64,000 bases of DNA from Kocuria sp. cx-455 (lineage in GTDB: Bacteria > Actinomycetota > Actinomycetes > Actinomycetales > Micrococcaceae): the NCBI RefSeq assembly GCF_014698015.1, contig NZ_JACXBS010000002.1, positions 682,001 to 746,000 of the forward strand, in the 5' to 3' direction. A program made the translations under genes and the position numbers. Each line of letters opens with the position of its first letter. Position 1 is the stretch's first letter. Shown here piece by piece: positions 1 through 64,000 of this stretch. The notes beneath the pieces are model-generated. The model saw only the letters and a program-made list of their open reading frames with translations, made no database searches and was not told where the DNA came from.

Positions 1-1
1 C

Positions 2-85
2 AACTCGGAGGGATACGGCATCAAACCCGCTCGGCTCACCTTGTCGCGGATGCCTGGTGTGGCCGCTACGGCCACACCGGACTAG
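2..85 (+). CDS. possible C-terminal fragment of an upstream gene (partial)
   Basis: An open frame runs in from the left edge and stops at TAG 83-85, giving 27 codons with GC-rich third positions. It would be the tail of a plus-strand gene converging on the glycosyltransferase at 116-1429. The hairpin at 54-80 lies inside its last codons, which is unusual but possible. Too short to recognise; it may be chance. Confidence 0.3.
   Translation, partial: NSEGYGIKPARLTLSRMPGVAATATPD
54..80. terminator. GC-rich hairpin between convergent units
   Basis: A perfect 10-bp stem (56-65 with 69-78) closes a CTA loop and is extended by a GT wobble and a GC pair. It lies 36 nt past the stop of the minus-strand gene at 116. 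There is no clear U-tract, as is common for actinobacterial terminators. Confidence 0.6.
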
Positions 86-115
86 CTGAGCTGGAATTCA
101 AACGTCCGCGTTAGC

Positions 116-1429
116 TCACGCATGCTTCTTATAGTTGCGTTCCCACCGGGCCATGAATTTGGATACTTTGGTCGGACGGGGGTACCTGTTGAGGGGTTCG
201 ATGCCACTGTGTGATTCTTGCTCGGCAACATATGACAGAGCGTTCTGGTCGAGGGTCCAGGCGAACGGCGTCTTGAGACCGACGTTAATGTACGAGTTCA
301 ACTTCTCCAGCAGGTCAGTATCGAGCAACGTCTTGTTGGCAACGAGGTTACCGGCCATGTAGCGACGCCAGGGGACGATGCCTATGGTCCCCTCGTTGCG
401 CGGAACTGACAGCCTGAGATCCGCAGTCTTTTTTATGAACCCCGCAGGGTCATCGCGCATCAGCAGGTCCGCGTCAATGCAGTACACACTCTCGTAATGT
501 TCGAGCAGGCTGGGCAGGGCCAGGAACCTGGCGCACGCGTAGTAGGTATGCATTTCAGTGACCCACGTGGGTGTGTCCACGGCGTAGTACGAGACGGCGG
601 AAGGCTTGGGTTGCTTGTTGAATTTGGAAAGCACCGCGAGATATTCCTCGGCGGTATCAACAAGCTCGCGCGCAACGTCCTCGTCTGCGCACAATAGGAG
701 GACCAAGTCGGTTTCGTGGATCTGCTGGGCATTGAACAAGATCATGGGCCCGTAGATTCGGAAGAACACCGGGTCAACGGAAATCACAAAGGCGTTCTTG
801 TTCCCTGTATAGGCTGGCTGAGCCCAGGAGATATCGAGGTCCAGTGAGTCCCCGGTCGCGGCTCCGCCGGCCAGTTGGACATCGTTGAAGTAGCTCAGCG
901 CACCCTGGTCCCATGTGAAGACACGCACGAGGTCATTGTGCGGGTTAGCGCGCACGGCAGCGAAGGTCTCACCCGCCACGTCCCGCGACCACAGGCTCTC
1001 CGCCTGACCACGCAACGTCAACACAGACAGTTCCTCGATACTGTCGGGAATAGTCTTAAACTCCGCCAGGGCATCAGAGACCGCTTTGGCCGGCTCGGCG
1101 GTAGCATCTACCGACAGGGTCCCTATGCCAGCATCCCAGGCAGCCTCATACGCTTCCAAGGCGCCACGCACGAACCGGGATGTATCTCGATCCACCTGGT
1201 CAATCCACGGCTCAACAAACCGCCGAAATCGTTTGCAGTAACCAGCCGGCGACCGCTTAAACATCGTCTCCGCGAACTGGTAATACAGGACAATCAGCGC
1301 ATAATCATACTTATCCGGGAACTCCCGAGCGTGCTCAACGATTTGCTGCGTCGAGGGAACAGGGCCCTCCCCTAACGGTCCAGACTTCAAATACCGAGTA
1401 ATCTGCCAAGGTTTCAAACGCTGCGCCAT
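116..1429 (-). CDS. putative glycosyltransferase with a DxD motif
   Basis: Encodes about 437 aa with no signal peptide or membrane segment. The C-terminal half looks like a nucleotide-sugar transferase of GT-A/GT8 type: a hydrophobic strand ends in CIDADLL near residue 317, a typical metal-binding DxD, followed by a GNL.AN stretch and a conserved WTLDQNAL motif as in GT8-like enzymes. The N-terminal third (residues 10-110) is helical and not recognised. I chose ATG 1429 because AGGG lies 9-12 nt upstream; an in-frame ATG at 1447 is the alternative. A TATACT box at 1475-1470 could be its -10. The gene appears monocistronic and ends at the hairpin 54-80. Substrate unknown; a role in surface glycan synthesis is inference. 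Confidence 0.7.
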   Translation of the reverse strand: MAQRLKPWQITRYLKSGPLGEGPVPSTQQIVEHAREFPDKYDYALIVLYYQFAETMFKRSPAGYCKRFRRFVEPWIDQVDRDTSRFVRGALEAYEAAWDAGIGTLSVDATAEPAKAVSDALAEFKTIPDSIEELSVLTLRGQAESLWSRDVAGETFAAVRANPHNDLVRVFTWDQGALSYFNDVQLAGGAATGDSLDLDISWAQPAYTGNKNAFVISVDPVFFRIYGPMILFNAQQIHETDLVLLLCADEDVARELVDTAEEYLAVLSKFNKQPKPSAVSYYAVDTPTWVTEMHTYYACARFLALPSLLEHYESVYCIDADLLMRDDPAGFIKKTADLRLSVPRNEGTIGIVPWRRYMAGNLVANKTLLDTDLLEKLNSYINVGLKTPFAWTLDQNALSYVAEQESHSGIEPLNRYPRPTKVSKFMARWERNYKKHA

Positions 1430-1602
1430 AACGAAAGCCCTATTCATCTGGGGGAGTGAGGGAACCGCCAGTATATGCAGTCGAATACCAATAACCCCGC
1501 AGTGATGAACCACAGGACACCCCGCGGGACGGCAGGTCATTCAGCTGCACGGTCAACGACGGGCCCGACGGCGCGCTCAGTTCCGGCAGGGTGGTGCTGG
1601 CA

Positions 1603-3024
1603 TCAGGGGTTGGTGATAGTGGAGCGGCTGATGGCAATGGCGCCGTTGAGGGAGATGAGTCGGCCGTAGAGGCTGGTGTTCCGGGAGGCTGTGGCGTCTC
1701 CGCTGGCGAGGTAGGTTCCTCGGCCGGTGCTGGATTCGCCCAGGGTGATGGTGGTGGTGCTTTTCCAATACACGCGGTTGGGGAAGGCGTCGTTTGTGAG
1801 GGTCACGGTGCTGCGCGGGGCGGCAGTGATGGAGGTGGCGCGGAAGATGAAGCGGGCACTGGGGTCTCCGCCGCCGTCGAGGGTCAGGGTGCCGCTGATA
1901 GTGAAGGCCCCGGTGGTGCTGGTGTAGACCCCGGGACTCAGGGTTCCGGTCAGCGTGGGTGGAATCACTTTGGTGGCGGGGTAGGCGTCCAGAGCGGTGT
2001 ACAAAGTGAGGGCGTCGCTGCGGGCGTTACGGGCGTTTGTGGTGTTGCGGTCGGTGGCCCCGGTGATGTCCCAGGGCCAGAAACCGTCGATGGAGGTGCC
2101 GGGGCTGGTGGCCACGCTGCCGTTGACGGAGGAACCGGTTCCGAGGAAGGAAGAGTTGCGGATACCGGTGGCCACCAGCAGCGCGTAACCCGCAGCCCGG
2201 CCCAGGGACAAGGTGGGCAGGGCGGCCACGGTCCAGGTGTTACCCGCGGTGGTCGTGCGGGCGGTGAAGCCGGCGGTGCTGGCCGGAACCCGACAGGCCA
2301 CCAGTGCGCCGACGGTGGCGAGCCCTACCAGGGCCAGGGCCGAGCGTCGGCCGGGTTCAGGGCGGCCGGCGGGCACGAGCTGAGCCCCCAGCTCCTGATC
2401 AGCAGTGTCGGCCGGAACCTGTACTGTCTCCGGAGTCGGGTTCGAAGACCGGGGCGGGAGGGTGCGAAGCAATGCCACCAGGGCCAGCGACAGGAAGTTG
2501 CCATGGCCGATCCATAGGGAGGGCAGCCCGATGAAGGGAACCAGCAGCCGGGCCTGGCCGGTGATTTGCTCCCTGGTCAGGGGGGTGGAGTCGACCTCTG
2601 CGTTGGCGTCGCCGGCGGTGACATAGGTCCCGTCGTCGTTGGCGGTCACGATCCGGTGCATGCGCAGCCGTGCCACGTGGTCGGGTTCAGCGGTGGCGGG
2701 GCTGCGGTACTGGACCACCCCGCCGACCGGCACCGGTGCGTCGTCGGACAGCGCAGAGGAGACGACCACGTCCCCGGGGTCGATGTGCGGTTGCATGGAC
2801 CCGGTTTGGATCACGGTGGCATGCCAGCCGAGTGCGGCGGGCACAATGGCGATGGCCACCAGGGTCAGCAGCAATCCCAGATAGACCTGCGCGATGATTC
2901 CGGCCACGAACCCTCCCCAGCCCTGTGGTGACCACAGGGCTGGGTGCGGTGGGTGCTGGCCGCCGTCGGTGCGGGCTGGCGGGGTCCGGTCGAGGGGGGC
3001 TGTCACGGCAGAGGCGGTACTCAA
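1603..3024 (-). CDS. SipW-type signal peptidase I fused to an ice-binding-like (DUF3494) domain
   Basis: A 473-aa fusion. Residues 1-190 are an ER/SipW-type signal peptidase: a membrane helix (about 40-65), the catalytic Ser76 in TGSMQPHIDPGDVV, a His123 in RMHRIV taking the place of the bacterial Lys, and a second membrane helix (about 165-187). After a Pro-rich linker there is a further hydrophobic segment (228-244) ending in an AST-AGFTARTTTAGNTW stretch, which matches the cleavage region of the TasA-like protein encoded just upstream. Residues 270-473 resemble DUF3494 ice-binding-like beta-helices (GTLSPGVY, ARFIFR, VYWK, GRGTYLASGDAT). The TTG start overlaps the preceding stop by 4 bp, so the pair is co-translated. 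Enzyme, cognate signal and passenger in one chain is unusual; self-cleavage is inference. The ice-binding fold does not prove ice binding. Confidence 0.8.
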   Translation of the reverse strand: MSTASAVTAPLDRTPPARTDGGQHPPHPALWSPQGWGGFVAGIIAQVYLGLLLTLVAIAIVPAALGWHATVIQTGSMQPHIDPGDVVVSSALSDDAPVPVGGVVQYRSPATAEPDHVARLRMHRIVTANDDGTYVTAGDANAEVDSTPLTREQITGQARLLVPFIGLPSLWIGHGNFLSLALVALLRTLPPRSSNPTPETVQVPADTADQELGAQLVPAGRPEPGRRSALALVGLATVGALVACRVPASTAGFTARTTTAGNTWTVAALPTLSLGRAAGYALLVATGIRNSSFLGTGSSVNGSVATSPGTSIDGFWPWDITGATDRNTTNARNARSDALTLYTALDAYPATKVIPPTLTGTLSPGVYTSTTGAFTISGTLTLDGGGDPSARFIFRATSITAAPRSTVTLTNDAFPNRVYWKSTTTITLGESSTGRGTYLASGDATASRNTSLYGRLISLNGAIAISRSTITNP

Positions 3025-3647
3025 GCTGCGGGGCCCTCGTCACTTTGCAGCTCCCAGACCAGGTCGACACTGACGCGAGAGCCCTGGAGGGCGTCGACCT
3101 GCTGTTGGGTCATGCCGGTGGTGTCGAAGGTCCAGGTGCCCCGGTAGGTTTTCTGCTCCCCCCGGGTGCCGGTGGTGTCCCAGGGCGATGCGCCGGTGGC
3201 GTAGTCGCGGTTGGCTTTGGCCAGGGTCGATAGGGACTGGGCCGGCAGCGTCCCGGGGTCGGGGGTGAATCCGGTGCAGTCGTTGAAGGTGCCCCCGCTG
3301 CCGCGCTCGATCTGCAACATGAGGTGGTCCTCCAGACCGTTGGCGGAACTGGAGAGGTTCTGCGCGTAGGAACGCACCTCCCCGGGCACCGTGGAAGAAG
3401 AGGTCACCACGATGCACTTGGTGCCGGTGGAACCCGGCACCAGGTTCTCCACAGTGAAGCCAGCCGCTCCGCGGTCGTCGTCGGTCAAAGCGACCTGACC
3501 GGTGGCCCAGGAGTTGCCGGAGTTACGGGTGGTGGCCGTGAAGGCCGCCGTCGAGCCCTGCCAGACCAGCAGGCCTGCCAGGACCACGGCAATGGGGCCA
3601 GCACTGAGGCCGGCGATCTTCCGGGTACGGGGGGAGGGAGCGCGCAT
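3021..3647 (-). CDS. TasA/CalY-like secreted protein with SipW-cognate signal
   Basis: About 208 aa. An N-terminal basic stretch and a single hydrophobic segment (residues 12-32) end in STAAFTATTRNSGNSW, the signature of signal peptides processed by SipW-type peptidases in TasA/camelysin-like proteins. The mature part has the family's LTDDD and NLVPGSTGTKC stretches and contains two cysteines. Such proteins assemble extracellular fibres in Bacillus; the actinobacterial function is not established. ATG 3647 is preferred over the upstream GTG 3659 because AGGTG lies 9 nt before it. It is the first gene of a two-gene unit with the signal peptidase fusion, the likely processing enzyme. Confidence 0.75.
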   Translation of the reverse strand: MRAPSPRTRKIAGLSAGPIAVVLAGLLVWQGSTAAFTATTRNSGNSWATGQVALTDDDRGAAGFTVENLVPGSTGTKCIVVTSSSTVPGEVRSYAQNLSSSANGLEDHLMLQIERGSGGTFNDCTGFTPDPGTLPAQSLSTLAKANRDYATGASPWDTTGTRGEQKTYRGTWTFDTTGMTQQQVDALQGSRVSVDLVWELQSDEGPAA

Positions 3648-3659
3648 GACGAAACACAC

Positions 3660-3957
3660 CTATTCATTGAAAACGGGGGGATGGTGGAGCGGATAGCCAG
3701 TCCGCAGCACCTCTGGGTAGGGCGACAGCCCCAGTGGCAACGCAGCGTGACCGACGCCCAGGGGATGAGATTTGGGAAAACGTCCACCTGATGAGGCCGT
3801 GCCGGAGTTGGTTGCAATCGCAACATCATTGTCCTTGGGCACCCAAGTCAATGACATATCAACAAACTCTTTTCGCCATCTCGACCTCGCCTCGACCGCT
3901 GTCTGAGAAGACGTTCCCGGACCGCCGTGGTCTCGTTATCCTCCGAAGCGACGTCGA
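3660..3957. other. intergenic leader/promoter region of the signal peptidase unit
   Basis: No convincing gene here. On the minus strand it forms the upstream region of the TasA-like gene. It contains small inverted repeats (GTTGC-N4-GCAAC near 3810-3823 and TTGGG-CA-CCCAA at 3835-3846) and a TTGACT that could be a -35, but no clear -10 at standard spacing. No riboswitch class was recognised. Confidence 0.4.
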
Positions 3958-4134
3958 TCAGTCAAGCGCACTTCGCTCGGTAAAGGACCTCGGATTCTCG
4001 TGCGTGAGAGTGGTCAGTAGGGCGAGGGCGTCGGCGGAGGGTCCGTCGGCGGGCGTGTAGACCTCGAGCCGGCAATCCGGGGTGTCCGCGTGGAGCTAGG
4101 CCTGGAATTGACGGTCGACGGGCTCATAAGCGGG
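3958..4134 (-). pseudogene. remnant of an XRE/MmyB-type regulator C-terminus
   Basis: On the minus strand one frame reads VDRQFQA, a TAG stop (4098-4096), then LHADTPDCRLEVYTPADG and PSADALALL, ending at TGA 3960-3958. The RLEVYTPADGPSADALALL part strongly resembles the end of MmyB-like ligand-binding domains of actinobacterial XRE regulators, which usually close with a VYTAEPGTPS..ALxLLAxW motif. No helix-turn-helix part remains and the in-frame stop breaks the domain, so this is likely a decayed fragment. The family call rests on one motif. Confidence 0.45.
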
Positions 4135-4226
4135 GGATGGAAGCGTGTGCCCCCAGCACGTGTCGCCTCCGGTACCCGGGCCATCATGGCACGCGCGCCG
4201 CGCCGGCCGGGACAACGCCGAATCCC

Positions 4227-4910
4227 TCAGTTGGTCGACCGGTCTCGGCCCTCTCGCGCATCGGTCGGGCCGTGGTCGTCGATGTGGGCGACGCTGGGTC
4301 GCCACGGCTCGTACACGTGCGAGAGCCAGACCTCCCCGGGGTCGAGAGCAAGGACTCGCCGTTGCCCTTCGGTGCGCGGCTCATCCAACTCACCGAACCA
4401 CACCGCAGTGTCTCCACAGATAACGACGGGACGTCCTCCGGTCTCGACCACAACGACCTGTGAACCGCGCGTATGACCCGGCGCTGGCACTAGACGGACG
4501 CCGGGAAGCAACTCGAGTTCTCCATCGACCGGCACGTACTGCAGGTCGGGAGCGTCGACCCACTCTCGAAGCGTGTAGTCATCCTCGTGGTGGGCGTCGT
4601 CAAGCTCTCGGCGCTGAACGTAGATCGGCCGTCCGGCAAAGAGATGGTTCCCACCGCAATGATCGGCGTGAAGGTGCGTGTTGACGACCATGTCGACGCC
4701 AGCGACGTCGAAGTCCCGCTCGTTCAGGGGATAGAGGCGAGGATTGAAGGCGGCCACCACTGCCGGATGCAGTTCTGTCATGCCGGTATCGACCAGAACC
4801 CGACCGTCGGGATGGTCGATCACGTGCACGCAGACGGGCATCACCTCGCCCTCGACGAGCAGGTCGGCGACGACGATCGGCGTGACCGTTACGGCCCCAT
4901 CGGTGTTCAT
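4227..4910 (-). CDS. metallo-beta-lactamase-fold hydrolase, AHL-lactonase-like
   Basis: 227 aa, the usual length for N-acyl-homoserine lactonase-like (AiiA/AttM) members of the metallo-beta-lactamase superfamily. The dinuclear zinc site is complete: THLHADHCGG (His79, His81, Asp83, His84), PAPGHTRGS (His about 148), CGDTAVW (Asp about 170) and WLSHVYEP (His about 201). The family opens lactone rings, which can quench quorum signals, but many members act on other lactones or esters. The ATG overlaps the stop of the 50-aa ORF upstream by ATGA, so it is the last gene of the ArsR/SRPBCC unit. The last 15 residues are polar and look atypical. Confidence 0.8.
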   Translation of the reverse strand: MNTDGAVTVTPIVVADLLVEGEVMPVCVHVIDHPDGRVLVDTGMTELHPAVVAAFNPRLYPLNERDFDVAGVDMVVNTHLHADHCGGNHLFAGRPIYVQRRELDDAHHEDDYTLREWVDAPDLQYVPVDGELELLPGVRLVPAPGHTRGSQVVVVETGGRPVVICGDTAVWFGELDEPRTEGQRRVLALDPGEVWLSHVYEPWRPSVAHIDDHGPTDAREGRDRSTN

Positions 4911-5059
4911 CGGTCTCTGGCTCCGTCGCTGGCAGCGAGTGAGCTCGTGCCCATGGCTGTGATTGCGCCGGCCACCGCGCCACGGCGCATGAGAGACGGG
5001 GTGCTCGGCCCGGCTGAGACCATGCCCGGCTTTTCGTGTGCAAGCTGTGCGGTTGTCAT
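4907..5059 (-). CDS. 50-aa ORF with a twin-arginine-like leader
   Basis: Exactly 51 codons. It starts in the ATGA that holds the stop of the SRPBCC gene and stops in the ATGA that holds the start of the lactonase-like gene, with GGAGG placed before its ATG. Both overlaps argue that it is translated. The peptide has a polar N-region, then SLMRRGAVAGAITAMGTSS, resembling a short Tat signal (RR at 25-26, small hydrophobic core). Either it is a tiny independent protein, or it is the detached export leader of the downstream hydrolase, which sits one frame away. No family recognised. Confidence 0.55.
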   Translation of the reverse strand: MTTAQLAHEKPGMVSAGPSTPSLMRRGAVAGAITAMGTSSLAASDGARDR

Positions 5060-5610
5060 TGCAGTGTTCCTCCCTCGGCCCCTACGGCCTCAAGGTGGCT
5101 GACGAGGTTGTCGAGCCACGGCGCTTGCTCGTCGGGACCGAACGGGACTGTGCCCCAGCCAGCCACCATTTCGGAGAAGTACTCGTTCTCCCAGTCCGCC
5201 CCGCTCCCGTATGAGCTCGCGACGACGCGCAGGATGCAACTGCCACCCGACGCTGCGTCGATGAGAAACTCAGTGGCTATCGGAGAAATCGACGTCAGCT
5301 CCTCGTCGGAGACAGCGTGCCCAGAGGTGTCGGCTACCCACTGGCGCATCTCCTCGGTCATCGGCCACGGCTCTTCATACGCGAACCGTTGATTCGGGGT
5401 GTAGTCGGTGATGGCACCGGTCGATCGCAACCCGCCATGATCGAACGAGACTTCACCACCGATCCGGGGGTCCAGCCGGGCGGGCACCATCCATGCAGAG
5501 ATCCCGTCGGCGGTGGCGATGGCGTCCCACACCTGCTCCGGAGTGGCGGCAAGCTCTCGCGTGTGCTCGGTCCGGTGTTCGAAGCGTTGGGCACGGTCGG
5601 GACGGGTCAC
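5056..5610 (-). CDS. SRPBCC (AHSA1/START-like) domain protein
   Basis: 184 aa. The N-terminal RELAATPEQVWDAIATADGISAWM motif, followed by GGEVSFDHGG and FAYEEPWP, is typical of the AHSA1-like branch of the SRPBCC fold, a hydrophobic ligand-binding cavity. These proteins are very often encoded next to ArsR-type regulators in actinobacteria; the ligand here is unknown. The GTG start overlaps the ArsR stop (GTGA), with AAGGAG upstream. The gene is translationally coupled to both neighbours. Confidence 0.85.
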   Translation of the reverse strand: MTRPDRAQRFEHRTEHTRELAATPEQVWDAIATADGISAWMVPARLDPRIGGEVSFDHGGLRSTGAITDYTPNQRFAYEEPWPMTEEMRQWVADTSGHAVSDEELTSISPIATEFLIDAASGGSCILRVVASSYGSGADWENEYFSEMVAGWGTVPFGPDEQAPWLDNLVSHLEAVGAEGGTLQ

Positions 5611-6182
5611 GACTGCTCCTTCGGCGCGGGGTACGACGACACAGTGAGACGGTGGGGTCTTCCGTCATCATGGTGATATTTGGCGACCAGCTCGGCGAGG
5701 GCCGATTGCAGCTCGACAGCGAATGCAGCGCGATCCTCGGGAGACTTGAACCCGATCACGGTGTCGACGGTCAGGGTTGGCACTCGTGTCCCCGCCGTGG
5801 CGTTGCCGGCGATCGACCCGGCCTCGGAAACGGTCCGAGCGCTCACCGCCACCAAGTACGCAGCCGAGAGACGATCAGCGACTTGGTTCGGATCTGGGGC
5901 CTTACCTTCGAGCACGTCCGGGGCGACGACAAGGTGCCGTGCCGAGCGCTGCACATAGCGCTCCGTGATGCCGCCCCAAGCGCGTACGCCAGCCGGCTCT
6001 ACCAGCCCATGTGTCTCCAACGCCTTCAGGTGGTAGTTCACCTTCTGACGAGTCAAGCCGACGGTCGCGGCAACCGATGCCGCTGACCCCGGTTCAGCCA
6101 GCGCATCGAGGATCGAGGCCCGAATCGGATCAAGAGCTACTTCGATCGCGACGGCGTCATCAAGAACTCGAATGTGGTCCAC
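5607..6182 (-). CDS. ArsR-family winged-helix regulator
   Basis: About 191 aa from GTG 6182. Residues 15-70 form a winged helix-turn-helix (ALDPIRASILDALAEPGSAA, then GLTRQKVNYHLKALETHGLV), characteristic of ArsR/HTH_20 regulators; the C-terminal 120 residues likely bind an effector or dimerise. An open frame extends further upstream, but GTG 6182 fits better: it lies just downstream of a TTGACA (6218-6213), 18-nt spacer, TACCGT (6194-6189) promoter with 6 nt to the GTG, so the mRNA may be leaderless. The -35 lies within a perfect inverted repeat (6198-6219), suggesting autorepression. Metal-binding CxC motifs are absent. Confidence 0.82.
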   Translation of the reverse strand: MDHIRVLDDAVAIEVALDPIRASILDALAEPGSAASVAATVGLTRQKVNYHLKALETHGLVEPAGVRAWGGITERYVQRSARHLVVAPDVLEGKAPDPNQVADRLSAAYLVAVSARTVSEAGSIAGNATAGTRVPTLTVDTVIGFKSPEDRAAFAVELQSALAELVAKYHHDDGRPHRLTVSSYPAPKEQS

Positions 6183-6197
6183 AGCACAACGGTAGGC

Positions 6198-6219
6198 ATT
6201 GACAGTAAAAGTTGTCAAT
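6198..6219. promoter_or_regulatory. probable ArsR operator overlapping a TTGACA -35
   Basis: Perfect inverted repeat ATTGACA - 8 nt - TGTCAAT, 16 nt upstream of the ArsR start. The distal arm supplies a consensus TTGACA -35 for the minus-strand unit (18-nt spacer to TACCGT). Binding by the encoded regulator is inferred from position. Confidence 0.65.
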
Positions 6220-6391
6220 AGTCGCCTTGCTCGGTTTGACACGCCAGGTGCCGTTATAACCCCTGACTGCCTTGAAGAGGGACCTAACGGCACACCACGT
6301 GTGTGAGCGGGTTCCGCCGGCACGGGTCTGGGCTGCGCCGGCAAGGCTGGCGTACCTTGTGTACCAAGCGGAACACGGTGCGGGGAACGTC

Positions 6392-7240
6392 ATGGAAACT
6401 GTGCGAGTGACTGCCGGAGTGATCGAGTACGGGGACACCGGTGGAGATGGCCCGGTGCTGGTACTTCTCCACGGCGTCAATATGAACGGCACAGTCTGGA
6501 CGCCGGTGCTGGACCGCTTACCGCCCCACTATCGCTGCATCACACCAACCCTGCCCCTGGGTAGCCACCGCCGGGCCATGGAACGTCCCGAACTGGTCAC
6601 CCACCGAGGGGTCGCCGCCATGGTGGGTGAATTGTTGGAAGCACTGGATCTGCATGACGTGACCCTGGTGCTCAATGACTGGGGCGGAGCCCAATTTCTC
6701 CTGGCCGATGGCCCCAATGATCGACTTGCCGCAGCTGTTCTGGTGGCCTGTGAAGCATTCGACAACTTCCCGCCGGGGCGTTCCGGAAAAATGATTGCCA
6801 CCAGTGCTCGGGTGCCCGCACTTCTCTGGCTGGCCATGCAACTGCAGCGATTCCGCTGGTTCCGTCGCGCCCCGGGCGGTTGGGGGTGGATGATCAAGAG
6901 TCCCATTCCCCAAGATGTCATGGACGGGTGGTTCAAACCCGCCCAGCACGATTCCGGTGTTCGCTGTGACTTGCGGCGTTTTGCGCTGTCCACTCCCTCG
7001 CAGGCAGAGTTATCCGCGCTCGCGGACAGACTGCCGGCGTTTGACCGCCCGGTCCTGATCGCCTGGGCCACGGAGGATCGATTGATGCCGCGGGCACACG
7101 GTCCCCAACTGGCGGCGCTCTTCCCGCGAGCCCACCTCGTAGAAGTCGACAACAGCTTCACGGTGGTGCCCATGGACCGCCCGGAACTGTTGGCCGCGGA
7201 GCTGATTCGCTTCGTCGAAAACATCAGAACCGTCGAATGA
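6392..7240 (+). CDS. alpha/beta hydrolase with an Asp nucleophile elbow
   Basis: 282 aa, alpha/beta hydrolase fold. LVLLHGVNMNG (about 23-33) is the oxyanion-hole HG motif. The nucleophile elbow reads LVLNDWGGA with Asp96, as in haloalkane/fluoroacetate dehalogenases and epoxide hydrolases, rather than the GxSxG of esterases. AWATEDRLMPR supplies the usual late acid. Where a catalytic His is expected near the end the sequence is VDNSFTVVPMDRPE, with no His. The frame is open upstream, but ATG 6392 starts the first conserved strand. It is divergent from the ArsR unit. Substrate unknown; activity is doubtful without the His. Confidence 0.8.
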   Translation: METVRVTAGVIEYGDTGGDGPVLVLLHGVNMNGTVWTPVLDRLPPHYRCITPTLPLGSHRRAMERPELVTHRGVAAMVGELLEALDLHDVTLVLNDWGGAQFLLADGPNDRLAAAVLVACEAFDNFPPGRSGKMIATSARVPALLWLAMQLQRFRWFRRAPGGWGWMIKSPIPQDVMDGWFKPAQHDSGVRCDLRRFALSTPSQAELSALADRLPAFDRPVLIAWATEDRLMPRAHGPQLAALFPRAHLVEVDNSFTVVPMDRPELLAAELIRFVENIRTVE

Positions 7241-7280
7241 CCCGGCGACATGGGGTTTACATGCCGAATGGTGGTTCGCC

Positions 7281-7286
7281 CATACT
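7281..7286 (+). promoter_or_regulatory. candidate -10 of a leaderless mRNA
   Basis: CATACT lies 6 nt before ATG 7293, with a TTTACA at 7256-7261 (19-nt spacer, slightly long). No Shine-Dalgarno lies between, which suggests transcription starts at the ATG. Confidence 0.35.
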
Positions 7287-7292
7287 GATCTC

Positions 7293-8390
7293 ATGGCTCA
7301 ACAGACAGTGACCATCGGCCTCATGGCCGACCCAGGTCTTCCCGAGGTGGTTGCTCGATCCGTAGCCAGCTCCGTGGCGCGTGATCTGAACCGGCTCGAC
7401 GGTTCTGAATCCGTTGAGTGGCGTGTGGATGTCAGTCGCGAAACTTTTCCGTTGACCGCCGAAAACGAGATTCCTTTCCTCAGGCACGCTCCCGGGTTGA
7501 AATGCAAAAACGGCTGGGACTACATCGTGTACCTGACCGATTTGCCCCGTTCCCTGGACAACAATTCATTGGTGTGCGAGGTGGACGCTACGGGTGGCAC
7601 GGCCTTGATATCCTTGCCAGCTTTCGGTGCCCTCTGGATCAAATCCAGGACTCGGCACCTGCTGACCAGGCTCCTAAGGTCCATGGACATAGATGGTTCT
7701 GGGCGCTCGAGTACGGCGGCAAGTCCCGGAGGGCTCGGCCGCAAGAGGTGGCGACGGATTCAGCACGAAAACGACCGGAACAACTACGACTTAGTCCTGG
7801 CCGGGCCCATGAGTCGGCCCAGGCTGCTCGCTGGTATGGTTCGCTGTAATCGCCCCCTGGGGCTCTTGCCGGCACTGTCCAGTTGTATGGCGGCGGCGGT
7901 GGCCACCGGTGGTTTCGGTATTTTCTACGCCTCCATCTGGAACATGTCCGACGCGCTGCCCCCGCTGCGCCTAGCCATGATCAGCGTTTTCGTGGTTGTC
8001 GCCTTCAGCATTTGGCTCATTGGCCACAATGGGCTGTGGAACCCCCTCAAAGGCGCGCACAGCCACATGCGGAGCGGGCTCGACAACGTTGCCACGGTGA
8101 TCACCGTGGGCGTGGGTGTCACCGTGATGTACCTGGTGATTTGGGCGCTCTTGCTCGCCGCCACCATTGCCGTGGTGGACATCGAATACTTGACCGGTGA
8201 CGTGGGGCATTCAGTCAATTTCACGAATTACGTGGACATCGCCTGGCTGGCTTCAGCGCTGGGGATGCTGGGAGGGGCCCTGGGCTCCAACTTCGACAGC
8301 GAAAATGCCATCAGTGAAGCCACCTACACCCGCAGAGAACACGTGCGGCGCCAACTGGCCAAGAAGCGAGAAGAAGAAGACAGCCAATAA
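7293..8390 (+). CDS. unknown membrane protein
   Basis: 365 aa. About 190 residues of soluble N-terminal region (opening TIGLMADPGLPEVVA) precede about four membrane segments near 191-216, 225-245, 266-298 and 315-333, then a charged C-terminal tail (TRREHVRRQLAKKREEE). I do not recognise a family. The gene is probably monocistronic and ends 11 nt from the stop of the convergent membrane protein at 8402. A -10-like box 6 nt before the ATG suggests a leaderless message. Confidence 0.7.
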   Translation: MAQQTVTIGLMADPGLPEVVARSVASSVARDLNRLDGSESVEWRVDVSRETFPLTAENEIPFLRHAPGLKCKNGWDYIVYLTDLPRSLDNNSLVCEVDATGGTALISLPAFGALWIKSRTRHLLTRLLRSMDIDGSGRSSTAASPGGLGRKRWRRIQHENDRNNYDLVLAGPMSRPRLLAGMVRCNRPLGLLPALSSCMAAAVATGGFGIFYASIWNMSDALPPLRLAMISVFVVVAFSIWLIGHNGLWNPLKGAHSHMRSGLDNVATVITVGVGVTVMYLVIWALLLAATIAVVDIEYLTGDVGHSVNFTNYVDIAWLASALGMLGGALGSNFDSENAISEATYTRREHVRRQLAKKREEEDSQ

Positions 8391-8401
8391 CCCGAAGGGC
8401 T

Positions 8402-8893
8402 CTACGCGCCGCCGGTATTCCCTCCGCACTGAGCATCCATGGCGCGTGCGTGGGTCATGGATCTGAGCCCTCCGGCGATGATCGTGGTGCCAATGATCGG
8501 TCCGACAATCCACGCCGCCGGGTACCAGACGATCAACATGACCAGCCCCACCGCCCAAAAGAGCAAGCCGCCGAACCAGCCGAACCAGAGACTGGGTTGA
8601 GCCTGGGTCACATAATCGAAATGGGCCGGAAGGGGCTCGGGATCGCCGTTGACCAATTGGTCCGTGAGCCTCCGGCTGATAATCGTGTAGACGACATAGC
8701 AACCCGTGCCTGTCAGCAGCCCCACCGCCACGTTGGACAACCAGTACCCGCCGATGGCCACGAGCGCGCTCATGGACGCTGTGAACTGGTCGGCGATCCA
8801 ATCATCCAGGAACGCGGAGACGAAAAAGTATCCTCCGAAGATCAGGACCCAACGCCAAACCGTTTTTCGGCTTGGTTTGGCATCGTCCTTCAT
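8402..8893 (-). CDS. small membrane protein of unknown function
   Basis: About 163 aa with four predicted hydrophobic segments (WVLIFGGYFFVSAFL, LSNVAVGLLTGTGCYVV, WFGGLLFWAVGLVML, WIVGPIIGTTIIAGG). ATG 8893 is chosen over TTG 8923 because AGGGTGGG lies about 7 nt upstream. It converges with the 7293 gene, leaving 11 nt between the stops. No family or partner recognised. Confidence 0.65.
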   Translation of the reverse strand: MKDDAKPSRKTVWRWVLIFGGYFFVSAFLDDWIADQFTASMSALVAIGGYWLSNVAVGLLTGTGCYVVYTIISRRLTDQLVNGDPEPLPAHFDYVTQAQPSLWFGWFGGLLFWAVGLVMLIVWYPAAWIVGPIIGTTIIAGGLRSMTHARAMDAQCGGNTGGA

Positions 8894-9075
8894 GAAGACC
8901 CACCCTTGCTTTGAACCGATCAACCGAAAGATTGATTTGGCTTCTTATCCTCGCTGATCGGGGCGCACACCGCATAGACTCCCAGGTAGCCGCCGCATTC
9001 GTGGCGCGTACGCTCACGGTGCCGAGCGCCCGGCTCCCCGGAACGGGATGCTCAGTGGCAAAAGATGACAGGTGA

Positions 9076-11286
9076 ATGATGCCCTCCACTGAAACCCGGT
9101 CCCCAGACACGCAGTTGCCCAGCGGCAGGAAGCCCGGGGCCGTTCGGTGGATCATTCCCATTGTGCTGGTTCTGGCGTGGCTGGGTGTCTTGGGGGTTGG
9201 TGGGCCGGTCTTCGGCAAGATCTCCGATGTGGTCAGCAACTCGCAGGCGGACTTCCTTCCCGTTGACGCGCAGGCCACCGAGGTTCAGGACCGGATCGGT
9301 GCTTTCCGCGATTCGGAAGGCATCCCCGCCATCATCGTGGCCGAATCCGAGAGCGAGATCTCGGACGCCCAGCTGCGCGACGTGGGCGAAGCCACCCAGG
9401 GTCTGACCGACATCGATCAGGTCACCCAGGTGTCCCCACCCATCCCGTCCGATGACGGCCAGGCCGTGGAGATCATTGCCCTGGTGAACGCGGAATCGGA
9501 CACAGCCACGGTCGTGGAGGAGATTCGCGCCGAGCTGGCTAGCGACGCGGTGGCGGGCCTCGACGTGGCCGTCACCGGCCCCGCGGGCCTGGTGGCCGAC
9601 CTCAGCGGAGCGTTCGCGGGTATTGACGGGCTGCTCCTGCTCGTTGCGTTGGTTGCGGTCCTGGTGATCCTGGTTCTGGTCTACCGGTCACCGATCCTGC
9701 CCATCCTGGTGCTGCTCACGTCCTTGACGGCCCTGTGCGGCGCGATCCTCACCGTGTACTGGATGGCCAAGGAAGAGATCATCACCCTGAGCGGCCAAAC
9801 CCAGGGCATCCTCTCAATCATCGTGATCGGCGCCGCCACGGACTACGGCTTGTTGTACACCGCACGGTTCCGCGAAGCCCTGCATCACACCACCTCACGC
9901 TGGCACGCCACCCGTGTGGCCTGGAAGGGTACGTTCCCCGCGGTCCTGGCCTCCGGCACCACCGTGATTGCCGGTTTGCTGTGCCTGCTGCTCTCGATGC
10001 TGGAATCCAACCGCGCGCTGGGCCCCGTCACCGCTATCGGTGTGGTCTTCGCGATCCTCGCGGGCCTCACTCTGCTGCCCGCGCTGTTGGCCATCTTCGG
10101 CCGCGTGGCCATGTGGCCGCGCATTCCCAAGGTGGAAGACATGCCCCCGGCCCACCAGCAGGCCAACGACCTCGAGCACAAGAAGGGTCTGTGGCCCGCC
10201 GTCGCCCGCTTGGTCGACCGCAAGTCCCGCGCCGTGTGGATCGTGTGCGCGGTTGCCCTGGGCATCGCTGCGGTGGGTGCGTCGCAGCTCGACGCCGGTG
10301 GCGTCCCCGAGTCCGAATTCGTGCTGGGGGAGTCCGAGGCCCGCGACGGGCTGGCCATCATCGATCGTCACTTCCCGGGCGGCGCCGGCGACCCCGCGTA
10401 CGTGCTCGCCTCCGAGGACAAGGCCCAGGACGTAGCCCAGCAGCTCGCGGACGACGACGGTGTTGCCTCCGTGGCGTTCAACGCCCAGGACTCACCGAGC
10501 GGCACTCTGCCGTACCCCGCGCCCCCGGCCGGCCCGCTGGCCGATGCGCAACCGACCGTTGATGACGGTCAGGTTCTGATTCAGGCCACCCTGGCGGACA
10601 ACACGGACTCGGCCGCGGCACAGGAAACCGTTCAGCGCCTGCGAGACGATCTCGCCGGAGCGGACCCCGACGTGCTGGTGGGCGGCACCACTGCCGTGCA
10701 GGTGGACACCATTGCGGCTGCCGAGCGTGACCGCGCACTGATCATTCCCATCGTGTTGGCCGTGATCCTGGTGGTTCTGATCCTGTTGCTGCGCAGCTTC
10801 CTCATGCCACTGCTCCTGGTGGTCACCACCGTGGTGTCCTACTTGTCCGCACTGGGCGTGGCCACCGGAATATTCGTCCTGTTCGACATCAACCAGGCCG
10901 ACCCCACGGTGCCCCTGTTCGGGTTCGTGTTCCTGGTCGCGCTGGGCATCGACTACAACATCTTCCTGATGAGCCGCGTGCGCGAAGAAGTCGTGCAGAT
11001 CGGCCACCGCAAGGGAGTTCTGGTCGGACTGGTGACCACCGGCGGCGTCATCACCGCCGCGGGCGTGGTACTCGCGGCAACGTTCGCCGCCCTGGCCGTG
11101 CTGCCCATTCTGTTCCTGGTGCAGTTGGCCGTGGTCGTGGCCATCGGTGTGCTGATGGACACCGTGATTGTTCGCTCGCTATTGGTTCCGGCACTGGCGC
11201 TTGATATCGGCCCCAAGTCCTGGTGGCCCTCACGAATTGGGACTCCCGGCAAGCATCGCAAAATGGAAATGGCTACGGACGGGTAA
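9076..11286 (+). CDS. MMPL-family (RND superfamily) transporter
   Basis: 736 aa with the classical two-fold layout: a membrane helix at about 25-46, a periplasmic loop (50-175), a helix bundle (180-345), a second long loop (390-555) and a second bundle (555-715). The TDYGLLYTARFRE and IDYNIFLMSRVREE stretches are the conserved GxxxDY-type motifs for proton relay in MmpL proteins. Actinobacterial relatives export lipids, siderophores or drugs. There is no adjacent MmpS, regulator or lipid gene. ATG 9076 and ATG 9079 are tandem; AGGTG at 9070-9074 fits the second better. Substrate unknown. Confidence 0.88.
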   Translation: MMPSTETRSPDTQLPSGRKPGAVRWIIPIVLVLAWLGVLGVGGPVFGKISDVVSNSQADFLPVDAQATEVQDRIGAFRDSEGIPAIIVAESESEISDAQLRDVGEATQGLTDIDQVTQVSPPIPSDDGQAVEIIALVNAESDTATVVEEIRAELASDAVAGLDVAVTGPAGLVADLSGAFAGIDGLLLLVALVAVLVILVLVYRSPILPILVLLTSLTALCGAILTVYWMAKEEIITLSGQTQGILSIIVIGAATDYGLLYTARFREALHHTTSRWHATRVAWKGTFPAVLASGTTVIAGLLCLLLSMLESNRALGPVTAIGVVFAILAGLTLLPALLAIFGRVAMWPRIPKVEDMPPAHQQANDLEHKKGLWPAVARLVDRKSRAVWIVCAVALGIAAVGASQLDAGGVPESEFVLGESEARDGLAIIDRHFPGGAGDPAYVLASEDKAQDVAQQLADDDGVASVAFNAQDSPSGTLPYPAPPAGPLADAQPTVDDGQVLIQATLADNTDSAAAQETVQRLRDDLAGADPDVLVGGTTAVQVDTIAAAERDRALIIPIVLAVILVVLILLLRSFLMPLLLVVTTVVSYLSALGVATGIFVLFDINQADPTVPLFGFVFLVALGIDYNIFLMSRVREEVVQIGHRKGVLVGLVTTGGVITAAGVVLAATFAALAVLPILFLVQLAVVVAIGVLMDTVIVRSLLVPALALDIGPKSWWPSRIGTPGKHRKMEMATDG

Positions 11287-11310
11287 TTTCAGGCCCTTAC
11301 CACGCGAGGA

Positions 11311-11316
11311 TAGACT
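11311..11316 (+). promoter_or_regulatory. candidate -10 of leaderless serB mRNA
   Basis: TAGACT sits exactly 7 nt before ATG 11324, placing the expected start site at the start codon. The -35 region is weak. Confidence 0.35.
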
Positions 11317-11323
11317 GCATCTC

Positions 11324-12253
11324 ATGCCCCAAAAGCTGATTGTCGTTGCGTTCGCCGTGTCTCCCGAGGACGGTGCCACCGAGTCCGTGCTGGAACGGAT
11401 CGAACGTTCCGGTGGCGCGGTCGAGTCGCACAACTGGGTGCGCGTAACGGACTCCGCGTCCGACGGGCAAGCCACGGACGTGGAGGGATACAACGCTCTG
11501 ACCGTGCACGTGACTGCCTCGTCCCCGGAAACACTGCGTGAAGCGCTGCAGCCGGACCGTCTCGACCAGGCGTTGCCCGGTGTGGACCTCAACGTCGTTG
11601 ATGCTCGCTGGTTCGACAACTCCGTGCGCAAGTTGGTGGTCACGGACGTGGACTCCACGCTCATCCGCCAAGAGGTCATTGAAATGCTGGCCGCGCACGT
11701 GGGGCTCGAAGCAGAGGTCGCCGCGGTCACCGAACGGGCCATGCGCGGGGAAATCGATTTCGAGCAGTCACTGCGCGATCGTGTGGCCGTTTTGAAGGGT
11801 CTGCCGGCCTCGGTCATCCATGAGGTCCGGTCCGCGGTGCGCTTGTCCCCGGGTGCCACGGTTCTGGTGAAGACCCTGCTGGGTTCCGGTCACGCCGTCG
11901 CGGCGGTCTCCGGTGGCTTCCATCAGATCCTGGAGCCCTTGGCCGAGGAGTTGGGTCTCACGAGGGCCGCGGCCAACACCCTGGAGATCAAGGACGGCGT
12001 GCTGACCGGTCGCGTGACCGGGCCCGTGGTCGACCGCGAGGCCAAGGCCCGTTTGTTGAGGCAGTGGGCGGAAGAACTCGGCGTCGCTCCGGAGAACGTG
12101 ATTGCCGTGGGTGACGGCGCCAACGACATCGATATGTGCCGCGCCGCGGGTTTGTCCGTGGCCTACCGCGCCAAACCCGCTCTGCGTGAGGTGGCCGACA
12201 CGCAATTGAACATTCCCAATCTGGACGCGCTGCGCTTCTTCGTGGATCTGTAA
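11324..12253 (+). CDS. serB: phosphoserine phosphatase
   Basis: 309 aa. Residues 1-100 form an ACT-like regulatory region; residues 105-305 are the HAD phosphatase that releases serine from O-phosphoserine, the last step of serine synthesis. Motif I is VTDVDSTLI (nucleophile Asp and acid Asp), motif II is VSGGFHQI, and motif IV is VGDGANDIDM. The cap contains ERAMRGEIDFEQSLRDRV, diagnostic for SerB. An open frame reaches back into the MmpL gene, but ATG 11324 gives the usual SerB N-terminus and is preceded by TAGACT at leaderless spacing. Confidence 0.95.
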   Translation: MPQKLIVVAFAVSPEDGATESVLERIERSGGAVESHNWVRVTDSASDGQATDVEGYNALTVHVTASSPETLREALQPDRLDQALPGVDLNVVDARWFDNSVRKLVVTDVDSTLIRQEVIEMLAAHVGLEAEVAAVTERAMRGEIDFEQSLRDRVAVLKGLPASVIHEVRSAVRLSPGATVLVKTLLGSGHAVAAVSGGFHQILEPLAEELGLTRAAANTLEIKDGVLTGRVTGPVVDREAKARLLRQWAEELGVAPENVIAVGDGANDIDMCRAAGLSVAYRAKPALREVADTQLNIPNLDALRFFVDL

Positions 12254-12308
12254 CCGGTCGTGGCCGTGTTCCCGGTGTGCCCGACCGCCTGTCACCTCCC
12301 GCTCACGT

Positions 12309-12314
12309 TAGAGT
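12309..12314 (+). promoter_or_regulatory. candidate -10 of a leaderless ABC ATPase mRNA
   Basis: TAGAGT lies exactly 7 nt before ATG 12322 and no ribosome binding site is visible. The same spacing is seen before serB. Confidence 0.3.
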
Positions 12315-12321
12315 TGCGAGC

Positions 12322-13104
12322 ATGAGTGCTGTCCTGGAATTGGTGGACGTCAGTGTCGTCCGCGGCGAGAAAACCCTGTTGGATTCGGTGAACTGGACCG
12401 TTCAAGACGGTGAACGCTGGGTCATTCTCGGCCCCAACGGCGCCGGCAAATCCACGCTGTTGTCGATTGCCGCCGCTCGACTGCACCCCACGACCGGCAT
12501 GGTCGACATTCTGGACGAAATTCTGGGCGCGGTGGACGTGTTCGAGCTGCGCCCGCGCATCGGCGTCAGCTCCGCCACCCTGGCCACCCAGATCCCGAAC
12601 GCGGAGACCGTCCGCAATGTCATTGTCACCGCCGCCTACGGCGTGACGGGTCGCTGGCGCGAGGAATACGACGAGTTCGACGATGCTCGCGCCGTGGAAC
12701 TTCTCGAGGCCTGGGGCCTGGATGAGCTCGCCGAACGCCGCTTCGGCACCCTGTCCGAGGGCGAACGCAAACGGGTCCTCATTGCCCGTGCCTTGATGAC
12801 CGACCCCGAACTGCTGTTGCTGGACGAGCCGGCCGCCGGCCTGGACGTGGGCGGGCGCGAAAAGCTCGTCGCCCGCTTGGACGAGCTGGCCAAGGATCCC
12901 GCGTCACCGGCGGTCGTGATGGTCACCCACCACCTCGAGGAAGTCCCGGACGGTTTCACCCACGCCATGTTGCTGCGCGAGGGCAAGGTGGTTGCCGCCG
13001 GACCGGTCGCGCGCGTCATGACCCAGAAGAACCTGTCCGAGACCTTCAACATTCCGTTGAAGCTCGTGAAGGTCGGCAACCGTTACGCCGCCTTCGCGCG
13101 GTAA
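12322..13104 (+). CDS. stand-alone ABC transporter ATP-binding protein
   Basis: 260 aa, a single ABC cassette: Walker A GPNGAGKST (about 38-46), signature LSEGERKRV, Walker B LLLLDEPAAGLD and switch-loop VTHH. The GERWVILGPNGAGKST and SHATL-type region resemble the ModF/YlmA-like group of orphan ATPases rather than a defined importer. No permease or binding protein lies nearby, so it may pair with a distant permease or act in another ATPase role. A GC-rich open frame extends to 12277, but ATG 12322 starts the conserved first strand. Confidence 0.88.
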   Translation: MSAVLELVDVSVVRGEKTLLDSVNWTVQDGERWVILGPNGAGKSTLLSIAAARLHPTTGMVDILDEILGAVDVFELRPRIGVSSATLATQIPNAETVRNVIVTAAYGVTGRWREEYDEFDDARAVELLEAWGLDELAERRFGTLSEGERKRVLIARALMTDPELLLLDEPAAGLDVGGREKLVARLDELAKDPASPAVVMVTHHLEEVPDGFTHAMLLREGKVVAAGPVARVMTQKNLSETFNIPLKLVKVGNRYAAFAR

Positions 13105-13116
13105 TCGGGACTCACG

Positions 13117-14010
13117 GTGTTGAACCTTTCCTTGTCCGCGGCTGCCCCCATGCAGCTGTTCGGAGAATCCGGGACCATTCCGTTCGAGTGGTGGCAGGTC
13201 GCCCTGATTCTGGTGGCCGGTGTATGGGCCGGCCTGATCAACACGATCGTGGGCTCCGGCACGCTGGTGACCTTCCCGGTTCTGGTGACCATGGGTGTGC
13301 CACCCGTGACGGCGTCCATGTCCAACGCCATGGGCTTGATCGCCGGCAACCTGACGGGCGCGTGGAGTTACCGCAGCGAACTCGGGGGAGTGAAACACAC
13401 CCTCAAGAAGCTCATTCCGTGTTCCCTGGCGGGTGGCGTGATCGGCGCCGCGTTGCTGTTGACCCTTCCCGAGGAAGTCTTCGGCGTGGCGGCGCCCATC
13501 CTCATCGTGGTGGCGCTGCTGTTCGTGATCTTCCAGCCGCGCCTGCAAGCCGTGGTGCGGCGTCGTAAGGCCCAGCAAGAGGCCGCCGCGGCGGCGGACA
13601 CGGACACCGAGACCAGCGGCGGGGCAGTGGACCCCGACCGTTCCAAGCAGCCGCTCCCGCTGTACTTCCTGGTGTTCTTCGCCGGCATCTACGGCGGTTA
13701 TTTCGTGGCGGCCCAGGGCGTGCTGCTCGTGGGCATCCTGGGTGTGTTCCTGCTCGCGTCCATGCAGGCGGCCAACGCGGTGAAGAACGTGCTGGTGGCC
13801 GCGGTGAACATTGTGGCGGCGCTGTCCTACATCATTTTGGCCTTCGACCGCATCAATTGGTGGGTCGTGCTGTTCATTGCCCTGAGTTCCACGTTGGGTT
13901 CATGGTTGGGCGCCAAGATCGGCAAACGGCTCTCGCCCATTGCGTTGCGCACGGTGATCGTGATCCTGGGTGTGGTGGCGCTCATCAACATGGTCTCCCA
14001 GCTGTTCTAG
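13117..14010 (+). CDS. TSUP (TauE/SafE) family permease
   Basis: 297 aa in two repeated halves, each opening with a glycine-rich hairpin characteristic of TauE/SafE exporters: WAGLINTIVGSGTLVTFPVL with PVTASMSNAMGL (40-80), and AGIYGGYFVAAQGVLLVGIL with NAVKNVL (190-235). A Pro/charged cytoplasmic loop with DTDTETSGG separates them. Family members move sulfite, sulfoacetate or other organosulfur anions; the substrate here is not indicated. The GTG start lies 12 nt past the ABC ATPase stop and the next gene follows closely, so these three genes are probably co-transcribed. Confidence 0.88.
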   Translation: MLNLSLSAAAPMQLFGESGTIPFEWWQVALILVAGVWAGLINTIVGSGTLVTFPVLVTMGVPPVTASMSNAMGLIAGNLTGAWSYRSELGGVKHTLKKLIPCSLAGGVIGAALLLTLPEEVFGVAAPILIVVALLFVIFQPRLQAVVRRRKAQQEAAAAADTDTETSGGAVDPDRSKQPLPLYFLVFFAGIYGGYFVAAQGVLLVGILGVFLLASMQAANAVKNVLVAAVNIVAALSYIILAFDRINWWVVLFIALSSTLGSWLGAKIGKRLSPIALRTVIVILGVVALINMVSQLF

Positions 14011-14020
14011 GAGATCGGCC

Positions 14021-14845
14021 ATGACGCATTCACCCCTCGACGAGCGCATTATCCGGCTGACCGATCCCAAGGATCCCCGCGTGGCCGATTACACGAGCCT
14101 CACGGACGTGGCGCTGCGCCGGAAGATCGAACCCGAGCGCGGGCTCTACCTGGCCGAATCCTCCAAGGTGCTGCGCCGCGCCCTCGACGCCGGCCACCAG
14201 CCCCGCTCGTTCTTCATGGCCGAGAAATGGCTCGACGACATGCGCGACATCCTGGACGCCTACGACGTTCCGGTGTTCGTCGGTTCGGACGACGTGCTCG
14301 AGCACATCACCGGTTTTCACCTGCACCGCGGGGCCATTGCCGCCATGCATCGCCCGGCCCCGCTGTCCTTGACCGACGTACTGGCCTCGGCCCGGCGCGT
14401 GGCCATTCTCGAAGACATCGTGGACCACACCAACGTGGGCGCGATCTTCCGTTCCGCGGCGGCCTTGGACGTCGACGCCGTTCTGGTCACCCCGCGCTGC
14501 GCCGACCCCTTGTACCGCCGGGCCGTGCGGGTGTCGATGGGCACCGTGTTCCAAGTTCCCTGGGTGCGCCTCGAGCACTGGACCGCGGACCTGCAGGTGC
14601 TCAAGGACGCGGGCTTCCTCACCGCGGCACTCGCCCTGTCGGAAGAGGCGGTGACCATTGACGAGCTCGCGGCGGAGCGCCCGGACAAGCTTGCCCTGAT
14701 TCTCGGCACCGAGGGGCAAGGGCTCGGAGATGCCACTCTCTACCATGCGGATCGCCACGTGATCATCCCCATGAGCCACGGGGTGGACTCCCTCAACGTC
14801 GCCGCCGCCAGTGCGGTCGCGTTCTGGGAAACCCGACCGCGCTGA
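14021..14845 (+). CDS. SpoU/TrmH-family RNA 2'-O-methyltransferase
   Basis: 274 aa. The C-terminal SPOUT domain has its three knot motifs: DHTNVGAIFRSAAAL (Asn and Arg), LALILGTEGQGL and IPMSHGVDSLNVAAASAVAFWE. The N-terminal domain (RGLYLAESSKVLRRAL) resembles the RNA-binding part of 23S rRNA/tRNA ribose methyltransferases. The target nucleotide cannot be read from sequence. The preferred ATG 14021 is preceded by AGGAGA. It follows the TSUP gene by 10 nt. Confidence 0.9.
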   Translation: MTHSPLDERIIRLTDPKDPRVADYTSLTDVALRRKIEPERGLYLAESSKVLRRALDAGHQPRSFFMAEKWLDDMRDILDAYDVPVFVGSDDVLEHITGFHLHRGAIAAMHRPAPLSLTDVLASARRVAILEDIVDHTNVGAIFRSAAALDVDAVLVTPRCADPLYRRAVRVSMGTVFQVPWVRLEHWTADLQVLKDAGFLTAALALSEEAVTIDELAAERPDKLALILGTEGQGLGDATLYHADRHVIIPMSHGVDSLNVAAASAVAFWETRPR

Positions 14846-14894
14846 CCCGTGTAGTCCGGGTGCGACGGCTGGCATGTACATCCGGATCTCCACG

Positions 14895-14916
14895 GTTATA
14901 TAATGAGTTATATAAC
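14895..14916 (+). promoter_or_regulatory. vapBC promoter/operator palindrome
   Basis: Perfect 9-bp inverted repeat GTTATATAA - TGAG - TTATATAAC. Its left arm contains a consensus TATAAT -10 (14899-14904). It lies 16 nt before the antitoxin ATG, as expected for an operator bound by a VapB/VapBC complex (conditional autoregulation). Confidence 0.7.
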
Positions 14917-14931
14917 GAAGGGGGTGGGACC

Positions 14932-15156
14932 ATGGCCATGACAAGTGTTGATTTGGACCCTGGGCTCATTGAACGAGCCAGAACACTCACGGGCGAGAGG
15001 TCGAACCGTGCAGTCCTCGATTTAGCTCTCCGCCGGCTCATAGCATCGAAACAGAAGGGTGCGATGATCGATGGAATTGCTGAGTTGACGGACCTTGAAT
15101 CTGAACTCGGCGCCCCCACCAGCAACGTGCCCAGTTCAGAGCGCCCAATGTCGTGA
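14932..15156 (+). CDS. vapB: type II antitoxin, VapB-like
   Basis: 74 aa. The N-terminal MTSVDLDPGLIERARTLTG pattern fits the ribbon-helix-helix DNA-binding domain of VapB antitoxins that repress their own promoter. The C-terminal GIAELTDLESELGAP part would thread into the toxin. The start ATG 14932 follows GAAGGGGGTG. The gene overlaps the toxin by GTGA, the usual coupling. The AT-rich promoter stands out from its surroundings, consistent with a horizontally moving module. Confidence 0.82.
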   Translation: MAMTSVDLDPGLIERARTLTGERSNRAVLDLALRRLIASKQKGAMIDGIAELTDLESELGAPTSNVPSSERPMS

Positions 15157-15566
15157 CCGACTACCTGGTGGACAACTCGGTGTGGGCAAGGTTGGCATCG
15201 GGTGATCAGAAAATCACAGCTCGGCTGCGCGAGATTGAACGTACGCCGTCGGATCTTCTGGTGACCTGCCCGCCTCAGGTGCTGGAATTCTGCCATAGTG
15301 CTCGCACACCGGAGCAATACAAACGCTACCGCCAGCAGATTTCCCTTGGATTCCCGCTAGAACAAGCTCCCGACGAGTCGCTCGTGTTGGATATCCAGAA
15401 TGCTCTCTGGAACTCGGGGCTCGTACGAGCGGCTGGCTCCCTGGACATCCTGATCGCCGGGTACGCAATCGTGAACAGCGCGACCGTACTCGCTGCCGAC
15501 CGGGATTTTGATCACATCGCCAAGGTCAGCGACCTTCGCCAAGAGTACGTTGCGCCATCGTCCTAG
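15153..15566 (+). CDS. vapC: PIN-domain ribonuclease toxin
   Basis: 137 aa, full VapC length. The acidic PIN residues are in place: Asp7 (YLVDNSVW), Glu45 (QVLEFC), Asp98 (GSLDILIAGYA) and Asp116/Asp118 (AADRDFDHIA). The family cleaves tRNA or rRNA when not neutralised by VapB; the specific RNA target cannot be predicted. The GTG start overlaps the antitoxin stop. No frameshift is visible, so the module looks functional. Confidence 0.88.
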   Translation: MTDYLVDNSVWARLASGDQKITARLREIERTPSDLLVTCPPQVLEFCHSARTPEQYKRYRQQISLGFPLEQAPDESLVLDIQNALWNSGLVRAAGSLDILIAGYAIVNSATVLAADRDFDHIAKVSDLRQEYVAPSS

Positions 15567-15634
15567 TACCGAGGTAAAGCAGTAAATTGTGCCCCCGGAG
15601 ATCCTGCTCTCGCGCACTCGGTGACATTTGAGGT

Positions 15635-15710
15635 AGAGGTTCGCACCTCCGGTGCCCCGCAAACATTCCTGGCAGAGGTTCGCAGCCAAACCGGCCGATA
15701 TGCGACGAAC
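15635..15710. repeat. short repeats in the vapC-protease gap
   Basis: AGAGGTTCGCA occurs at 15635-15645 and 15674-15684, and a related CGAACCTCT occurs in inverted orientation near 15705. The 15567-15798 interval otherwise shows no supported gene. The repeats may be scars of a lost mobile element, but nothing identifies one. Confidence 0.35.
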
Positions 15711-15798
15711 CTCTTCCCTAAAGGGTTACGCTCACGATTCTCGGCCTCAGATGTCACAGCCGGTGGGCAAAGAGGGCCTCCCGGATAGTGAGACGCCG

Positions 15799-15830
15799 CA
15801 GGGGCCGCTCCCAGATGGGAGCGGCCCCTG
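15799..15830. terminator. bidirectional terminator between vapBC and the protease
   Basis: A 13-14 bp perfect GC-rich stem (AGGGGCCGCTCC with GGAGCGGCCCCT) lies between two convergent genes. There is no strong U-tract on either side. Confidence 0.8.
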
Positions 15831-15885
15831 TTCATGAGGTGGTCGTCACGTGACCGATCGGGTCACGCACGACCGGCTGCAGGCG

Positions 15886-17844
15886 TTACCGCGTGATCCA
15901 CACCCCGCGCTTGGAGGTCCAGTGGGCGGTGACGCCATTGGAGAAGCGCTGCTGCACCTCTCCGTTGGAGGCCCTGTACTCGGAGGTGGCGGGCCAGCCC
16001 CAGCCGCGCTCCATGTCCGCGGCCTTCCATCGCTGCCCGATGGCACCGTTTTCTTGAACGGCATGAGCGCCGGTGCGGGAGGTCCACAGCACCTTGTTCT
16101 GCTTGGTGCCGTTGCGGAACAGCTGGTAGGCGCCGCCGGAGACGCGGCGTTCGTCGCTGGAGGGGAAGCCCAGTCCGCGCTCACGTCCGCCGGTAATGAA
16201 GCGCTTGCCGATCGCGGTGGGGTTCTCCACGATCTGGGCGCCGGTGGAGGAGTGCCAGTAAATGGTGGTCTTGCGACCGTTCTTCACGAACTCCTGGTAG
16301 CGACCGCCGTTGGCGGCGTTGGCCTCGTTCATCACGGGGTTACCCCACTTACCGGCACCACCGGTGGCGCGCCACTTGCTTCCGATCCCGCCCTTGGCGG
16401 AGAAGTTCGTGGACTGCACCTGCCCGGTCAGAGCCACGGCGCGAACGGCCGCGGCGGGGTTGATCTGCAGGGATCCCAGGGGGCCGGTGGAGGTGGACTT
16501 GAGCACCTGCTCGATCCGGGCCGGAGTCAGCCCGGGGTTGGCCTGCTTCATGAGGGCCACCGTCCCGGACACCAGAGGGGTGGCCATGGAGGTGCCGTAC
16601 TGGTTGCCGTACGTGCCAGCGGCGGGACCGGCTGTACCGCTGTTCACGGTGGAGAGCAGCGGGTACTGAGCCGTGCCACCGGGGGCCAGGACATCAACGA
16701 CCGCACCGATGTTCGAGTACCCAGCGGGAACCCCATTAGGGCCGGCCGCGCCCACCACAATGGTGTTAGCGCAATTGGCCGGGGCGGTGCCCGCGGCATT
16801 CACGCCACTGTTACCCGCCGCGACCACCACGGGGACCTTGCGGCCCACGGCCGTGTTGATCGCGGCCTGCAGCGTGTTGCCGCACTGTCCCGGGTAATTG
16901 AGGGACATGTTGATCACGGTGGAGGGATTGGGGTTGCGGGGCTGACCGGCAACGGTCGCACCGGAAGCCCAGGACACGGCGTCGGCGATGTCCGAAACCC
17001 ACCCGAAAGTGCACTTGCCCAGCACACGGACCGGTTGGATCCTGGCGCCGGGGGCTGCCCCGGCAATGCCCACGCGGTTGTTGTTGGTGGCCGCCGCGGC
17101 CAGCCCGGCCACGTGGGTACCGTGCCAGGACGAATTGCGCGCGGGGCTGCCCGTGCCGCAGTGGCCGGCGGCGGACCGGTCACCCTCGTCGCGGGGGTTG
17201 GCGTCGCGTCCGTTGCCGTCCACGGACAGGTCCGTGGGGGTGATGAAGTCGCGCCCGGTGACCACCTTGGAGTTGAGATCCGGGTGCGAGGTGATGCCGG
17301 TGTCCAGGATGCCGATCGTCTGGCCGTTCCCGCGGGCGAGGTCCCACGCGCCGGGGAAGTCGATTCCCCGGCTCCTCGTGTTGGCCCACTGAGCGGATTG
17401 CATGTACACGTCATTGGGCATCCAGCTGGCGGCGGCCAGGCGGTCCGGTTCGGCGTACTCCACGGCCGGGTCCGCGCGGAGCTCTTCCACGACCTTGTCC
17501 TGTTCGGTCTCATCGAGTTCGCGGTCCAAGCGGACCACGTCCGCGTCCGCCACGGTCTTCTTGACGTGCTCGGTGACCTCCGGGGTGGCGCCCGGTTCGG
17601 TGGCAAGGGCCTCATCGGCGGCGGACTCGACCACCTGGTCCTTCACGGTCTCGGCGGCGGCCGGTTCCCGGAACTTGATGATCACGCGATCGGTGTCCGT
17701 GGGCGGTTGAGCCGCCGAGGTGGTGGCCGGGGATTCCGGACCGTCCGTGGGGGCAGCCGCGGCGGGCTGGAGGGAGAAAGCTAAAGCGGCCGTCACGGCC
17801 AGTGGGAGAGTAACTGCGCGCAGGCGCGGTCTACGTACCGTCAT
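15886..17844 (-). CDS. secreted S8 (subtilisin) protease with LGFP repeats
   Basis: 652 aa. A Sec signal peptide (1-31, core AVTLPLAVTAALAFSLQ, end AAAA-P) is followed by an inhibitor-type propeptide (about 50-135) and an S8 catalytic domain (about 140-450) with DTGITSHPDL, HGTHVAGLAAA and GTSMATPLVSG carrying Asp, His and Ser. Residues 480-652 hold about three LGFP-like repeats (GIGSKWRATGG, AIGKRFITGGRERGLGFP, AIGQRWKAADMERGWGWP), which in corynebacteria help proteins bind the cell wall. The enzyme is thus probably an extracellular, wall-associated protease matured by autocleavage. GAAAGG precedes the ATG. It is monocistronic between two terminators. Confidence 0.92.
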   Translation of the reverse strand: MTVRRPRLRAVTLPLAVTAALAFSLQPAAAAPTDGPESPATTSAAQPPTDTDRVIIKFREPAAAETVKDQVVESAADEALATEPGATPEVTEHVKKTVADADVVRLDRELDETEQDKVVEELRADPAVEYAEPDRLAAASWMPNDVYMQSAQWANTRSRGIDFPGAWDLARGNGQTIGILDTGITSHPDLNSKVVTGRDFITPTDLSVDGNGRDANPRDEGDRSAAGHCGTGSPARNSSWHGTHVAGLAAAATNNNRVGIAGAAPGARIQPVRVLGKCTFGWVSDIADAVSWASGATVAGQPRNPNPSTVINMSLNYPGQCGNTLQAAINTAVGRKVPVVVAAGNSGVNAAGTAPANCANTIVVGAAGPNGVPAGYSNIGAVVDVLAPGGTAQYPLLSTVNSGTAGPAAGTYGNQYGTSMATPLVSGTVALMKQANPGLTPARIEQVLKSTSTGPLGSLQINPAAAVRAVALTGQVQSTNFSAKGGIGSKWRATGGAGKWGNPVMNEANAANGGRYQEFVKNGRKTTIYWHSSTGAQIVENPTAIGKRFITGGRERGLGFPSSDERRVSGGAYQLFRNGTKQNKVLWTSRTGAHAVQENGAIGQRWKAADMERGWGWPATSEYRASNGEVQQRFSNGVTAHWTSKRGVWITR

Positions 17845-18021
17845 AGGGCGGGGACCTTTCAGGGGCCCGGGCTCGAGCGGGGAATTCGATCGTCAACAAT
17901 CCCGGGTGATGGTGGGGGGCAGGCCCATCATAAGGAACCTCTCGCAGAATACTCAGGTACGAGTGTTACGTGTCGCGCCCGATCAGATGGGACACGCCCC
18001 GCGAAAACGCCCGGGACAGCA

Positions 18022-18056
18022 CAACGCCCGGTTCGAAAACATCGAACCGGGCGTTG
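18022..18056. terminator. terminator after rpmE2
   Basis: A perfect 15-bp stem (18022-18036 with 18042-18056) around a 5-nt loop lies 16 nt past the rpmE2 stop and upstream of the protease gene, separating the two minus-strand genes. Confidence 0.85.
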
Positions 18057-18071
18057 GTGGCAGTTCCAGAA

Positions 18072-18332
18072 TCAGCTGGAGGACTTGCCGAAGTTCTTGA
18101 AACGCTGGTTGAAGCGCTCCACGCGGCCGGCGGAGTCCATGATGCGCTGCTTGCCCGTGTAGAACGGGTGGGACTCGGAGGAGATTTCAACCTCGATGAT
18201 GGGGTACTCGTTGCCGTCTTCCCAGGTCTCCGTCTTGGAGGAGGTGGCGGTGGAACGAGTCAGGATGACCTTGCCGGAAGCGAGGTCACGGAACAGCACC
18301 GGGTGGTAATCCGGGTGAATTTCGGTCTTCAT
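18072..18332 (-). CDS. rpmE2: 50S ribosomal protein L31 type B
   Basis: 86 aa. [16 protein letters not shown] and the C-terminal [20 protein letters not shown] are the hallmark of L31. There is no cysteine at all, so it is the zinc-free type B form, which replaces the zinc-binding L31 when zinc is scarce and is often under Zur. I see no clear Zur box upstream, but a strong hairpin (18351-18372) lies in the probable 5' leader. AGAAGG precedes ATG 18332. It is followed by its own terminator. Confidence 0.95.
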
Positions 18333-18350
18333 GGTGTCAACCTTCTGTAG

Positions 18351-18372
18351 GTGCCTGGATTTTGCCAGGCAC
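18351..18372 (-). promoter_or_regulatory. hairpin in the rpmE2 5' leader
   Basis: A perfect 8-bp stem GTGCCTGG/CCAGGCAC with a 6-nt AU-rich loop ends 18 nt upstream of the rpmE2 ATG. Structured L31 leaders for autoregulation are known in several bacterial groups including Actinobacteria; assignment to that class is not proven here. Confidence 0.4.
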
Positions 18373-18468
18373 GGCGTTGCTCGGATGGTGGTGCTTTTAG
18401 GCGCAAACGCGCCACGCACCAATCGGCCAGTGTACACCCGCGGTCTGCCCGCGGTCGATTGCCCCGGC

Positions 18469-18474
18469 TAGGAT
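18469..18474 (+). promoter_or_regulatory. candidate -10 of a leaderless lipoprotein mRNA
   Basis: TAGGAT lies 6 nt before GTG 18481 and no Shine-Dalgarno is visible between them. Confidence 0.35.
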
Positions 18475-18480
18475 GGACGG

Positions 18481-20349
18481 GTGGTTGCCGCCCCCCTGTC
18501 TACCCCCGCCCGCCCGTCCGTTTCTTCCCGACGACGCCGCTCGGTCGCCATCCTGGGCACCGCCCTCCTGTTGCTCACGGCTTGCTCGGATCAACCCGAA
18601 CCGGATCCCACCCCGGAACCCACGCCCACCGGACCCATTGCGGGGGTGGAGCGCAACGCCCCGCTGCACTCCGTGGATCCCGCCGAGGTGGCCCAGGCGC
18701 GGGACCTTCCGGAGACCTACCCCGGTAGTTCCCAGGACACCGGCGGGCAGGAAGCCACGGTCACCCTGCGCGGCGGAGAGCGGGGCGAGGACTACCGACA
18801 CGGTTCCGTGGGACTGTCCCTGGAGGCCACGGATCTCGCGGATCAACGCTTGAACCGGGACAACCCGGACCTGGTCAGCATCCTGGATTCGCTGAACGAG
18901 CCCACGGTGCGCTTTGGCGGTAATTCCACGGACCGCCGCTTCTACTTCACGGCCTCGGACGAACCCGTCCCCACCGACTGGCCGCTCAACGAGGGCGAGG
19001 AAATCACCAAGGTCACACCCGATGACCTCAAGCGCGTGGCGGAGTTGGCCGAACGCACCGATTCATCCGTGATCCTCAGCGCCAACCTGGCCCGCTACGA
19101 CCCCAAGCGGGCGGGCGAGTTGGCCCACCACGCCAAGGAGGCGTTCGGCGAGCGCCTGGTGGGTCTGATGGTCGGTAACGAGCCCAACGGGTTCTACCAG
19201 GGCGCGGGCAATGACCTCACGATCAAGGGCCCGGACTGGGATCAGGCGACCTACGCCAAACAACTGACGGCTTATGCGAAAGCCATTCACGACAAGGTGC
19301 CCACCCTGCGCATCGTGGCTCCGGCTGCGTATTCGGCCGATTGGTGGAACGCGGCCGCGGACGCCCCGAACACCGATCCCATGGCCATGGCAGTCCACCA
19401 GTACCCGCTGTCCGAGTGCGGCACCCAGTGGGAACATCAGCAGCCGACCGTGGCCAACGCCGTGGATCCCGCGACCCGGAACAATATCGACCGGCTCATG
19501 GATGAGGCCGCCCGGGATGCCGCGGACCACGACCTCCCGCTGTGGATCACGGAGACCTCGCTCTCGGCGTGTTCGGGGTCCAATGAGATCACCGAAACCC
19601 AGGTGGCCGCGGTGCACCAGGCCGAGTACTCCATGCGGGTTCAGGAGCACGGTGCCGAACGGGTGGCCGCGCACTCGTCCTTGGCGCCGTGCCGGGGCGG
19701 GGCGCCCATGTCCGTGTTGTGCTCGAGCGGAACCCTGGCCAATCCGGGGGAGGCGTTCTCCGTGCGCGCCAATGGCCTGGCCCTGGCGCTGATTGCGAGC
19801 ATCCCCGAGGGCAACATGGTGGAGACCTCGACCTCCACGGAGAACCTCACGAGCTACGCCGTGGAGCACGGTAACGGCACGGTGTCCGTGGTGCTCACCG
19901 ATTACCGCAATCCCGCACGCGCCAAGGACCGCACCACCAACCTCAGGTTGCCGTTCCGGGTGGACTACGCCACGCAGTCCCAGCTGCGCGGACCGTCCTG
20001 GACGGCCGAGTACCCCGTAGCCAGCCTGTTCGAAGACCACGAGGGCGGTGGTCCCAGCGCCACGGCAACGGGTGGTGCGAGCGCAAGCGGCGCGGCGTCG
20101 TCGGCGCCCGAATACCCCGCAGATCCGAACGTGGCCCTGAGCGTGGAACGCGCCCTGCAGACCGCGCCCCGTAACGCGGTGAGCGTGGATGGCTACGGCC
20201 TGCCGATGACCCCGGTGGGGGAGCGACCCCGCGTGGGTGGTGTGAAGGCCGGCAGCAGAAATGTCTCGGTGACGCTTCCCGCCGGGTCCACCACTGTGCT
20301 TACCCTGAAGAAGACCCAGCCGTCCCCGAGCCCCCAGGAGAGCCGATGA
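18481..20349 (+). CDS. lipoprotein with a GH79-like glycosidase fold
   Basis: 622 aa. A lipoprotein signal (SRRRRSVAILGTALLLLTAC, lipobox Cys near 36) anchors the protein outside the membrane, followed by a Pro/Thr-rich spacer. Residues 100-450 look like a clan-A (beta/alpha)8 glycosidase of the heparanase/beta-glucuronidase (GH79) kind: VRFGGNSTDRRF, VGNEPNGF with the expected acid/base Glu about 233, and LWITETSLSAC with a nucleophile Glu about 354. A beta-sandwich (450-620) closes the protein. The likely substrate is a uronic-acid glycan, fitting the uronate pathway 10 kb downstream (inference). It overlaps the lipoate ligase by ATGA. Disulfides are possible (CGT, CSG, CRGG, CSSG). Confidence 0.72.
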   Translation: MVAAPLSTPARPSVSSRRRRSVAILGTALLLLTACSDQPEPDPTPEPTPTGPIAGVERNAPLHSVDPAEVAQARDLPETYPGSSQDTGGQEATVTLRGGERGEDYRHGSVGLSLEATDLADQRLNRDNPDLVSILDSLNEPTVRFGGNSTDRRFYFTASDEPVPTDWPLNEGEEITKVTPDDLKRVAELAERTDSSVILSANLARYDPKRAGELAHHAKEAFGERLVGLMVGNEPNGFYQGAGNDLTIKGPDWDQATYAKQLTAYAKAIHDKVPTLRIVAPAAYSADWWNAAADAPNTDPMAMAVHQYPLSECGTQWEHQQPTVANAVDPATRNNIDRLMDEAARDAADHDLPLWITETSLSACSGSNEITETQVAAVHQAEYSMRVQEHGAERVAAHSSLAPCRGGAPMSVLCSSGTLANPGEAFSVRANGLALALIASIPEGNMVETSTSTENLTSYAVEHGNGTVSVVLTDYRNPARAKDRTTNLRLPFRVDYATQSQLRGPSWTAEYPVASLFEDHEGGGPSATATGGASASGAASSAPEYPADPNVALSVERALQTAPRNAVSVDGYGLPMTPVGERPRVGGVKAGSRNVSVTLPAGSTTVLTLKKTQPSPSPQESR

Positions 20350-21410
20350 CCAGTACCCGCAGACATGGCGAATACAAGGTGGTGGGCGGCAAATTAGTGG
20401 TCGCGGACCTGTCGGTCGTGGACGGGCACCTGGCGGAGGTCTCGATCAACGGGGATTTCTTCCTGGAACCGGACGAGGCGCTCGGTGACATCAACGCCGC
20501 GCTGAACGGGCTGCCGGAGTCGGCCGCTGCGGACGAGATGGTCGCGGCCATCGAGGCGGCCCTTCCCGCCGACGCCGTGCTGTTCGGTTTCGACGCCCGC
20601 GCGGTCGCGATCGCGGTGCGGCGAGCCCTGAGCAAGGCCACCGGCTGGGCCGACCACGAATGGGAGGTCATCGCCCCGCAGGTGCGCCCCACCCTCGAGA
20701 ACCTCGCCTTGGACGAAGTGCTCGCCCGGGAGGTGGGCGAGGGGCGGCGCAATCCCACGCTGCGACTGTGGGACTGGGAGGACCCGGCCGTGGTGATCGG
20801 CTCGTTCCAGTCGGTGCGCAACGAGGTGAGCCCGGAGGGCGCCGAGCGTCACGGCATCGAGGTGGTGCGCCGCGTGTCCGGCGGCGGGGCGATGTTCATG
20901 GAGGCCGGTAACTGCATCACGTATTCGCTGTACGTGCCGCAGTCGCTGGTGGACGGGTTGAGCTTCGCCGATTCCTATCCGTTCTTGGACGCGTGGGTCA
21001 TGCAGGCGTTCCAGTCCATGGGCCTGGATGCGCATTACGTGCCGCTCAATGACATCGCCACGCAGTACGGCAAGATCGGGGGAGCGGCGCAAAAGCGCTT
21101 TGGCCACGGCGGGATGGTCCACCACGTCACCATGAGTTACGACATCGACGCGGACAAAATGACCGATGTGCTGAGGATCGGCAAGGAAAAACTCTCCGAC
21201 AAAGGCACCCGCTCGGCCAAGAAACGCGTGGACCCGCTGCGGCGGCAAACCGGCATGAGCCGCGCCGATGTCATTTCCACCCTGAGCAAGTCGTTCACCG
21301 ATCGATATGACGCGGCGGCCGGTGAAATCACCGCCGAGGAACTGGCGGCGGCCCGTGACTTGGTGCGGTCCAAGTTCGCCACGCCGGAATGGATCCACCG
21401 CGTACCGTAG
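20346..21410 (+). CDS. lipoate-protein ligase A family, accessory domain at the N-terminus
   Basis: 354 aa. Residues 1-95 (HGEYKVVGGKLVVADLSVVD, ISINGDFFLEPDEAL) match the small accessory domain normally found at the C-terminus of LplA. Residues 110-350 are the BPL/LplA/LipB catalytic fold with VVRRVSGGGAMF (the RRxSGGGxVxH-like lipoyl-AMP motif), LNDIATQYGKIGGAAQ and a late KKRVDPLR. The family attaches lipoate to E2/H-protein lysines using ATP. The order is therefore reversed compared with E. coli LplA. The ATG overlaps the upstream lipoprotein gene by 4 bp, so they are co-translated although the functions look unrelated. Confidence 0.82.
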   Translation: MTSTRRHGEYKVVGGKLVVADLSVVDGHLAEVSINGDFFLEPDEALGDINAALNGLPESAAADEMVAAIEAALPADAVLFGFDARAVAIAVRRALSKATGWADHEWEVIAPQVRPTLENLALDEVLAREVGEGRRNPTLRLWDWEDPAVVIGSFQSVRNEVSPEGAERHGIEVVRRVSGGGAMFMEAGNCITYSLYVPQSLVDGLSFADSYPFLDAWVMQAFQSMGLDAHYVPLNDIATQYGKIGGAAQKRFGHGGMVHHVTMSYDIDADKMTDVLRIGKEKLSDKGTRSAKKRVDPLRRQTGMSRADVISTLSKSFTDRYDAAAGEITAEELAAARDLVRSKFATPEWIHRVP

Positions 21411-21485
21411 GATGTGCAAAAGTTACTGCCCTGATACGGCGGACACCGCACGACCGAATGACCCCCCACACCTCGGAGCCCCCAT

Positions 21486-22514
21486 ATGTCCCTGAATGAC
21501 TTCGACTACCACGAAGAAGAGCGCAGCCCCCGCAAGAGACACACCGGCCGCAATGTTCTTCTGGTGTTCTTGGCGCTGGTTCTGACGGTCGCCGTGGTGG
21601 CCGGTCTGTTCGTGTGGAACCTGGGCCGCAACTTCGACCGAGGGTCCAGCGCCATCGAGTCCGCGTTCCCCGCGGAGTCGGACCGCCCCGAAAAGGACTC
21701 CGCTCAGGACTCCGGCACCACGGTCATGCTGCTGGGTTCGGATAAACGCCCGGAGGGTGAAGACCCGAATGTCACGGGCTCCCGCGCGGACTCCATCATG
21801 CTGCTGCACATCCCCGCTGACGGTGGCGAGATGTTCATCATGTCCATCATGCGTGACACCTGGGTGGACATCCCCGGCGTGGGCGAAGCCAAGATCAACG
21901 CCGCGTTGGACCACGGCGGTATGCCGCTGATGGTGCAAACGGTCGAGGAGCATTTCGACACCCGCATCGACGAGGTCGCCCAGGTGGACTTCGCGGGCTT
22001 TGAAGGCCTCACCGACGCGCTGGGCGGAGTGACGGTCAACGTGCCGCAGTCCTTCACCACCCGTGAGGGTCAGACCTTCCAGCAAGGTCCCCAGAACATG
22101 GACGGTGAAACCGCCCTGGCCTTCGTCCGCGAGCGCTACGCGTTCCAGGACGGCGATTACCAGCGCGTGCGCAATCAGCGCGCCTACCTGCAGGCCATGA
22201 TCAACAAGCTCGTCAGTTCCGAGACCTTGACCAACCCGGTGAAGATCAACGACGTGGTCAAGCAGATTTCTCCCTACCTGACCGTGAGTGACGGTTTGAC
22301 CGCCAACTGGATCATCCGGCAGGCCCCTGACCTGGTGGGGCTGAGCAACAGTGACATCAGGATGTTCACGGTGCCCACTCAGGGCACCGGAACCTCCGCC
22401 GACGGGCAGTCGATCGTGGTGGCCGATACCCAGGCCATGCAGGAGATCGGCGAGGCCATAGCCAACGGCACGTTGGACGAGTACGTGGACAGCCTCCCCG
22501 CAGGAGATCAATGA
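21486..22514 (+). CDS. LytR-CpsA-Psr (LCP) family glycopolymer ligase
   Basis: 342 aa. A cytoplasmic N-terminus (1-18), one membrane helix (about 20-40) and an extracellular LCP domain (70-320). Family motifs include VMLLGSDKRP, SRADSIMLLHI, SIMRDTWVDIPG, KINAALDHGG and FVRERYAFQDGDYQRVRNQRAYLQA. LCP enzymes transfer undecaprenyl-linked teichoic, teichuronic or capsular chains onto peptidoglycan. It opens the 39-kb polysaccharide locus, so it is the likely wall-attachment enzyme for that polymer. CGGAG precedes the ATG. Confidence 0.92.
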   Translation: MSLNDFDYHEEERSPRKRHTGRNVLLVFLALVLTVAVVAGLFVWNLGRNFDRGSSAIESAFPAESDRPEKDSAQDSGTTVMLLGSDKRPEGEDPNVTGSRADSIMLLHIPADGGEMFIMSIMRDTWVDIPGVGEAKINAALDHGGMPLMVQTVEEHFDTRIDEVAQVDFAGFEGLTDALGGVTVNVPQSFTTREGQTFQQGPQNMDGETALAFVRERYAFQDGDYQRVRNQRAYLQAMINKLVSSETLTNPVKINDVVKQISPYLTVSDGLTANWIIRQAPDLVGLSNSDIRMFTVPTQGTGTSADGQSIVVADTQAMQEIGEAIANGTLDEYVDSLPAGDQ

Positions 22515-22597
22515 CCGAACTGCCGCGCTGACCCCCGGCCCGCTCCGACCCCCTCGAGCCAGGCCATCCCCCTTCCTCTTGACCCCGCGAGAGGCCC

Positions 22598-23908
22598 ATG
22601 CAGCCCCCTGACACCGAACTACGCCTGCTGCTCCTCACCAGTTCCTACTGGCCGGAGCACTCCCCACCGCAACGCCGCTGGACGTCCCTGATCACCACCC
22701 TGTGTGATCAGGGGTGGGCGGTGTCCGTGGTGGCACCGGTGGCGCATTACGGCCCGGGGCCGGACTACAATGCGGACACCAAAGGCCACGCCTGGCGGCT
22801 GCAGCACGGCCATCTGGGGGAGCGGATCTACCGCGTGCCGCACCTGCTGCTGGGAGACAACAGGATCTTCAAACTGGCCAACCAATTCGTCGGCGCCGCC
22901 GGCTCGGTGCTGCGGGGCGTGGCCACCGGCCGCCAGGACGCGGTGGTGGTCACGGCGCCGTCGTTGCCGTTGCTGGGATCGGCGTTGTTGGTGGCCCGGT
23001 TCAAGGGACTGCCGCTGGTGGTGGAGATGCGAGACGCGTGGCCCAATTTGGCCGAGGACGCCTCTCTGGTGCGCGGCGGATCCAAATCCGTGATTAACGG
23101 TGCCGTGGAATACGTGCAGAATCGTGCGGATCTGGTGGTCACCGTGACCGAGGGTTTCGCCCGCACGTTACGCGAGCGCGGGGTCACCAACGTGGTGACC
23201 GTGCGCAACGGAATTCTCATGGACCGCACACCGCACTTGGACGCACCCCCGGTCGACAGGAAGCGGCTGGAGGTCCTGTACCTGGGTAACCACGGCGAGT
23301 CCCAGGCCCTGGACGTGCTCATTCGCGCCGCGGCGCTGGTGGGTGACGACATGCGCCTCACGCTGGTGGGCCACGGAAGTCAGAAGCCGGCACTACGCCG
23401 CCTGGCCGTGGAGCTGGGCGTCAACGTTCGGTTCCTGCCTCCGGAATACCGGGAGGCAGTGTTCGAGCGCTACCGGGAAGCGGATTCCTTGGTGATCTCG
23501 CTCCGCGATGACTGGAAGTCCTTCGAGGACACCATTCCGTCCAAGACGTACGAGGTGCTGGCCATTGGCAGGCACATCACCGGGATTGTGCGCGGTGAAG
23601 CGGCCCATGTCCTCACCGAGGCGGGTGAGGGAGACATCGTGGAGTGCAAGCCCCGGGAAATCGCCGAGTTGTGGCGGGCACTGGCCGCCGATCGTGGCCG
23701 GTTACAACCCGCCGGATCCGGCCGGGCTTGGGTCCAGCGAAACGCCGAATACTCGGATCTCGCGTGCCAGTACAGCGAGCTGTTACGCGAGACCATTCAC
23801 GAGCACCGAACCCACCCCCCGCAATCCCTCGGGCGGCGCATCGCACGCGTGGGCCGGGCCGCCGTGAAGGTGGCCCGTAGCGTCCGCCGGGCCAGGAGGC
23901 ACGCCTGA
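22598..23908 (+). CDS. family 4 glycosyltransferase (WbuB-like)
   Basis: 436 aa, GT-B fold. LLLLTSSYWPEHSPPQRRWTSL at the start and MRDAWPNLAED, VTVTEGFARTLRERGV, VRNGILMDRT and VLYLGNHGESQALDVLIRAA further on are typical of WbuB/GT4 sugar transferases. The acceptor-site region VISLRDDWKSFEDTIPSKTYEVLAIG carries the conserved Pro-Ser-Lys-x-Tyr-Glu motif that contacts the nucleotide sugar. A basic amphipathic tail (RRIARVGRAAVKVARSVRRAR) could hold the enzyme at the membrane. Sugar unknown. Its TGA overlaps the next ATG by one base. Confidence 0.9.
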   Translation: MQPPDTELRLLLLTSSYWPEHSPPQRRWTSLITTLCDQGWAVSVVAPVAHYGPGPDYNADTKGHAWRLQHGHLGERIYRVPHLLLGDNRIFKLANQFVGAAGSVLRGVATGRQDAVVVTAPSLPLLGSALLVARFKGLPLVVEMRDAWPNLAEDASLVRGGSKSVINGAVEYVQNRADLVVTVTEGFARTLRERGVTNVVTVRNGILMDRTPHLDAPPVDRKRLEVLYLGNHGESQALDVLIRAAALVGDDMRLTLVGHGSQKPALRRLAVELGVNVRFLPPEYREAVFERYREADSLVISLRDDWKSFEDTIPSKTYEVLAIGRHITGIVRGEAAHVLTEAGEGDIVECKPREIAELWRALAADRGRLQPAGSGRAWVQRNAEYSDLACQYSELLRETIHEHRTHPPQSLGRRIARVGRAAVKVARSVRRARRHA

Positions 23909-25740
23909 TGGCGGGACGCGCCCTGCACCGCGCGCGGGAGCTCACCACCAACGCCTGGGTCACCGCCGCGACCATCGCGCACCACGTGTCGGATGATCCC
24001 GTGGTGTTCTGCCTGCAGGTGTCTCGGCGGCTGCCCTCACGGATAGTGCGGCCCATTGCCTCCGGTTTGTGTCGCTTGCCCGCGGGTACGTTCCCGGCCG
24101 CCCGCGGCACCGGACTGCACATTCTGGGTAACGACGACGCCGCTGCCGCCACCTTGCGAGCCGACGCGCAGTCTGCAGGGGCCTCGGTTCGCCGCCGGTG
24201 CGCAGAGGTGGCGCTGACCATGGGGGAGTTGCCCCTGGCGGAGGCTTTACTGGCCGAGTTACCGGCCGCCACGCGGGGCGCTGCGGCGACCCGGGCGCGG
24301 GTGGCCTGGTACAACGGGGACGTGGACGGCGCCGTCGGCGGGCTCGAGTCCGCCCGCGCGGGCGGAACTGCCACCCGTGGCGAGCATGCACTCTTGAAAC
24401 GACTGGCCGCCGAGCGGGACCTGCTGGGCTCGTTCGCACCGGTGCTGCCGCGGATCAGCAACTATGATCCGCGACCGACCACCGTGCTGTACGCGGTGAC
24501 CAACTCCCTGCCCCACACGGCCAGTGGTTACGCGCAGCGCACGCACTCAATGCTGTCTGCCATCCGGGACGAGGGCTGGGATGTTCATGCCGCCACGCGG
24601 CCCGGGTATCCCGTGCAGGTGGGCAAGATCCTGGCTCGCGGTACGGACGTGGTGGACGGGATCCCGTATCACCGCATCATGCCGTTCCACCTGGCGCCCA
24701 CGGCCACGGGACGCGTGCAGCAGCACGCGGAGGCCTTATTGGCCCTCGCGCTGAGGGTTCGCCCAGCCGTCCTGCATACCACCACGCATTACGTGAACGC
24801 GTTGGCCGTGCGGGCCGTGGCGGAGGCGCTGGGGATTCCGTGGGTCTACGAGGTGCGCGGACTGCTGGCGGATACATGGGCGTCCACGCGGTCACCTGCT
24901 GCCCTGACATCCGCCCGTTACGAGCGGTTCCAGGCGCGGGAGGCCCAGGCGCTGAACTCCGCTGGTGATGTGGTCACTCTGGGGACACACATGGCCGATC
25001 GTGTCCGTTCCATGAGCGGAAACCCCTCCTTGCCGGTGCGGCTGGCGCCCAACGGCGTGGGCGGGCCGTTCGCGGAGGAGCCGGGGGAGAAGGCGGCCGC
25101 ACGGCGTCGTACCGGGTTGCCGGCGGACAGGTTCCTGGTGGGAACCGTGACCTCGGTGGTGGACTACGAGGGTCTGGACGATCTGGTGCGTGCCGTGGGC
25201 ATCGCTCGCGAGAGCGTGCCGTCCGTCCTCGCGGTGATCGTGGGGGACGGGGTGGCCCGTCCGGGACTGCAACAATTGGTCTCCGACCTGGGGTTACAGG
25301 AGCACGTGCGGTTGTGTGGACGCGTTGATCGATCCGCAGCGGTCGAGTATTTTATGTCACTCGATGTCTTCGCGGTGCCACGTAAGGACCGCACGGTGAC
25401 GCGCGCGGTGACGCCGCTGAAGCCGGTCGAGGCGTTGGCCTCACGGACCACCGTGGTGGCCAGTGACCTGCCGGCGTTGCGTGAAGTGATTCAGCACGGT
25501 GTGACGGGACTGCTAACCCCGCCGGACGATCCGAAGTCCCTCGCGGACGCGTTGATCAAGTTGGCTCGTGACCCGCAGACCCGGGAACGGCTTGCTGTCG
25601 CAGGTCGGAACTGGGCGCGGCAAAATCGCACGTGGGCGGTGACCGCAAAAGAGACCGTGAAGCGGTACGGTGAATTGACTAAAAATGTCCCCCAATCCGT
25701 TGACGACGTTGAAGACCCAAGGAGCCGAGTGCATGACTAA
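23908..25740 (+). CDS. GT4 glycosyltransferase with TPR-like N-terminus
   Basis: 610 aa. Residues 70-165 are Ala-rich helical repeats (RCAEVALTMGELPLAEALLAEL) resembling TPR/SEL1. The GT4 core runs from about 192 (VLYAVTNSLPHTASGYAQRTHSML) to 590, with WVYEVRGLLADTWAS, VRLAPNGV, VGTVTSVVDYEGLDDLVRA and VFAVPRKDRTVTRAVTPLKPVEALA. The SGY..RTHS and YEVRGL motifs recur in the giant protein encoded at 30941-35461, so these are paralogues. The start is coupled to the preceding GT4 gene and the stop overlaps the ABC permease by 8 bp. Confidence 0.88.
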   Translation: MAGRALHRARELTTNAWVTAATIAHHVSDDPVVFCLQVSRRLPSRIVRPIASGLCRLPAGTFPAARGTGLHILGNDDAAAATLRADAQSAGASVRRRCAEVALTMGELPLAEALLAELPAATRGAAATRARVAWYNGDVDGAVGGLESARAGGTATRGEHALLKRLAAERDLLGSFAPVLPRISNYDPRPTTVLYAVTNSLPHTASGYAQRTHSMLSAIRDEGWDVHAATRPGYPVQVGKILARGTDVVDGIPYHRIMPFHLAPTATGRVQQHAEALLALALRVRPAVLHTTTHYVNALAVRAVAEALGIPWVYEVRGLLADTWASTRSPAALTSARYERFQAREAQALNSAGDVVTLGTHMADRVRSMSGNPSLPVRLAPNGVGGPFAEEPGEKAAARRRTGLPADRFLVGTVTSVVDYEGLDDLVRAVGIARESVPSVLAVIVGDGVARPGLQQLVSDLGLQEHVRLCGRVDRSAAVEYFMSLDVFAVPRKDRTVTRAVTPLKPVEALASRTTVVASDLPALREVIQHGVTGLLTPPDDPKSLADALIKLARDPQTRERLAVAGRNWARQNRTWAVTAKETVKRYGELTKNVPQSVDDVEDPRSRVHD

Positions 25741-26716
25741 CGAGCCGTTCGGTGCATCCGCATCGCCCGCTCCGTGGGACGGTTCCCCCGACAATGGGAG
25801 CACTCGCGTGAGCGTGGACGGGGTCATGCCGGAAAACGGTGGTGGCGCCGTTCCGGAGCGGCGCACCAAGGTGGAGCGCTTCAATCCTGACCAGCTTCGA
25901 GCCGTTGGCGCGCGACCACCTTTGGGTGAGTACCTGCGCGATCTGTGGGGGTCCCGGCACTTCATTACTTATGACGCCAGGGTGAGGTTGGCGGTCAGCC
26001 AGGATCACACGTTCTTGGGTAAGGCATGGATCGTTCTCAACCCAGCATTACTCGGTCTTACTTTTTTCGTCATTTTCGGACTCCTTCTTCGTACTGGCCG
26101 CGGAATAGACAACTTTGTCGCGTATATTCTCATCGGCCTCATTATGTTTGTGTACTCCATCCGCTCCGTGGTAGCGGTATCACGGTCCATGCAATCCGGA
26201 AAAGCATTGGTCAAGGGATTCATGTTCCCCCGAGCCGCCCTGACACTGTCAATTGTTGTTAGGGATGCCATGACCCAGGCGTGGGCCATTGTGGCCATGT
26301 TCATTATGGTCCTTCTTATTCCGCCCCTGGAACCCGTGAGCTGGACATGGCTTCTGGTGATCCCCGTATTTATCCTCCAAACAATATTTAACTGGGGTCT
26401 GGGGATGTTGCTGGCTCCCCTCGTACACCGGATACCGGATGTTGCAAATCTAATGTCATTCTTCATGCGTTTGTGGATGTACGCCTCGGGTATTTTCTAC
26501 GATCCTTCACGCTTCGTGAGTGACGAGCGGATCTTAGCCTTGTTCCACTTCAATCCGTTGTATCAGGTACTACAAATCTCGCGTTCCCTCATTCTGCGAG
26601 CTGAAGTCCCTCCGTTGAGTTCTTGGGTGATTCTGGCTACGGCAGCCATCTTCCTTTGCGTGGTTGGTTTTCTGGTCTTCTGGCGTGATGAGGAGAGGTA
26701 TGCGGATGAACGCTAG
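25733..26716 (+). CDS. ABC-2 type polysaccharide export permease (Wzm/TagG-like)
   Basis: About 327 aa. After a disordered, Pro/Gly-rich N-terminal 60 residues come EYLRDLWGSRHFITYDARVRLAVSQDHTFLGKAWIVLNPALL, the amphipathic and first membrane regions typical of ABC-2 glycopolymer permeases, then about six membrane helices. Together with the adjoining ATPase it would flip a lipid-linked polymer across the membrane. ATG 25733 has AAGGAG upstream and overlaps the previous gene. The region is less GC-rich than its neighbours, a possible sign of separate acquisition. Confidence 0.9.
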   Translation: MTNEPFGASASPAPWDGSPDNGSTRVSVDGVMPENGGGAVPERRTKVERFNPDQLRAVGARPPLGEYLRDLWGSRHFITYDARVRLAVSQDHTFLGKAWIVLNPALLGLTFFVIFGLLLRTGRGIDNFVAYILIGLIMFVYSIRSVVAVSRSMQSGKALVKGFMFPRAALTLSIVVRDAMTQAWAIVAMFIMVLLIPPLEPVSWTWLLVIPVFILQTIFNWGLGMLLAPLVHRIPDVANLMSFFMRLWMYASGIFYDPSRFVSDERILALFHFNPLYQVLQISRSLILRAEVPPLSSWVILATAAIFLCVVGFLVFWRDEERYADER

Positions 26717-27605
26717 AGACAAGAACGAGGGTCTTCTCCCTCCAGGTAGACACGGACGCACCTGCACCAACCCCGCCGTTGTGGTTGACAACGTGACCAT
26801 GGTTTACAACGTCACTTCCACCGGTGGAGGAGAAGAAGTGCCCGTAGCGGCACCCGTGAGATGGGCCCGAAAGGCTTTGGGGCGTCCGCCCGTCGTAAAG
26901 AACCAGGCCCTCACGGACATCACTCTCGCGATTCATCAAGGCGAGTTCGTGGGATTTATCGGACGCAATGGCTCCGGTAAGTCGACTTTAATGAACATAG
27001 TGGCCGGGCAAATGAACCCCACGATTGGGCGAGTGTACTCGGTAGATTCCCCCGTGAAGCTGGGTGTGAATGTGTCGTTGGTGCCTGCGTTGTCCGGGGA
27101 GAAAAATATTCGACTGGGTTGCCTGGCGCAAGGCATGCATCCCGACCATGTCGAGCGCATCTTGCCCGATCTGGTTGAGGTGGCTGCCTTGGGAAAGGCC
27201 ATTCACTGGCCCATGAAGGCCTATTCCTCCGGCATGGCAGCGCGTCTGCGTTTTGCCGTGGCAACAGCCACCGACCCCCACATTCTCATCCTGGACGAAG
27301 CGCTCTCCACCGGTGACGCCCAATTCCGCGAACGAGGCCAGAAACGCATGGCTGAAATCCGGGAGCAAGCCGGCTGCGTCATGTTCGTTTCCCACTCGAT
27401 GTCTGAGATCAGAGCCATGTGCACCAGGGTGGTGTGGCTTGATCAGGGTGACCTTTTGATGGATGGTGACCCGGAAACCGTGACGGCGGAGTACGAGTCC
27501 TTCATGAAGGACCTCGCGGCGGGCAACAACTTGGCCGCGAGCGCACGCAAGGAACAACTCCAATCCCAATTCGTTCGTACCGAACTGCGCGAGGTGCAAT
27601 GGTGA
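26706..27605 (+). CDS. ABC polysaccharide exporter ATPase (Wzt/TagH-like, short)
   Basis: 299 aa. Walker A GRNGSGKST, the Wzt-type signature YSSGMAARLRFAVA, Walker B HILILDEALSTGD and VSHSMSEIRAMC. The N-terminal NPAVVVDNVTMVYNV and the loop with LGVNVSLVPALSGEKNIRLG are typical of teichoic-acid/O-antigen export ATPases. It lacks the C-terminal carbohydrate-binding domain of long Wzt proteins, so chain-length control must lie elsewhere. The start overlaps the permease by 11 bp; GAGGAGAGG upstream serves as binding site. Confidence 0.9.
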   Translation: MNARDKNEGLLPPGRHGRTCTNPAVVVDNVTMVYNVTSTGGGEEVPVAAPVRWARKALGRPPVVKNQALTDITLAIHQGEFVGFIGRNGSGKSTLMNIVAGQMNPTIGRVYSVDSPVKLGVNVSLVPALSGEKNIRLGCLAQGMHPDHVERILPDLVEVAALGKAIHWPMKAYSSGMAARLRFAVATATDPHILILDEALSTGDAQFRERGQKRMAEIREQAGCVMFVSHSMSEIRAMCTRVVWLDQGDLLMDGDPETVTAEYESFMKDLAAGNNLAASARKEQLQSQFVRTELREVQW

Positions 27606-29488
27606 CCCCCACACGATCGCGACGAGATCTTAGGACCGAAATCTGGCACCTCCGAAACGGGGGAGTAACGCAGTGGCGCAAGTACCGCCGGCGGGCGTCC
27701 CTGCCCGCCGGCCCCTCGGCCGGCGCGGTTCAGGGTCTACGGAAGAGCATTAGTTTCGAACCCCAGGTGTGGCCGGATCGTGCGCCAGTTCGATCAGATC
27801 TGACGGTTGCCGTGATTCTTGATGACTTTTCCGCTCGGGCTTTTAAGTACGAGTGGAACCAGGTTGTGCTATCCCGTGACGACTGGAAGGCGGAGCTTGC
27901 GGCGCAATCGGTGGACCTCTTGTTCGTGGAGTCCGCCTGGCACGGCAACCGTGATGACTGGCAGTACCAACTCACGGGAACGACCGGAGTCAAAGAATCT
28001 ATCAAGGAGCTGGTCTTCTACTGTCGAGAACAGGGCATTCCCAGCGTGTTCTGGAACAAGGAGGATCCGCCCCACTATGACGACTTCCTGGAATGCGCGC
28101 GGCTCTTCGACCACGTCTTCACCACCGACGTGAACAAGATCCCCGATTACCATCGGGATCTCGGGCATGATCGCGTCTCGGTTCTGCCGTTCGCGGCGCA
28201 GCCGGCCGTTCACAATCCGTCCCGCCCCAGAAACGGGTTCCATGAGCGAGATGTCGCCTTTGGTGGCATGTACTTTGCGCACAAGTTCCCCGAAAGACGG
28301 GAACAAATGGATCTTCTCCTGGGCGGCGCTGACGATGTGAGCCCCAGGCTTGAGACCGGACTCGAAATTTTCTCCCGGTATCTGGGCCAGGACGAGCGCT
28401 ACCAGTTTCCGGCACCGTTGGACCAGCGCGTGGTTGGTTCTTTGACTTACGACCAGATGCTGACCGCTTACAAGGCCTATCGAGTCTTCCTGAATGTGAA
28501 CTCCGTGGTGGATTCACCCTCCATGTGCGCTCGGCGCATTTTCGAGATCACTGCAAGTGGCACCCCAGTTGTCAGCACACCGTCTCGCGCGATTCGTGAG
28601 TACTTCACGGAGGACCAGCTGGCCGTGGTGGAGGATCGCGAACACGCGGCAGACGTTGTGCGGGCGCTCGTGCGCAGTCCAGAACTTGCCGACCGAATGG
28701 TCCATCGCGCCCAGCGAGAAGTGTGGGACAAGCACACCTACGGGCACCGCGTGGAGCAGATTCTGCAACGGGTTCTCCCCGACAAGGTTCGGCCACGAAC
28801 ACGACCAACGGTCTCGATCTTGTTGTGCACCAACCGTCCCCACCGGGTTGCGTCAGCTCTGCGCGGGTTCGCGACCCAGGTGGGTGTAGACCTGAATGTC
28901 GTGCTGGTGGCGCACGGATTCGATCCGAAGTCGGATGCGATCCAAGAGGCGATTGCGAATAGCGGTATTCAGCGTGTGACGACCATTGCTGCGGATGCCA
29001 CGTTGACGCTCGGGGAGTGCTTGAACTTGGCGGTTGGGGCGTCCACGGGTGAGGTCTTGGCCAAAATGGACGACGATGACTTTTACGCGCCGCACTACCT
29101 GGCGGACCTACTCGACGCCCTGGAGTATTCGGGTGCGGACATTGTGGGCAAGCAAGCCCATTACATGTATGTCGAATCGCAGGACGCGACCCTGCACCGA
29201 TTTGCTCACCGTGAGCACCGCTACACGGACTTCGTCATGGGTCCCACCATCACGGGTTACCGCCGTGTCTTTGACCAGATCCCGTTCCAACGGCGCAGTA
29301 CCGGTGAAGATTCCTCCTTCTTGGCGGCCGCCATAGAAGCGGGATTCGCCATTTATTCGGCCGACCGTTTCAATTTCGTCCAGCACCGGGGCGCCCACGG
29401 CCACACGTGGCAGGTGTCGGACGCCAACGTCCTGGCTACGGGCAGTGTCGTCATGTTCGGGGACAACTCAAACCATGTGACGGTATGA
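27599..29488 (+). CDS. two-domain transferase: CgeB-like module plus GT2
   Basis: 629 aa, cytoplasmic. Residues 69-395 form a CgeB/DUF3880-like GT-B module: VAVILDDFSARAF, LLFVESAWHGN, SVFWNKEDPPHY (about 150-160), DHVFTTDVNKIPDY and LNVNSVVDSPSMCARRIFEI. Residues 403-629 are a GT2 (GT-A) domain: TVSILLCTNRPHRV, LAKMDDDDFYAPHYL with the DxD near 489, and a late GEDSSFLAAAI. So two different transferase folds share one chain, suggesting sequential addition of two sugars (inference). It overlaps the ABC ATPase stop by 7 bp; an in-frame GTG at 27602 is an alternative start. Confidence 0.82.
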   Translation: MVTPTRSRRDLRTEIWHLRNGGVTQWRKYRRRASLPAGPSAGAVQGLRKSISFEPQVWPDRAPVRSDLTVAVILDDFSARAFKYEWNQVVLSRDDWKAELAAQSVDLLFVESAWHGNRDDWQYQLTGTTGVKESIKELVFYCREQGIPSVFWNKEDPPHYDDFLECARLFDHVFTTDVNKIPDYHRDLGHDRVSVLPFAAQPAVHNPSRPRNGFHERDVAFGGMYFAHKFPERREQMDLLLGGADDVSPRLETGLEIFSRYLGQDERYQFPAPLDQRVVGSLTYDQMLTAYKAYRVFLNVNSVVDSPSMCARRIFEITASGTPVVSTPSRAIREYFTEDQLAVVEDREHAADVVRALVRSPELADRMVHRAQREVWDKHTYGHRVEQILQRVLPDKVRPRTRPTVSILLCTNRPHRVASALRGFATQVGVDLNVVLVAHGFDPKSDAIQEAIANSGIQRVTTIAADATLTLGECLNLAVGASTGEVLAKMDDDDFYAPHYLADLLDALEYSGADIVGKQAHYMYVESQDATLHRFAHREHRYTDFVMGPTITGYRRVFDQIPFQRRSTGEDSSFLAAAIEAGFAIYSADRFNFVQHRGAHGHTWQVSDANVLATGSVVMFGDNSNHVTV

Positions 29489-29579
29489 TTTCAATGGATC
29501 AAAACGTGCGAGGCGCGGAAAACCCCTGACCGGGCATACATTGCCGTGTGGTCAGTGGTCGTCTCAGTAAGGTGAGGTT

Positions 29580-30827
29580 ATGAGTAATTCCTTGGAAGTT
29601 GTCTTTGTCGGGCTCGGTTACATTGGCCTGCCCACCGCGGTGGTCATGGCCAATCACGGTGTGCGAGTTCACGGCGTGGATGTCAACGCATCGGCGGTTG
29701 AGCGGATCCAGCGCGGTGAGGTCACCATTGTGGAACCGGGCTTGGAGGAGCAGCTGAAGAAGGCCGTTGACAGCGGCCAGCTCACAGCCTCCACGGACAT
29801 GCAGCAGGGCCACGCGTTTGTCATTGCCGTTCCCACTCCGTTCAAGGACGACTACGAGGGCGATCTCTCGTACATCATGTCCGCAGCTGAGTCGATTGCT
29901 CCTCAGCTGCGCGGCGACGAAGTGGTCATTCTGGAGTCTACTTCTCCGCCCAAGACCACCCAGAAGCTTGCGGCCAAAATCTTGGAACTCCGTCCGGATC
30001 TGTCCGTCGACGGCGCAGACGGCAAGCCCGTGATCCACTTCGCCTACTGCCCCGAGCGCATCCTCCCCGGCAAGGCCATGGAAGAGCTGATCACCAACGA
30101 CCGCATCATCGGCGGTCGCACCCCTGAAGCGGCTCGCCGCGCCACCGAGGTGTACGCGTCCTTCTGCGAGGGCGAGCTGCTGGCCACGGATGACGTGACC
30201 GCCGAAATGGCCAAGCTCACCGAGAACTCTTTCCGCGATGTGAATATTGCCTTCGCCAATGAGCTGTCGTTGATCTCCGACAATCTCGGGATCAACGTGT
30301 GGGAGCTCATTGAGCTGGCCAACCATCACCCGCGCGTGAACATCCTGCAGCCCGGCCCCGGAGTGGGCGGTCACTGCATTGCCGTGGATCCCTGGTTCAT
30401 CGTGTCCTCCGATCGTGAGAATTCCAACCTCATCCGAACGGCCCGTGAGGTCAATGACGGTAAGCCCAAGTGGGTTATCAACAAGGTCGACGAGGCCGTC
30501 AAGGACATTGATTCTCCGGTCATCGCCGCTCTGGGCCTGGCGTTCAAGCCGAACATCGATGATCTTCGCGAGTCACCGGCGCTCAACATCACCAAGGATC
30601 TGGCCGACCACGTGGACCACGCGACCGTGTTGGCTGTCGAGCCCAACGTGAGCGAGTTGCCCAAGGCACTGCAGGGCATGTCCAACGTTGAGTTCGCCAA
30701 GTACGCGGATGCCATCGACCGCGCGGATGTTGTTCTGCTGCTGGTGGACCACGATGAGTTCAAGTCCATCCCGGCCACCGCGTTGAAGGGGAAGACCGTG
30801 GTGGACACCAAGGGTCTCTGGCGGTAA
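29580..30827 (+). CDS. wecC: UDP-N-acetyl-D-mannosamine dehydrogenase
   Basis: 415 aa. The N-terminal Rossmann fold FVGLGYIGLPTAVVMANHG binds NAD; the VIAVPTPF motif, YCPERILPGKAMEEL, a central KLTENSFRDVNIAFANELS and the catalytic-Cys motif PGPGVGGHCIAVDPWF mark the UDP-sugar dehydrogenase family. The ERILPGKAMEEL and GGHCIAVDPWF wording fits WecC/WbpA-type UDP-HexNAc dehydrogenases, which oxidise UDP-ManNAc to UDP-ManNAcA. The partner 2-epimerase WecB is at 59319-60467. AAGGTGAGG precedes ATG 29580. A hairpin follows the stop. Confidence 0.9.
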   Translation: MSNSLEVVFVGLGYIGLPTAVVMANHGVRVHGVDVNASAVERIQRGEVTIVEPGLEEQLKKAVDSGQLTASTDMQQGHAFVIAVPTPFKDDYEGDLSYIMSAAESIAPQLRGDEVVILESTSPPKTTQKLAAKILELRPDLSVDGADGKPVIHFAYCPERILPGKAMEELITNDRIIGGRTPEAARRATEVYASFCEGELLATDDVTAEMAKLTENSFRDVNIAFANELSLISDNLGINVWELIELANHHPRVNILQPGPGVGGHCIAVDPWFIVSSDRENSNLIRTAREVNDGKPKWVINKVDEAVKDIDSPVIAALGLAFKPNIDDLRESPALNITKDLADHVDHATVLAVEPNVSELPKALQGMSNVEFAKYADAIDRADVVLLLVDHDEFKSIPATALKGKTVVDTKGLWR

Positions 30828-30834
30828 TTCTCTG

Positions 30835-30865
30835 AATGGCGGTGGGGTACCTGACCACCGCCATT
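30835..30865 (+). terminator. hairpin after wecC
   Basis: A perfect 11-bp stem (AATGGCGGTGG, 30835-30845, with 30855-30865) starts 8 nt past the wecC stop. It has no U-tract, so it may attenuate rather than fully stop transcription into the giant gene. Confidence 0.6.
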
Positions 30866-30940
30866 GCCCGTCACTCCGCTGAGCCCAACTGCGGTTTCCC
30901 CGAACCGCTGTGTGAATCCCCCCTCCAGGAGCACCCCCCG

Positions 30941-33900
30941 ATGCATCCCGACGAAAGGCGCGATCCGCGTCATCTCAAGGAACTTGTGTACGCCCAAGCG
31001 GCGAGAGAACCGCGAGCCACGTTCGATGCCTTGGAGCGTGCTAACGCGTCCCTGCGGGGGCTCCAAGCGAAAGCAGAAGCGCAGAGGGCGAAACTTGCCA
31101 CGGTAACTCGGCAGCATCGCGCCCTGGCGCAGGAAAACCGGGACCTTGCTGAAGAGCTCGCCCAGTATCGGAAAGCCGCAGCAGGGGCCACCATTTCCAT
31201 AACCGACTCGGAAGCCGGAAGTGAAGTTGCGGCTTCGAGTGGTGACAATGAGCAAGCTACTTCCACTGAGGAAGTGGCTCCGGTTGCCGTGGCTCAGGAG
31301 GCGACGGAGGGTGGAGAGGACGAATCATCCGATATCCCGAGGGACATGGATCCGACGGCGGATGAAGATCCCGACGCGTCTGCCTTGGGCGAAGGCCCGG
31401 AACGGCTGATCTCGGAGATGGGTACCAGCGAAGTGCTGGACGCCTTCCACGGCAATCCAGATGCACCATTGTTGGCGGGTTGTCTCAACAGGCTGTGGTA
31501 CCGAGAAGGCGAAATCGACCGTGCGGAGCGATTAATTCGTGACCACCGTAATCTCGTCGGTGACCTGAACTCACGACAACGTGAACTCGTCGATCGAATC
31601 CTCGGGACAGTCTCCTTGCGGGAGAATCTCGATCAGCTCATACCCCAACGAGTGCGAGGCGCCGCTTACCACCCCGAACACAAACGCGTACTGTATTGCG
31701 CGTATTCCACCCCCATTTTCCACTCCAACGGGTACTCGGTACGGACCGAAGGCGTGGTCGCGGGCTTGAAGGCCTCCGGCGCGGACGTTACCGTCTTGGC
31801 ACGTGCCGGGTATCCGTGGGATATCACAACCGCGGATGCCAAACCCCGTAAACGTCGACACGTGGTTAATCGTCACGGTCTGGATTGGGTTCACCTGCCC
31901 GAGGGAAACATCTCTGCTCAGGGCCCACATGAATACATCAACGTGGCGGCAGATGCCGTGGTGCGACAGGCCAAGCTGTCCCGGCCCTCCGTGATCCACG
32001 CCGCATCGAACTATCTCAATGCGCTACCGGCCCTCATCGCGGCCAGGCGTCTGGGACTTCCGTTCGTGTATGAGGTGCGAGGCCTGTGGGAGGTTACGGA
32101 GGCTTCCACCAAACCAGGGTGGGACGAGACAGAGCGCTACGCCAACCAGGCATTCCTCGAAACTCTGGTGGCCCGAGAAGCAGATGCGGTTCTGGCCATT
32201 ACTCAAGAGGTCAGAGAAGAACTGATCCGCAGGGGTGTCCCTGCAGATCGAATTTCATTGCTACCCAACGGAGTCGACACCGGGGCGTTCCTGCCGCTGC
32301 CCCGTGATGAGGCATACGCCAAGCGACACAAGATTCGCACGGACGTACCGGTGATCGGGTTCGCCGGATCCTTCGTGGAGTACGAAGGTCTCCACTCATT
32401 GCTCCAGGCGGCGAACATCTTGCGCGGGCGTAAGGTCAAGTTTCACATGGTCCTTGCGGGGGCGGACGGTGTCTACGGCGACCTCAAGGAGTACCAAAAG
32501 AAGAATCGCTTGCAAGGGACGGTTCGATTCCTGGGACGTCGGCCTTCGGCCGAAATTCCCCGAGTGATGAGCTGTATAGACATCGTGGCCTGTCCCCGCC
32601 TGAGCCTGCCCGTTACGGAGATGGTTTCACCGCTTAAACCCCTGGAGGCCTTCTCAGCATCGAAACCCGTGGTGCTTTCGGACGTTTCTCCACACCGAAT
32701 TCTCGTCGGGGCCGATCAAGGGACTCACCAGGGCCCTCGAGGCATACTCAGCGCGGCCGGTGACCCCAAATCCTTGGCGAACGCCCTACAGCGCCTGATT
32801 GAGAATCCTGAGGAGCGGATCGCCATGGGGCAGGCTGGACGGCTTTGGGTCGTTGATGAGCGGCAGTGGGTGAATCTTGGTGACTCTGTTCGTGAGGCGT
32901 ACCGCTCAGCGTCTGAGAATTACGACCGCTTGGCGGCGGGTGGCCGACATCTGAAGAATCTTCGCATCGGACTGATTGCGGATGAGTTCACCACAGAAAC
33001 TTTGAACCGCTCGGTCACAATCGTTCCACTCGATCTCGAGACCTACGCGGAGCAAATCCGGGCCGAGAATTTGGACTTGGTGTTCATAGAGTCCGCGTGG
33101 AGCGGCAATGAGGGGCAGTGGCACCGGAAGGTGGGCCACTACTCGGACGAGGAACACGAGACGTTCCGTGACCTTCTCAAGCGCTGCCAAGAAATGAACG
33201 TTCCCACGGTCTTCTGGAACAAGGAAGACCCGGTCCACATCAATCGATTCCGCCGCACCGGCGCACTTTGCGATCACGTGTTCACAACGGACGCCGACAT
33301 GATTCCGGAGTATTTATCTCAGGCCCGCACTCTGAGCGGGGGACGGGCCCTGACGGCCTCTTCCATGCCGTTCTACGCGCAGCCGGCCATTCATAATCCG
33401 TTGCCCGGCAATCGGCCTCTCGAGAACACCGTCTCCTACGCGGGAACGTACTACGGCGAACGCTACGCAGAGCGTTCCCAACAGCTGGCTAACCTGTTGC
33501 GAACGGCAAAGCCATATGGTCTGGCCATCTATGATCGGCAAGCTGCGTATGCGGATTCGCCCTACCAATTTCCGTCCGAGTTCAAAGCCTCCGTGCGCGG
33601 CGCGTTGCCGTACGACCAGGTGATCGACAGCTACCGCGCACATGCAGCCAGCTTGAACGTCAACTCGGTCGCTTATTCCCCCAGCATGTACTCCCGAAGG
33701 GTCGTGGAGATCGCTGCGTGCGGTGGCGCCGTACTTTCCGGCTGGAGCCGCGGTGTCGCCGAAACGTTCGACGGTGCTATTCCGTCTACCAACAATGAGT
33801 ATTACTTCAAGGCCTTGTTGTCCGCTTGGACCTCGGACCCTCGTGAACGCCTCTCAGAGGTATGGTTGCAACTGCGCACCGTACTGCGGGCTCATACCGT

Positions 33901-35461
33901 GGATACCGCGCTCGTGATCTTGGCTCGCACGGCAGGAATCGCTGTGGCGGGGTTCGCACTCCCCACATGGGGTGCCGACGTCGAGCCGGGACAAGTTCGC
34001 GGAATCATCCGCCAATCGGCGGCTCCCGCCGCAGTGCGTCTTGCCCGCAATGACGACGGCGCTCGGACCAGTCTCGAAGAGCACGGCATTCGAGTGCTCG
34101 CTGCTTCATCACCCATCCCTGAGGACGTTGCTTTCTGGGGTTCATTACCCGAGAAGCATTCCCGAACGTGGGCGGAGGATCTGCTGCAGGCTACCCGCTG
34201 GGGACATTGGCAGAAACTGACCTCGCGGGAGTTCGCCGAAGGTGACGATGCCAGGCATTTTGCGGTACCGGGGGAGAACGTACTTGCTACCTCTGGTCTT
34301 GTAGCAAGCTCCGAATTGAGCGGCAACTCAGTCCAAGCAGAACTCACCGCGCCCGGGCTGAAAACTCTGACACTCACGGTGCCCCGCGGAGTGGAGCCAC
34401 GCGATGAACTGGTGCTTGCGGCGTCGTCGACGATTTCTCTTGAGCAACTCGGAACGGTGTTGATCGCCGGGCACGATCTCAAGTTCGCGGAGTCTTGGAT
34501 CGAGCACCTTCGTGAGCTCGGCGTGTCGGTCCTGGTGGACCGGTGGGAGAATCACGCCCACCATGATGAACAACGGTCCCGTGAACTGTTGTCACGAGCG
34601 GACACCGTGTTCTGCGAATGGGGCCTGGGCAATGCGGTTTGGTATTCACAACATGTGAGTGAAAATCACCGCCTGGTGGTCAGGGTTCATGCGCAAGAAC
34701 TACGTGGACCCTACCTGCGGAAGATCAACCACGCGGCAGTGAACCAGTACATTTTCGTGAGTGAGCTGATGCGCGAAGCAGCCATAGCGAGCCACGGTGT
34801 ACCACGAGCCATCACGAGCGTTATTCCCAATATTGTTCGCGCCGAATCGCTTGCCATGGAGAAGACACCCCACGCTGTGAAGACGCTCGGCTTTGTGGGC
34901 ATGGTGCCGCAGATGAAGCGACTGGACCGTGCGATCGATGTGATCGAGACGATTCTCGAGAAAGATCCCGAGTTCACGTTGCGGGTCAAAGGGAAGCGAC
35001 CCGAGGACTACCCCTGGATGCTCAAGCGCGAGCAAGAAATGGCGTGGTACGGCGAGTGCTACGAGCGGGCCCAAGCCTTAAACGACCGTCACGGGAGAGA
35101 GGTAGTTGCAGTTGATCCGCACGGTGATGACATGGCCGAGTGGTATCGAGGCATCGGCTACGGCATTTCTCTGAGTGATCATGAGTCCTTCCATCTCACG
35201 CTCCCGGACGTGGCCGCATCCGGAGGGGTTCCGGTGTCCTTGGACTGGCCAGGTGCTGACTTGATCTATCCGCGCGGGTGGTTGGTTCCCTCACCGGAGC
35301 ACATGGCCGGTCGAATCCTTCACCTGAGCCGCACGGAGCACGAACGCCTTGCCTTCGCCGCGCGAGCCGCAACATTCGCTCGTGAACGGTTCGATGAACG
35401 CTCTATCTTCGACCAGTTGGATATCACCCTGAGCCCAGGGCCCCGAGGAGCGCATGCATGA
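30941..35461 (+). CDS. giant multi-module glycosyltransferase (GT4 + CgeB-like + GT4-like)
   Basis: About 1506 aa, cytoplasmic. Modules in order: a coiled coil (about 15-75); an acidic linker; a small helical unit (about 150-235, EIDRAERLIRDH); GT4 (about 249-660, FHSNGYSVRTEGV, VYEVRGLWEV, SLLPNGVDTGAF, ACPRLSLPVTEMVSPLKPLEAF); a CgeB-like module (about 673-980, IGLIADEFT, VFIESAWSGN, TVFWNKEDPVH, FTTDADMIPEYL) with a 110-aa tail containing TWAEDLLQATRW; and a C-terminal GT4-like module (1172-1500, VLIAGHDLKFAE, CEWGLGNAVWYS, VIPNIV, FVGMVPQMKRLDRA, LSDHESFHLTLPDVAASGG). ATG 30941 is preferred because AGGAG lies 9 nt upstream; the open frame from 30836 begins inside the wecC hairpin. Probably a processive or multi-step polymer synthase (inference). 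Confidence 0.85.
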   Translation: MHPDERRDPRHLKELVYAQAAREPRATFDALERANASLRGLQAKAEAQRAKLATVTRQHRALAQENRDLAEELAQYRKAAAGATISITDSEAGSEVAASSGDNEQATSTEEVAPVAVAQEATEGGEDESSDIPRDMDPTADEDPDASALGEGPERLISEMGTSEVLDAFHGNPDAPLLAGCLNRLWYREGEIDRAERLIRDHRNLVGDLNSRQRELVDRILGTVSLRENLDQLIPQRVRGAAYHPEHKRVLYCAYSTPIFHSNGYSVRTEGVVAGLKASGADVTVLARAGYPWDITTADAKPRKRRHVVNRHGLDWVHLPEGNISAQGPHEYINVAADAVVRQAKLSRPSVIHAASNYLNALPALIAARRLGLPFVYEVRGLWEVTEASTKPGWDETERYANQAFLETLVAREADAVLAITQEVREELIRRGVPADRISLLPNGVDTGAFLPLPRDEAYAKRHKIRTDVPVIGFAGSFVEYEGLHSLLQAANILRGRKVKFHMVLAGADGVYGDLKEYQKKNRLQGTVRFLGRRPSAEIPRVMSCIDIVACPRLSLPVTEMVSPLKPLEAFSASKPVVLSDVSPHRILVGADQGTHQGPRGILSAAGDPKSLANALQRLIENPEERIAMGQAGRLWVVDERQWVNLGDSVREAYRSASENYDRLAAGGRHLKNLRIGLIADEFTTETLNRSVTIVPLDLETYAEQIRAENLDLVFIESAWSGNEGQWHRKVGHYSDEEHETFRDLLKRCQEMNVPTVFWNKEDPVHINRFRRTGALCDHVFTTDADMIPEYLSQARTLSGGRALTASSMPFYAQPAIHNPLPGNRPLENTVSYAGTYYGERYAERSQQLANLLRTAKPYGLAIYDRQAAYADSPYQFPSEFKASVRGALPYDQVIDSYRAHAASLNVNSVAYSPSMYSRRVVEIAACGGAVLSGWSRGVAETFDGAIPSTNNEYYFKALLSAWTSDPRERLSEVWLQLRTVLRAHTVDTALVILARTAGIAVAGFALPTWGADVEPGQVRGIIRQSAAPAAVRLARNDDGARTSLEEHGIRVLAASSPIPEDVAFWGSLPEKHSRTWAEDLLQATRWGHWQKLTSREFAEGDDARHFAVPGENVLATSGLVASSELSGNSVQAELTAPGLKTLTLTVPRGVEPRDELVLAASSTISLEQLGTVLIAGHDLKFAESWIEHLRELGVSVLVDRWENHAHHDEQRSRELLSRADTVFCEWGLGNAVWYSQHVSENHRLVVRVHAQELRGPYLRKINHAAVNQYIFVSELMREAAIASHGVPRAITSVIPNIVRAESLAMEKTPHAVKTLGFVGMVPQMKRLDRAIDVIETILEKDPEFTLRVKGKRPEDYPWMLKREQEMAWYGECYERAQALNDRHGREVVAVDPHGDDMAEWYRGIGYGISLSDHESFHLTLPDVAASGGVPVSLDWPGADLIYPRGWLVPSPEHMAGRILHLSRTEHERLAFAARAATFARERFDERSIFDQLDITLSPGPRGAHA

Positions 35462-35856
35462 TTCCCCCAAATGACACGCACGATTCCCCCGGACCGGAGC
35501 CCACTGTTGAGGACACCGTGAGTGAACTGCTGGTGACCCAGGCCCGTCAGATCCAGGATCTCAGCAAGGAACTGGCCAAGAGCTACGAGAAGGAACTGCG
35601 GTTCTTCGAGAACCTCAAGAGCAGGGATAGAAATTTTAAGAAGCAGGAAAATTCGCTGACTAAGAAAATCTGGTGGCTCGAGTCCGAACGGCGCCACCTG
35701 ATGGAACGCGAGAGCCGGCTGCAGGAACAAGTGGCGCAATTGACCGAGCAACGGGACGCCGCAGACCGTAATGTCAGACAATTGCGCGGCTCCAAGCTCG
35801 GGAAGCTTCAGAGCGGAATGTGGCGTGTGAGGAAAGCGGTGCGGTCATGGCGATGA
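35458..35856 (+). CDS. small coiled-coil protein
   Basis: 132 aa. Nearly the whole of residues 18-110 is heptad-rich (ELLVTQARQIQDLSKELAKS, LRFFENLKSRDRNFKKQENS, RESRLQEQVAQLTEQRDAAD), with a basic tail KLGKLQSGMWRVRKAVRSWR. There are no membrane segments. It overlaps the giant transferase by ATGA and the next transferase by several bases, so it is made in step with both. A scaffold joining transferases, or a membrane-binding chain-length ruler like the coiled coil of WbdD, is inference. Confidence 0.75.
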   Translation: MIPPNDTHDSPGPEPTVEDTVSELLVTQARQIQDLSKELAKSYEKELRFFENLKSRDRNFKKQENSLTKKIWWLESERRHLMERESRLQEQVAQLTEQRDAADRNVRQLRGSKLGKLQSGMWRVRKAVRSWR

Positions 35857-38594
35857 ACAATAAGCAAGTAGCACTGCGCAGCGCAGACGTGCGCTCCCGG
35901 ATCGCAGAACTCGAGCAGCTGCGGCAGCAAACGAAGTTGGATGCAAGCTGGTACAGCTCCGGTGCATTCAAGACCCACATCGCCCGTGGTAACGCGGACC
36001 GGCTGGCGCCGCGTGTTGATCCCGAGCGCTACGCCCGAATTCTCACCGATAACGGCCGCGCCGATCAGGTCCGAGAACTTCTGGAACTGACCCGCACCTT
36101 GCCGGATCATGCCGGAACCCGCGTGCTGCAACCGCACCCGGCCCGTGTCGCCATGGTCGCGGACACGTTCCTCTACGAAACGTTCGAAGGCACCGCGCGA
36201 ATCACGTACGTCACGCCCGAGAACTATCAAGAGGTGGCAGCGGAATCGGACGTGCTAATCGTGGCTTCCACGTGGCGCGGCCGTTTCGAGGACTGGCACG
36301 GCACTACATCCAACTGGGGCCCTCTACGCACGCAGGTCATCCCAGAGTTCAAATCCCGCGGTGTGCCGGTGATCTTCTATTCCAAGGAAGACCCGCCCAA
36401 TTACGCACTCTTCAGGCCCGTGGCACGGGACGCGGATGTGGTGTTCACGTCCGCGGAGGAAATGATCCCCAAGTACCTCGCGGACTGCCCAGATGTATCA
36501 CACGTCGAATCCATGACGTTCGGTGTCAATCCGCTGCTCCACAACCCAGTAGGATCCCGGCGGGTCAGGCGCCAGGAGATCCTGTTCGCCGGATCCTGGT
36601 TGTCCCACAAGTACCCACACCGTCAAACCTCCGCCAAGAAACTCTTCGACGGTGTACTGGAAACCGGGCGCGACTTGCTCATCGTGGACAGGAACTCCAC
36701 GCTGGGTGACCCCAAGTACCATTACCCGCAGCAGTACATGGACCACGTGGGTCCCGGCGTGGAACACCGCTCGCTCATGAAGATCCAGCGCATCGTCGAC
36801 GTGCAGCTCAATCTGAACTCGGTCACCAACTCCACCACCATGTACGCGAACCGCGCGGTGGAACTGCAGGCCATGGGGGCTTTCGTCCTGTCCAATTACT
36901 CGGTGGCCGTCAACGACCGGTACCCCGAGGTGCAGTTGATCGACAAGCAGCCCGAGGTCCCATTGGTCCTGAACGCCATGTCGGGAGACGTACTTTACCG
37001 GGCGCAGAACGACGGCCTGCGTCGCGTATGGGAACACGACACCGCATGGCAGCGCATGGCGCAATTGCTCAACTCCGTGGGGGCGCCCGTGGCCACCTTG
37101 TTCGAACGCACGGCCCTTGTCCCGGTGTCCGGAACGAGCCTTGAGAACGTGCGGAGTGTCGCGGCGGCTCAAACAGTGCCATCGGACGTACTCACTCTTG
37201 AAGAGATCGCCTCTCGTGGGGAACAGTACGACGTAGTCGTTCCGATCGCGGACGACCACGCGTACAGCAGCGTGCACGTGCGAGATCTCCTCAACGTGTT
37301 CCGCTACGCGGATGTGGACATCGCCACCAAGAACGGCAGCGAGACAAATTCCGTGATCACACACGGTGACGATCATGAATTGGTGGACCACGCGGTGGCC
37401 TCGGTACGGAGCGCCCTGCGAACGAATACCGAGGACGACGTTCTTGGGCGTTGGCTCGACACCGGTCGCGTGACCGGCAACGCCTACAGCACCGCACCGT
37501 TCGGTGCCGGCCCAAGAGGCGCCGAGCGCATTGACGTGACGGGAACCGCCAAACCGGAACTTACAGTGGTGGTGCCTGTTTACAACAACGGCAAACACCT
37601 GGTCTCCAAGTGCTTCCGTTCGCTGCAACGCTCCACGATCTTCGATCGCATGGAAATCCTCCTGATCGACGACGGTTCCACGGACGGTTACACGCCCCAG
37701 GTGGTGCGCGAACTGGCCGAGCGGCACCCTAGTGTTAAAGCGCACTTCTTCGAGACGGGCGGGTCGGGAAGCGCGTCCCGACCCCGCAACGAGGGGCTCA
37801 AGCTCGCGAGTGCCCCGTACATCACATACCTCGATCCGGACAACGAAGCCCTCAATGACGGCTTCCGAGTGCTGCTGGACGAGGTCAAGAATCTCAGGGT
37901 GCAGTTCGCGATCGGTGACATGATCAAGCTGTCCACCTGGCGGCGGCATGTTCACAACGCTTCCCTGCTGGAGAAGTCGCTTCCGGAGGACCCGGTGGGG
38001 GGCCTGATGGTGCCGGAGGACGCGCTTGCGTTGACCGATTTTCAACCCATGAGCATCCAGGCGCTCGTCGCGGACACGCAGTGGTTGCGCTCTATCGGCC
38101 TTTACCAGCCCATCGGCGCTCTGGGGCAGGACTCATTGGCGTTCCAACAGATGCTCCACGGGGCCCGACGCATTGCAACCGTGCGATTGCCGATCCATGT
38201 GTACTACGGTGCGGTCTCCAACTCGATGATCAACTCCGTTGGCCCTGGTTTTTTCCGTAAGTACTTGCCCATGGAGCGGTTCCGCAAGGAATGGCTCGAG
38301 CGGGACGGCCTGTATGAGGACTACTGCCGCTTGCGCGTGGACCCGTTCTTCAACGGGTGGTTGGTGGACAAATTCAACAAGTTCGTTTCACCGGAGCAGA
38401 AGGCGGAATGCCGCGCTCTGCTGGATGAACTCTGTGCGATTTACGATGTGAAGCTGGCTCGGAAGAACCCAGAGGATCCGGACTCTGACCTGCGCGTGCT
38501 CATCCGCCCGAGTGAGAAGCAGCCGGTGCCAGAGGACATCACCGCAGACCTCGAGGCCGACACCGCCCCACGGCGTGATCAGGGGAGCGAGTAG
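35847..38594 (+). CDS. CgeB-like module plus GT2 glycosyltransferase
   Basis: About 915 aa. Residues 100-420 are a CgeB-like module: RVAMVADTFLYETFEG, LIVASTWRGRFEDWHG, VIFYSKEDPPNY (about 174-185), DVVFTSAEEMIPKYL and LNLNSVTNSTTMYANRAVEL. A degenerate segment follows. Residues 570-800 are a GT2 domain: ELTVVVPVYNNGKHLV, LLIDDGSTDGY (about 605), GSASRPRNEGLKLA and TYLDPDNEALNDGF. The C-terminal 100 residues (KEWLERDGLYEDYCRLRVDPFF) resemble tails of teichoic-type transferases. ATG 35847 has GAGGAAA upstream; ATG 35853 would give an ATGA overlap. Substrates unknown. Confidence 0.82.
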   Translation: MAMNNKQVALRSADVRSRIAELEQLRQQTKLDASWYSSGAFKTHIARGNADRLAPRVDPERYARILTDNGRADQVRELLELTRTLPDHAGTRVLQPHPARVAMVADTFLYETFEGTARITYVTPENYQEVAAESDVLIVASTWRGRFEDWHGTTSNWGPLRTQVIPEFKSRGVPVIFYSKEDPPNYALFRPVARDADVVFTSAEEMIPKYLADCPDVSHVESMTFGVNPLLHNPVGSRRVRRQEILFAGSWLSHKYPHRQTSAKKLFDGVLETGRDLLIVDRNSTLGDPKYHYPQQYMDHVGPGVEHRSLMKIQRIVDVQLNLNSVTNSTTMYANRAVELQAMGAFVLSNYSVAVNDRYPEVQLIDKQPEVPLVLNAMSGDVLYRAQNDGLRRVWEHDTAWQRMAQLLNSVGAPVATLFERTALVPVSGTSLENVRSVAAAQTVPSDVLTLEEIASRGEQYDVVVPIADDHAYSSVHVRDLLNVFRYADVDIATKNGSETNSVITHGDDHELVDHAVASVRSALRTNTEDDVLGRWLDTGRVTGNAYSTAPFGAGPRGAERIDVTGTAKPELTVVVPVYNNGKHLVSKCFRSLQRSTIFDRMEILLIDDGSTDGYTPQVVRELAERHPSVKAHFFETGGSGSASRPRNEGLKLASAPYITYLDPDNEALNDGFRVLLDEVKNLRVQFAIGDMIKLSTWRRHVHNASLLEKSLPEDPVGGLMVPEDALALTDFQPMSIQALVADTQWLRSIGLYQPIGALGQDSLAFQQMLHGARRIATVRLPIHVYYGAVSNSMINSVGPGFFRKYLPMERFRKEWLERDGLYEDYCRLRVDPFFNGWLVDKFNKFVSPEQKAECRALLDELCAIYDVKLARKNPEDPDSDLRVLIRPSEKQPVPEDITADLEADTAPRRDQGSE

Positions 38595-38596
38595 TA

Positions 38597-41521
38597 ATGG
38601 TCAGCATCGAAGCTGCCCGGCGGCAGGCTCTGGGAACGCATTTCACCCCAGCTGAGAACGAGTACGAACTCGTGTCGCGGTTGAAAAAGAGGCGCTTACA
38701 CATGGCGCCCCATAAGGCATGGACCCTTCCCGAAGAGCCGACGTGGCGGGAAAACCCGTTCGACGACACTAATTGGCAATTCCAATACCACATGCTGCGA
38801 TGGCTGGATCCGCTTCGGCGGGCAGGAGCACTCGGGGATCAAGACGCTGCGGTCTTGTGGGAGAAATACGCGCGGTCCTGGGTCGAGGCAAACCCACCGG
38901 GGTCGGCGCGGTCCAAGTGGGCGTGGATTGACATGAGCGACGGTATCCGCGCCATGGAATTGTGCCACGGCCTAACAGTCGTGGGAGAACAACCCTGGCT
39001 GGTCAACTCCCTGCGGGATCACGTGGACTGGCTTATGGAGCCAAGCCATCTAAAGCGCGGCAATCATGGTTTCCACCAGCACGTGGGATTGTTCGTGCTC
39101 GGGGTGGTGCTGGAGGACCAGGCAGTGACGGATATTGCTTTGCAACGACTCACTGACCAGCTGAAGGCGGCCTACGACGAGCAGGGCGCAAATGAAGAAG
39201 GGTCCATCAGCTACCACCTGCAGAACTACGTCTGGTGGAACGATGCTTTTACACGCCTGGACCTCGAAGGTATCCCTCGCCCTGAGCAGGCCCACCGCCT
39301 GGATCTGGCCCCCACACTCATGGCACACGCAACCGCGCCCTCAGGGAGGTTTGCGCGCATCGGTGACACTGACGGTGGTAATGCGAGGAAACTAAATCAC
39401 CCGCATACGCGATTTACCGTGACCGAGGGGAAAAAGGGACGTAAACCCGACAGCACCACAGCCATCTACGATGCGGGTTATGCCTTCATCAGGAGTGGCT
39501 GGGGAGAAAGTCGGCCATACAAAGATGAAACCTTCATCACCGCCACGTGGGGTCGTCAGGACAAGGTTCACGGCCACCGTGATGGAGGATCGGTAACTTA
39601 CGCATCCGACGGCGTGCATTGGCTCGATGACACGGGCAAGTACTACTACGGCAAGAGTGCCATGCGCTCCTACGTGACCGGTCGGGCCGGGCACAACTCG
39701 ATCAATATCCCCGGGCGAACCTACCGCAAGGACACGGATGTTGAATTGACCGGGCACGAGGACACCGATCAGTACGTGGACTTGACGTTCCGGGACACGG
39801 GGTACGAGGGCGTCACGATCTTGCGTAGGGTCATCTACCTCCGCGGTAGGGACTTACTGCTAGTGCTGGACCAAGTCGCAGGTGACGACCCCCTCACCGC
39901 TGCTCAGCAGTGGCACTGCGGGCGTTCGGTCACGAGCCGCGCCCTGGGAACCGGGTTTCGGCTCGAATCCGAGTCCGGGGCCAGGTTGGTCATTGCACTG
40001 CATGGAACGCCGGAACTGAGTATCGCGAGGGCCCAGGAGCAGCCCATGGCCGGCTGGACCTCCACGGGATGGCGCAAAAAGGGCCCGGTGGACCTGCTCA
40101 GTTTTCAACAAACCAAGCTGAACCCGCGCTTCGCGACTCTGGTAGGTATGTGGGACCCACAGGTAATCAGGCACCTGGAGGCTGCACTGCGCGAGAACGG
40201 TGCCTGGGAACTCCCGGTTTCGGAACTCTTCTCGGAGGAGCTGCTGGAAGCACAGGTGCCGAAGGCCGAGGCCACCACGGCAACGAAGGCTGCGGTGACC
40301 TCGAGCGGCGTCGGTCCCGACGGTCCCGTGCCAGTATCGGTCACGGCGAAGCCAGGACGCGTTCCGGGCGACAGTGGCGACAAGACAGTTGTCATCGAGA
40401 CTGTGTTCTGCGATGGCGAGACCAAGCTCATGACTCAAATGTTGTACTTCCGGCGTTTCGAGCGAACGCTGTTGAGCATGTCGCGCGTGCGGGTACCTCA
40501 GGGTGTCCGAGCGATTTACGTCATCTACATCTCGTCCGACAAGAAGCAGTGGCTTCCACGACTACGGACCGCCGTGGGGCATTTCGCCCAGTCGTGGCGG
40601 ATGGAGACAAAAATCGTAGTATACGCTCACCCGTCCCACGGATACCCTGCGCTGACCGCGGGGCACCCAGACGTTCTCAAGGGCCCCAACAAGCAGGCGC
40701 CGCTGCGAAACCGGTTGTTCCTCGCGGCGCAACTGGACATCGCAGCCGATCACACTCTGGTCCGAATGACCATCGACGACGACGATTTGTGGTTGCCGTG
40801 GCAACTCGAAGAGATGATCAGCGCGATCAATACGGCCTACGCACACACGGAGTACCCGGCGTTCGGGATCGGGCTGCGCAGAAATCTCCTCGCCCATGTG
40901 GAAGAGAACGGGGTTCGGATTGAGAACGTGTCCATGAGTCGGATGCTCACGGGAAACAAGGCCTTTGTCTTCCCGCCGGAGCAGCGCGACAGGGCACTAC
41001 TGTACGCCCCCTGGAACGTGCCGGAAACGATGACCGAGAATTACCGCGAGCAGTACCGAGCCCAGGGCATTGACCTGCTGGTGTACGAGGGCAATCGGCC
41101 TGGTTTCGTGTACATGCGCCGCGGGACCAACCTGTCGATTCAGCAGAAAACCGGGTTCATCACCGCGACACACGCAGTGTCCACTGTTGACACCGAGAAC
41201 ACGTTGCTGGGCCACCTCTCGGAACCGTCACGGCCCTCATCGATTTCCGAGGGCTCGTTTACGATCGACCCCCCGGTGTACAGAATCACGGTCAAGCGCA
41301 CCGGGGATGACATTTCTTATTACAGCAACGTCAAGAGCGCTCTGGGCAACGATGTCCGACTCGCCTTCCACCTGCTGCGCGGCACCACGGTCGTCGCGAA
41401 GACCGGTTACGGGCGAGTGACCAGCGGGGTGTTCCGCAAAGCGCCTGCGGGGTGTCGCGTGAAGATGTACGTCCAAAGAGCGGATCAGAGCCGCGAATCA
41501 AAGGTGTCCAATGTCGTTTGA
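38597..41521 (+). CDS. heparinase II/III-fold lyase fused to a glycosyltransferase-like domain
   Basis: 974 aa, no signal peptide. Residues 50-250 are an (alpha/alpha) toroid with GNHGFHQHVG (Asn156, His157) and ISYHLQNY (Tyr206, His207). Residues 285-560 are a beta-sandwich with KVHGHRDGGSVTYASDG (His327) and GRAGHNSINI. These are the Asn/His/Tyr/His elements of heparinase II/III-type uronate lyases. Residues 600-870 look like a GT-A domain (YVIYISSDKKQWLPRLR, RNRLFLAAQLDIAADHTLVR, MTIDDDDLWLPWQLEEM with Asp-rich metal motif near 730), related to putative rhamnosyltransferases. A chain-making and a chain-cutting domain in one cytoplasmic protein is unusual. It starts 3 nt past the previous stop. 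Confidence 0.8.
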   Translation: MVSIEAARRQALGTHFTPAENEYELVSRLKKRRLHMAPHKAWTLPEEPTWRENPFDDTNWQFQYHMLRWLDPLRRAGALGDQDAAVLWEKYARSWVEANPPGSARSKWAWIDMSDGIRAMELCHGLTVVGEQPWLVNSLRDHVDWLMEPSHLKRGNHGFHQHVGLFVLGVVLEDQAVTDIALQRLTDQLKAAYDEQGANEEGSISYHLQNYVWWNDAFTRLDLEGIPRPEQAHRLDLAPTLMAHATAPSGRFARIGDTDGGNARKLNHPHTRFTVTEGKKGRKPDSTTAIYDAGYAFIRSGWGESRPYKDETFITATWGRQDKVHGHRDGGSVTYASDGVHWLDDTGKYYYGKSAMRSYVTGRAGHNSINIPGRTYRKDTDVELTGHEDTDQYVDLTFRDTGYEGVTILRRVIYLRGRDLLLVLDQVAGDDPLTAAQQWHCGRSVTSRALGTGFRLESESGARLVIALHGTPELSIARAQEQPMAGWTSTGWRKKGPVDLLSFQQTKLNPRFATLVGMWDPQVIRHLEAALRENGAWELPVSELFSEELLEAQVPKAEATTATKAAVTSSGVGPDGPVPVSVTAKPGRVPGDSGDKTVVIETVFCDGETKLMTQMLYFRRFERTLLSMSRVRVPQGVRAIYVIYISSDKKQWLPRLRTAVGHFAQSWRMETKIVVYAHPSHGYPALTAGHPDVLKGPNKQAPLRNRLFLAAQLDIAADHTLVRMTIDDDDLWLPWQLEEMISAINTAYAHTEYPAFGIGLRRNLLAHVEENGVRIENVSMSRMLTGNKAFVFPPEQRDRALLYAPWNVPETMTENYREQYRAQGIDLLVYEGNRPGFVYMRRGTNLSIQQKTGFITATHAVSTVDTENTLLGHLSEPSRPSSISEGSFTIDPPVYRITVKRTGDDISYYSNVKSALGNDVRLAFHLLRGTTVVAKTGYGRVTSGVFRKAPAGCRVKMYVQRADQSRESKVSNVV

Positions 41522-42797
41522 ACCCTCTCGACCGTGTCAGCACGAGTCCCCCTACCACGACCACCACGAGTGGGGCTCCGTCGATCAGTTCCTGCAGGAC
41601 CTCTCAGCGGTCCGGGACGGACTGCATTGCATTCAACTGGGCCATGAACAGCACTTGGACGTGCTGCTGCGTGACGCGCCCCTGGACCCGGCGTCCAGGG
41701 TAAGTTCCGTCTTCTTCAACGGTGCCGTCACCCAGCGGGCCACCAAGACCCCGCCGTTCCTGTCCGGTGCGGGCATGAGCAAGAAGCTGAATCTGCCCTT
41801 GATTTCCTTCGCGGATCCCACGCTTAACCTGAGCCAGGATCTGGGCCTGGCCTGGTACCTCGGTGCGCAAGGCGTGGACGTCCAGGGTGCCATCGCTCGG
41901 ATCCTGCGGGAGGCCATCGACTATTCCGGTAACGACCTGTGGCTCGTTGGCGGATCCGGAGGCGGTTTCGCTGCGCTGCAGGCAGCGCAGCGCGTCGGTC
42001 CCGGTTGCCATGCTTTGGTGTGGAATCCCCAGACCGATGTCCTCGACTACTCACCTCGACTCGTCAAGCAGTTCTTGGAGACCACCTATGAGTCCCTGCG
42101 GGGGCACCTTGACGGCGTGGATTGGAAGGAGCGCGCGCGCGAAGTCCTGTCCCAGGACGGTGTCCAGTGGGACCTCAAGACCACGTACGAGAAGGGTTTC
42201 GCATTCGACAGCCTCTTGCTGTTCCAGAATTGGAACGACTGGCACACCCGCAGCCACGCGGTCCCGTGGTTGAAGGCAATCCCGGGGGTGCGCGAAATGT
42301 GGCCCGGTGTGCACGGCACGGATTCCGATCATGTGCTGTGGCTGACGGAAGCCGGTGACGGACACGCGCCACCTCCGGCAGAGTCCGTCCAGCGGATGCT
42401 CGAGCACCTGGCGCATTTCGGACTGTCTCCACTGAACGCGGTCAAATGGAGTCAACGCACGGGGTTGTTCCCGACCGAGCACCAGCAGGAGTACGTGAGC
42501 GATCTGCGCGGTCAACGCGAGGTCCTCGAACATGCGATCCAATTCGTATATCTCAAGGGCGAGCGCATCATTCCGACCCTTAAGAACCTGAACGTGGACT
42601 TCGGCGGTGTGCGGTTCCGGTACGAGCTCGTGCACCGGGGCCAGGTGGTGGAGACCAAGCTGGCCCGTTCGGGAAGCGCATACGTGGCGGAGCAACCGAA
42701 TGGTCCGTGGGACTATGTGAGGGTCACTGTGCTAGATGGCTTCGACCACGACCTGTTCGACGTGAGCTTCGTGAATCAGAGCTTGGAGAACCAGTGA
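41511..42797 (+). CDS. alpha/beta hydrolase, Asp2-like GGSGGG type
   Basis: 428 aa. The nucleophile elbow is LWLVGGSGGGFAALQAAQ (Ser about 147) and the late catalytic His is in EAGDGHAPPPAES. The stretches VFFNGAV, LSQDLGLAWYLG, VWNPQTDVLDYSPRLVKQFL and LLLFQNWNDWHTRSHAVPWL recur in the N-terminal half of the protein encoded at 51940-54009, so the two are paralogues. Such hydrolases in glycan loci often move or remove acyl groups (Asp2 is an O-acetyltransferase for Ser-rich glycoproteins); the reaction here is inference. The ATG overlaps the lyase gene by 11 bp. Confidence 0.78.
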   Translation: MSFEPSRPCQHESPYHDHHEWGSVDQFLQDLSAVRDGLHCIQLGHEQHLDVLLRDAPLDPASRVSSVFFNGAVTQRATKTPPFLSGAGMSKKLNLPLISFADPTLNLSQDLGLAWYLGAQGVDVQGAIARILREAIDYSGNDLWLVGGSGGGFAALQAAQRVGPGCHALVWNPQTDVLDYSPRLVKQFLETTYESLRGHLDGVDWKERAREVLSQDGVQWDLKTTYEKGFAFDSLLLFQNWNDWHTRSHAVPWLKAIPGVREMWPGVHGTDSDHVLWLTEAGDGHAPPPAESVQRMLEHLAHFGLSPLNAVKWSQRTGLFPTEHQQEYVSDLRGQREVLEHAIQFVYLKGERIIPTLKNLNVDFGGVRFRYELVHRGQVVETKLARSGSAYVAEQPNGPWDYVRVTVLDGFDHDLFDVSFVNQSLENQ

Positions 42798-43615
42798 ATT
42801 CCGTCTACGCCCACATGACCAGTCTCGACCAGGCCACCGGTAACCTGGGGGACCGGATGGGGTTCCTGCTGGCCGATTCCATCCTCGGTGCCGGTAAGGA
42901 TCGGCGCCTGGGAATCCGGCAGTCGGCTGAGGTGTCCAACTCCACAGTGGGAATTGTGGGCTCATTGATCGCGGCCCTGTGTGATTCGCCGGCGACCGTG
43001 GTGGGTGGTGGTCTGATCAACGGCAACCGGCGGACGTACTCGTCCGAGTTCAAACCAGTGGGCGTACGGGGTTTTCTCACGCAGACGGTGATCGAGCGAG
43101 ACAGCGGCCTGCGTTCCACCGTGATCGGCGACCCAGGTCTGCTCCTGCCACGGTTGGTTCCCTTGCCGTTGCGGCGCAGGAAGCCACTCGGGTTCATAGT
43201 GCACCACGTGGACCGAGATGCCTGGCGGGAGAAATTTCCAGAGCACCAGGACTGCCTGATCGACAACTACGCCACGGAGGACGAGTTCGTGGCGCAATTG
43301 GCCGGCTACGAGGCCGTAGCGTCTACAAGCCTTCACGGATGCGTGTTCAGCCACGCCTACGGCGTCCCCGTGGCACCGTTCGTACTCACTGACCAGGTCT
43401 TCGGTGGAGACTTCAAATTCCGCGACTACTACTCGGCCTACGGCCTGGACATCCAGCGTCCCAACTTGCCCACGGACGTTCGCGCGATCATCCGCACCAT
43501 TGAAAGGACTGCACAACCCACGGCACAGGTCGTTGCGGAGCGGCAATCGGAACAACTTAGGTACATCATGAACGCCCTGGCCAACTCACTTCGTCTCGAT
43601 CGCGCCCGGAGGTGA
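42794..43615 (+). CDS. polysaccharide pyruvyltransferase-family protein
   Basis: 273 aa from GTG 42794, which overlaps the hydrolase stop (GTGA). GNLGDRMGFLLADSIL at the start, ATVVGGGLINGNR, VIGDPGLLLPRL and the late STSLHGCVFSHAYGVPVAPF are the conserved elements of the pyruvyltransferase fold (a GT-B-like enzyme using phosphoenolpyruvate). It would add a pyruvate ketal to a sugar, giving negative charge and an attachment point for SLH-type proteins. The open frame upstream of 42794 lies inside the hydrolase gene and is not used. Confidence 0.85.
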   Translation: MNSVYAHMTSLDQATGNLGDRMGFLLADSILGAGKDRRLGIRQSAEVSNSTVGIVGSLIAALCDSPATVVGGGLINGNRRTYSSEFKPVGVRGFLTQTVIERDSGLRSTVIGDPGLLLPRLVPLPLRRRKPLGFIVHHVDRDAWREKFPEHQDCLIDNYATEDEFVAQLAGYEAVASTSLHGCVFSHAYGVPVAPFVLTDQVFGGDFKFRDYYSAYGLDIQRPNLPTDVRAIIRTIERTAQPTAQVVAERQSEQLRYIMNALANSLRLDRARR

Positions 43616-43618
43616 CAG

Positions 43619-45313
43619 ATGTCGGCACATGACATGGACACCGTAATCACCACCGATGTGCTCGGGCGTCGGGACGCAGCCGTCGCGTCCGAACTAGTTG
43701 GAGGGCGCTTGGAGCTGTGCGGGCACACGTGGCAGATCCCGGTCAGGCCGCACTGGTCTGAAGACCCGTTCAAGGACTTCGAATGGCGCCGTCAGTACCA
43801 ATCACTGAGCTGGCTCACGCCGCTGCGGCGTCGTGCCGTCTCAGGGGACCTGAACGCTCTGCAGGCATGGTGGTGGCTGGCCGCGACCTGGCTTGAATCC
43901 CTAGATCGGCTTGAACCCGGTCAAGCCACCCCGTGGCGCATGGACGTGGCGTCCGTACGGGCCTGTGAACTGGTGGCCGGTCTCAGCGCGGTGGGGAGGC
44001 AACCATGGCTGCTCGCCGCGATCACCACACATTCGGCGTGGTTGGATGCCACGGCGGGACAGTCCGAATCCTCCGGCGCGCACCCGGTGACGTTGGCTGC
44101 ACGGTACGTCTGTCACCGAACTGTCGGGGACACCGCAACAGCTGACGAGTGTCTTGCGTCGCTCGCGGACTGGCGGGCAAACCATTTCTCCCAGGTGGGC
44201 GCCCCGTACCCTGATACCGCAAACTTCTTGATGCTAGGCACTCGCGCCATCGACACAGTGGAATCCTGCCTGACAGGCGTCTCGGCTCCGCTACCGTGGC
44301 CCGATCACAATCAACCGCTCGCACAGTGTCTCGTGAACACCCAGGTAGAACGGGTGGCCGAGGGCGACGTTAGGCCAGAGAGCCGCTCCGACCAACAAGT
44401 CCGGTCCTTCGTCCTGGAGACTGATCGGGCTGCCTACGCCAGCGTGTCTGGCACGCCGACCGGCGGGGGGTTCGTGGGGTTCGAGGAGTCCCGCGATGGA
44501 TCCACCGTGGATGTTTCGTTCGCGCACGGCGGCAGGGTATGGCTGCGAGGTGTAGTCCCGTCCGACGGTGCCATTCGGGAGCCCTTAAATTCGTACAGCG
44601 TTCAGACGACCAACGTCGCATTCGAGATCGGTCTCGATCGGACCAGCCGTCATGGTCATTCCGAGCGGCATCGACTCTTGCATTCGCTGTCCTCGGGAGT
44701 GACCCTCTGGGAAAGCGACACGGAGGCCCCGTTCGAACTGCCCGAATGGTTCAAGACGGTTGACGTTGTGTCCGACCTGACGGCGACAGTGTCACCCGGG
44801 TCGATTCGTTTAGTGGGCGGTACCCTTACGTTCTTTCTGGTGCGCTTGCCCGTCCCAAACACTTCCGATGAGCTCGCCCCAGCCGATCGCTGGGATCCGT
44901 CCTTCCGTCTATACGTCGGTCCCTGGCACGCGCGTTTGGTTGACGTGCTGCATCAATCCGGCCCGGCCACCGCACAACTCACAACGGAACGCTTGTCGCG
45001 GCTTGCGGGTCCCCCCGAACCGGATGGTGATCTCCTGGATGTCTACGCGGGTGCAGGGTGGCGGATTACCTCGAACCGGACGGTCTTGCGCGCGGAACAG
45101 TCGAGAGTCCCGGGTGCCGGGCACCTGGTCTTGACGTCTTCTAACGACAAGCATGTGGTGACCGGCCGCGGCTCGCGTTCCAAAACCGGATACCTGGACA
45201 TCGGCAATGTGCCCCACGGGGAGTACGACCTTATGTGGATCCCCGTTGACGGATCAGCACGCCGAGGACCGCGATTGGCACTCACCGACGATTCGGTGGA
45301 TCTAGCGCACTGA
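43619..45313 (+). CDS. degenerate heparinase-fold paralogue (probable non-enzyme)
   Basis: 564 aa. Residues 35-180 follow the lyase encoded at 38597: WSEDPFKDFEWRRQYQSLSW, LTPLRRRAVSGDLNALQ, WRMDVASVRACELVAGLSAV and GRQPWLLAAI align with its WRENPFDDTNWQFQYHMLRW, DPLRRAGALGDQDAAV and GEQPWLVNSL. At the catalytic points it differs: the NHG stretch is SSGAHPVTLA and the Tyr-His motif is YPDT. No HGHxDGGS motif remains. It is therefore probably a binding or regulatory relative. No signal peptide. It sits between the pyruvyltransferase (3 nt away) and a lipoprotein gene. Confidence 0.72.
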   Translation: MSAHDMDTVITTDVLGRRDAAVASELVGGRLELCGHTWQIPVRPHWSEDPFKDFEWRRQYQSLSWLTPLRRRAVSGDLNALQAWWWLAATWLESLDRLEPGQATPWRMDVASVRACELVAGLSAVGRQPWLLAAITTHSAWLDATAGQSESSGAHPVTLAARYVCHRTVGDTATADECLASLADWRANHFSQVGAPYPDTANFLMLGTRAIDTVESCLTGVSAPLPWPDHNQPLAQCLVNTQVERVAEGDVRPESRSDQQVRSFVLETDRAAYASVSGTPTGGGFVGFEESRDGSTVDVSFAHGGRVWLRGVVPSDGAIREPLNSYSVQTTNVAFEIGLDRTSRHGHSERHRLLHSLSSGVTLWESDTEAPFELPEWFKTVDVVSDLTATVSPGSIRLVGGTLTFFLVRLPVPNTSDELAPADRWDPSFRLYVGPWHARLVDVLHQSGPATAQLTTERLSRLAGPPEPDGDLLDVYAGAGWRITSNRTVLRAEQSRVPGAGHLVLTSSNDKHVVTGRGSRSKTGYLDIGNVPHGEYDLMWIPVDGSARRGPRLALTDDSVDLAH

Positions 45314-45352
45314 GACCATCACCCTTATCCATCCCCCCGAGAAAGGCACATT

Positions 45353-45694
45353 ATGTCCATTAAGACCAAGCTCACCGCCGTCTGTCTGTTGGGTTCCATC
45401 GCGTTAGTGGGGTGTGGGAACTCCGAATCGGATGAAAACACCGAGGGCCCCACGAGCGCCGAGTCCCAGCAGGCTTCACAGGTCCGGGTGCCGGACCTCA
45501 AGGACAAGACCTTGTACGAGGCGATCACGGCGCTGCGGGAAGTGAAGTTGAACTATGAAGTCGGCAACGAGGATTTCGATCCCGCGGCCGAGAAGAACAA
45601 CACCCGGGATTGGGTGGTGGAGGAGCAGAACAAGAAAGCCGGCGAGTCCGTGCCCGTGCGGGACACCATCTCGCTCACGGTCAAGAAGAAGTAG
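45353..45694 (+). CDS. PASTA-domain lipoprotein
   Basis: 113 aa. The signal peptide KTKLTAVCLLGSIALVGC ends in a lipobox (Cys about 21), followed by a Ser/Glu-rich spacer and one PASTA domain (46-113: VPDLKDKTLYEAITALREVK, VVEEQNKKAGESVPV, ISLTVKKK). PASTA domains bind muropeptides or wall glycopolymers in PknB kinases and penicillin-binding proteins. As a small lipid-anchored protein within the locus it could position the polymer at the wall (inference). GAGAAAGG precedes the ATG. Confidence 0.88.
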   Translation: MSIKTKLTAVCLLGSIALVGCGNSESDENTEGPTSAESQQASQVRVPDLKDKTLYEAITALREVKLNYEVGNEDFDPAAEKNNTRDWVVEEQNKKAGESVPVRDTISLTVKKK

Positions 45695-45740
45695 CTCCGC
45701 CCACCCGCTAATCAATCGATACGTTTGAGGTTCATGTCGA

Positions 45741-48700
45741 ATGTCTGTCACCCCGTCAGTTTCGGTACGTGAGTACATGATCGGTGGGCGAGATGTGTTA
45801 ATGTGCGTCTCGGACGAGGAGAATATAGACCTGCACGTTGATCTCCCATGCACGACATCAACCACATTCACCCTAGAATCCCATTCTGGGGCCGTCCTGA
45901 TCGTGGGGCGTCTGGCGCTGGACCGACACTTCTTGGCTGCAGTCCGAGCAGACGCCTCCCTGTACGCGATGCTGACCCCCGCAACGGTTCGGCAACTCCA
46001 TGAGATGGCGCAACCCGGTGCGCGAGAGGTCCTCGAAACCTTAGTTCGGCGGGCGACGGTTCTAGTGGACTCGAATACTGATCTCGAATCTGTGACTGTA
46101 CGCATCCCTAAGTGGACGGCGCGCGTCGAGAGCGTAGGAGGCAATGGTGTTTTAGGGGCACTGCAGGCATCCGCACGACCCGTGGTTGAGCGCGGGAGCG
46201 TATTGGTTAATGTCGCGAGACCGTGGCGGCCGTCGGACCTCAAGGACAGCCCGATCCACTTCTTGGTGGACCGGAAGGGGGATCTCGAGTCATTCGTCGG
46301 TTCGCGGGCACATTGGATGCCGGCTGAGGAGAACTCGCGGGACGCTCACGGGTTCGTGGAGGCCCGAAGGATCGCCTGGTACGTGCTGGGTGCCACTCAG
46401 GCGCTTAACGCGCACTTGGTCGTGACTGACCGGATCTCTCTCGTTTCCGCTCTGATCACGTCGCCGAATATCCCCGCCCGTACCGCGTACCTGGTCGACA
46501 CCGCCGAAATCCAGCAGCTTGAACAAGAACCTCCACGAAACCTGAGCGGCATCTTCCGAAAACTGCACGAACGGCGGGGCATGGTGTTGTGTTCTCACAC
46601 ATCTGTTGTTCCGCGGTTACGCGCTTTGGGGTTTAGTGGAAAGTTTGAGATTTTCGATCCGTTGGTGGCCCCAGACACTTCGCGGATCCACCAACTGGGG
46701 GTACAGAGCACACCAGCGGTCATTCTCCCGGAGCCGAAGAATTTGCTGATCGCCGGGCACGACTACAAGTTCCTGGGAGAACTCGTCTCCGTTCTGGACG
46801 AAATCCCCGGGCTCACAGTGACGTACGACGAATGGCCAACCCAGAGCACTCATGACGTCTCTCGGTCTGATGAACTTCTTTCGGCGGCGGACGGGATTCT
46901 GTGTGAGTTCTCCTCACACAACGCGGTCTGGTATTCATGGCACAAACGTCCCGGTCAGCGGTTGATCGTACACTTCCACGGGTACGAGTTGTTCCAGGAC
47001 TTTGTGCACGACATCAACGTGGACAACGTGGACCTGTTCGTATTTGTGTCTGAGTTCTACCGTCGGCGGGTCGTCCAGGAACTGGGATGGCCCAACGAGC
47101 GCACCGTGGTGGTGCCCAACATGATCGATATTGGGGACTACAGAGGGGTCAAGATCCCAGACGCTCGGTTTCACCTGGGCCTAGCCGGTTACGTACCGAT
47201 CCTGAAACGCCCTGACCGTGCGCTGGATCTGCTCGAAATGCTGCTGGAACACGATGACCGCTACGTGCTGCACTTACGAGGTCGTAATCCCTGGGATTAC
47301 TCCTGGATGTGGCAACAACCCGTGACACAGGACGCCTACCGGGCATTCTACGAACGTCTCACCGACGATCCCGAACTGCTCGCCCACGTGTCCTTCGATC
47401 CGTTCGGGCCGGACATGGGTCAGTGGTTTCGCCGGATCGGGTGGATGTTGTCCCCGAGCTCGAGGGAGACATTCCATTTGGCTCCCGTCGAGGGTCAGGC
47501 GAGCGGCGCAATCCCTGTGGTGTGGGACCGTGAAGGAGCGGCGGAAATTTTCCCAGGAGAATTTGTACACGCGGACACGCAGGCCGCGGCCCGTGCGATC
47601 ATCAATGCTAACCAGCAAGCGAATCGATACGACCGCGCCGCAGCAAATGCGCGCCGGTCCGTCGAGCGTTTTGACGTCGCGGCGGTCACTTCCCAGTGGG
47701 CGGACGCCTTGTTCGGAGAGGGCCGGCGCGCACCGCAGATCTCGGAGTGTTTTGAGCGGTCTGATTTGCTCGACAGGTTGCAGCGGGACGGTCGTACCGA
47801 AGATCTGGATCGGCTGATCCTCCTAGTTCTCCTACGGGAGCAAGACCTCACGGCAGCCGAGGAACTAATTGAACGGTTCCCCGAGCATCGTTCAGATCTC
47901 AGTGCCTTAACCCGGGACACACTGCGAGAGATGCGCATGGATCAATCGTTCCGGACGGGTGGGTTCGCCCGACCCCCGCGCAGCCTTGGAGTGGCGTATC
48001 AGCCGCGCTACGGTACCGCGCTGTTCGTGCGCGAAGGCACCGATTGGGACACGGTACCGGTTGATGCTGTTCAGATCATCGCGGATACTGTCACCCGCCA
48101 AGCCAGGGTCGAACGCCCAGCGGCCCTTGCGGTCGCACCCGATGCGGTGGCCGCGTGGGGAACCCTGGTGGCCGCACGTCGCCTGGGCATTCCCGCAATC
48201 CTGGTTGGGGAGCGCGGCCAGGATGAGTGGTTTCCGCCCGCAGACGAGTTCGACGCTGCGGTGACCCGCGAGGGCGAAGTTACCAGCGACGTCGTCCAAG
48301 CGGCCGTGACCATGCATGCCCGCCTTGCCAAGCACACGGACTCCGTATCACTGAGCGAGCTCACGGTAGGCATGATTGCGGATGAGTTCACGGAACGTAC
48401 GATCTCCGGCCGCTGCCGCGTCATCCGCATTCCGCGCCATGACGCCTATCTCTCCGTGGTCGCGCATGATCTGGACGTGTTGTTCGTGGAGTCCGCTTGG
48501 AGCGGGCATGGGAAGCAATGGTTCCACGGCGTCGCGTACTACAAGGATGATCGTGAGGACATTGAACGCGTGATTGCCACCGCGCGGGCCAAGGGCGTGC
48601 CGGTGATCTTTTGGAACAAGGAGGATCCGGTCCATTTCCGCTCTTTCGCCCCCACCGCAGCTCTGTGCGACGCCGTGTACACCACGGATGCGGACAGAAT

Positions 48701-49778
48701 CCCCGCGTACCTTGAACTCGGGGGCGAGCACCGGCCCGCCGCGGTGGCATCTATGCCATTCTTCGCGGAACCGACTCTGCACCATCCACTGCCCGGCACC
48801 TGGGCCGAGAAACCCACGGTCAGCTATGCGGGCACCTACTACGGCGCGCGGTACGCGGAACGTTCTGAAGAACTCGACGTCATCCTGGGTGCTGCCGCCC
48901 AGCTTGGGCTGACGATTTACGATCGACAGATCAACATTCCCAACTCACCGTATCGTTTTCCGGCGCGCTACGACGAGTTCATTGAGGGCGGCCTGAGCTA
49001 CGAGGAGGTTCTCGAGGCTTACAAGGCACACCCGGTGCATATCAATGTCAACTCGGTCAAGGACTCACCCACCATGTTCTCCCGGCGGGTTGTGGAGATC
49101 GCCGCGTCCGGTTCCGTGGTCGTCAGCGGAAAGGGCAGGGGAGTGCGCGAATCCCTTCCAGCGGTCACGGCGAGTGACAATTCCGAAACTCTGGGCATCG
49201 TGATGGCCGGCTGCCTGGGAGATCGGTCCCATTGGCGCGCCTCCGCATGGGCCCAATTACGGGCCGTCCGCCGTTCCTACCTAGCCGAATACGCACTGGC
49301 CGTGATGTTCCGGGGCGCGGGCGTTCCAGTGCGGCTAGCGGACGAGACGGCTTGGAGCGCAGTTGTAGATCGACTCACACCGGAGATCGCCACGAACCTC
49401 GCAGAACAAACGCACCCGCCCACTGGGGTGTCGGCATTATTAGCCGACGACGCTGCTCTGGCTACCCTGATCGCGCGCGGCATCCCGGTCACTGACTCGC
49501 CTGTGACACAGTGGACCGCGCGATGGGAGGAAGTTGCAACACCCACGTGGGCGGAAGACCTCATGTACGCGGCGCGCTTCGCACCCGATGACGTTTCCCG
49601 GATTGGCGCACGAACGGGAACGCGACATGAGCGGGGGCTGATCACATGGGACGGTGCCACTCGCGGTCCGGTGTTCTCGCGCGAAATGCAGGACACCGGG
49701 CGGACGCTGATCTGGCTCCTGCCCGACCAAGACCAGAAACCTTTTGAGGACGAGCGCCCGGAGGAGACCCATGAATGA
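45741..49778 (+). CDS. giant multi-module glycosyltransferase with permuted module order
   Basis: 1345 aa, cytoplasmic. Residues 1-330 are not recognised. Residues 336-656 are a GT4-like module (LLIAGHDYKFLGELV, CEFSSHNAVWYS, VVPNMID, LAGYVPILKRPDRALDLLEM, SPSSRETFHLAPVEGQASG) homologous to the C-terminal module of the protein at 30941-35461. Then come a helical unit (675-730), a shortened GT4 remnant (747-830, VTRQARVERPAALAVAPDAV, LVAARRLGIPAILVGERG), a CgeB-like module (874-1170, VGMIADEFTERT, LFVESAWSGHG, VIFWNKEDPVHF, YTTDADRIPAYL) and a tail with TWAEDLMYAARF. In the other giant the first module comes last. The start is preceded by a weak binding site. Likely transferase in the same polymer pathway. 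Confidence 0.83.
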   Translation: MSVTPSVSVREYMIGGRDVLMCVSDEENIDLHVDLPCTTSTTFTLESHSGAVLIVGRLALDRHFLAAVRADASLYAMLTPATVRQLHEMAQPGAREVLETLVRRATVLVDSNTDLESVTVRIPKWTARVESVGGNGVLGALQASARPVVERGSVLVNVARPWRPSDLKDSPIHFLVDRKGDLESFVGSRAHWMPAEENSRDAHGFVEARRIAWYVLGATQALNAHLVVTDRISLVSALITSPNIPARTAYLVDTAEIQQLEQEPPRNLSGIFRKLHERRGMVLCSHTSVVPRLRALGFSGKFEIFDPLVAPDTSRIHQLGVQSTPAVILPEPKNLLIAGHDYKFLGELVSVLDEIPGLTVTYDEWPTQSTHDVSRSDELLSAADGILCEFSSHNAVWYSWHKRPGQRLIVHFHGYELFQDFVHDINVDNVDLFVFVSEFYRRRVVQELGWPNERTVVVPNMIDIGDYRGVKIPDARFHLGLAGYVPILKRPDRALDLLEMLLEHDDRYVLHLRGRNPWDYSWMWQQPVTQDAYRAFYERLTDDPELLAHVSFDPFGPDMGQWFRRIGWMLSPSSRETFHLAPVEGQASGAIPVVWDREGAAEIFPGEFVHADTQAAARAIINANQQANRYDRAAANARRSVERFDVAAVTSQWADALFGEGRRAPQISECFERSDLLDRLQRDGRTEDLDRLILLVLLREQDLTAAEELIERFPEHRSDLSALTRDTLREMRMDQSFRTGGFARPPRSLGVAYQPRYGTALFVREGTDWDTVPVDAVQIIADTVTRQARVERPAALAVAPDAVAAWGTLVAARRLGIPAILVGERGQDEWFPPADEFDAAVTREGEVTSDVVQAAVTMHARLAKHTDSVSLSELTVGMIADEFTERTISGRCRVIRIPRHDAYLSVVAHDLDVLFVESAWSGHGKQWFHGVAYYKDDREDIERVIATARAKGVPVIFWNKEDPVHFRSFAPTAALCDAVYTTDADRIPAYLELGGEHRPAAVASMPFFAEPTLHHPLPGTWAEKPTVSYAGTYYGARYAERSEELDVILGAAAQLGLTIYDRQINIPNSPYRFPARYDEFIEGGLSYEEVLEAYKAHPVHINVNSVKDSPTMFSRRVVEIAASGSVVVSGKGRGVRESLPAVTASDNSETLGIVMAGCLGDRSHWRASAWAQLRAVRRSYLAEYALAVMFRGAGVPVRLADETAWSAVVDRLTPEIATNLAEQTHPPTGVSALLADDAALATLIARGIPVTDSPVTQWTARWEEVATPTWAEDLMYAARFAPDDVSRIGARTGTRHERGLITWDGATRGPVFSREMQDTGRTLIWLLPDQDQKPFEDERPEETHE

Positions 49779-50298
49779 CACCGAACGCGTCCTGGTTGGG
49801 CGTGAATCCACGCCCGAACCTCCTGGACTGGGATCCTCTACCCTGGGCGAGGTCCTGAAGCTGGATGAATTGGATGAGTACACGGGTCGTCGCGGCCTGG
49901 TTGTGCTTTCCAACAACGATGGGCGTAGCGCGCTGCGGAATCACGGGTTTAAGGTGTTCCCCGCAGTCCCCGGTCTGATCAACCAGTCGCTGCACGACCT
50001 GCGTCCCGGTGCCCTCGTACTGGATGCTAAGGCCTTGGACAGGGGGCCTTGGGCCGGCACCCTGACGGAGGCCGCGTCCGAGCTGCTCGCCGAATTGGAC
50101 GGAGCCGTGTCGACCGCTCGCGAACTCGAGTTGCCGGTCTATTGGCTCGGTGCGGTGCCCGAGGAGCCAGAGCACCCCCTGACCGCCGTCATGGAGCACG
50201 CGCTCGTCGTCACGCCGGGCAGCGAGCTGTACGAGGGAACGGTTGAAGGCGCTCCGCCGAGCTGTCTGGTGCGGGTGTTGCGAACGATGGTCGGTTAG
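49771..50298 (+). CDS. unknown protein at the end of the plus arm
   Basis: 175 aa. ATG 49771 is preceded by GGAGGAG and overlaps the giant gene by 8 bp, so it is clearly co-expressed. Alternating strands and helices (GRRGLVVLSNNDGRSALRNH, LRPGALVLDAKALDRGPW, LPVYWLGAVPEEPEHPL, LVVTPGSELYEG) suggest a Rossmann-like alpha/beta fold, possibly half of a GT-B or a nucleotide-binding partner of the giant transferase. No family recognised. Its TAG overlaps the stop of the convergent lyase gene. Confidence 0.72.
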   Translation: MNDTERVLVGRESTPEPPGLGSSTLGEVLKLDELDEYTGRRGLVVLSNNDGRSALRNHGFKVFPAVPGLINQSLHDLRPGALVLDAKALDRGPWAGTLTEAASELLAELDGAVSTARELELPVYWLGAVPEEPEHPLTAVMEHALVVTPGSELYEGTVEGAPPSCLVRVLRTMVG

Positions 50299-51950
50299 CC
50301 TTCGAGCGCTACGCGAAGGACGTGCTCGGGCGTCTCCGCTCGGTCGGCCACCGCCCTCTCACCGATATGCAGCACCGTGGTGAACTTCTGCTTCAACCCT
50401 CGTCCCACGAAGTCCAGACCATGGATCGGGTGCTTGACCCCGCTCTGGTCGGAGTACCATCCCCGGTATCGATCAAAGCTCTCCGCGCGGTAGGGTTCCT
50501 CATCGAACGCACCGATGCCCATGATCGTCAAGACGTGATCCTCAGAGGTGCATGCCCAGAGTCCGTGACCCAACCGCTTCGGGACCACCTGCGGTCCCAG
50601 GAGCCAGCGTTGTCTGGCGGTGGCCGACACGAGGTCACCCATGATCCGCGTGGTGTCCCGGATCACGAACCAACGGTTGGGGAACACAGTCACGCTGCGC
50701 TCCACCCGAAGTCTCTCCGGCACGTCGTACGAACAGGACATCGACTCCATTGAACCGTCCCCGTGCGGGCCCCGGTCCAAGCGAGAGGCGTAACCTGGCC
50801 ACGTCTTTTTCAGATCGTGACGCATCATGCCATCTACGTCCTCGACATAGATGCCGCTGTGGCCGTAGGAGGATTCGATGCTGACGCGGTATGGGTCCGT
50901 GCGGTCGTACAGATAGGACCCGGCGTCCACGATGAGCGGCTGACCGTCGAACCACAGTGTTAATGAAGTGTCGTCGTGATGCTTGTGAATTTCGGAGCGC
51001 CCGCCGCAAATCATGGATAGGTACAGCCGTTCGTCCTTGATCACGGCGAAGCCGGAGCGAGAATAATCACCGGAAGCATTGATCGAGGGTCTGGCATTCA
51101 CCCTTACGCGTGCTGAGTCGCCCACCGTGGGAATCGTGTTGTCCTGCAGCAGACAGTGCCCCAGGGCCACGTCTGCCCGTTCGAGGATGGGACGCAATCG
51201 CTGATCGAAGGCTGGGTGGATGTCCTCCCGTTCCTGGAGATGCATGACCTGGTCATAACAGCGCAGGTTAAAATTGTGGTATCCCACGGTGTTCTCATCG
51301 CACATACCATCCTCGTCGAAGGCTTTGTCCGCCAGCTCGATGATGCGACGCACGGCGATATCCCTGACCCGCGACCCGCCGCTGGGCCTTTCCACGGCAA
51401 CATGCCAATTCAACAGCGCAATGCTAGTCATCAGCCCGTGGTTGTTCGGGCGGTACGTGCTCTCGTCGCAAATCCATTCGAGAGTCACGTTTGCCACCCG
51501 CGCCACTGAGGCACGGAACGTTGGATCGGCGGTCAGCTCGGCGGCTTCCAGACACGCGTGCAACCGCGTGGCCGCGGCGTGATCCGCACTGGGTATCGTA
51601 TTGGCTCGTTGCTGGCCCTCCTGGGACCCATACTTGTCGAAGGCACTGCGCCAGCCTCGTTCCCACGTGGGGCGAAGGTGTTGCTGACCTTGCCGGATAG
51701 CTTCCCCGATCACTCGCAGCGCGAAGAGGGAATATACCCACATGGTGTTGCCGTACTGCTGTGAGACGAACCTTTGCTCGAAGTCGATTCCGTTGGTCGG
51801 GGAGAGCATCACGCTCTCTCCCGAAAGGAACTGGACGGTCGCTTCACCGTCGGCGGTGCTGTTCGTGAGATGGCTCAATGACAACCGTCCGGAATAACTT
51901 TCCGGAAGAACAGCAGGTAACTCATCGATGGACGGGGAATTAGTATTCAC
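50295..51950 (-). CDS. heparinase II/III-family polysaccharide lyase
   Basis: 551 aa, no signal peptide. The toroid part carries YRPNNHGLMTSIALL (Asn170, His171) and VGYHNFNLRCY (Tyr224, His225); the beta-sandwich carries SEIHKHHDDTSLTLWFDGQP (322-325 His cluster) and LIVDAGSYLYD. These are the complete catalytic elements of heparinase II/III-type lyases, which cut uronate glycans by beta-elimination. Similar proteins occur in many exopolysaccharide operons. The ATG overlaps the hydrolase/DUF6270 gene by 11 bp; it is the last gene of the minus arm and overlaps the plus arm tail by 4 bp. Confidence 0.87.
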   Translation of the reverse strand: MNTNSPSIDELPAVLPESYSGRLSLSHLTNSTADGEATVQFLSGESVMLSPTNGIDFEQRFVSQQYGNTMWVYSLFALRVIGEAIRQGQQHLRPTWERGWRSAFDKYGSQEGQQRANTIPSADHAAATRLHACLEAAELTADPTFRASVARVANVTLEWICDESTYRPNNHGLMTSIALLNWHVAVERPSGGSRVRDIAVRRIIELADKAFDEDGMCDENTVGYHNFNLRCYDQVMHLQEREDIHPAFDQRLRPILERADVALGHCLLQDNTIPTVGDSARVRVNARPSINASGDYSRSGFAVIKDERLYLSMICGGRSEIHKHHDDTSLTLWFDGQPLIVDAGSYLYDRTDPYRVSIESSYGHSGIYVEDVDGMMRHDLKKTWPGYASRLDRGPHGDGSMESMSCSYDVPERLRVERSVTVFPNRWFVIRDTTRIMGDLVSATARQRWLLGPQVVPKRLGHGLWACTSEDHVLTIMGIGAFDEEPYRAESFDRYRGWYSDQSGVKHPIHGLDFVGRGLKQKFTTVLHIGERAVADRAETPEHVLRVALEG

Positions 51951-54009
51951 CGAGGATCTCCCTCAACCGGTTAAGAAAATGGACGTAGAACTCTCGGGTG
52001 AAGTGGAACGGGGAAAGCCCCCACCGGTGCTGACTGTCGGCCACCATGAGTTCCGCTGGGTAATCGATTACGGCGCAGTCCAACCCCTCCTGGAGGGTGC
52101 CATACATGTGTTCCAGGACCTGATTGTTGAGGTCAACCGGGAACTTCTGCGTCAGGTCCTGGCCGTTCTCGTCTACGGCTGCCCAGAAGACCCGATTCAG
52201 GATCACGCGTTCGTCCTGGAGCCGTTGGATCAGCTGCTGTGCCGCCGCGTCCCAGCGGGACAGAAAATCAGGATCGCCCACGCGCAGCAGTGTTCCGGCG
52301 TCCCTGGTCAGGCCCGCCTTGACCGCTTCAGTGCTCAGACTCAGCACTCGGCCGTGTCCGAGGTCCAGGAGGCCAAGACGTTCGTCAATTAGGTCAATGA
52401 CCACGGCGTCGTGGGCAGTCTTCGAGAGTAACTCGGGCAGTGACTTCTGCACGTCCCACGTAACCATCCGACGCTGGAAAGCACTGTCGATCAGGTCAAT
52501 GTTCATCCCCGCCGGAAGTTCAGTCGCCGGTGCAGCCATGGCCGACACGATGGGGGACCGGGCCACGTACTCTGCGACATTAGGACGTTCCAGCAGTGCG
52601 AACGCGTCACGGGTGACGCAACTGCCGTAAATGAACGGCGATGAGGCTACAGCGGGCTGTTTGGTTTCAGCCTCTTGGGCGACGGTCGGCACCATCTCCG
52701 AATCGACCGTCGCGGTTTCCGCGGAGCCGATGACAAGCTCGACCGGGAGATGGAGCAAATGATTGTTCAAGCCATCCCTGGCAACGACCATGAGTTGGGC
52801 ATCGGGCCACAGTTTCTCGACAGGGAAGCCGATCGTGGTGTCGGTGGAAAACCACGCGAGTTGTTCACGGGAAGTTCCAGATGTCTGGATCAAACCGAAA
52901 CGCAGCTCCCCGTAGCCCTCCGGGGTGTTCCCGATCGAGACGTGCACGGTCCCGGTTGTGAGGTCACCAGATGCACTCCACTGTTCCTGGAACTCGGGAA
53001 CCAGGGGCCGCAGGTCAATGGGGGCACGGGACACTACAGTGGGGTCACATCGTTCATCGAAGGCCACGTCTCTGCCGATGTCCAGCGGACTGCGACCTGA
53101 GTCCAAGAACGCGCGTAAGTGGTCAACCACCAACTCGGTCGGCAGAGGAGCGTGACCTTGACCCCAGTCAGCGACCTGAACTGCGAGATCCGGGCTCAGC
53201 ACGTAGGCACCGGTCCCCACTGACACAAAACCGTGTGTCTTGAGGTAGGGAACCGTGTGGCCGGTGAGGTGCCAATCGGAGATGTTCTGCAGCAACAACA
53301 ATCTGTGGATCGTGCGAGGGTCATGGTGTTCCCTGGTGACCACGCTGCGGTGGATATCGGCGGCCGCGCATTCATCAGATCGCTGACTCAGCCACGTTGC
53401 GGGCTCCTCTGCGTCAGCGCAATACTCCGGAAACGATCGCGTCAGATAAGTGTCCACGAACCCGCGGTTGTACGCCAGGATGTCTGTCTGAGGATTCCAC
53501 ACGAATGCGGAAACATCACAGCGCACGAGTGAGGCGTAGTAGAGCGCGGCGAACCCGCCACCGGAACCACCCACGAGGACCAGCTCACGCCGGTACACGG
53601 AGCCCACCATCTCCAGTGCTGAGATGAAGGTCCTTCTTGTGTCCGAGCCCTCGTGGCCGGCATACCACGCAAGCGAGACGTCGGGATCGCGGTCCACCGC
53701 GGGGTCCGACACGCTGAGGTATCCGGAGGCCACAGCGGGCCCCACACGACCGCCCGAGAAGAATGGCCCGGTCTTGTCTTGCCGAGCGGGAACGGCTCCG
53801 TTGAGGAAAACGGGAATCGCGCGCCCGTCACGGCCGGGTTCGCCCACCACCAAGACATCGAGAGTCTCACCGTCGCGCATCCGCAGTGAATGGACTCCAG
53901 CGGCCCCCTCCGAACTCAGAGCTGTCCCGAACGAGGTGACGTCATCGTGCGTGTAATGTCGATCTCCCCAGCGGGAGTAGTCCTTGATCGTGTGGCTCCT
54001 CATGCTCAT
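51940..54009 (-). CDS. alpha/beta hydrolase fused to DUF6270
   Basis: 689 aa. Residues 60-320 are the hydrolase: VFLNGAV, LVLVGGSGGGFAALYYASL (Ser about 155), FVWNPQTDILAYN, LLLLQNISDWHLTGHTVPYL and WGQGHAPLPTEL with the late His. A 110-aa linker domain follows. Residues 455-689 match DUF6270: SSPFIYGSCVTRDAFALL, SPIVSAMAAP, FQRRMVTWDVQKSLPELL, AVVIDLIDERLGLLDL and SPFHFTREFYVHFLNRLREI, an SGNH-like fold common in surface-glycan loci. Two candidate esterase/transacylase units in one chain suggest acyl decoration of the polymer (inference). ATG 54009 shares one base with the methyltransferase stop. Confidence 0.82.
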   Translation of the reverse strand: MSMRSHTIKDYSRWGDRHYTHDDVTSFGTALSSEGAAGVHSLRMRDGETLDVLVVGEPGRDGRAIPVFLNGAVPARQDKTGPFFSGGRVGPAVASGYLSVSDPAVDRDPDVSLAWYAGHEGSDTRRTFISALEMVGSVYRRELVLVGGSGGGFAALYYASLVRCDVSAFVWNPQTDILAYNRGFVDTYLTRSFPEYCADAEEPATWLSQRSDECAAADIHRSVVTREHHDPRTIHRLLLLQNISDWHLTGHTVPYLKTHGFVSVGTGAYVLSPDLAVQVADWGQGHAPLPTELVVDHLRAFLDSGRSPLDIGRDVAFDERCDPTVVSRAPIDLRPLVPEFQEQWSASGDLTTGTVHVSIGNTPEGYGELRFGLIQTSGTSREQLAWFSTDTTIGFPVEKLWPDAQLMVVARDGLNNHLLHLPVELVIGSAETATVDSEMVPTVAQEAETKQPAVASSPFIYGSCVTRDAFALLERPNVAEYVARSPIVSAMAAPATELPAGMNIDLIDSAFQRRMVTWDVQKSLPELLSKTAHDAVVIDLIDERLGLLDLGHGRVLSLSTEAVKAGLTRDAGTLLRVGDPDFLSRWDAAAQQLIQRLQDERVILNRVFWAAVDENGQDLTQKFPVDLNNQVLEHMYGTLQEGLDCAVIDYPAELMVADSQHRWGLSPFHFTREFYVHFLNRLREILGEY

Positions 54010-55016
54010 CAGTCCTGCTGTGCTCGGTCGGCGGATGTTTCGGTGGGTTGACGGGGGTCAACGCTTACGGACGCGAGTCGAGATTCAAGTTCTCGCACGC
54101 GCTGTTGCAGGTGCTGGACCAACTGCTCCGGGTCACGGGGAGGTGAGCCGGCCGCCTTGGCTGACGCGTCAGCAGAGACCTGGACCCGTTTAGCAAGGAT
54201 GTCGATCCGATGCTCCAATCGCGTGAAACGCTGCAAGACCTGTTCGAGTGTGGACATAATTCGGGCATCGTCACGGGCGAGACCCCCGGCCTCATCCGAA
54301 TAGGCCTCGTCCTCGTGGACGGCCACCAGTGTGGGTGTGATGTTGAAAACACCGGTGACCTCATACCCGTGGTTCTTGAACCATCTGCGCAGCTCCCGAT
54401 CAGTCTGTGGATCCTGCGCCTCGGCCACGATGACCGGCCGTTCCCGATCAATCAATGCATTTGCTCCCTGCAGCACAGCGAGTTCCATGCCTTCGACGTC
54501 GACCTTGAGCAATCTCACCGGTCGGTCGTACTTGAGATCGTCGAGAGCAACCACGTGGATGTCGCCGTCGCGGTCTCGGGTCAAGCGTGTTTGTCCTGTG
54601 TTGCTGCTGTTCCAGTAGGTCACTGAGGCGCGGTGACTCTCGGTCCCCACCGCTACGGGCTCGACGCGGACTTTCGCTTCGAGATAGTTAAGCTGCACGT
54701 TGCGAGCGAGCACCTGAGCCAGTATGGGCATGGGTTCGAACGCTCGCACGTGACATCCCATCACTCCGGCAAACCACACCGTGTGGTTTCCCATGTTGGC
54801 ACCCACGTCCAATACCAAGTCACCGTTGTCGACCAACCCGCTGAGGTGCTCCAACAGCTCGATCTCATAGAACGTGCCCGTGGTTCGGATGCTTGTGAAA
54901 ATGTGGTCGCCGTCGTGCGGCCCCCACAGCGTCCAATGGCGGCCACCGTGCTCCACCTTGACGCTCGGGAAGTCGACCCGGGGCGCTACATCGCGCCACG
55001 TCAGGGGATGATCCAT
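54009..55016 (-). CDS. FkbM-family methyltransferase with C-terminal coiled coil
   Basis: 335 aa from ATG 55016 (GGAG 8 nt upstream). The SAM-binding motif is GDLVLDVGANMGNHTVWFAG (about 70-90), followed by RAFEPMPILAQVLARN, VALDDL and LLKVDVEGMELAVLQGA, all classic FkbM. FkbM enzymes O-methylate sugars or peptides; here a sugar of the polymer or its non-reducing end is likely, which in some systems caps the chain. Residues 255-325 form a coiled coil (LEQVLQRFTRLEHRIDILAK, QLVQHLQQRVRELESRLASV), recalling chain-terminating WbdD architecture. The long open frame upstream of 55016 is antisense to nothing but lies inside the next gene and is ignored. Confidence 0.88.
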   Translation of the reverse strand: MDHPLTWRDVAPRVDFPSVKVEHGGRHWTLWGPHDGDHIFTSIRTTGTFYEIELLEHLSGLVDNGDLVLDVGANMGNHTVWFAGVMGCHVRAFEPMPILAQVLARNVQLNYLEAKVRVEPVAVGTESHRASVTYWNSSNTGQTRLTRDRDGDIHVVALDDLKYDRPVRLLKVDVEGMELAVLQGANALIDRERPVIVAEAQDPQTDRELRRWFKNHGYEVTGVFNITPTLVAVHEDEAYSDEAGGLARDDARIMSTLEQVLQRFTRLEHRIDILAKRVQVSADASAKAAGSPPRDPEQLVQHLQQRVRELESRLASVSVDPRQPTETSADRAQQD

Positions 55017-55047
55017 GGTTGCTCCAATGTTCGATATAGGGGGTGAA

Positions 55048-57852
55048 TTAATGTGATCGCCGGCAAGAGTCGGCCCCGGCCAGTATTCGTAGAGTGTCCG
55101 CTTTAGACAGGGGATTGTGGCCCGCCCCAGTGTCTCGATACTCGTGGCATCGCATGGTGACTGCAAGGGAGGGAAAGTTCCGAGAGAATCGTTCGAACTC
55201 CGGGTAATCGATCTCGCGATCATGTTCGGACGCCGTGTTGACCCAGTAGTCAACGCGCGGGGGTTGGGACAGGGTGGACAACAGGTTAAGCACATTGGTT
55301 CGCAACGGGTACTTATCCCGCAGGTCTGCGGGGAGGAGCTTCGCCAGCCGCTTGTAGCGCAGGGCGTTAACGGCGGGCGCAAACCACCGGGTCCAGTCGA
55401 ACTGCGCATTGTTGACCAGAGCCCGGGCCTCGGGGTCGTGATAGAGCAGAGCCAGGGCCATGAAACCGCCGGCGGACGACCCATAGTACGCGCGCTGTTC
55501 GGGATTGGTACTGCCGATTAATTCCGCCACGGAGCGCACTGCGCGAGCCGTGTCCGGGGCAGTCCAGTAATCAAGGGAGTATTGCCCCCAGGCCAAGGAC
55601 ACCGCGTGTTGGCCCATGGTCGCGGGGTCGCACACATAGATTTGATGTTGGTCGATTTCTCGCCACCACGTGGAGCGCTGGAACACCGGCTTTCCGCCGG
55701 AAATATCCTGGTCCACGGCACCGTTGCACAGGACCATGGTGCGCTCAGCTCCACTGCGTTTCACAACCAGTAGGGGGATCACACAGTAGTCTGTGACCAC
55801 GTCCAACCGTCGAGGGATGTCGTCCGCGAAACGTTCTGCCCCCAAATCATCCAGGTGATTCAGGTGTACTGAGAGTGTGTCATTCCCTCTATCGTTGAAC
55901 ACACTCCCTGGCATGTCCGTGGCCACCCGTGGCGAACCTCGGAGGTCACGTTCAGTGAGAACAACGTCGATAATGTGAGCGCGAGATGCTCTTTCCCAAG
56001 ATGCGGTCCCACGGTGCGATCCCAGTGCCACGATCTGCACGCTCACGCGCGTCCCTGCGGTTACATCGCTTACTGTCACGTGGACCGGGCGTCGCCTCTG
56101 AGCCCCGTCCCAACGCGCCAATGGTTTCCCGTCTACGCACACTTGAAAGTACCAGTGGCCTTCAGCGGCGGGTTGTGCATATGAGGAAGCTACTGCGAAT
56201 GTTAGCTCGCCGTGGTTAGGCATCGGGAGAAGGCTTCGTTCGACGCACGTTCCCGGGTTGAAATCGTCCCGCGGGATGTAAAGGCTGTCATTTTCGGGAA
56301 CGACAGAATGCGTTGGCCCTCCCGCCGCGGTCACCGTGAACTCCCGCTCGAGGGGTAGCGGTGACTCCGTCCGGTGATGCGCTTCTGCCGCCAGCCGTTC
56401 GTCACGGGTCTGTTCATAGAGGTTGCGATAATCATTCTTACCGGGGAAGTTCAAGACAGGGCACCCGGCGTTGATCAGTTCAGAAAAGAGAAACCCATCT
56501 GACCGTTCTTGGATCGTAAATGCCAGGCTAATCTCCACCATGGCGCGCACATTCATGGGCACGAATGTTTCAAACGCAATGTCCGTTTCGTTGAGGATTT
56601 CCGCAAGCCAGCGACCCGAGCGGGTTTCCCAGTAGAATATGTCCCACAAGTGAAAACCGTGCATGGGTGCGTCGTACTCCCACCGATGGACACCTCGGTG
56701 GAAATCTGCGGCGCGAGATGCCTCGGATTCACGTTCGTGGTCGCGCCTGGTGCGTTTACGGTACAAGCGCTGCAAGCCGGAGAGGTTATTATTCCACTCA
56801 TTTGTACCCCAGTACGCGCGGCCTATCTCGTACGCGTTCCCCCTCAAATGCACCACGTCGTCTTGGGGATAGGCATTGGCGTAGTGGGGCACCAACCATC
56901 TGCCATGGCTTTGCCAGGTGTTCTTGTCTAAAGTCGCGTTAATCTCCGCAGTCTTCGGTAGCTTGCCTGTTCCCACGTAGAAATATCGGTGCCGCAGCGG
57001 CAACAGACTTTTGATTTCCTCCACCAAGTGTTTGTCCCGCGTCATGGACTTGGACCACTTGTCACCTGTGTTGGATTTCGTCGTGTACGTGAACATTTCA
57101 ATGTCGTTTACGTGATCCATGGACAAGGCCAGACTGGTGCGGCTGTCCGCGCCGCCAGTCAGTGACATGACCAATTTGGAACTCGTGGCAACCAGATGCC
57201 GCATCTCCCGGTTCCACATCTCGCGGAACGCTTCAACTTTACGGGCGGTGCTCCACCCCTCGAAGCGGTTGGTCTCCCGCGGGTAGAAGCGACATACCGA
57301 CCAGTCCGAGATGTCCAGGAAGTGATTGGGCAGCAGAGATGAGACCCCCACATATTTTGTACGATCCCATCCAGAAATCGCACCCTGCCGTCCCTCCTCA
57401 TCAGTGCGGACGGGATGGGGGCGTACGTCCACAATCAATTGCAGATGGGACGCCACCAAGAACTTGTCTTCAGAGAAATACACCGAACGCATCCCCGTGG
57501 CATCGTTGAAAACCCTAAAACCACGGCTATCACCCAGCAGGATGACGTGGCGGCCGGCGAGGACATCGAGTGCTTCAAGGAACTCCCGTTCTCCCTGAGC
57601 CGCCATACGCGCAAGATGTTCGGCGGGGGAAACATTGATCTCGACGAGACCCGCGTGCAGGCACAAACCGTGCACCAGTACCCAGCGGTCGCTGCCCTCC
57701 ACGAATGCGATCTCCGGCACCCGGAGATCATCGTGGGAAAAGATCCAGCGAGAGGCACCCAGGCGCACAGCGGACCAGCCCACGGGAACGGCCGCGGCGT
57801 CATCGTCGGTATGAATCACGAACCCCCGGGGGTAGGGGTGAAGTGCGACCAC
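55048..57852 (-). CDS. asparagine-synthase-like domain fused to an alpha/beta hydrolase
   Basis: 934 aa from GTG 57852 (GGAAGG upstream). Residues 1-200 resemble the N-terminal Ntn-like domain of asparagine synthetases (GRHVILLGDSRGFRVFNDATGMRSVYFS) but lack the Cys2 nucleophile, so glutamine hydrolysis is not expected. Residues 215-500 carry the PP-loop KLVMSLTGGADSRTSLALSM (about 228) for ATP activation. A beta-sandwich follows (about 530-650). Residues 660-930 are a hydrolase: MVLCNGAV, RAYYGSSAGGFMALALL (Ser about 792) and DTGAGHNPLSKAD. An amide-forming domain in a ManNAcA locus suggests uronate amidation or amino-acid attachment (inference). It lies in the minus-arm operon. Confidence 0.8.
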   Translation of the reverse strand: MVALHPYPRGFVIHTDDDAAAVPVGWSAVRLGASRWIFSHDDLRVPEIAFVEGSDRWVLVHGLCLHAGLVEINVSPAEHLARMAAQGEREFLEALDVLAGRHVILLGDSRGFRVFNDATGMRSVYFSEDKFLVASHLQLIVDVRPHPVRTDEEGRQGAISGWDRTKYVGVSSLLPNHFLDISDWSVCRFYPRETNRFEGWSTARKVEAFREMWNREMRHLVATSSKLVMSLTGGADSRTSLALSMDHVNDIEMFTYTTKSNTGDKWSKSMTRDKHLVEEIKSLLPLRHRYFYVGTGKLPKTAEINATLDKNTWQSHGRWLVPHYANAYPQDDVVHLRGNAYEIGRAYWGTNEWNNNLSGLQRLYRKRTRRDHERESEASRAADFHRGVHRWEYDAPMHGFHLWDIFYWETRSGRWLAEILNETDIAFETFVPMNVRAMVEISLAFTIQERSDGFLFSELINAGCPVLNFPGKNDYRNLYEQTRDERLAAEAHHRTESPLPLEREFTVTAAGGPTHSVVPENDSLYIPRDDFNPGTCVERSLLPMPNHGELTFAVASSYAQPAAEGHWYFQVCVDGKPLARWDGAQRRRPVHVTVSDVTAGTRVSVQIVALGSHRGTASWERASRAHIIDVVLTERDLRGSPRVATDMPGSVFNDRGNDTLSVHLNHLDDLGAERFADDIPRRLDVVTDYCVIPLLVVKRSGAERTMVLCNGAVDQDISGGKPVFQRSTWWREIDQHQIYVCDPATMGQHAVSLAWGQYSLDYWTAPDTARAVRSVAELIGSTNPEQRAYYGSSAGGFMALALLYHDPEARALVNNAQFDWTRWFAPAVNALRYKRLAKLLPADLRDKYPLRTNVLNLLSTLSQPPRVDYWVNTASEHDREIDYPEFERFSRNFPSLAVTMRCHEYRDTGAGHNPLSKADTLRILAGADSCRRSH

Positions 57853-57928
57853 GGAAAACCTTCCGATAGGGGGGGTAGGGTGCTAGCCGTGGCACACGGT
57901 TGGGGACCGCGTACCACAGCCTCAAATT

Positions 57929-59281
57929 CTATTTCTTGATCGACCGCCCGGAAGCCATGTACTTCCAACCCGCATCAATCCACTGCTCCGGGTCCAACAC
58001 GTTGCGCCCGTCCACAATGGTGCGCTCTCGTACCAGAGGCTCCAGCTGCTCGGGGGTCAGCTCGCGGAACTCCTTCCACTCCGTCAGCAGCAGCACCATT
58101 TCGGCGCGGGCCACGGCCTGTTCGATCCGGTCCACGTAGTCCAAGCGGGGGTAACGCTTGGCCGCGTTGGCATTGGCCTGGGGGTCGTAGACGTGGACCT
58201 CGGCGCCCATGGAGTGCAGGCGGGCGGCGATGTCCAACGCGGGGGAGTCGCGGACATCATCAGATTCGGGCTTGAATGCGGCGCCGAGCACGGCAATGTC
58301 CCGGCCGTGGACGGATCCGCCGAGCTGCTGAACGGCCAGCTGCACGGTGTGCTCGCGGCGTCGCAGGTTGATGTCGTCCACCTCGGCGAGGAACCGAACG
58401 GACTGGTCCACGCCCAATTCGGCAGCACGAGCGCGAAGTGCACGAATGTCCTTGGGGAGGCAACCGCCACCGAAGCCCACGCCGGCGTTGAGGAACTTCC
58501 GACCGATACGTTCGTCCAGACCAATGGCATCGGCCAGGGTGCGGATGTCCCCACCCACGGTCTCGGTGATTTCGGACAGCGCGTTGATGAATGAAATCTT
58601 GGTCGCCAGGAAGCTGTTGGCGGCCACCTTGACCAGCTCAGCGGTCTGGTAATCGGTGACGATCAGCGGAATGTCCGCCGCAAGCTGTGAGGCGTAGACC
58701 TCCCGCAACACTTTTTCGGCCGCGAGCGCTTCCTCCGTGTACTGGCCGTTGGCATCGGTTTCTAGGCCCAGCACCATGCGGTCCGGGGTCAGCGTGTCCT
58801 CGACGGCGTGGCCCTCGCGCAGGAACTCGGGGTTCCAGACCAGGGTGACCCGAACGCCGTCGGCGGCATTCTCGCGGGCGAGCTCTTGCAGGCGAGCGGC
58901 CGAACCCACCGGAACCGTGGACTTGCCCACAATGATGCAGTCGCGATCCGCGGCGCGAGCGATCTGCGTGACCGCCGCATCCACGTAGCGCATGTCCGCC
59001 GCGTGGCTCTCGGCCTTCTGCGGGGTGCCCACCCCAATGAAGTGGACGTCACCGAACGGGACGGCCTGCTCGTAAGAGGTGGTGAAACGCAGCTTGCCCG
59101 TGCCAATGTGCTGGGTCAGCAGCTCCGGGAGACCGGGCTCATGAAACGGTACTTCACCGGATGACAGGGCATCGATCTTGGCCTGATCCACGTCCAGACC
59201 GATCACCTCGTGACCCAACTCCGCCATGGAGACCGCGTGAGTTGCACCCAGGTACCCCGTGCCAATGACCGTCAGTTTCAT
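57929..59281 (-). CDS. ugd: UDP-glucose/GDP-mannose-type 6-dehydrogenase
   Basis: 450 aa. KLTVIGTGYLGATHAVSMAELGHEV binds NAD; FIGVGTPQ, WNPEFLREGHAVEDTLTPDRMV, VKVAANSFLATKISFINALS and the catalytic-Cys motif NAGVGFGGGCLPKDI fit UDP-glucose 6-dehydrogenase (UDP-Glc to UDP-GlcA) better than the HexNAc type encoded at 29580. The C-terminal VLGAAFKPESDDVRDSPAL is the second conserved domain. With WecC the locus therefore codes for two nucleotide uronates. It follows wecB by 37 nt. Confidence 0.9.
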   Translation of the reverse strand: MKLTVIGTGYLGATHAVSMAELGHEVIGLDVDQAKIDALSSGEVPFHEPGLPELLTQHIGTGKLRFTTSYEQAVPFGDVHFIGVGTPQKAESHAADMRYVDAAVTQIARAADRDCIIVGKSTVPVGSAARLQELARENAADGVRVTLVWNPEFLREGHAVEDTLTPDRMVLGLETDANGQYTEEALAAEKVLREVYASQLAADIPLIVTDYQTAELVKVAANSFLATKISFINALSEITETVGGDIRTLADAIGLDERIGRKFLNAGVGFGGGCLPKDIRALRARAAELGVDQSVRFLAEVDDINLRRREHTVQLAVQQLGGSVHGRDIAVLGAAFKPESDDVRDSPALDIAARLHSMGAEVHVYDPQANANAAKRYPRLDYVDRIEQAVARAEMVLLLTEWKEFRELTPEQLEPLVRERTIVDGRNVLDPEQWIDAGWKYMASGRSIKK

Positions 59282-59318
59282 GCATGTCCTCTTTCAACTA
59301 GACGTGCCGGTGAACTGG

Positions 59319-60467
59319 TTAGACCTGCGAATCGAAATCCGGGATCCGCTCGCCCACGCCGAACATCTGAGCGATCGCGGCCACCGTGCGGGCGCCGGCC
59401 TTGCCATCACCATAGGGGTTCACGGCGTTGGCCATGGCGTCATAGATGGCCTGATTATTGAGCAGGCTGTCCACCTCTTCGACAATGCGTTCCTCATCGG
59501 TACCGATCAGCTTGACGGTGCCGGCGGTGACAGCCTCCGGGCGCTCGGTGTTCTCGCGCATCACCAGAACGGGCTTACCCAGGGACGGGGCTTCCTCCTG
59601 GACTCCGCCGGAATCGGTGAGCACCAGGTGGGCCACGGAAAGCATGCGGGTGAACTCGCCGTAGGCCATGGGCTCGGTGACCACCACGTTGGGCAGGTTC
59701 TCAATCGCGGGTAGCACGGCCTCGCGCACGGCCGGGTTGCGGTGGACGGGCAACACAATGGTGAGGTCCGGTTCGGCCGCGGCAATGCGTGCCAGGGCGC
59801 GTCCGACGCCGCGCATGGCCTCACCCTGGTTCTCCCGGCGGTGGGTGGTCACCAACAGCACGCGCTTGCCGGACTGGGCGATCTCCTCCAACTGGGGATC
59901 TGAGAAGGGCAGCTGCTTGTCCACGGTGTGCAGCAGGGCGTCGATCACGGTGTTGCCGGAGACCACGATGTCCTCGGGAGTGATGGCCTCACGCAGCAGG
60001 TTGTCCTGGGAGGTGGAGGTGGGCGCCAGGTGCAGGGAGGCAATCTGCGAGGTCAGCTTGCGGTTGGCTTCCTCCGGGAAGGGGGAGAACAGGTCGAAGG
60101 AACGCAGACCTGCCTCGGCGTGGATGACCGGGATGCCGCGGTAGAACGCGGCAATGGCGCCGGCGGTGGAGGTGGTGGTGTCGCCCTGGACCACCACGGC
60201 GTCCGGGGCGTTCTCCGCGAAAATCTTGTCCAGGCCGTCCACGGTGCGGGTCAACACGCCGTTGAGGGTCTGACGGGGCTGGATGATGTTGAGATCGTGA
60301 TCCGGGGTGATATCGAAAATGTCGTTGACTTGATCCAACATTTCGCGGTGCTGGCCGGTCACGGTCACCACACAATTGAACAGGGGGTTTTCCTGAAGTG
60401 CTTTCACGATGGGGGCCATCTTGATGGCTTCAGGACGAGTGCCGTAGATCGGCATGATCGTGTGCAT
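59319..60467 (-). CDS. wecB: UDP-N-acetylglucosamine 2-epimerase (non-hydrolysing)
   Basis: 382 aa from ATG 60467 (AAGAGGA upstream). MPIYGTRPEAIKMAPIVKAL, VTGQHREMLDQVNDIF, VVVQGDTTTSTAGAIAAFYR, IPVIHAEAGLRSFDLFSPFPEEANR, VTTHRRENQGEAM and LTDSGGVQEEAPSLGKPVLVMRENTERPEAV are the full set of epimerase motifs. It makes UDP-ManNAc, the WecC substrate. It is the first gene of the minus arm, so its upstream region (60468-60838) should hold the arm promoter. The open frame upstream of 60467 is not supported by any binding site. Confidence 0.95.
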   Translation of the reverse strand: MHTIMPIYGTRPEAIKMAPIVKALQENPLFNCVVTVTGQHREMLDQVNDIFDITPDHDLNIIQPRQTLNGVLTRTVDGLDKIFAENAPDAVVVQGDTTTSTAGAIAAFYRGIPVIHAEAGLRSFDLFSPFPEEANRKLTSQIASLHLAPTSTSQDNLLREAITPEDIVVSGNTVIDALLHTVDKQLPFSDPQLEEIAQSGKRVLLVTTHRRENQGEAMRGVGRALARIAAAEPDLTIVLPVHRNPAVREAVLPAIENLPNVVVTEPMAYGEFTRMLSVAHLVLTDSGGVQEEAPSLGKPVLVMRENTERPEAVTAGTVKLIGTDEERIVEEVDSLLNNQAIYDAMANAVNPYGDGKAGARTVAAIAQMFGVGERIPDFDSQV

Positions 60468-60838
60468 GAATAATCCTCTTCCAGGCGCATACGTGACCTC
60501 GGCGGCGCACTGGGGGGACTGGCCCGAGGGGGTGGACCACAGCAACACCGCTGTCGGGGACGCGAGATTCGTTGTCAGTCTAGGACAAATACTCTTGTCA
60601 CGCCGGATCTGAAGATCATGGCGCGGAGGCTCACACCACCCGCCGCGGTGATGTAATGTTGTTGCGAATCCATGTAACACCTCACTCGCTGGGCACACGG
60701 AAGTCCCACGGCGATGAGACAAAGCGTGCCACGGGTTCTAGGAGTGGATCGGCATTATCCGTGGCCGATCCAATTTGGGGAGATCATCCAGCTGCGGGCG
60801 CAGCGCTTAGGAGACAATAGAAAGCAGCGAAAAGTAGC
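60468..60838. other. divergent intergenic region between wecB and the 60839 gene
   Basis: 371 bp without a convincing gene. It must hold the promoter of the minus arm and that of the plus-strand gene. A GGATCGGC - 10 nt - GCCGATCC inverted repeat lies at 60746-60771, and TTGTCA-like hexamers occur near 60572-60600, but no clean -35/-10 pair can be assigned. Confidence 0.45.
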
Positions 60839-61567
60839 GTGCCTTTCAAGAAAAACGGCTGGCGTAAGCCCACTGCCGTGCAGCATTCCACCCTCCTCAC
60901 GTGCTACAACGATCGAGGGCAGCAGGTTCCCGTCCCCTCATCCGTTCTCAGCGTGGCCTTCACGGGGTTCCAGCACATGTCCCGGGGGATTTTCGGCTCC
61001 GGGCCGGAAGAATTCGATCTGGACCTGCTCGATGTCACATTCATGCAGGTGGGCCCGTCCTCCTTCGACTTCCGGTTCGATATCCGCCGCCCGGACCTGG
61101 GCAAAATGGCCCTCTTGGGCGCTTCTGGCGCGCTCCGAGAGGCCTACCCGATGTTGGCCCGGGCCATGACCGTGATCGGTACGATCGGCGAGGCGACCAT
61201 GCTCATCGCCGCGCATCCCGGGTGCGAGCTGCGGCGGGTTGAGACCCACTACGGCCCGGATGTCGAAGTCCTGGTTGACAGTAAGCCTCGGCTCATTTTT
61301 CCCGCCCAGTTCCTGGACCTGGTGCGGGACCCTGCCATTCAAGCCGCGTGGCGCGCGGGACTCAGCCCCCTGAGCAACCCGGACTTCGCCTACGTGACCG
61401 CGCGCGGTGAGATCCACAAAGTTCAAGGCCTGGCCAACCAGGTCATCATTTGTAACGAGCATCTGCGCGACTTCATCAGCGGAGACCCGCTCCAACCCAT
61501 GTCCTTTGAACCCACCATCCCCGCTTTGAGCCAGGCAGAGCAGGAGTGGGGAACCCCACCCGAATAG
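60839..61567 (+). CDS. unknown protein
   Basis: 242 aa from GTG 60839. No signal peptide or clear membrane helix. The text has alternating strands and helices (SVLSVAFTGFQHMSRGIFGS, LLDVTFMQVGPSSFDFRFDI, LRRVETHYGPDVEVLVDSKP) and ends in a proline-rich tail. No family recognised and no good ribosome binding site. It converges with the UbiB-like gene, leaving 9 nt between stops. Confidence 0.6.
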   Translation: MPFKKNGWRKPTAVQHSTLLTCYNDRGQQVPVPSSVLSVAFTGFQHMSRGIFGSGPEEFDLDLLDVTFMQVGPSSFDFRFDIRRPDLGKMALLGASGALREAYPMLARAMTVIGTIGEATMLIAAHPGCELRRVETHYGPDVEVLVDSKPRLIFPAQFLDLVRDPAIQAAWRAGLSPLSNPDFAYVTARGEIHKVQGLANQVIICNEHLRDFISGDPLQPMSFEPTIPALSQAEQEWGTPPE

Positions 61568-61576
61568 TCCGCCGAG

Positions 61577-63271
61577 TCAGGACAGGCCGCGCGGCCGCTG
61601 ACCCCGGAGGGTGCGCACAATTTTGCGGGCGCGGTCCACATTGGAGGACACGGCCAAGTAGCCACCCAGCACACCCACCGTGGACATGCCACCCACGATC
61701 ATGGGCGTGTGGTACTTCTTCCAGCGCTCCGGATCCGAGGCCAGGATGTGAGCGGTGCCGTTGATGGACGCGGCGATGATGCCACCGGCCACCACGTGGT
61801 GGCCGATCTTGGCGCCGCTCTTCATGACCGGTTCCAACTCGTCGGTGCGCAGGTGAACGTCAAAGCCGCCGCGTTCGAGCACCACGATGAGCCGGCGCAC
61901 GTACTCGGGAATGTCCACGCTCATTTGCATGGCATCCTCCAGTGAACTGCGCAGCCGGGCCAGCAACGCATCCGGTGACAGCCGGTGCAGGATGAAGCGT
62001 TCCGCGTAGGGCTGCAGCACGGACACCAGGTCGAAGTGCGGGTCCAGGCCTGTGCCCATGGACTCCGCGGTGACCAGCATGCGCAACAGCAGCGCGGACT
62101 GCCGGGGCAGCTGGAGCCTGTGATAACGCAGCACGTGCACCAGGTCGCCCATGAGCTCGCCCACGCGTACTTCTTCCAGCGGCTTGTTGGCGTAGCGGCG
62201 CATCATCACGGCCACGTCCCGCTCGAGGTCCCGCTTGGAGACATCGTGCTCACCGGTGGCGGTCAGTCCCAACAGGCCCGTGGTGGCACGGCGGGCATTA
62301 CTCTGGACCACCCCCAGCATCAGGGTGATCAGGTGATCACGGAATTCCTCACTGAGGTGCCCGACCATGCCGAAGTCGATGATGGCGATGCGCCCGTCCG
62401 GCTCCACGAACAGGTTGCCCGGGTGCGGGTCCGCGTGGAAGAAACCGTCCTCGAACACCATCTTGCAAATGGCGTCCGTGGCCTCCCGCGCCAGCAGGTG
62501 GCGATCCACGCCGGCGTCCTCCAGGGCCGGGTAGTTGTTGATCTTGACGCCGAACATCCGTTCCATGGTCAGCACACGGGACGAGGTGGCCTCCCAGTAA
62601 ATCTCCGGGATGTGGATGCGCGGGTGGCCGGTGAAGTTCTCAGACATCCGCTGGGCGTTGCGGGCCTCCTGGAGGTAGTCCAGTTCCCCGCGCAGTGAGT
62701 CGTTGAACTCGTGGACCAGCCCTTCCAGGTCGTAGTCGCGAGCGGCGGGCCAGTAGCGTGAGGCCAACTTGGCCAGATCGCTCATGATTTCCAGGTCGCG
62801 GTTGACCTCGTCCATCACGCCGGGGCGGCGGACCTTCACAATGACCTCGTGACCGCGGTAGGTCGCGGCGTGTGCTTGCCCGATGGAGCCGGTGGCAATG
62901 GGCGTGGGGTCGATATCGGCCAGGATTTCTTCCGCCTGAGAATCCGGTTCGGCCTCGATCAGCGCCCTGATCTGGTCCACGGGCACCGGAGGGGTGTTGT
63001 CCTGGAGCTTGTGCAGTTCATCCTCGTAGCCGGGTGGCAGCAGATCCGGGCGCGTGGACACCAACTGACCCAGCTTGATGAACGTGGGCCCCAGTTCCTC
63101 CAACGCCATGCGCAGGTGTTCGGGTTGGGAGTGGAAACTTTGGGTCTTGAACAGGCGAGCGCGAGCCAGCGGAGCGCGCCATTCGGGCTTGATACCCCCC
63201 ACGGCAAACCCAAAACCATGCCTCGAGAGCACCTCGATGATCTGGATGAACCGTTCGCGGCGAGAAATCAT
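61577..63271 (-). CDS. ABC1/UbiB-family atypical kinase
   Basis: 564 aa. The conserved N-terminal ALEELGPTFIKLGQLVSTRPDLLP holds the KxGQ motif of the family, followed by the Ala-rich nucleotide loop region (ATGSIGQAHAATYRG), VIVKVRRPGV, DGFFHADPHPGNLFV and IAIIDFGMVGHLSEE as catalytic and metal-binding loops. Two C-terminal hydrophobic segments (VVAGGIIAASINGTAHIL, IVGGMSTVGVLGGYLAV) match the membrane-anchored UbiB/ADCK layout. UbiB-type ATPases support quinone or isoprenoid-lipid biology; in actinobacteria menaquinone is the likely context. It follows the membrane protein gene by 17 nt. Confidence 0.9.
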   Translation of the reverse strand: MISRRERFIQIIEVLSRHGFGFAVGGIKPEWRAPLARARLFKTQSFHSQPEHLRMALEELGPTFIKLGQLVSTRPDLLPPGYEDELHKLQDNTPPVPVDQIRALIEAEPDSQAEEILADIDPTPIATGSIGQAHAATYRGHEVIVKVRRPGVMDEVNRDLEIMSDLAKLASRYWPAARDYDLEGLVHEFNDSLRGELDYLQEARNAQRMSENFTGHPRIHIPEIYWEATSSRVLTMERMFGVKINNYPALEDAGVDRHLLAREATDAICKMVFEDGFFHADPHPGNLFVEPDGRIAIIDFGMVGHLSEEFRDHLITLMLGVVQSNARRATTGLLGLTATGEHDVSKRDLERDVAVMMRRYANKPLEEVRVGELMGDLVHVLRYHRLQLPRQSALLLRMLVTAESMGTGLDPHFDLVSVLQPYAERFILHRLSPDALLARLRSSLEDAMQMSVDIPEYVRRLIVVLERGGFDVHLRTDELEPVMKSGAKIGHHVVAGGIIAASINGTAHILASDPERWKKYHTPMIVGGMSTVGVLGGYLAVSSNVDRARKIVRTLRGQRPRGLS

Positions 63272-63288
63272 GGAGAGGTAACTGTCCC

Positions 63289-64000
63289 TTACAAGGTCCG
63301 GTTGAGGTAGAAAGCCATGAACCCGGTGGCCACGGCCACAATGATGAACAGGGTGGTCGCCAGCGGTTCGAACGGGATCAGGATCACGGCTCCCACCACC
63401 AGCAGCACGGTCAGCAGCGCGAGCGCCAGGACGGTGGTCTTGGCGCCCTTGGGGGCGTTGCGGCGCCCTTCAACCGGTGGCTGGTCTCCCATGGCCAGGG
63501 GATCGGCGTCAACCCGTGAGCTGCCCGCGGCGGGGCGCGACGCGGCGGCGTCGGCGGGCCCGTTGGGGTGGGCGGCGGTGTAGCCCTTGCGCCATTTCTT
63601 GGAATTGCGGCCGCGGTCGGTCTCGACCGGAATGTAAGCTGGGGGCACCTCGTAGGTTTCGGCCTCCGCCACGAGCTCGGGAACGTCGTTGGGCAGTTCC
63701 TCGTACCACTGCTCCGGTACTTCCGTGGCGCGGGCGGCCTGCAGCGTCATGGACACCTCGAACGCGGAACCACGAATGGTGCCCCACGCGGCGGTGAGCA
63801 GGTTGTGGTCGAAGGCGTGCTTGATGATGGGGATGAACTGCTGCGACATCTGCGTGGACAACCGGCCCACCTGCTTGCGTTCGTAGAGCACGTCCACGGT
63901 GTCCACGGTCATTCCGTGGGAGTTGCGGACCTTGTTCGTCTCCAGGGTGACGATCACGCGGCCCTCACCGCCGGCGGGCACGATCGAATGCAGGTACTCG
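63289..64000 (-). CDS. partial membrane protein, cut by the window edge
   Basis: At least 236 aa; the frame is open through the right edge, reading EYLHSIVPAGGEGRVIVTLE, so GTG 63981 is probably not the real start. The N-terminal part (GRVIVTLETNKVRNSHGMTV, LYERKQVGRLSTQMSQQFIP) is a small beta-rich fold of unknown kind; a low-complexity linker follows; two membrane helices close the protein (TTVLALALLTVLLVVGAVIL, ATTLFIIVAVATGFMAFYL). It ends 17 nt before the UbiB gene and is likely in its operon. Function unknown. Confidence 0.65.
   Translation of the reverse strand, partial: EYLHSIVPAGGEGRVIVTLETNKVRNSHGMTVDTVDVLYERKQVGRLSTQMSQQFIPIIKHAFDHNLLTAAWGTIRGSAFEVSMTLQAARATEVPEQWYEELPNDVPELVAEAETYEVPPAYIPVETDRGRNSKKWRKGYTAAHPNGPADAAASRPAAGSSRVDADPLAMGDQPPVEGRRNAPKGAKTTVLALALLTVLLVVGAVILIPFEPLATTLFIIVAVATGFMAFYLNRTL

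Follow-up and report, generated by a model that had tools for sequence, protein, structure and literature searches.

Genes and Domains at the Locus

The window, by which we mean the whole 64,000-nt stretch of Kocuria sp. cx-455 DNA that was analyzed, encodes two giant proteins, protein A (1506 aa, 30941..35461) and protein B (1345 aa, 45741..49778). These genes and all features given below with coordinates lie on the forward strand. Protein A has an alternative start, an in-frame ATG at 30836, which would give a product of 1541 aa. The same locus holds the genes for the membrane and ATPase parts of an ABC exporter (25685..27605; PF01061 E 4.8e-8, PF00005 E 5e-19) and also encodes LCP, a UDP-GlcNAc 2-epimerase (Epimerase_2, E 4.2e-116) and two UDP-sugar dehydrogenases. 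The epimerase and the dehydrogenases are the genes expected for a UDP-uronic acid, although they do not fix the identity of the sugar, and their presence suggests that the polymer is teichuronic-acid-like. Two smaller proteins combine a CgeB-like domain with a GT2 domain. The first (27599..29488) seems to represent the source architecture of the tail of A and B described below. The second (924 aa, 35820..38594) has a clear GT2 domain (PF00535, E 5.5e-17); its CgeB-like part reaches just 16.7 bits with PF13524, below the cut-off, and 330 bits with our module HMM.

Protein A begins with a helical, coiled-coil-like stretch (PF08614 at 21.5 bits, below the cut-off of 33.7), which is followed by a complete GT4 module of the GT-B type (31679..32851; PF13692 E 9.5e-29, PF00534 E 1.2e-26, PF13579 E 4.7e-26) covering positions 2-381 of its own 381-column profile. 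Next comes a CgeB-like glycosyltransferase (GT) module (32954..33901), found with PF13524 and with its own HMM (408 bits). Against the whole of protein A, PF13524 gives E 4.3e-21 in three stretches, the best at 880-988, and its full scores are 75.8 bits for A and 31.9 bits for B, both above the cut-off of 25. The protein ends with a tail (33911..34429), which by HHalign is probably what remains of a GT2 (GT-A) domain, and with a GT4-like module that we call LM1 after its LIAGHD motif (LIAGHDLKF; 34454..35407, BLASTP and own HMM).

In protein B the corresponding module, LM2 (LIAGHDYKF; 46740..47687), has a GT-B/GT4 fold and stands near the N-terminus, preceded by an N-lobe relic of a domain termed XN (46113..46655, limits approximate; HHalign). 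Downstream of LM2 lie a helical unit with the N-lobe relic of a GT4 that is devoid of its C-lobe (47688..48356; HHalign and structure model), a CgeB-like GT module (48357..49286) and a tail, again a probable GT2 relic (49296..49676; HHalign and HMM). An NCBIfam scan of B named no family at E 0.01, and the C-terminal half of B matched no PDB sequence at E 0.001.

The LM modules of both proteins show the characters of a GT-B fold. E-x7-E is a motif of GT4 and GT-B glycosyltransferases, and it reads E..E in 7/7 B rows of our alignment, where PF00534 also scores 28.8 bits at 489-639 of the window's B (cut-off 26.4). Among the A rows only 2/21 read E..E; as the second Glu is an Asp in the other 19/21, including LM1 of the window, LM1 may work in another way or be inactive. 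In alignments with GT4 enzymes such as BshA (PDB 2jjm, 4xsp, 4x7r) LM shows 12–20% identity, and on this comparison LM is a subfamily separate from the BshA-type GT4s, with motifs of its own.

Two Blocks Occur in Crossed Order

The first-pass annotation had read the two giants as carrying the same modules in permuted order, and a pairwise BLASTP comparison of A with B bears this out. Two off-diagonal blocks are seen: the CgeB-like module with the tail (A647-1088 against B845-1281; 39%, 295 bits, E 1.5e-85) and the LM module (A1156-1492 against B318-652; 37%, 199 bits, E 1.8e-55), and their mutual order is inverted between the two proteins. A third match is weaker (A301-376 against B754-820; 33%, 45 bits, E 3e-8). 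The top score of A against 200 shuffled copies of B was 28.1 bits. The reversed architecture of B was found in seven distinct genomes or records, namely the window, K. palustris (L085), K. atrinae (L007/L118), Arthrobacter (L086, L088 and L010) and L087, and is therefore real and no assembly artefact. In K. atrinae the B gene is spread over two overlapping frames.

Relic Lobes and Selection on Protein B

Judged by its alignments, B is partly relic, in that both the GT-B domain at its front and its GT4 retain the N-lobes only. What had been called a GT4 remnant was confirmed as such, since solely N-lobe columns remain (60-179 of the 381 in the GT4 profile; 97.4%, E 1e-11). XN is a GT-B domain often found ahead of LM where LM proteins are free. 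XN, or a relic of it, precedes LM in 40/103 LM frames, and XN 6-183 aligns to the N-terminal part of B, BN, at 132-307 (HHalign 96.5%, E 7.7e-10). By single-sequence HMM search the XN relic was detected in four Arthrobacter-type B proteins and not in the B of the window or of L085. No module matched X1N, which precedes LM1 in free proteins, above about 10% in HHalign.

In both giants the tail resembles, and probably is, half a GT2. With 34 tails it matches the GT2 part of the CgeB-GT2 proteins at 67% (HHalign, E 5e-5; reversed control 0.1%), and an earlier alignment of 29 tails gave 37% (E 3.6e-4). Derivation of the tail from GT4, CgeB, LM or XN was rejected, as HHalign gave at most 4.3% with 34 tails and at most 6% with 29.

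Selection on the lobes was estimated by comparing the window with K. atrinae. The dN/dS values were 0.060 for LM2 (last 195 codons only) and 0.061 for CgeB, against 0.15–0.18 for the relics (GT4 relic 0.16, helical unit 0.18); BN was left out because its dS is saturated or its sequence misaligned. Against K. palustris the relics gave 0.34–0.41, with dS saturated, and the catalytic modules 0.14–0.18.

The lobe-only stretches could be working acceptor-binding lobes, or lobes that dock to the membrane or to a complex, kept by selection; we regard this as possible, with the balance somewhat against it. N-terminal halves are what is retained throughout: of XN in B, in the split proteins and in the 1670-aa proteins, of GT4 in B, and of CgeB in the 1670-aa proteins. 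The dN/dS of the GT4 relic and the helical unit is well below 1, and the GT4 relic is predicted to form a compact fold (predicted structures cover halves of B; pLDDT mostly 65–95 for the helical unit with the GT4 relic). However, constraint on the relics is about 2.5–3 times weaker than on the catalytic modules, and the K. palustris comparison, saturated as it is, points the same way. Deletion at a fusion joint would likewise leave N-terminal halves, and the retained folds may be mere linkers. The broader proposal for this enzyme lineage, that GT-B and possibly GT-A domains have repeatedly been trimmed to N-terminal halves and that selection maintains these between active transferase modules as lobes without catalysis that bind acceptors or serve in docking, so that pseudo-glycosyltransferase lobes are building parts of modular polymerases, is still more tentative.

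That B as a whole is a pseudo-enzyme in decay, produced incidentally by recombination and without an important role, appears improbable. Its relic lobes, its occurrence in just 6/395 genomes and the broken frame in K. atrinae would suit such a fate, but LM2 and CgeB are under strong constraint (dN/dS about 0.06) and retain their conserved residues, the frame is open in K. palustris and Arthrobacter, and the K. palustris B sits in most of the same locus.

Distribution of Architectures

Among 395 genomes of the family, the A order was found in 54 and the B order in 6, all of which also have A; three other genomes carry a split form. Outside the family the CgeB gene adjoins an XN-LM gene in distant Actinomycetota (L172, L175, L176, L178-L180) and in Stappia (L012), while at 9/18 outgroup LM loci, several of them on short contigs, CgeB was not seen in the stretch examined. 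The CgeB-LM pair exists as CgeB-LM fusions, as LM-CgeB fusions, as separate adjacent genes and as split genes separated by another gene.

An assembly-line-like logic had been proposed from the permuted order, that is, a megasynthase in which module order encodes the sugar order of the repeat and B and A are mirror-image steps. Many modules per polypeptide in one locus with ABC export would agree with this, but a pair that is fused in either order, adjacent or split has no conserved order and no evident information in it. Moreover, several modules are relics, and every Pfam family that passes its cut-off in A or B is a glycosyltransferase family, so that we consider an assembly line very unlikely.

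Phylogeny of the Modules

In the CgeB tree (38/76 rows) the seven B rows form a group (100/98) nested among the A proteins, and a single clade of all 20 A was rejected (p-AU 0.00016). A position of B beside the Kocuria-type A is supported at 87/88 only. On this tree A and B are true paralogues in their CgeB halves. The LM half has a separate ancestry. In the LM tree (63/80 rows) B falls within the LM2 clade (100/99), where other large LM2 proteins, rather than a simple XN-LM2 gene, are its closest relatives. Trees that place B with the entire A-type clade (21 A and 7 free LM1 rows) were rejected (p-AU 2e-7, dlnL 89), as were those that place it with the eight Kocuria-type A rows (seven Kocuria and one of genus g3; p-AU 1.5e-71) or with A while the free LM1 rows are forced out (p-AU 1.6e-44). 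The last test is harsher, as A alone is no clade and free LM1 rows nest inside it; the tested clades were picked after an initial look at quick trees. A clade of the split forms with B had p 0.39 for CgeB and 0.044 for LM. The split forms may be ancestral or may be broken fusions, which leaves room for more than one sequence of events.

Module shuffling, which the first-pass annotation had offered together with circular permutation between paralogues, is upheld by these trees, and circular permutation is not, because only the CgeB half is truly paralogous and the LM comes from another subfamily. A tandem duplication of A trimmed at both ends to LM1-...-GT4-CgeB would give the crossed order and a CgeB-tail unit of A-like origin from one ancestor, but the blocks lack the common closest ancestor of a permuted pair (all three joinings of the B LM to A-type LM fail), an XN relic precedes the LM of B, and LM1 is mostly E-x7-D while LM2 is E-x7-E, which makes this origin barely credible.

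Proposed Origin and Function

Taken together, we consider it likely that A and B are multi-module glycosyltransferases with a mosaic structure, encoded in a locus for an ABC-exported cell-wall glycopolymer, and that the reversed order of B arose by independent fusions, which invert the order without circular permutation. From the sequences we infer the following events and activities. The CgeB-like and LM enzymes would be an old pair, often encoded by neighbouring genes outside the bacterial family. In A the pair would have been fused with CgeB before LM and behind a GT4, giving GT4-CgeB-[GT2 relic]-LM1. As the XN relic before LM2 indicates that XN-LM2 arrived as one block, B would be the product of a separate event in which an XN-LM2 gene was extended downstream by a copy of the front half of A (GT4-CgeB-tail). 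It then presumably lost the C-lobes of XN and GT4, which are the donor-sugar lobes, to become [XN N-lobe]-LM2-[GT4 N-lobe]-CgeB-[GT2 relic]. B most likely transfers two sugars, at its LM2 and CgeB sites, to a growing lipid-linked chain, and A may transfer up to three (GT4, CgeB, LM1). The chain would be exported by the ABC transporter and attached to the wall by the LCP ligase.

Micrococcus luteus belongs to the same bacterial family as the Kocuria of the window. In the available part of PMC3005890 its teichuronic acid synthetase is described as transferases cooperating in one complex; it differs in being a 440-kDa octamer of two kinds of GT subunit, for which the authors' model has four copies apiece, and in needing no transporter. 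WsaE of the Geobacillus stearothermophilus S-layer glycan is likewise a large cytoplasmic enzyme with two GT domains in an ABC-dependent pathway, but has a methyltransferase domain (PMC2943079, available part). Klebsiella WbbB and the O4 and O7 systems, which make ABC transporter-dependent O-polysaccharides, have multi-module polymerases, with several GT modules either combined in a single polypeptide or distributed among separate ones, varying between relatives, and an ABC exporter in the locus; they are, however, Gram-negative LPS systems (PMC11231755, available part). All three likenesses are by description and not by sequence. The available part of PMC11231755 makes no mention of reversed fusions or half-domain relics, the words "remnant" and "inactive" occurring 0 times in its main text, and we found no description of A, B or the LM module in the available parts of the open-licence PMC texts searched.

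The phylogeny indicates that a reversed module order in polymer-building GTs can stem from independent fusions together with the loss of catalytic lobes. The leftover lobes, if functional, would represent a novel type of component of polymer-building glycosyltransferases. Genomes with A only, with A and B, and with split forms constitute a natural experiment in which the structure of the wall polymer could be compared.

Results

A (30941–35461, + strand, 1506 aa) and B (45741–49778, + strand, 1345 aa) are two giant transferases in one polysaccharide locus. The first-pass annotation had them carrying the same modules in permuted order, and the order and motifs it described are right: in A, a CgeB-like module and tail precede the GT4-like LIAGHD module (LM, here of type LM1), and in B an LM of type LM2 comes before the CgeB-like module and tail. 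Two significant off-diagonal blocks were seen by BLASTP, A647–1088 against B845–1281 (E 1.5e-85) and A1156–1492 against B318–652 (E 1.8e-55), along with a weaker GT4 piece, A301–376 against B754–820 (E 3e-8). Against 200 shuffled versions of B, A aligned at 28.1 bits at best.

Architectures were read in fetched loci with purpose-built module HMMs, and in a survey of 395 genomes of the family LM and CgeB matches were joined by frame. B's LM module matched 92 of the 395 genomes at E 0.001 and its CgeB module 55 (64 places) at E 1e-60. Leaving out one CgeB place (G326) that was not assignable, the A order (CgeB, then LM) was found in 54 genomes, the short frames of 909–1235 aa being cut or frameshifted, and the B order in 6, all of which also have A. 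A seventh B-order protein is that of Arthrobacter sp. SX1312 (L010). A split form occurs in three genomes (G165, G265, G327), all of which carry an A-order frame as well: a 505–525-aa LM protein and a separate 781–795-aa protein of GT4 relic, CgeB and tail, with a GT2-type gene in between. The split-form LM protein of L131 (516 aa) is frameshifted. The Kocuria atrinae copy of B (L007, 3472–7424) lies in two overlapping frames with the break inside LM, which is either a frameshift or a draft-assembly error.

The two halves of B have different relatives. In the CgeB tree (38 of 76 rows used), B (7 rows, support 100/98) is placed among A, and forcing all 20 A sequences into one group was rejected (p-AU 0.00016). 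In the LM tree, built on 63 of 80 rows after near-duplicates and long branches were dropped, B falls within the LM2 clade (100/99), nearest to LM2 proteins of 1088–1690 aa (98/93), and A-type LM forms a separate clade with seven LM1 rows from outside A proteins (97/89). Quick trees on the full sets of 80 and 76 rows agree. The stretch preceding LM2 in B resembles the N-lobe of XN, a GT-B domain commonly preceding LM in free LM proteins (profile-profile comparison, 96.5%, E 7.7e-10). Together, the trees and this match indicate that B took up XN-LM2 as one block and derived its CgeB half from an A-like gene. Placing B's LM in the clade of A-type and free LM1 (p-AU 2e-7) or with the eight Kocuria-type A rows (p-AU 1.5e-71) was rejected.

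Several GT domains persist as single lobes. XN resembles GT4 along most of the domain (95%, E 2.8e-8). In B, in the split forms and in the 1670-aa proteins it survives only up to about column 171–200 of 388; in window B and K. palustris (L085) it was seen by profile-profile comparison only, single-sequence search giving no match. GT4 in B retains columns 60–179 of 381. The 1670-aa proteins keep the CgeB N-lobe (CgeB columns 2–165, 96.6%, E 6.5e-10; profile of five proteins), and in the two of them examined for it, L089 and L097, a GT2-type part comes further on. The A/B tail matches the first half of GT2 from CgeB-GT2 proteins at 67% (E 5e-5), against 37% in an initial alignment, with no other module above 4.3%, and CgeB plus tail is collinear with CgeB plus GT2 across 422 columns, mostly CgeB. 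The tail probably, not certainly, derives from the first half of GT2. In the B proteins of two Arthrobacter loci (L086, L088; residues about 80–374), a tandem pair of XN N-lobe relics stands upstream of LM2, with weak single-sequence matches (16–21 bits). As a group, LM2 proteins of 1400–1690 aa (L089 8513–13579, L090 8410–13422, L091, L093, L097) have GT4 and CgeB N-lobe relics behind LM2 by profile comparison, single-sequence matches again being weak; they are a further mosaic of the same stock.

In a single species pair, window against K. atrinae, dN/dS was 0.060 for LM2 (last 195 codons) and 0.061 for CgeB, and 0.16 for the GT4 relic, 0.18 for the helical unit, 0.15 for the tail and 0.25 for the C-terminus. 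Against K. palustris, where dS is saturated, the values were 0.18, 0.14, 0.41, 0.37, 0.34 and 0.54, respectively. B's relics evolve more loosely, yet not freely. Window B has the commonest residue at all 30 CgeB positions conserved in at least 93% of 76 rows. LM2 of B retains E-x7-E and K in 7/7 rows and H in six, the seventh being truncated, whereas LM1 of A has E-x7-D in 19/21 rows; by these motifs, LM1 and LM2 probably do different jobs.

LM and CgeB also occur together outside the giants. In a phylum survey LM was found at E 1e-10 in 20 of 396 genomes, the window's genome counted. LM was present in 18 of 19 loci read from the positive genomes, nine of them also with a CgeB gene that mostly lies on the same strand as LM, adjoining or overlapping its frame. 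No CgeB was found in the stretch examined of the other nine, several of which are short contigs; five (L174, L183, L185, L186, L187) lack it although the stretches span 20 kb, which does not fit strict pairing. In Stappia an XN-LM gene comes after the CgeB gene, and in Paenibacillus a GT2-LM gene does. Among 103 LM frames, CgeB is fused to 27 and lies as a separate gene no more than 500 bp from a further 20 and no more than 10 kb from another 19; for the remaining 37 none was found within 10 kb in the stretch examined. Overlapping loci enter some frames twice in this count, and part of the contigs are short. The LM-CgeB pairing is probably older than both giants.

The locus further encodes an ABC exporter, an LCP family protein, a UDP-GlcNAc 2-epimerase, two UDP-sugar dehydrogenases, GT4 enzymes, two additional CgeB-like proteins, heparinase II/III-like proteins and a pyruvyltransferase. 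The window's genome is taken as Kocuria, and the closest named relative found is K. atrinae, with 83% over the best-matching segment of B. In K. palustris the locus is mostly conserved from the CgeB-GT2 gene via B to the epimerase. DUF6270-type genes lie near B in three other loci (L086, L087, L088), and near B in L010 the hydrolase module is matched over a shorter stretch; B may thus move together with modification genes. In the window, one hydrolase-like module occurs with differing partners in three proteins: alone (41511–42797, +), before DUF6270 (51940–54009, −) and towards the C-terminus of a protein of 934 aa (55048–57852, −). The matches are at 34% (E 1.7e-32), 33% (E 1.7e-5) and 30% (E 5e-4). 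The protein at 43619–45313 (+) has no Pfam family above its cut-off; its residues 22–195 align with the N-terminal portion of a heparinase II/III-like protein (38597–41521, +; 34%, E 5e-21), of which it is likely a degenerate copy. The latter is extended at length at its C-terminus; this extension includes an acidic DDDD stretch and is GT-A-transferase-like by eye, and a Pfam search at E 0.1 gave no match there.

Discussion

The best explanation of these sequence comparisons is that A and B are mosaic transferases with two to three predicted activities, which would serve an ABC-exported wall glycopolymer. The permuted order had been taken to suggest an assembly-line-like logic; it looks like an accident of fusion. 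That modules are distributed variably over proteins in ABC-dependent O-antigen systems is already known (PMC11231755). Compared with the systems in the available part of that paper, what would be new here is a module order reversed through independent fusion, and half-domain relics.
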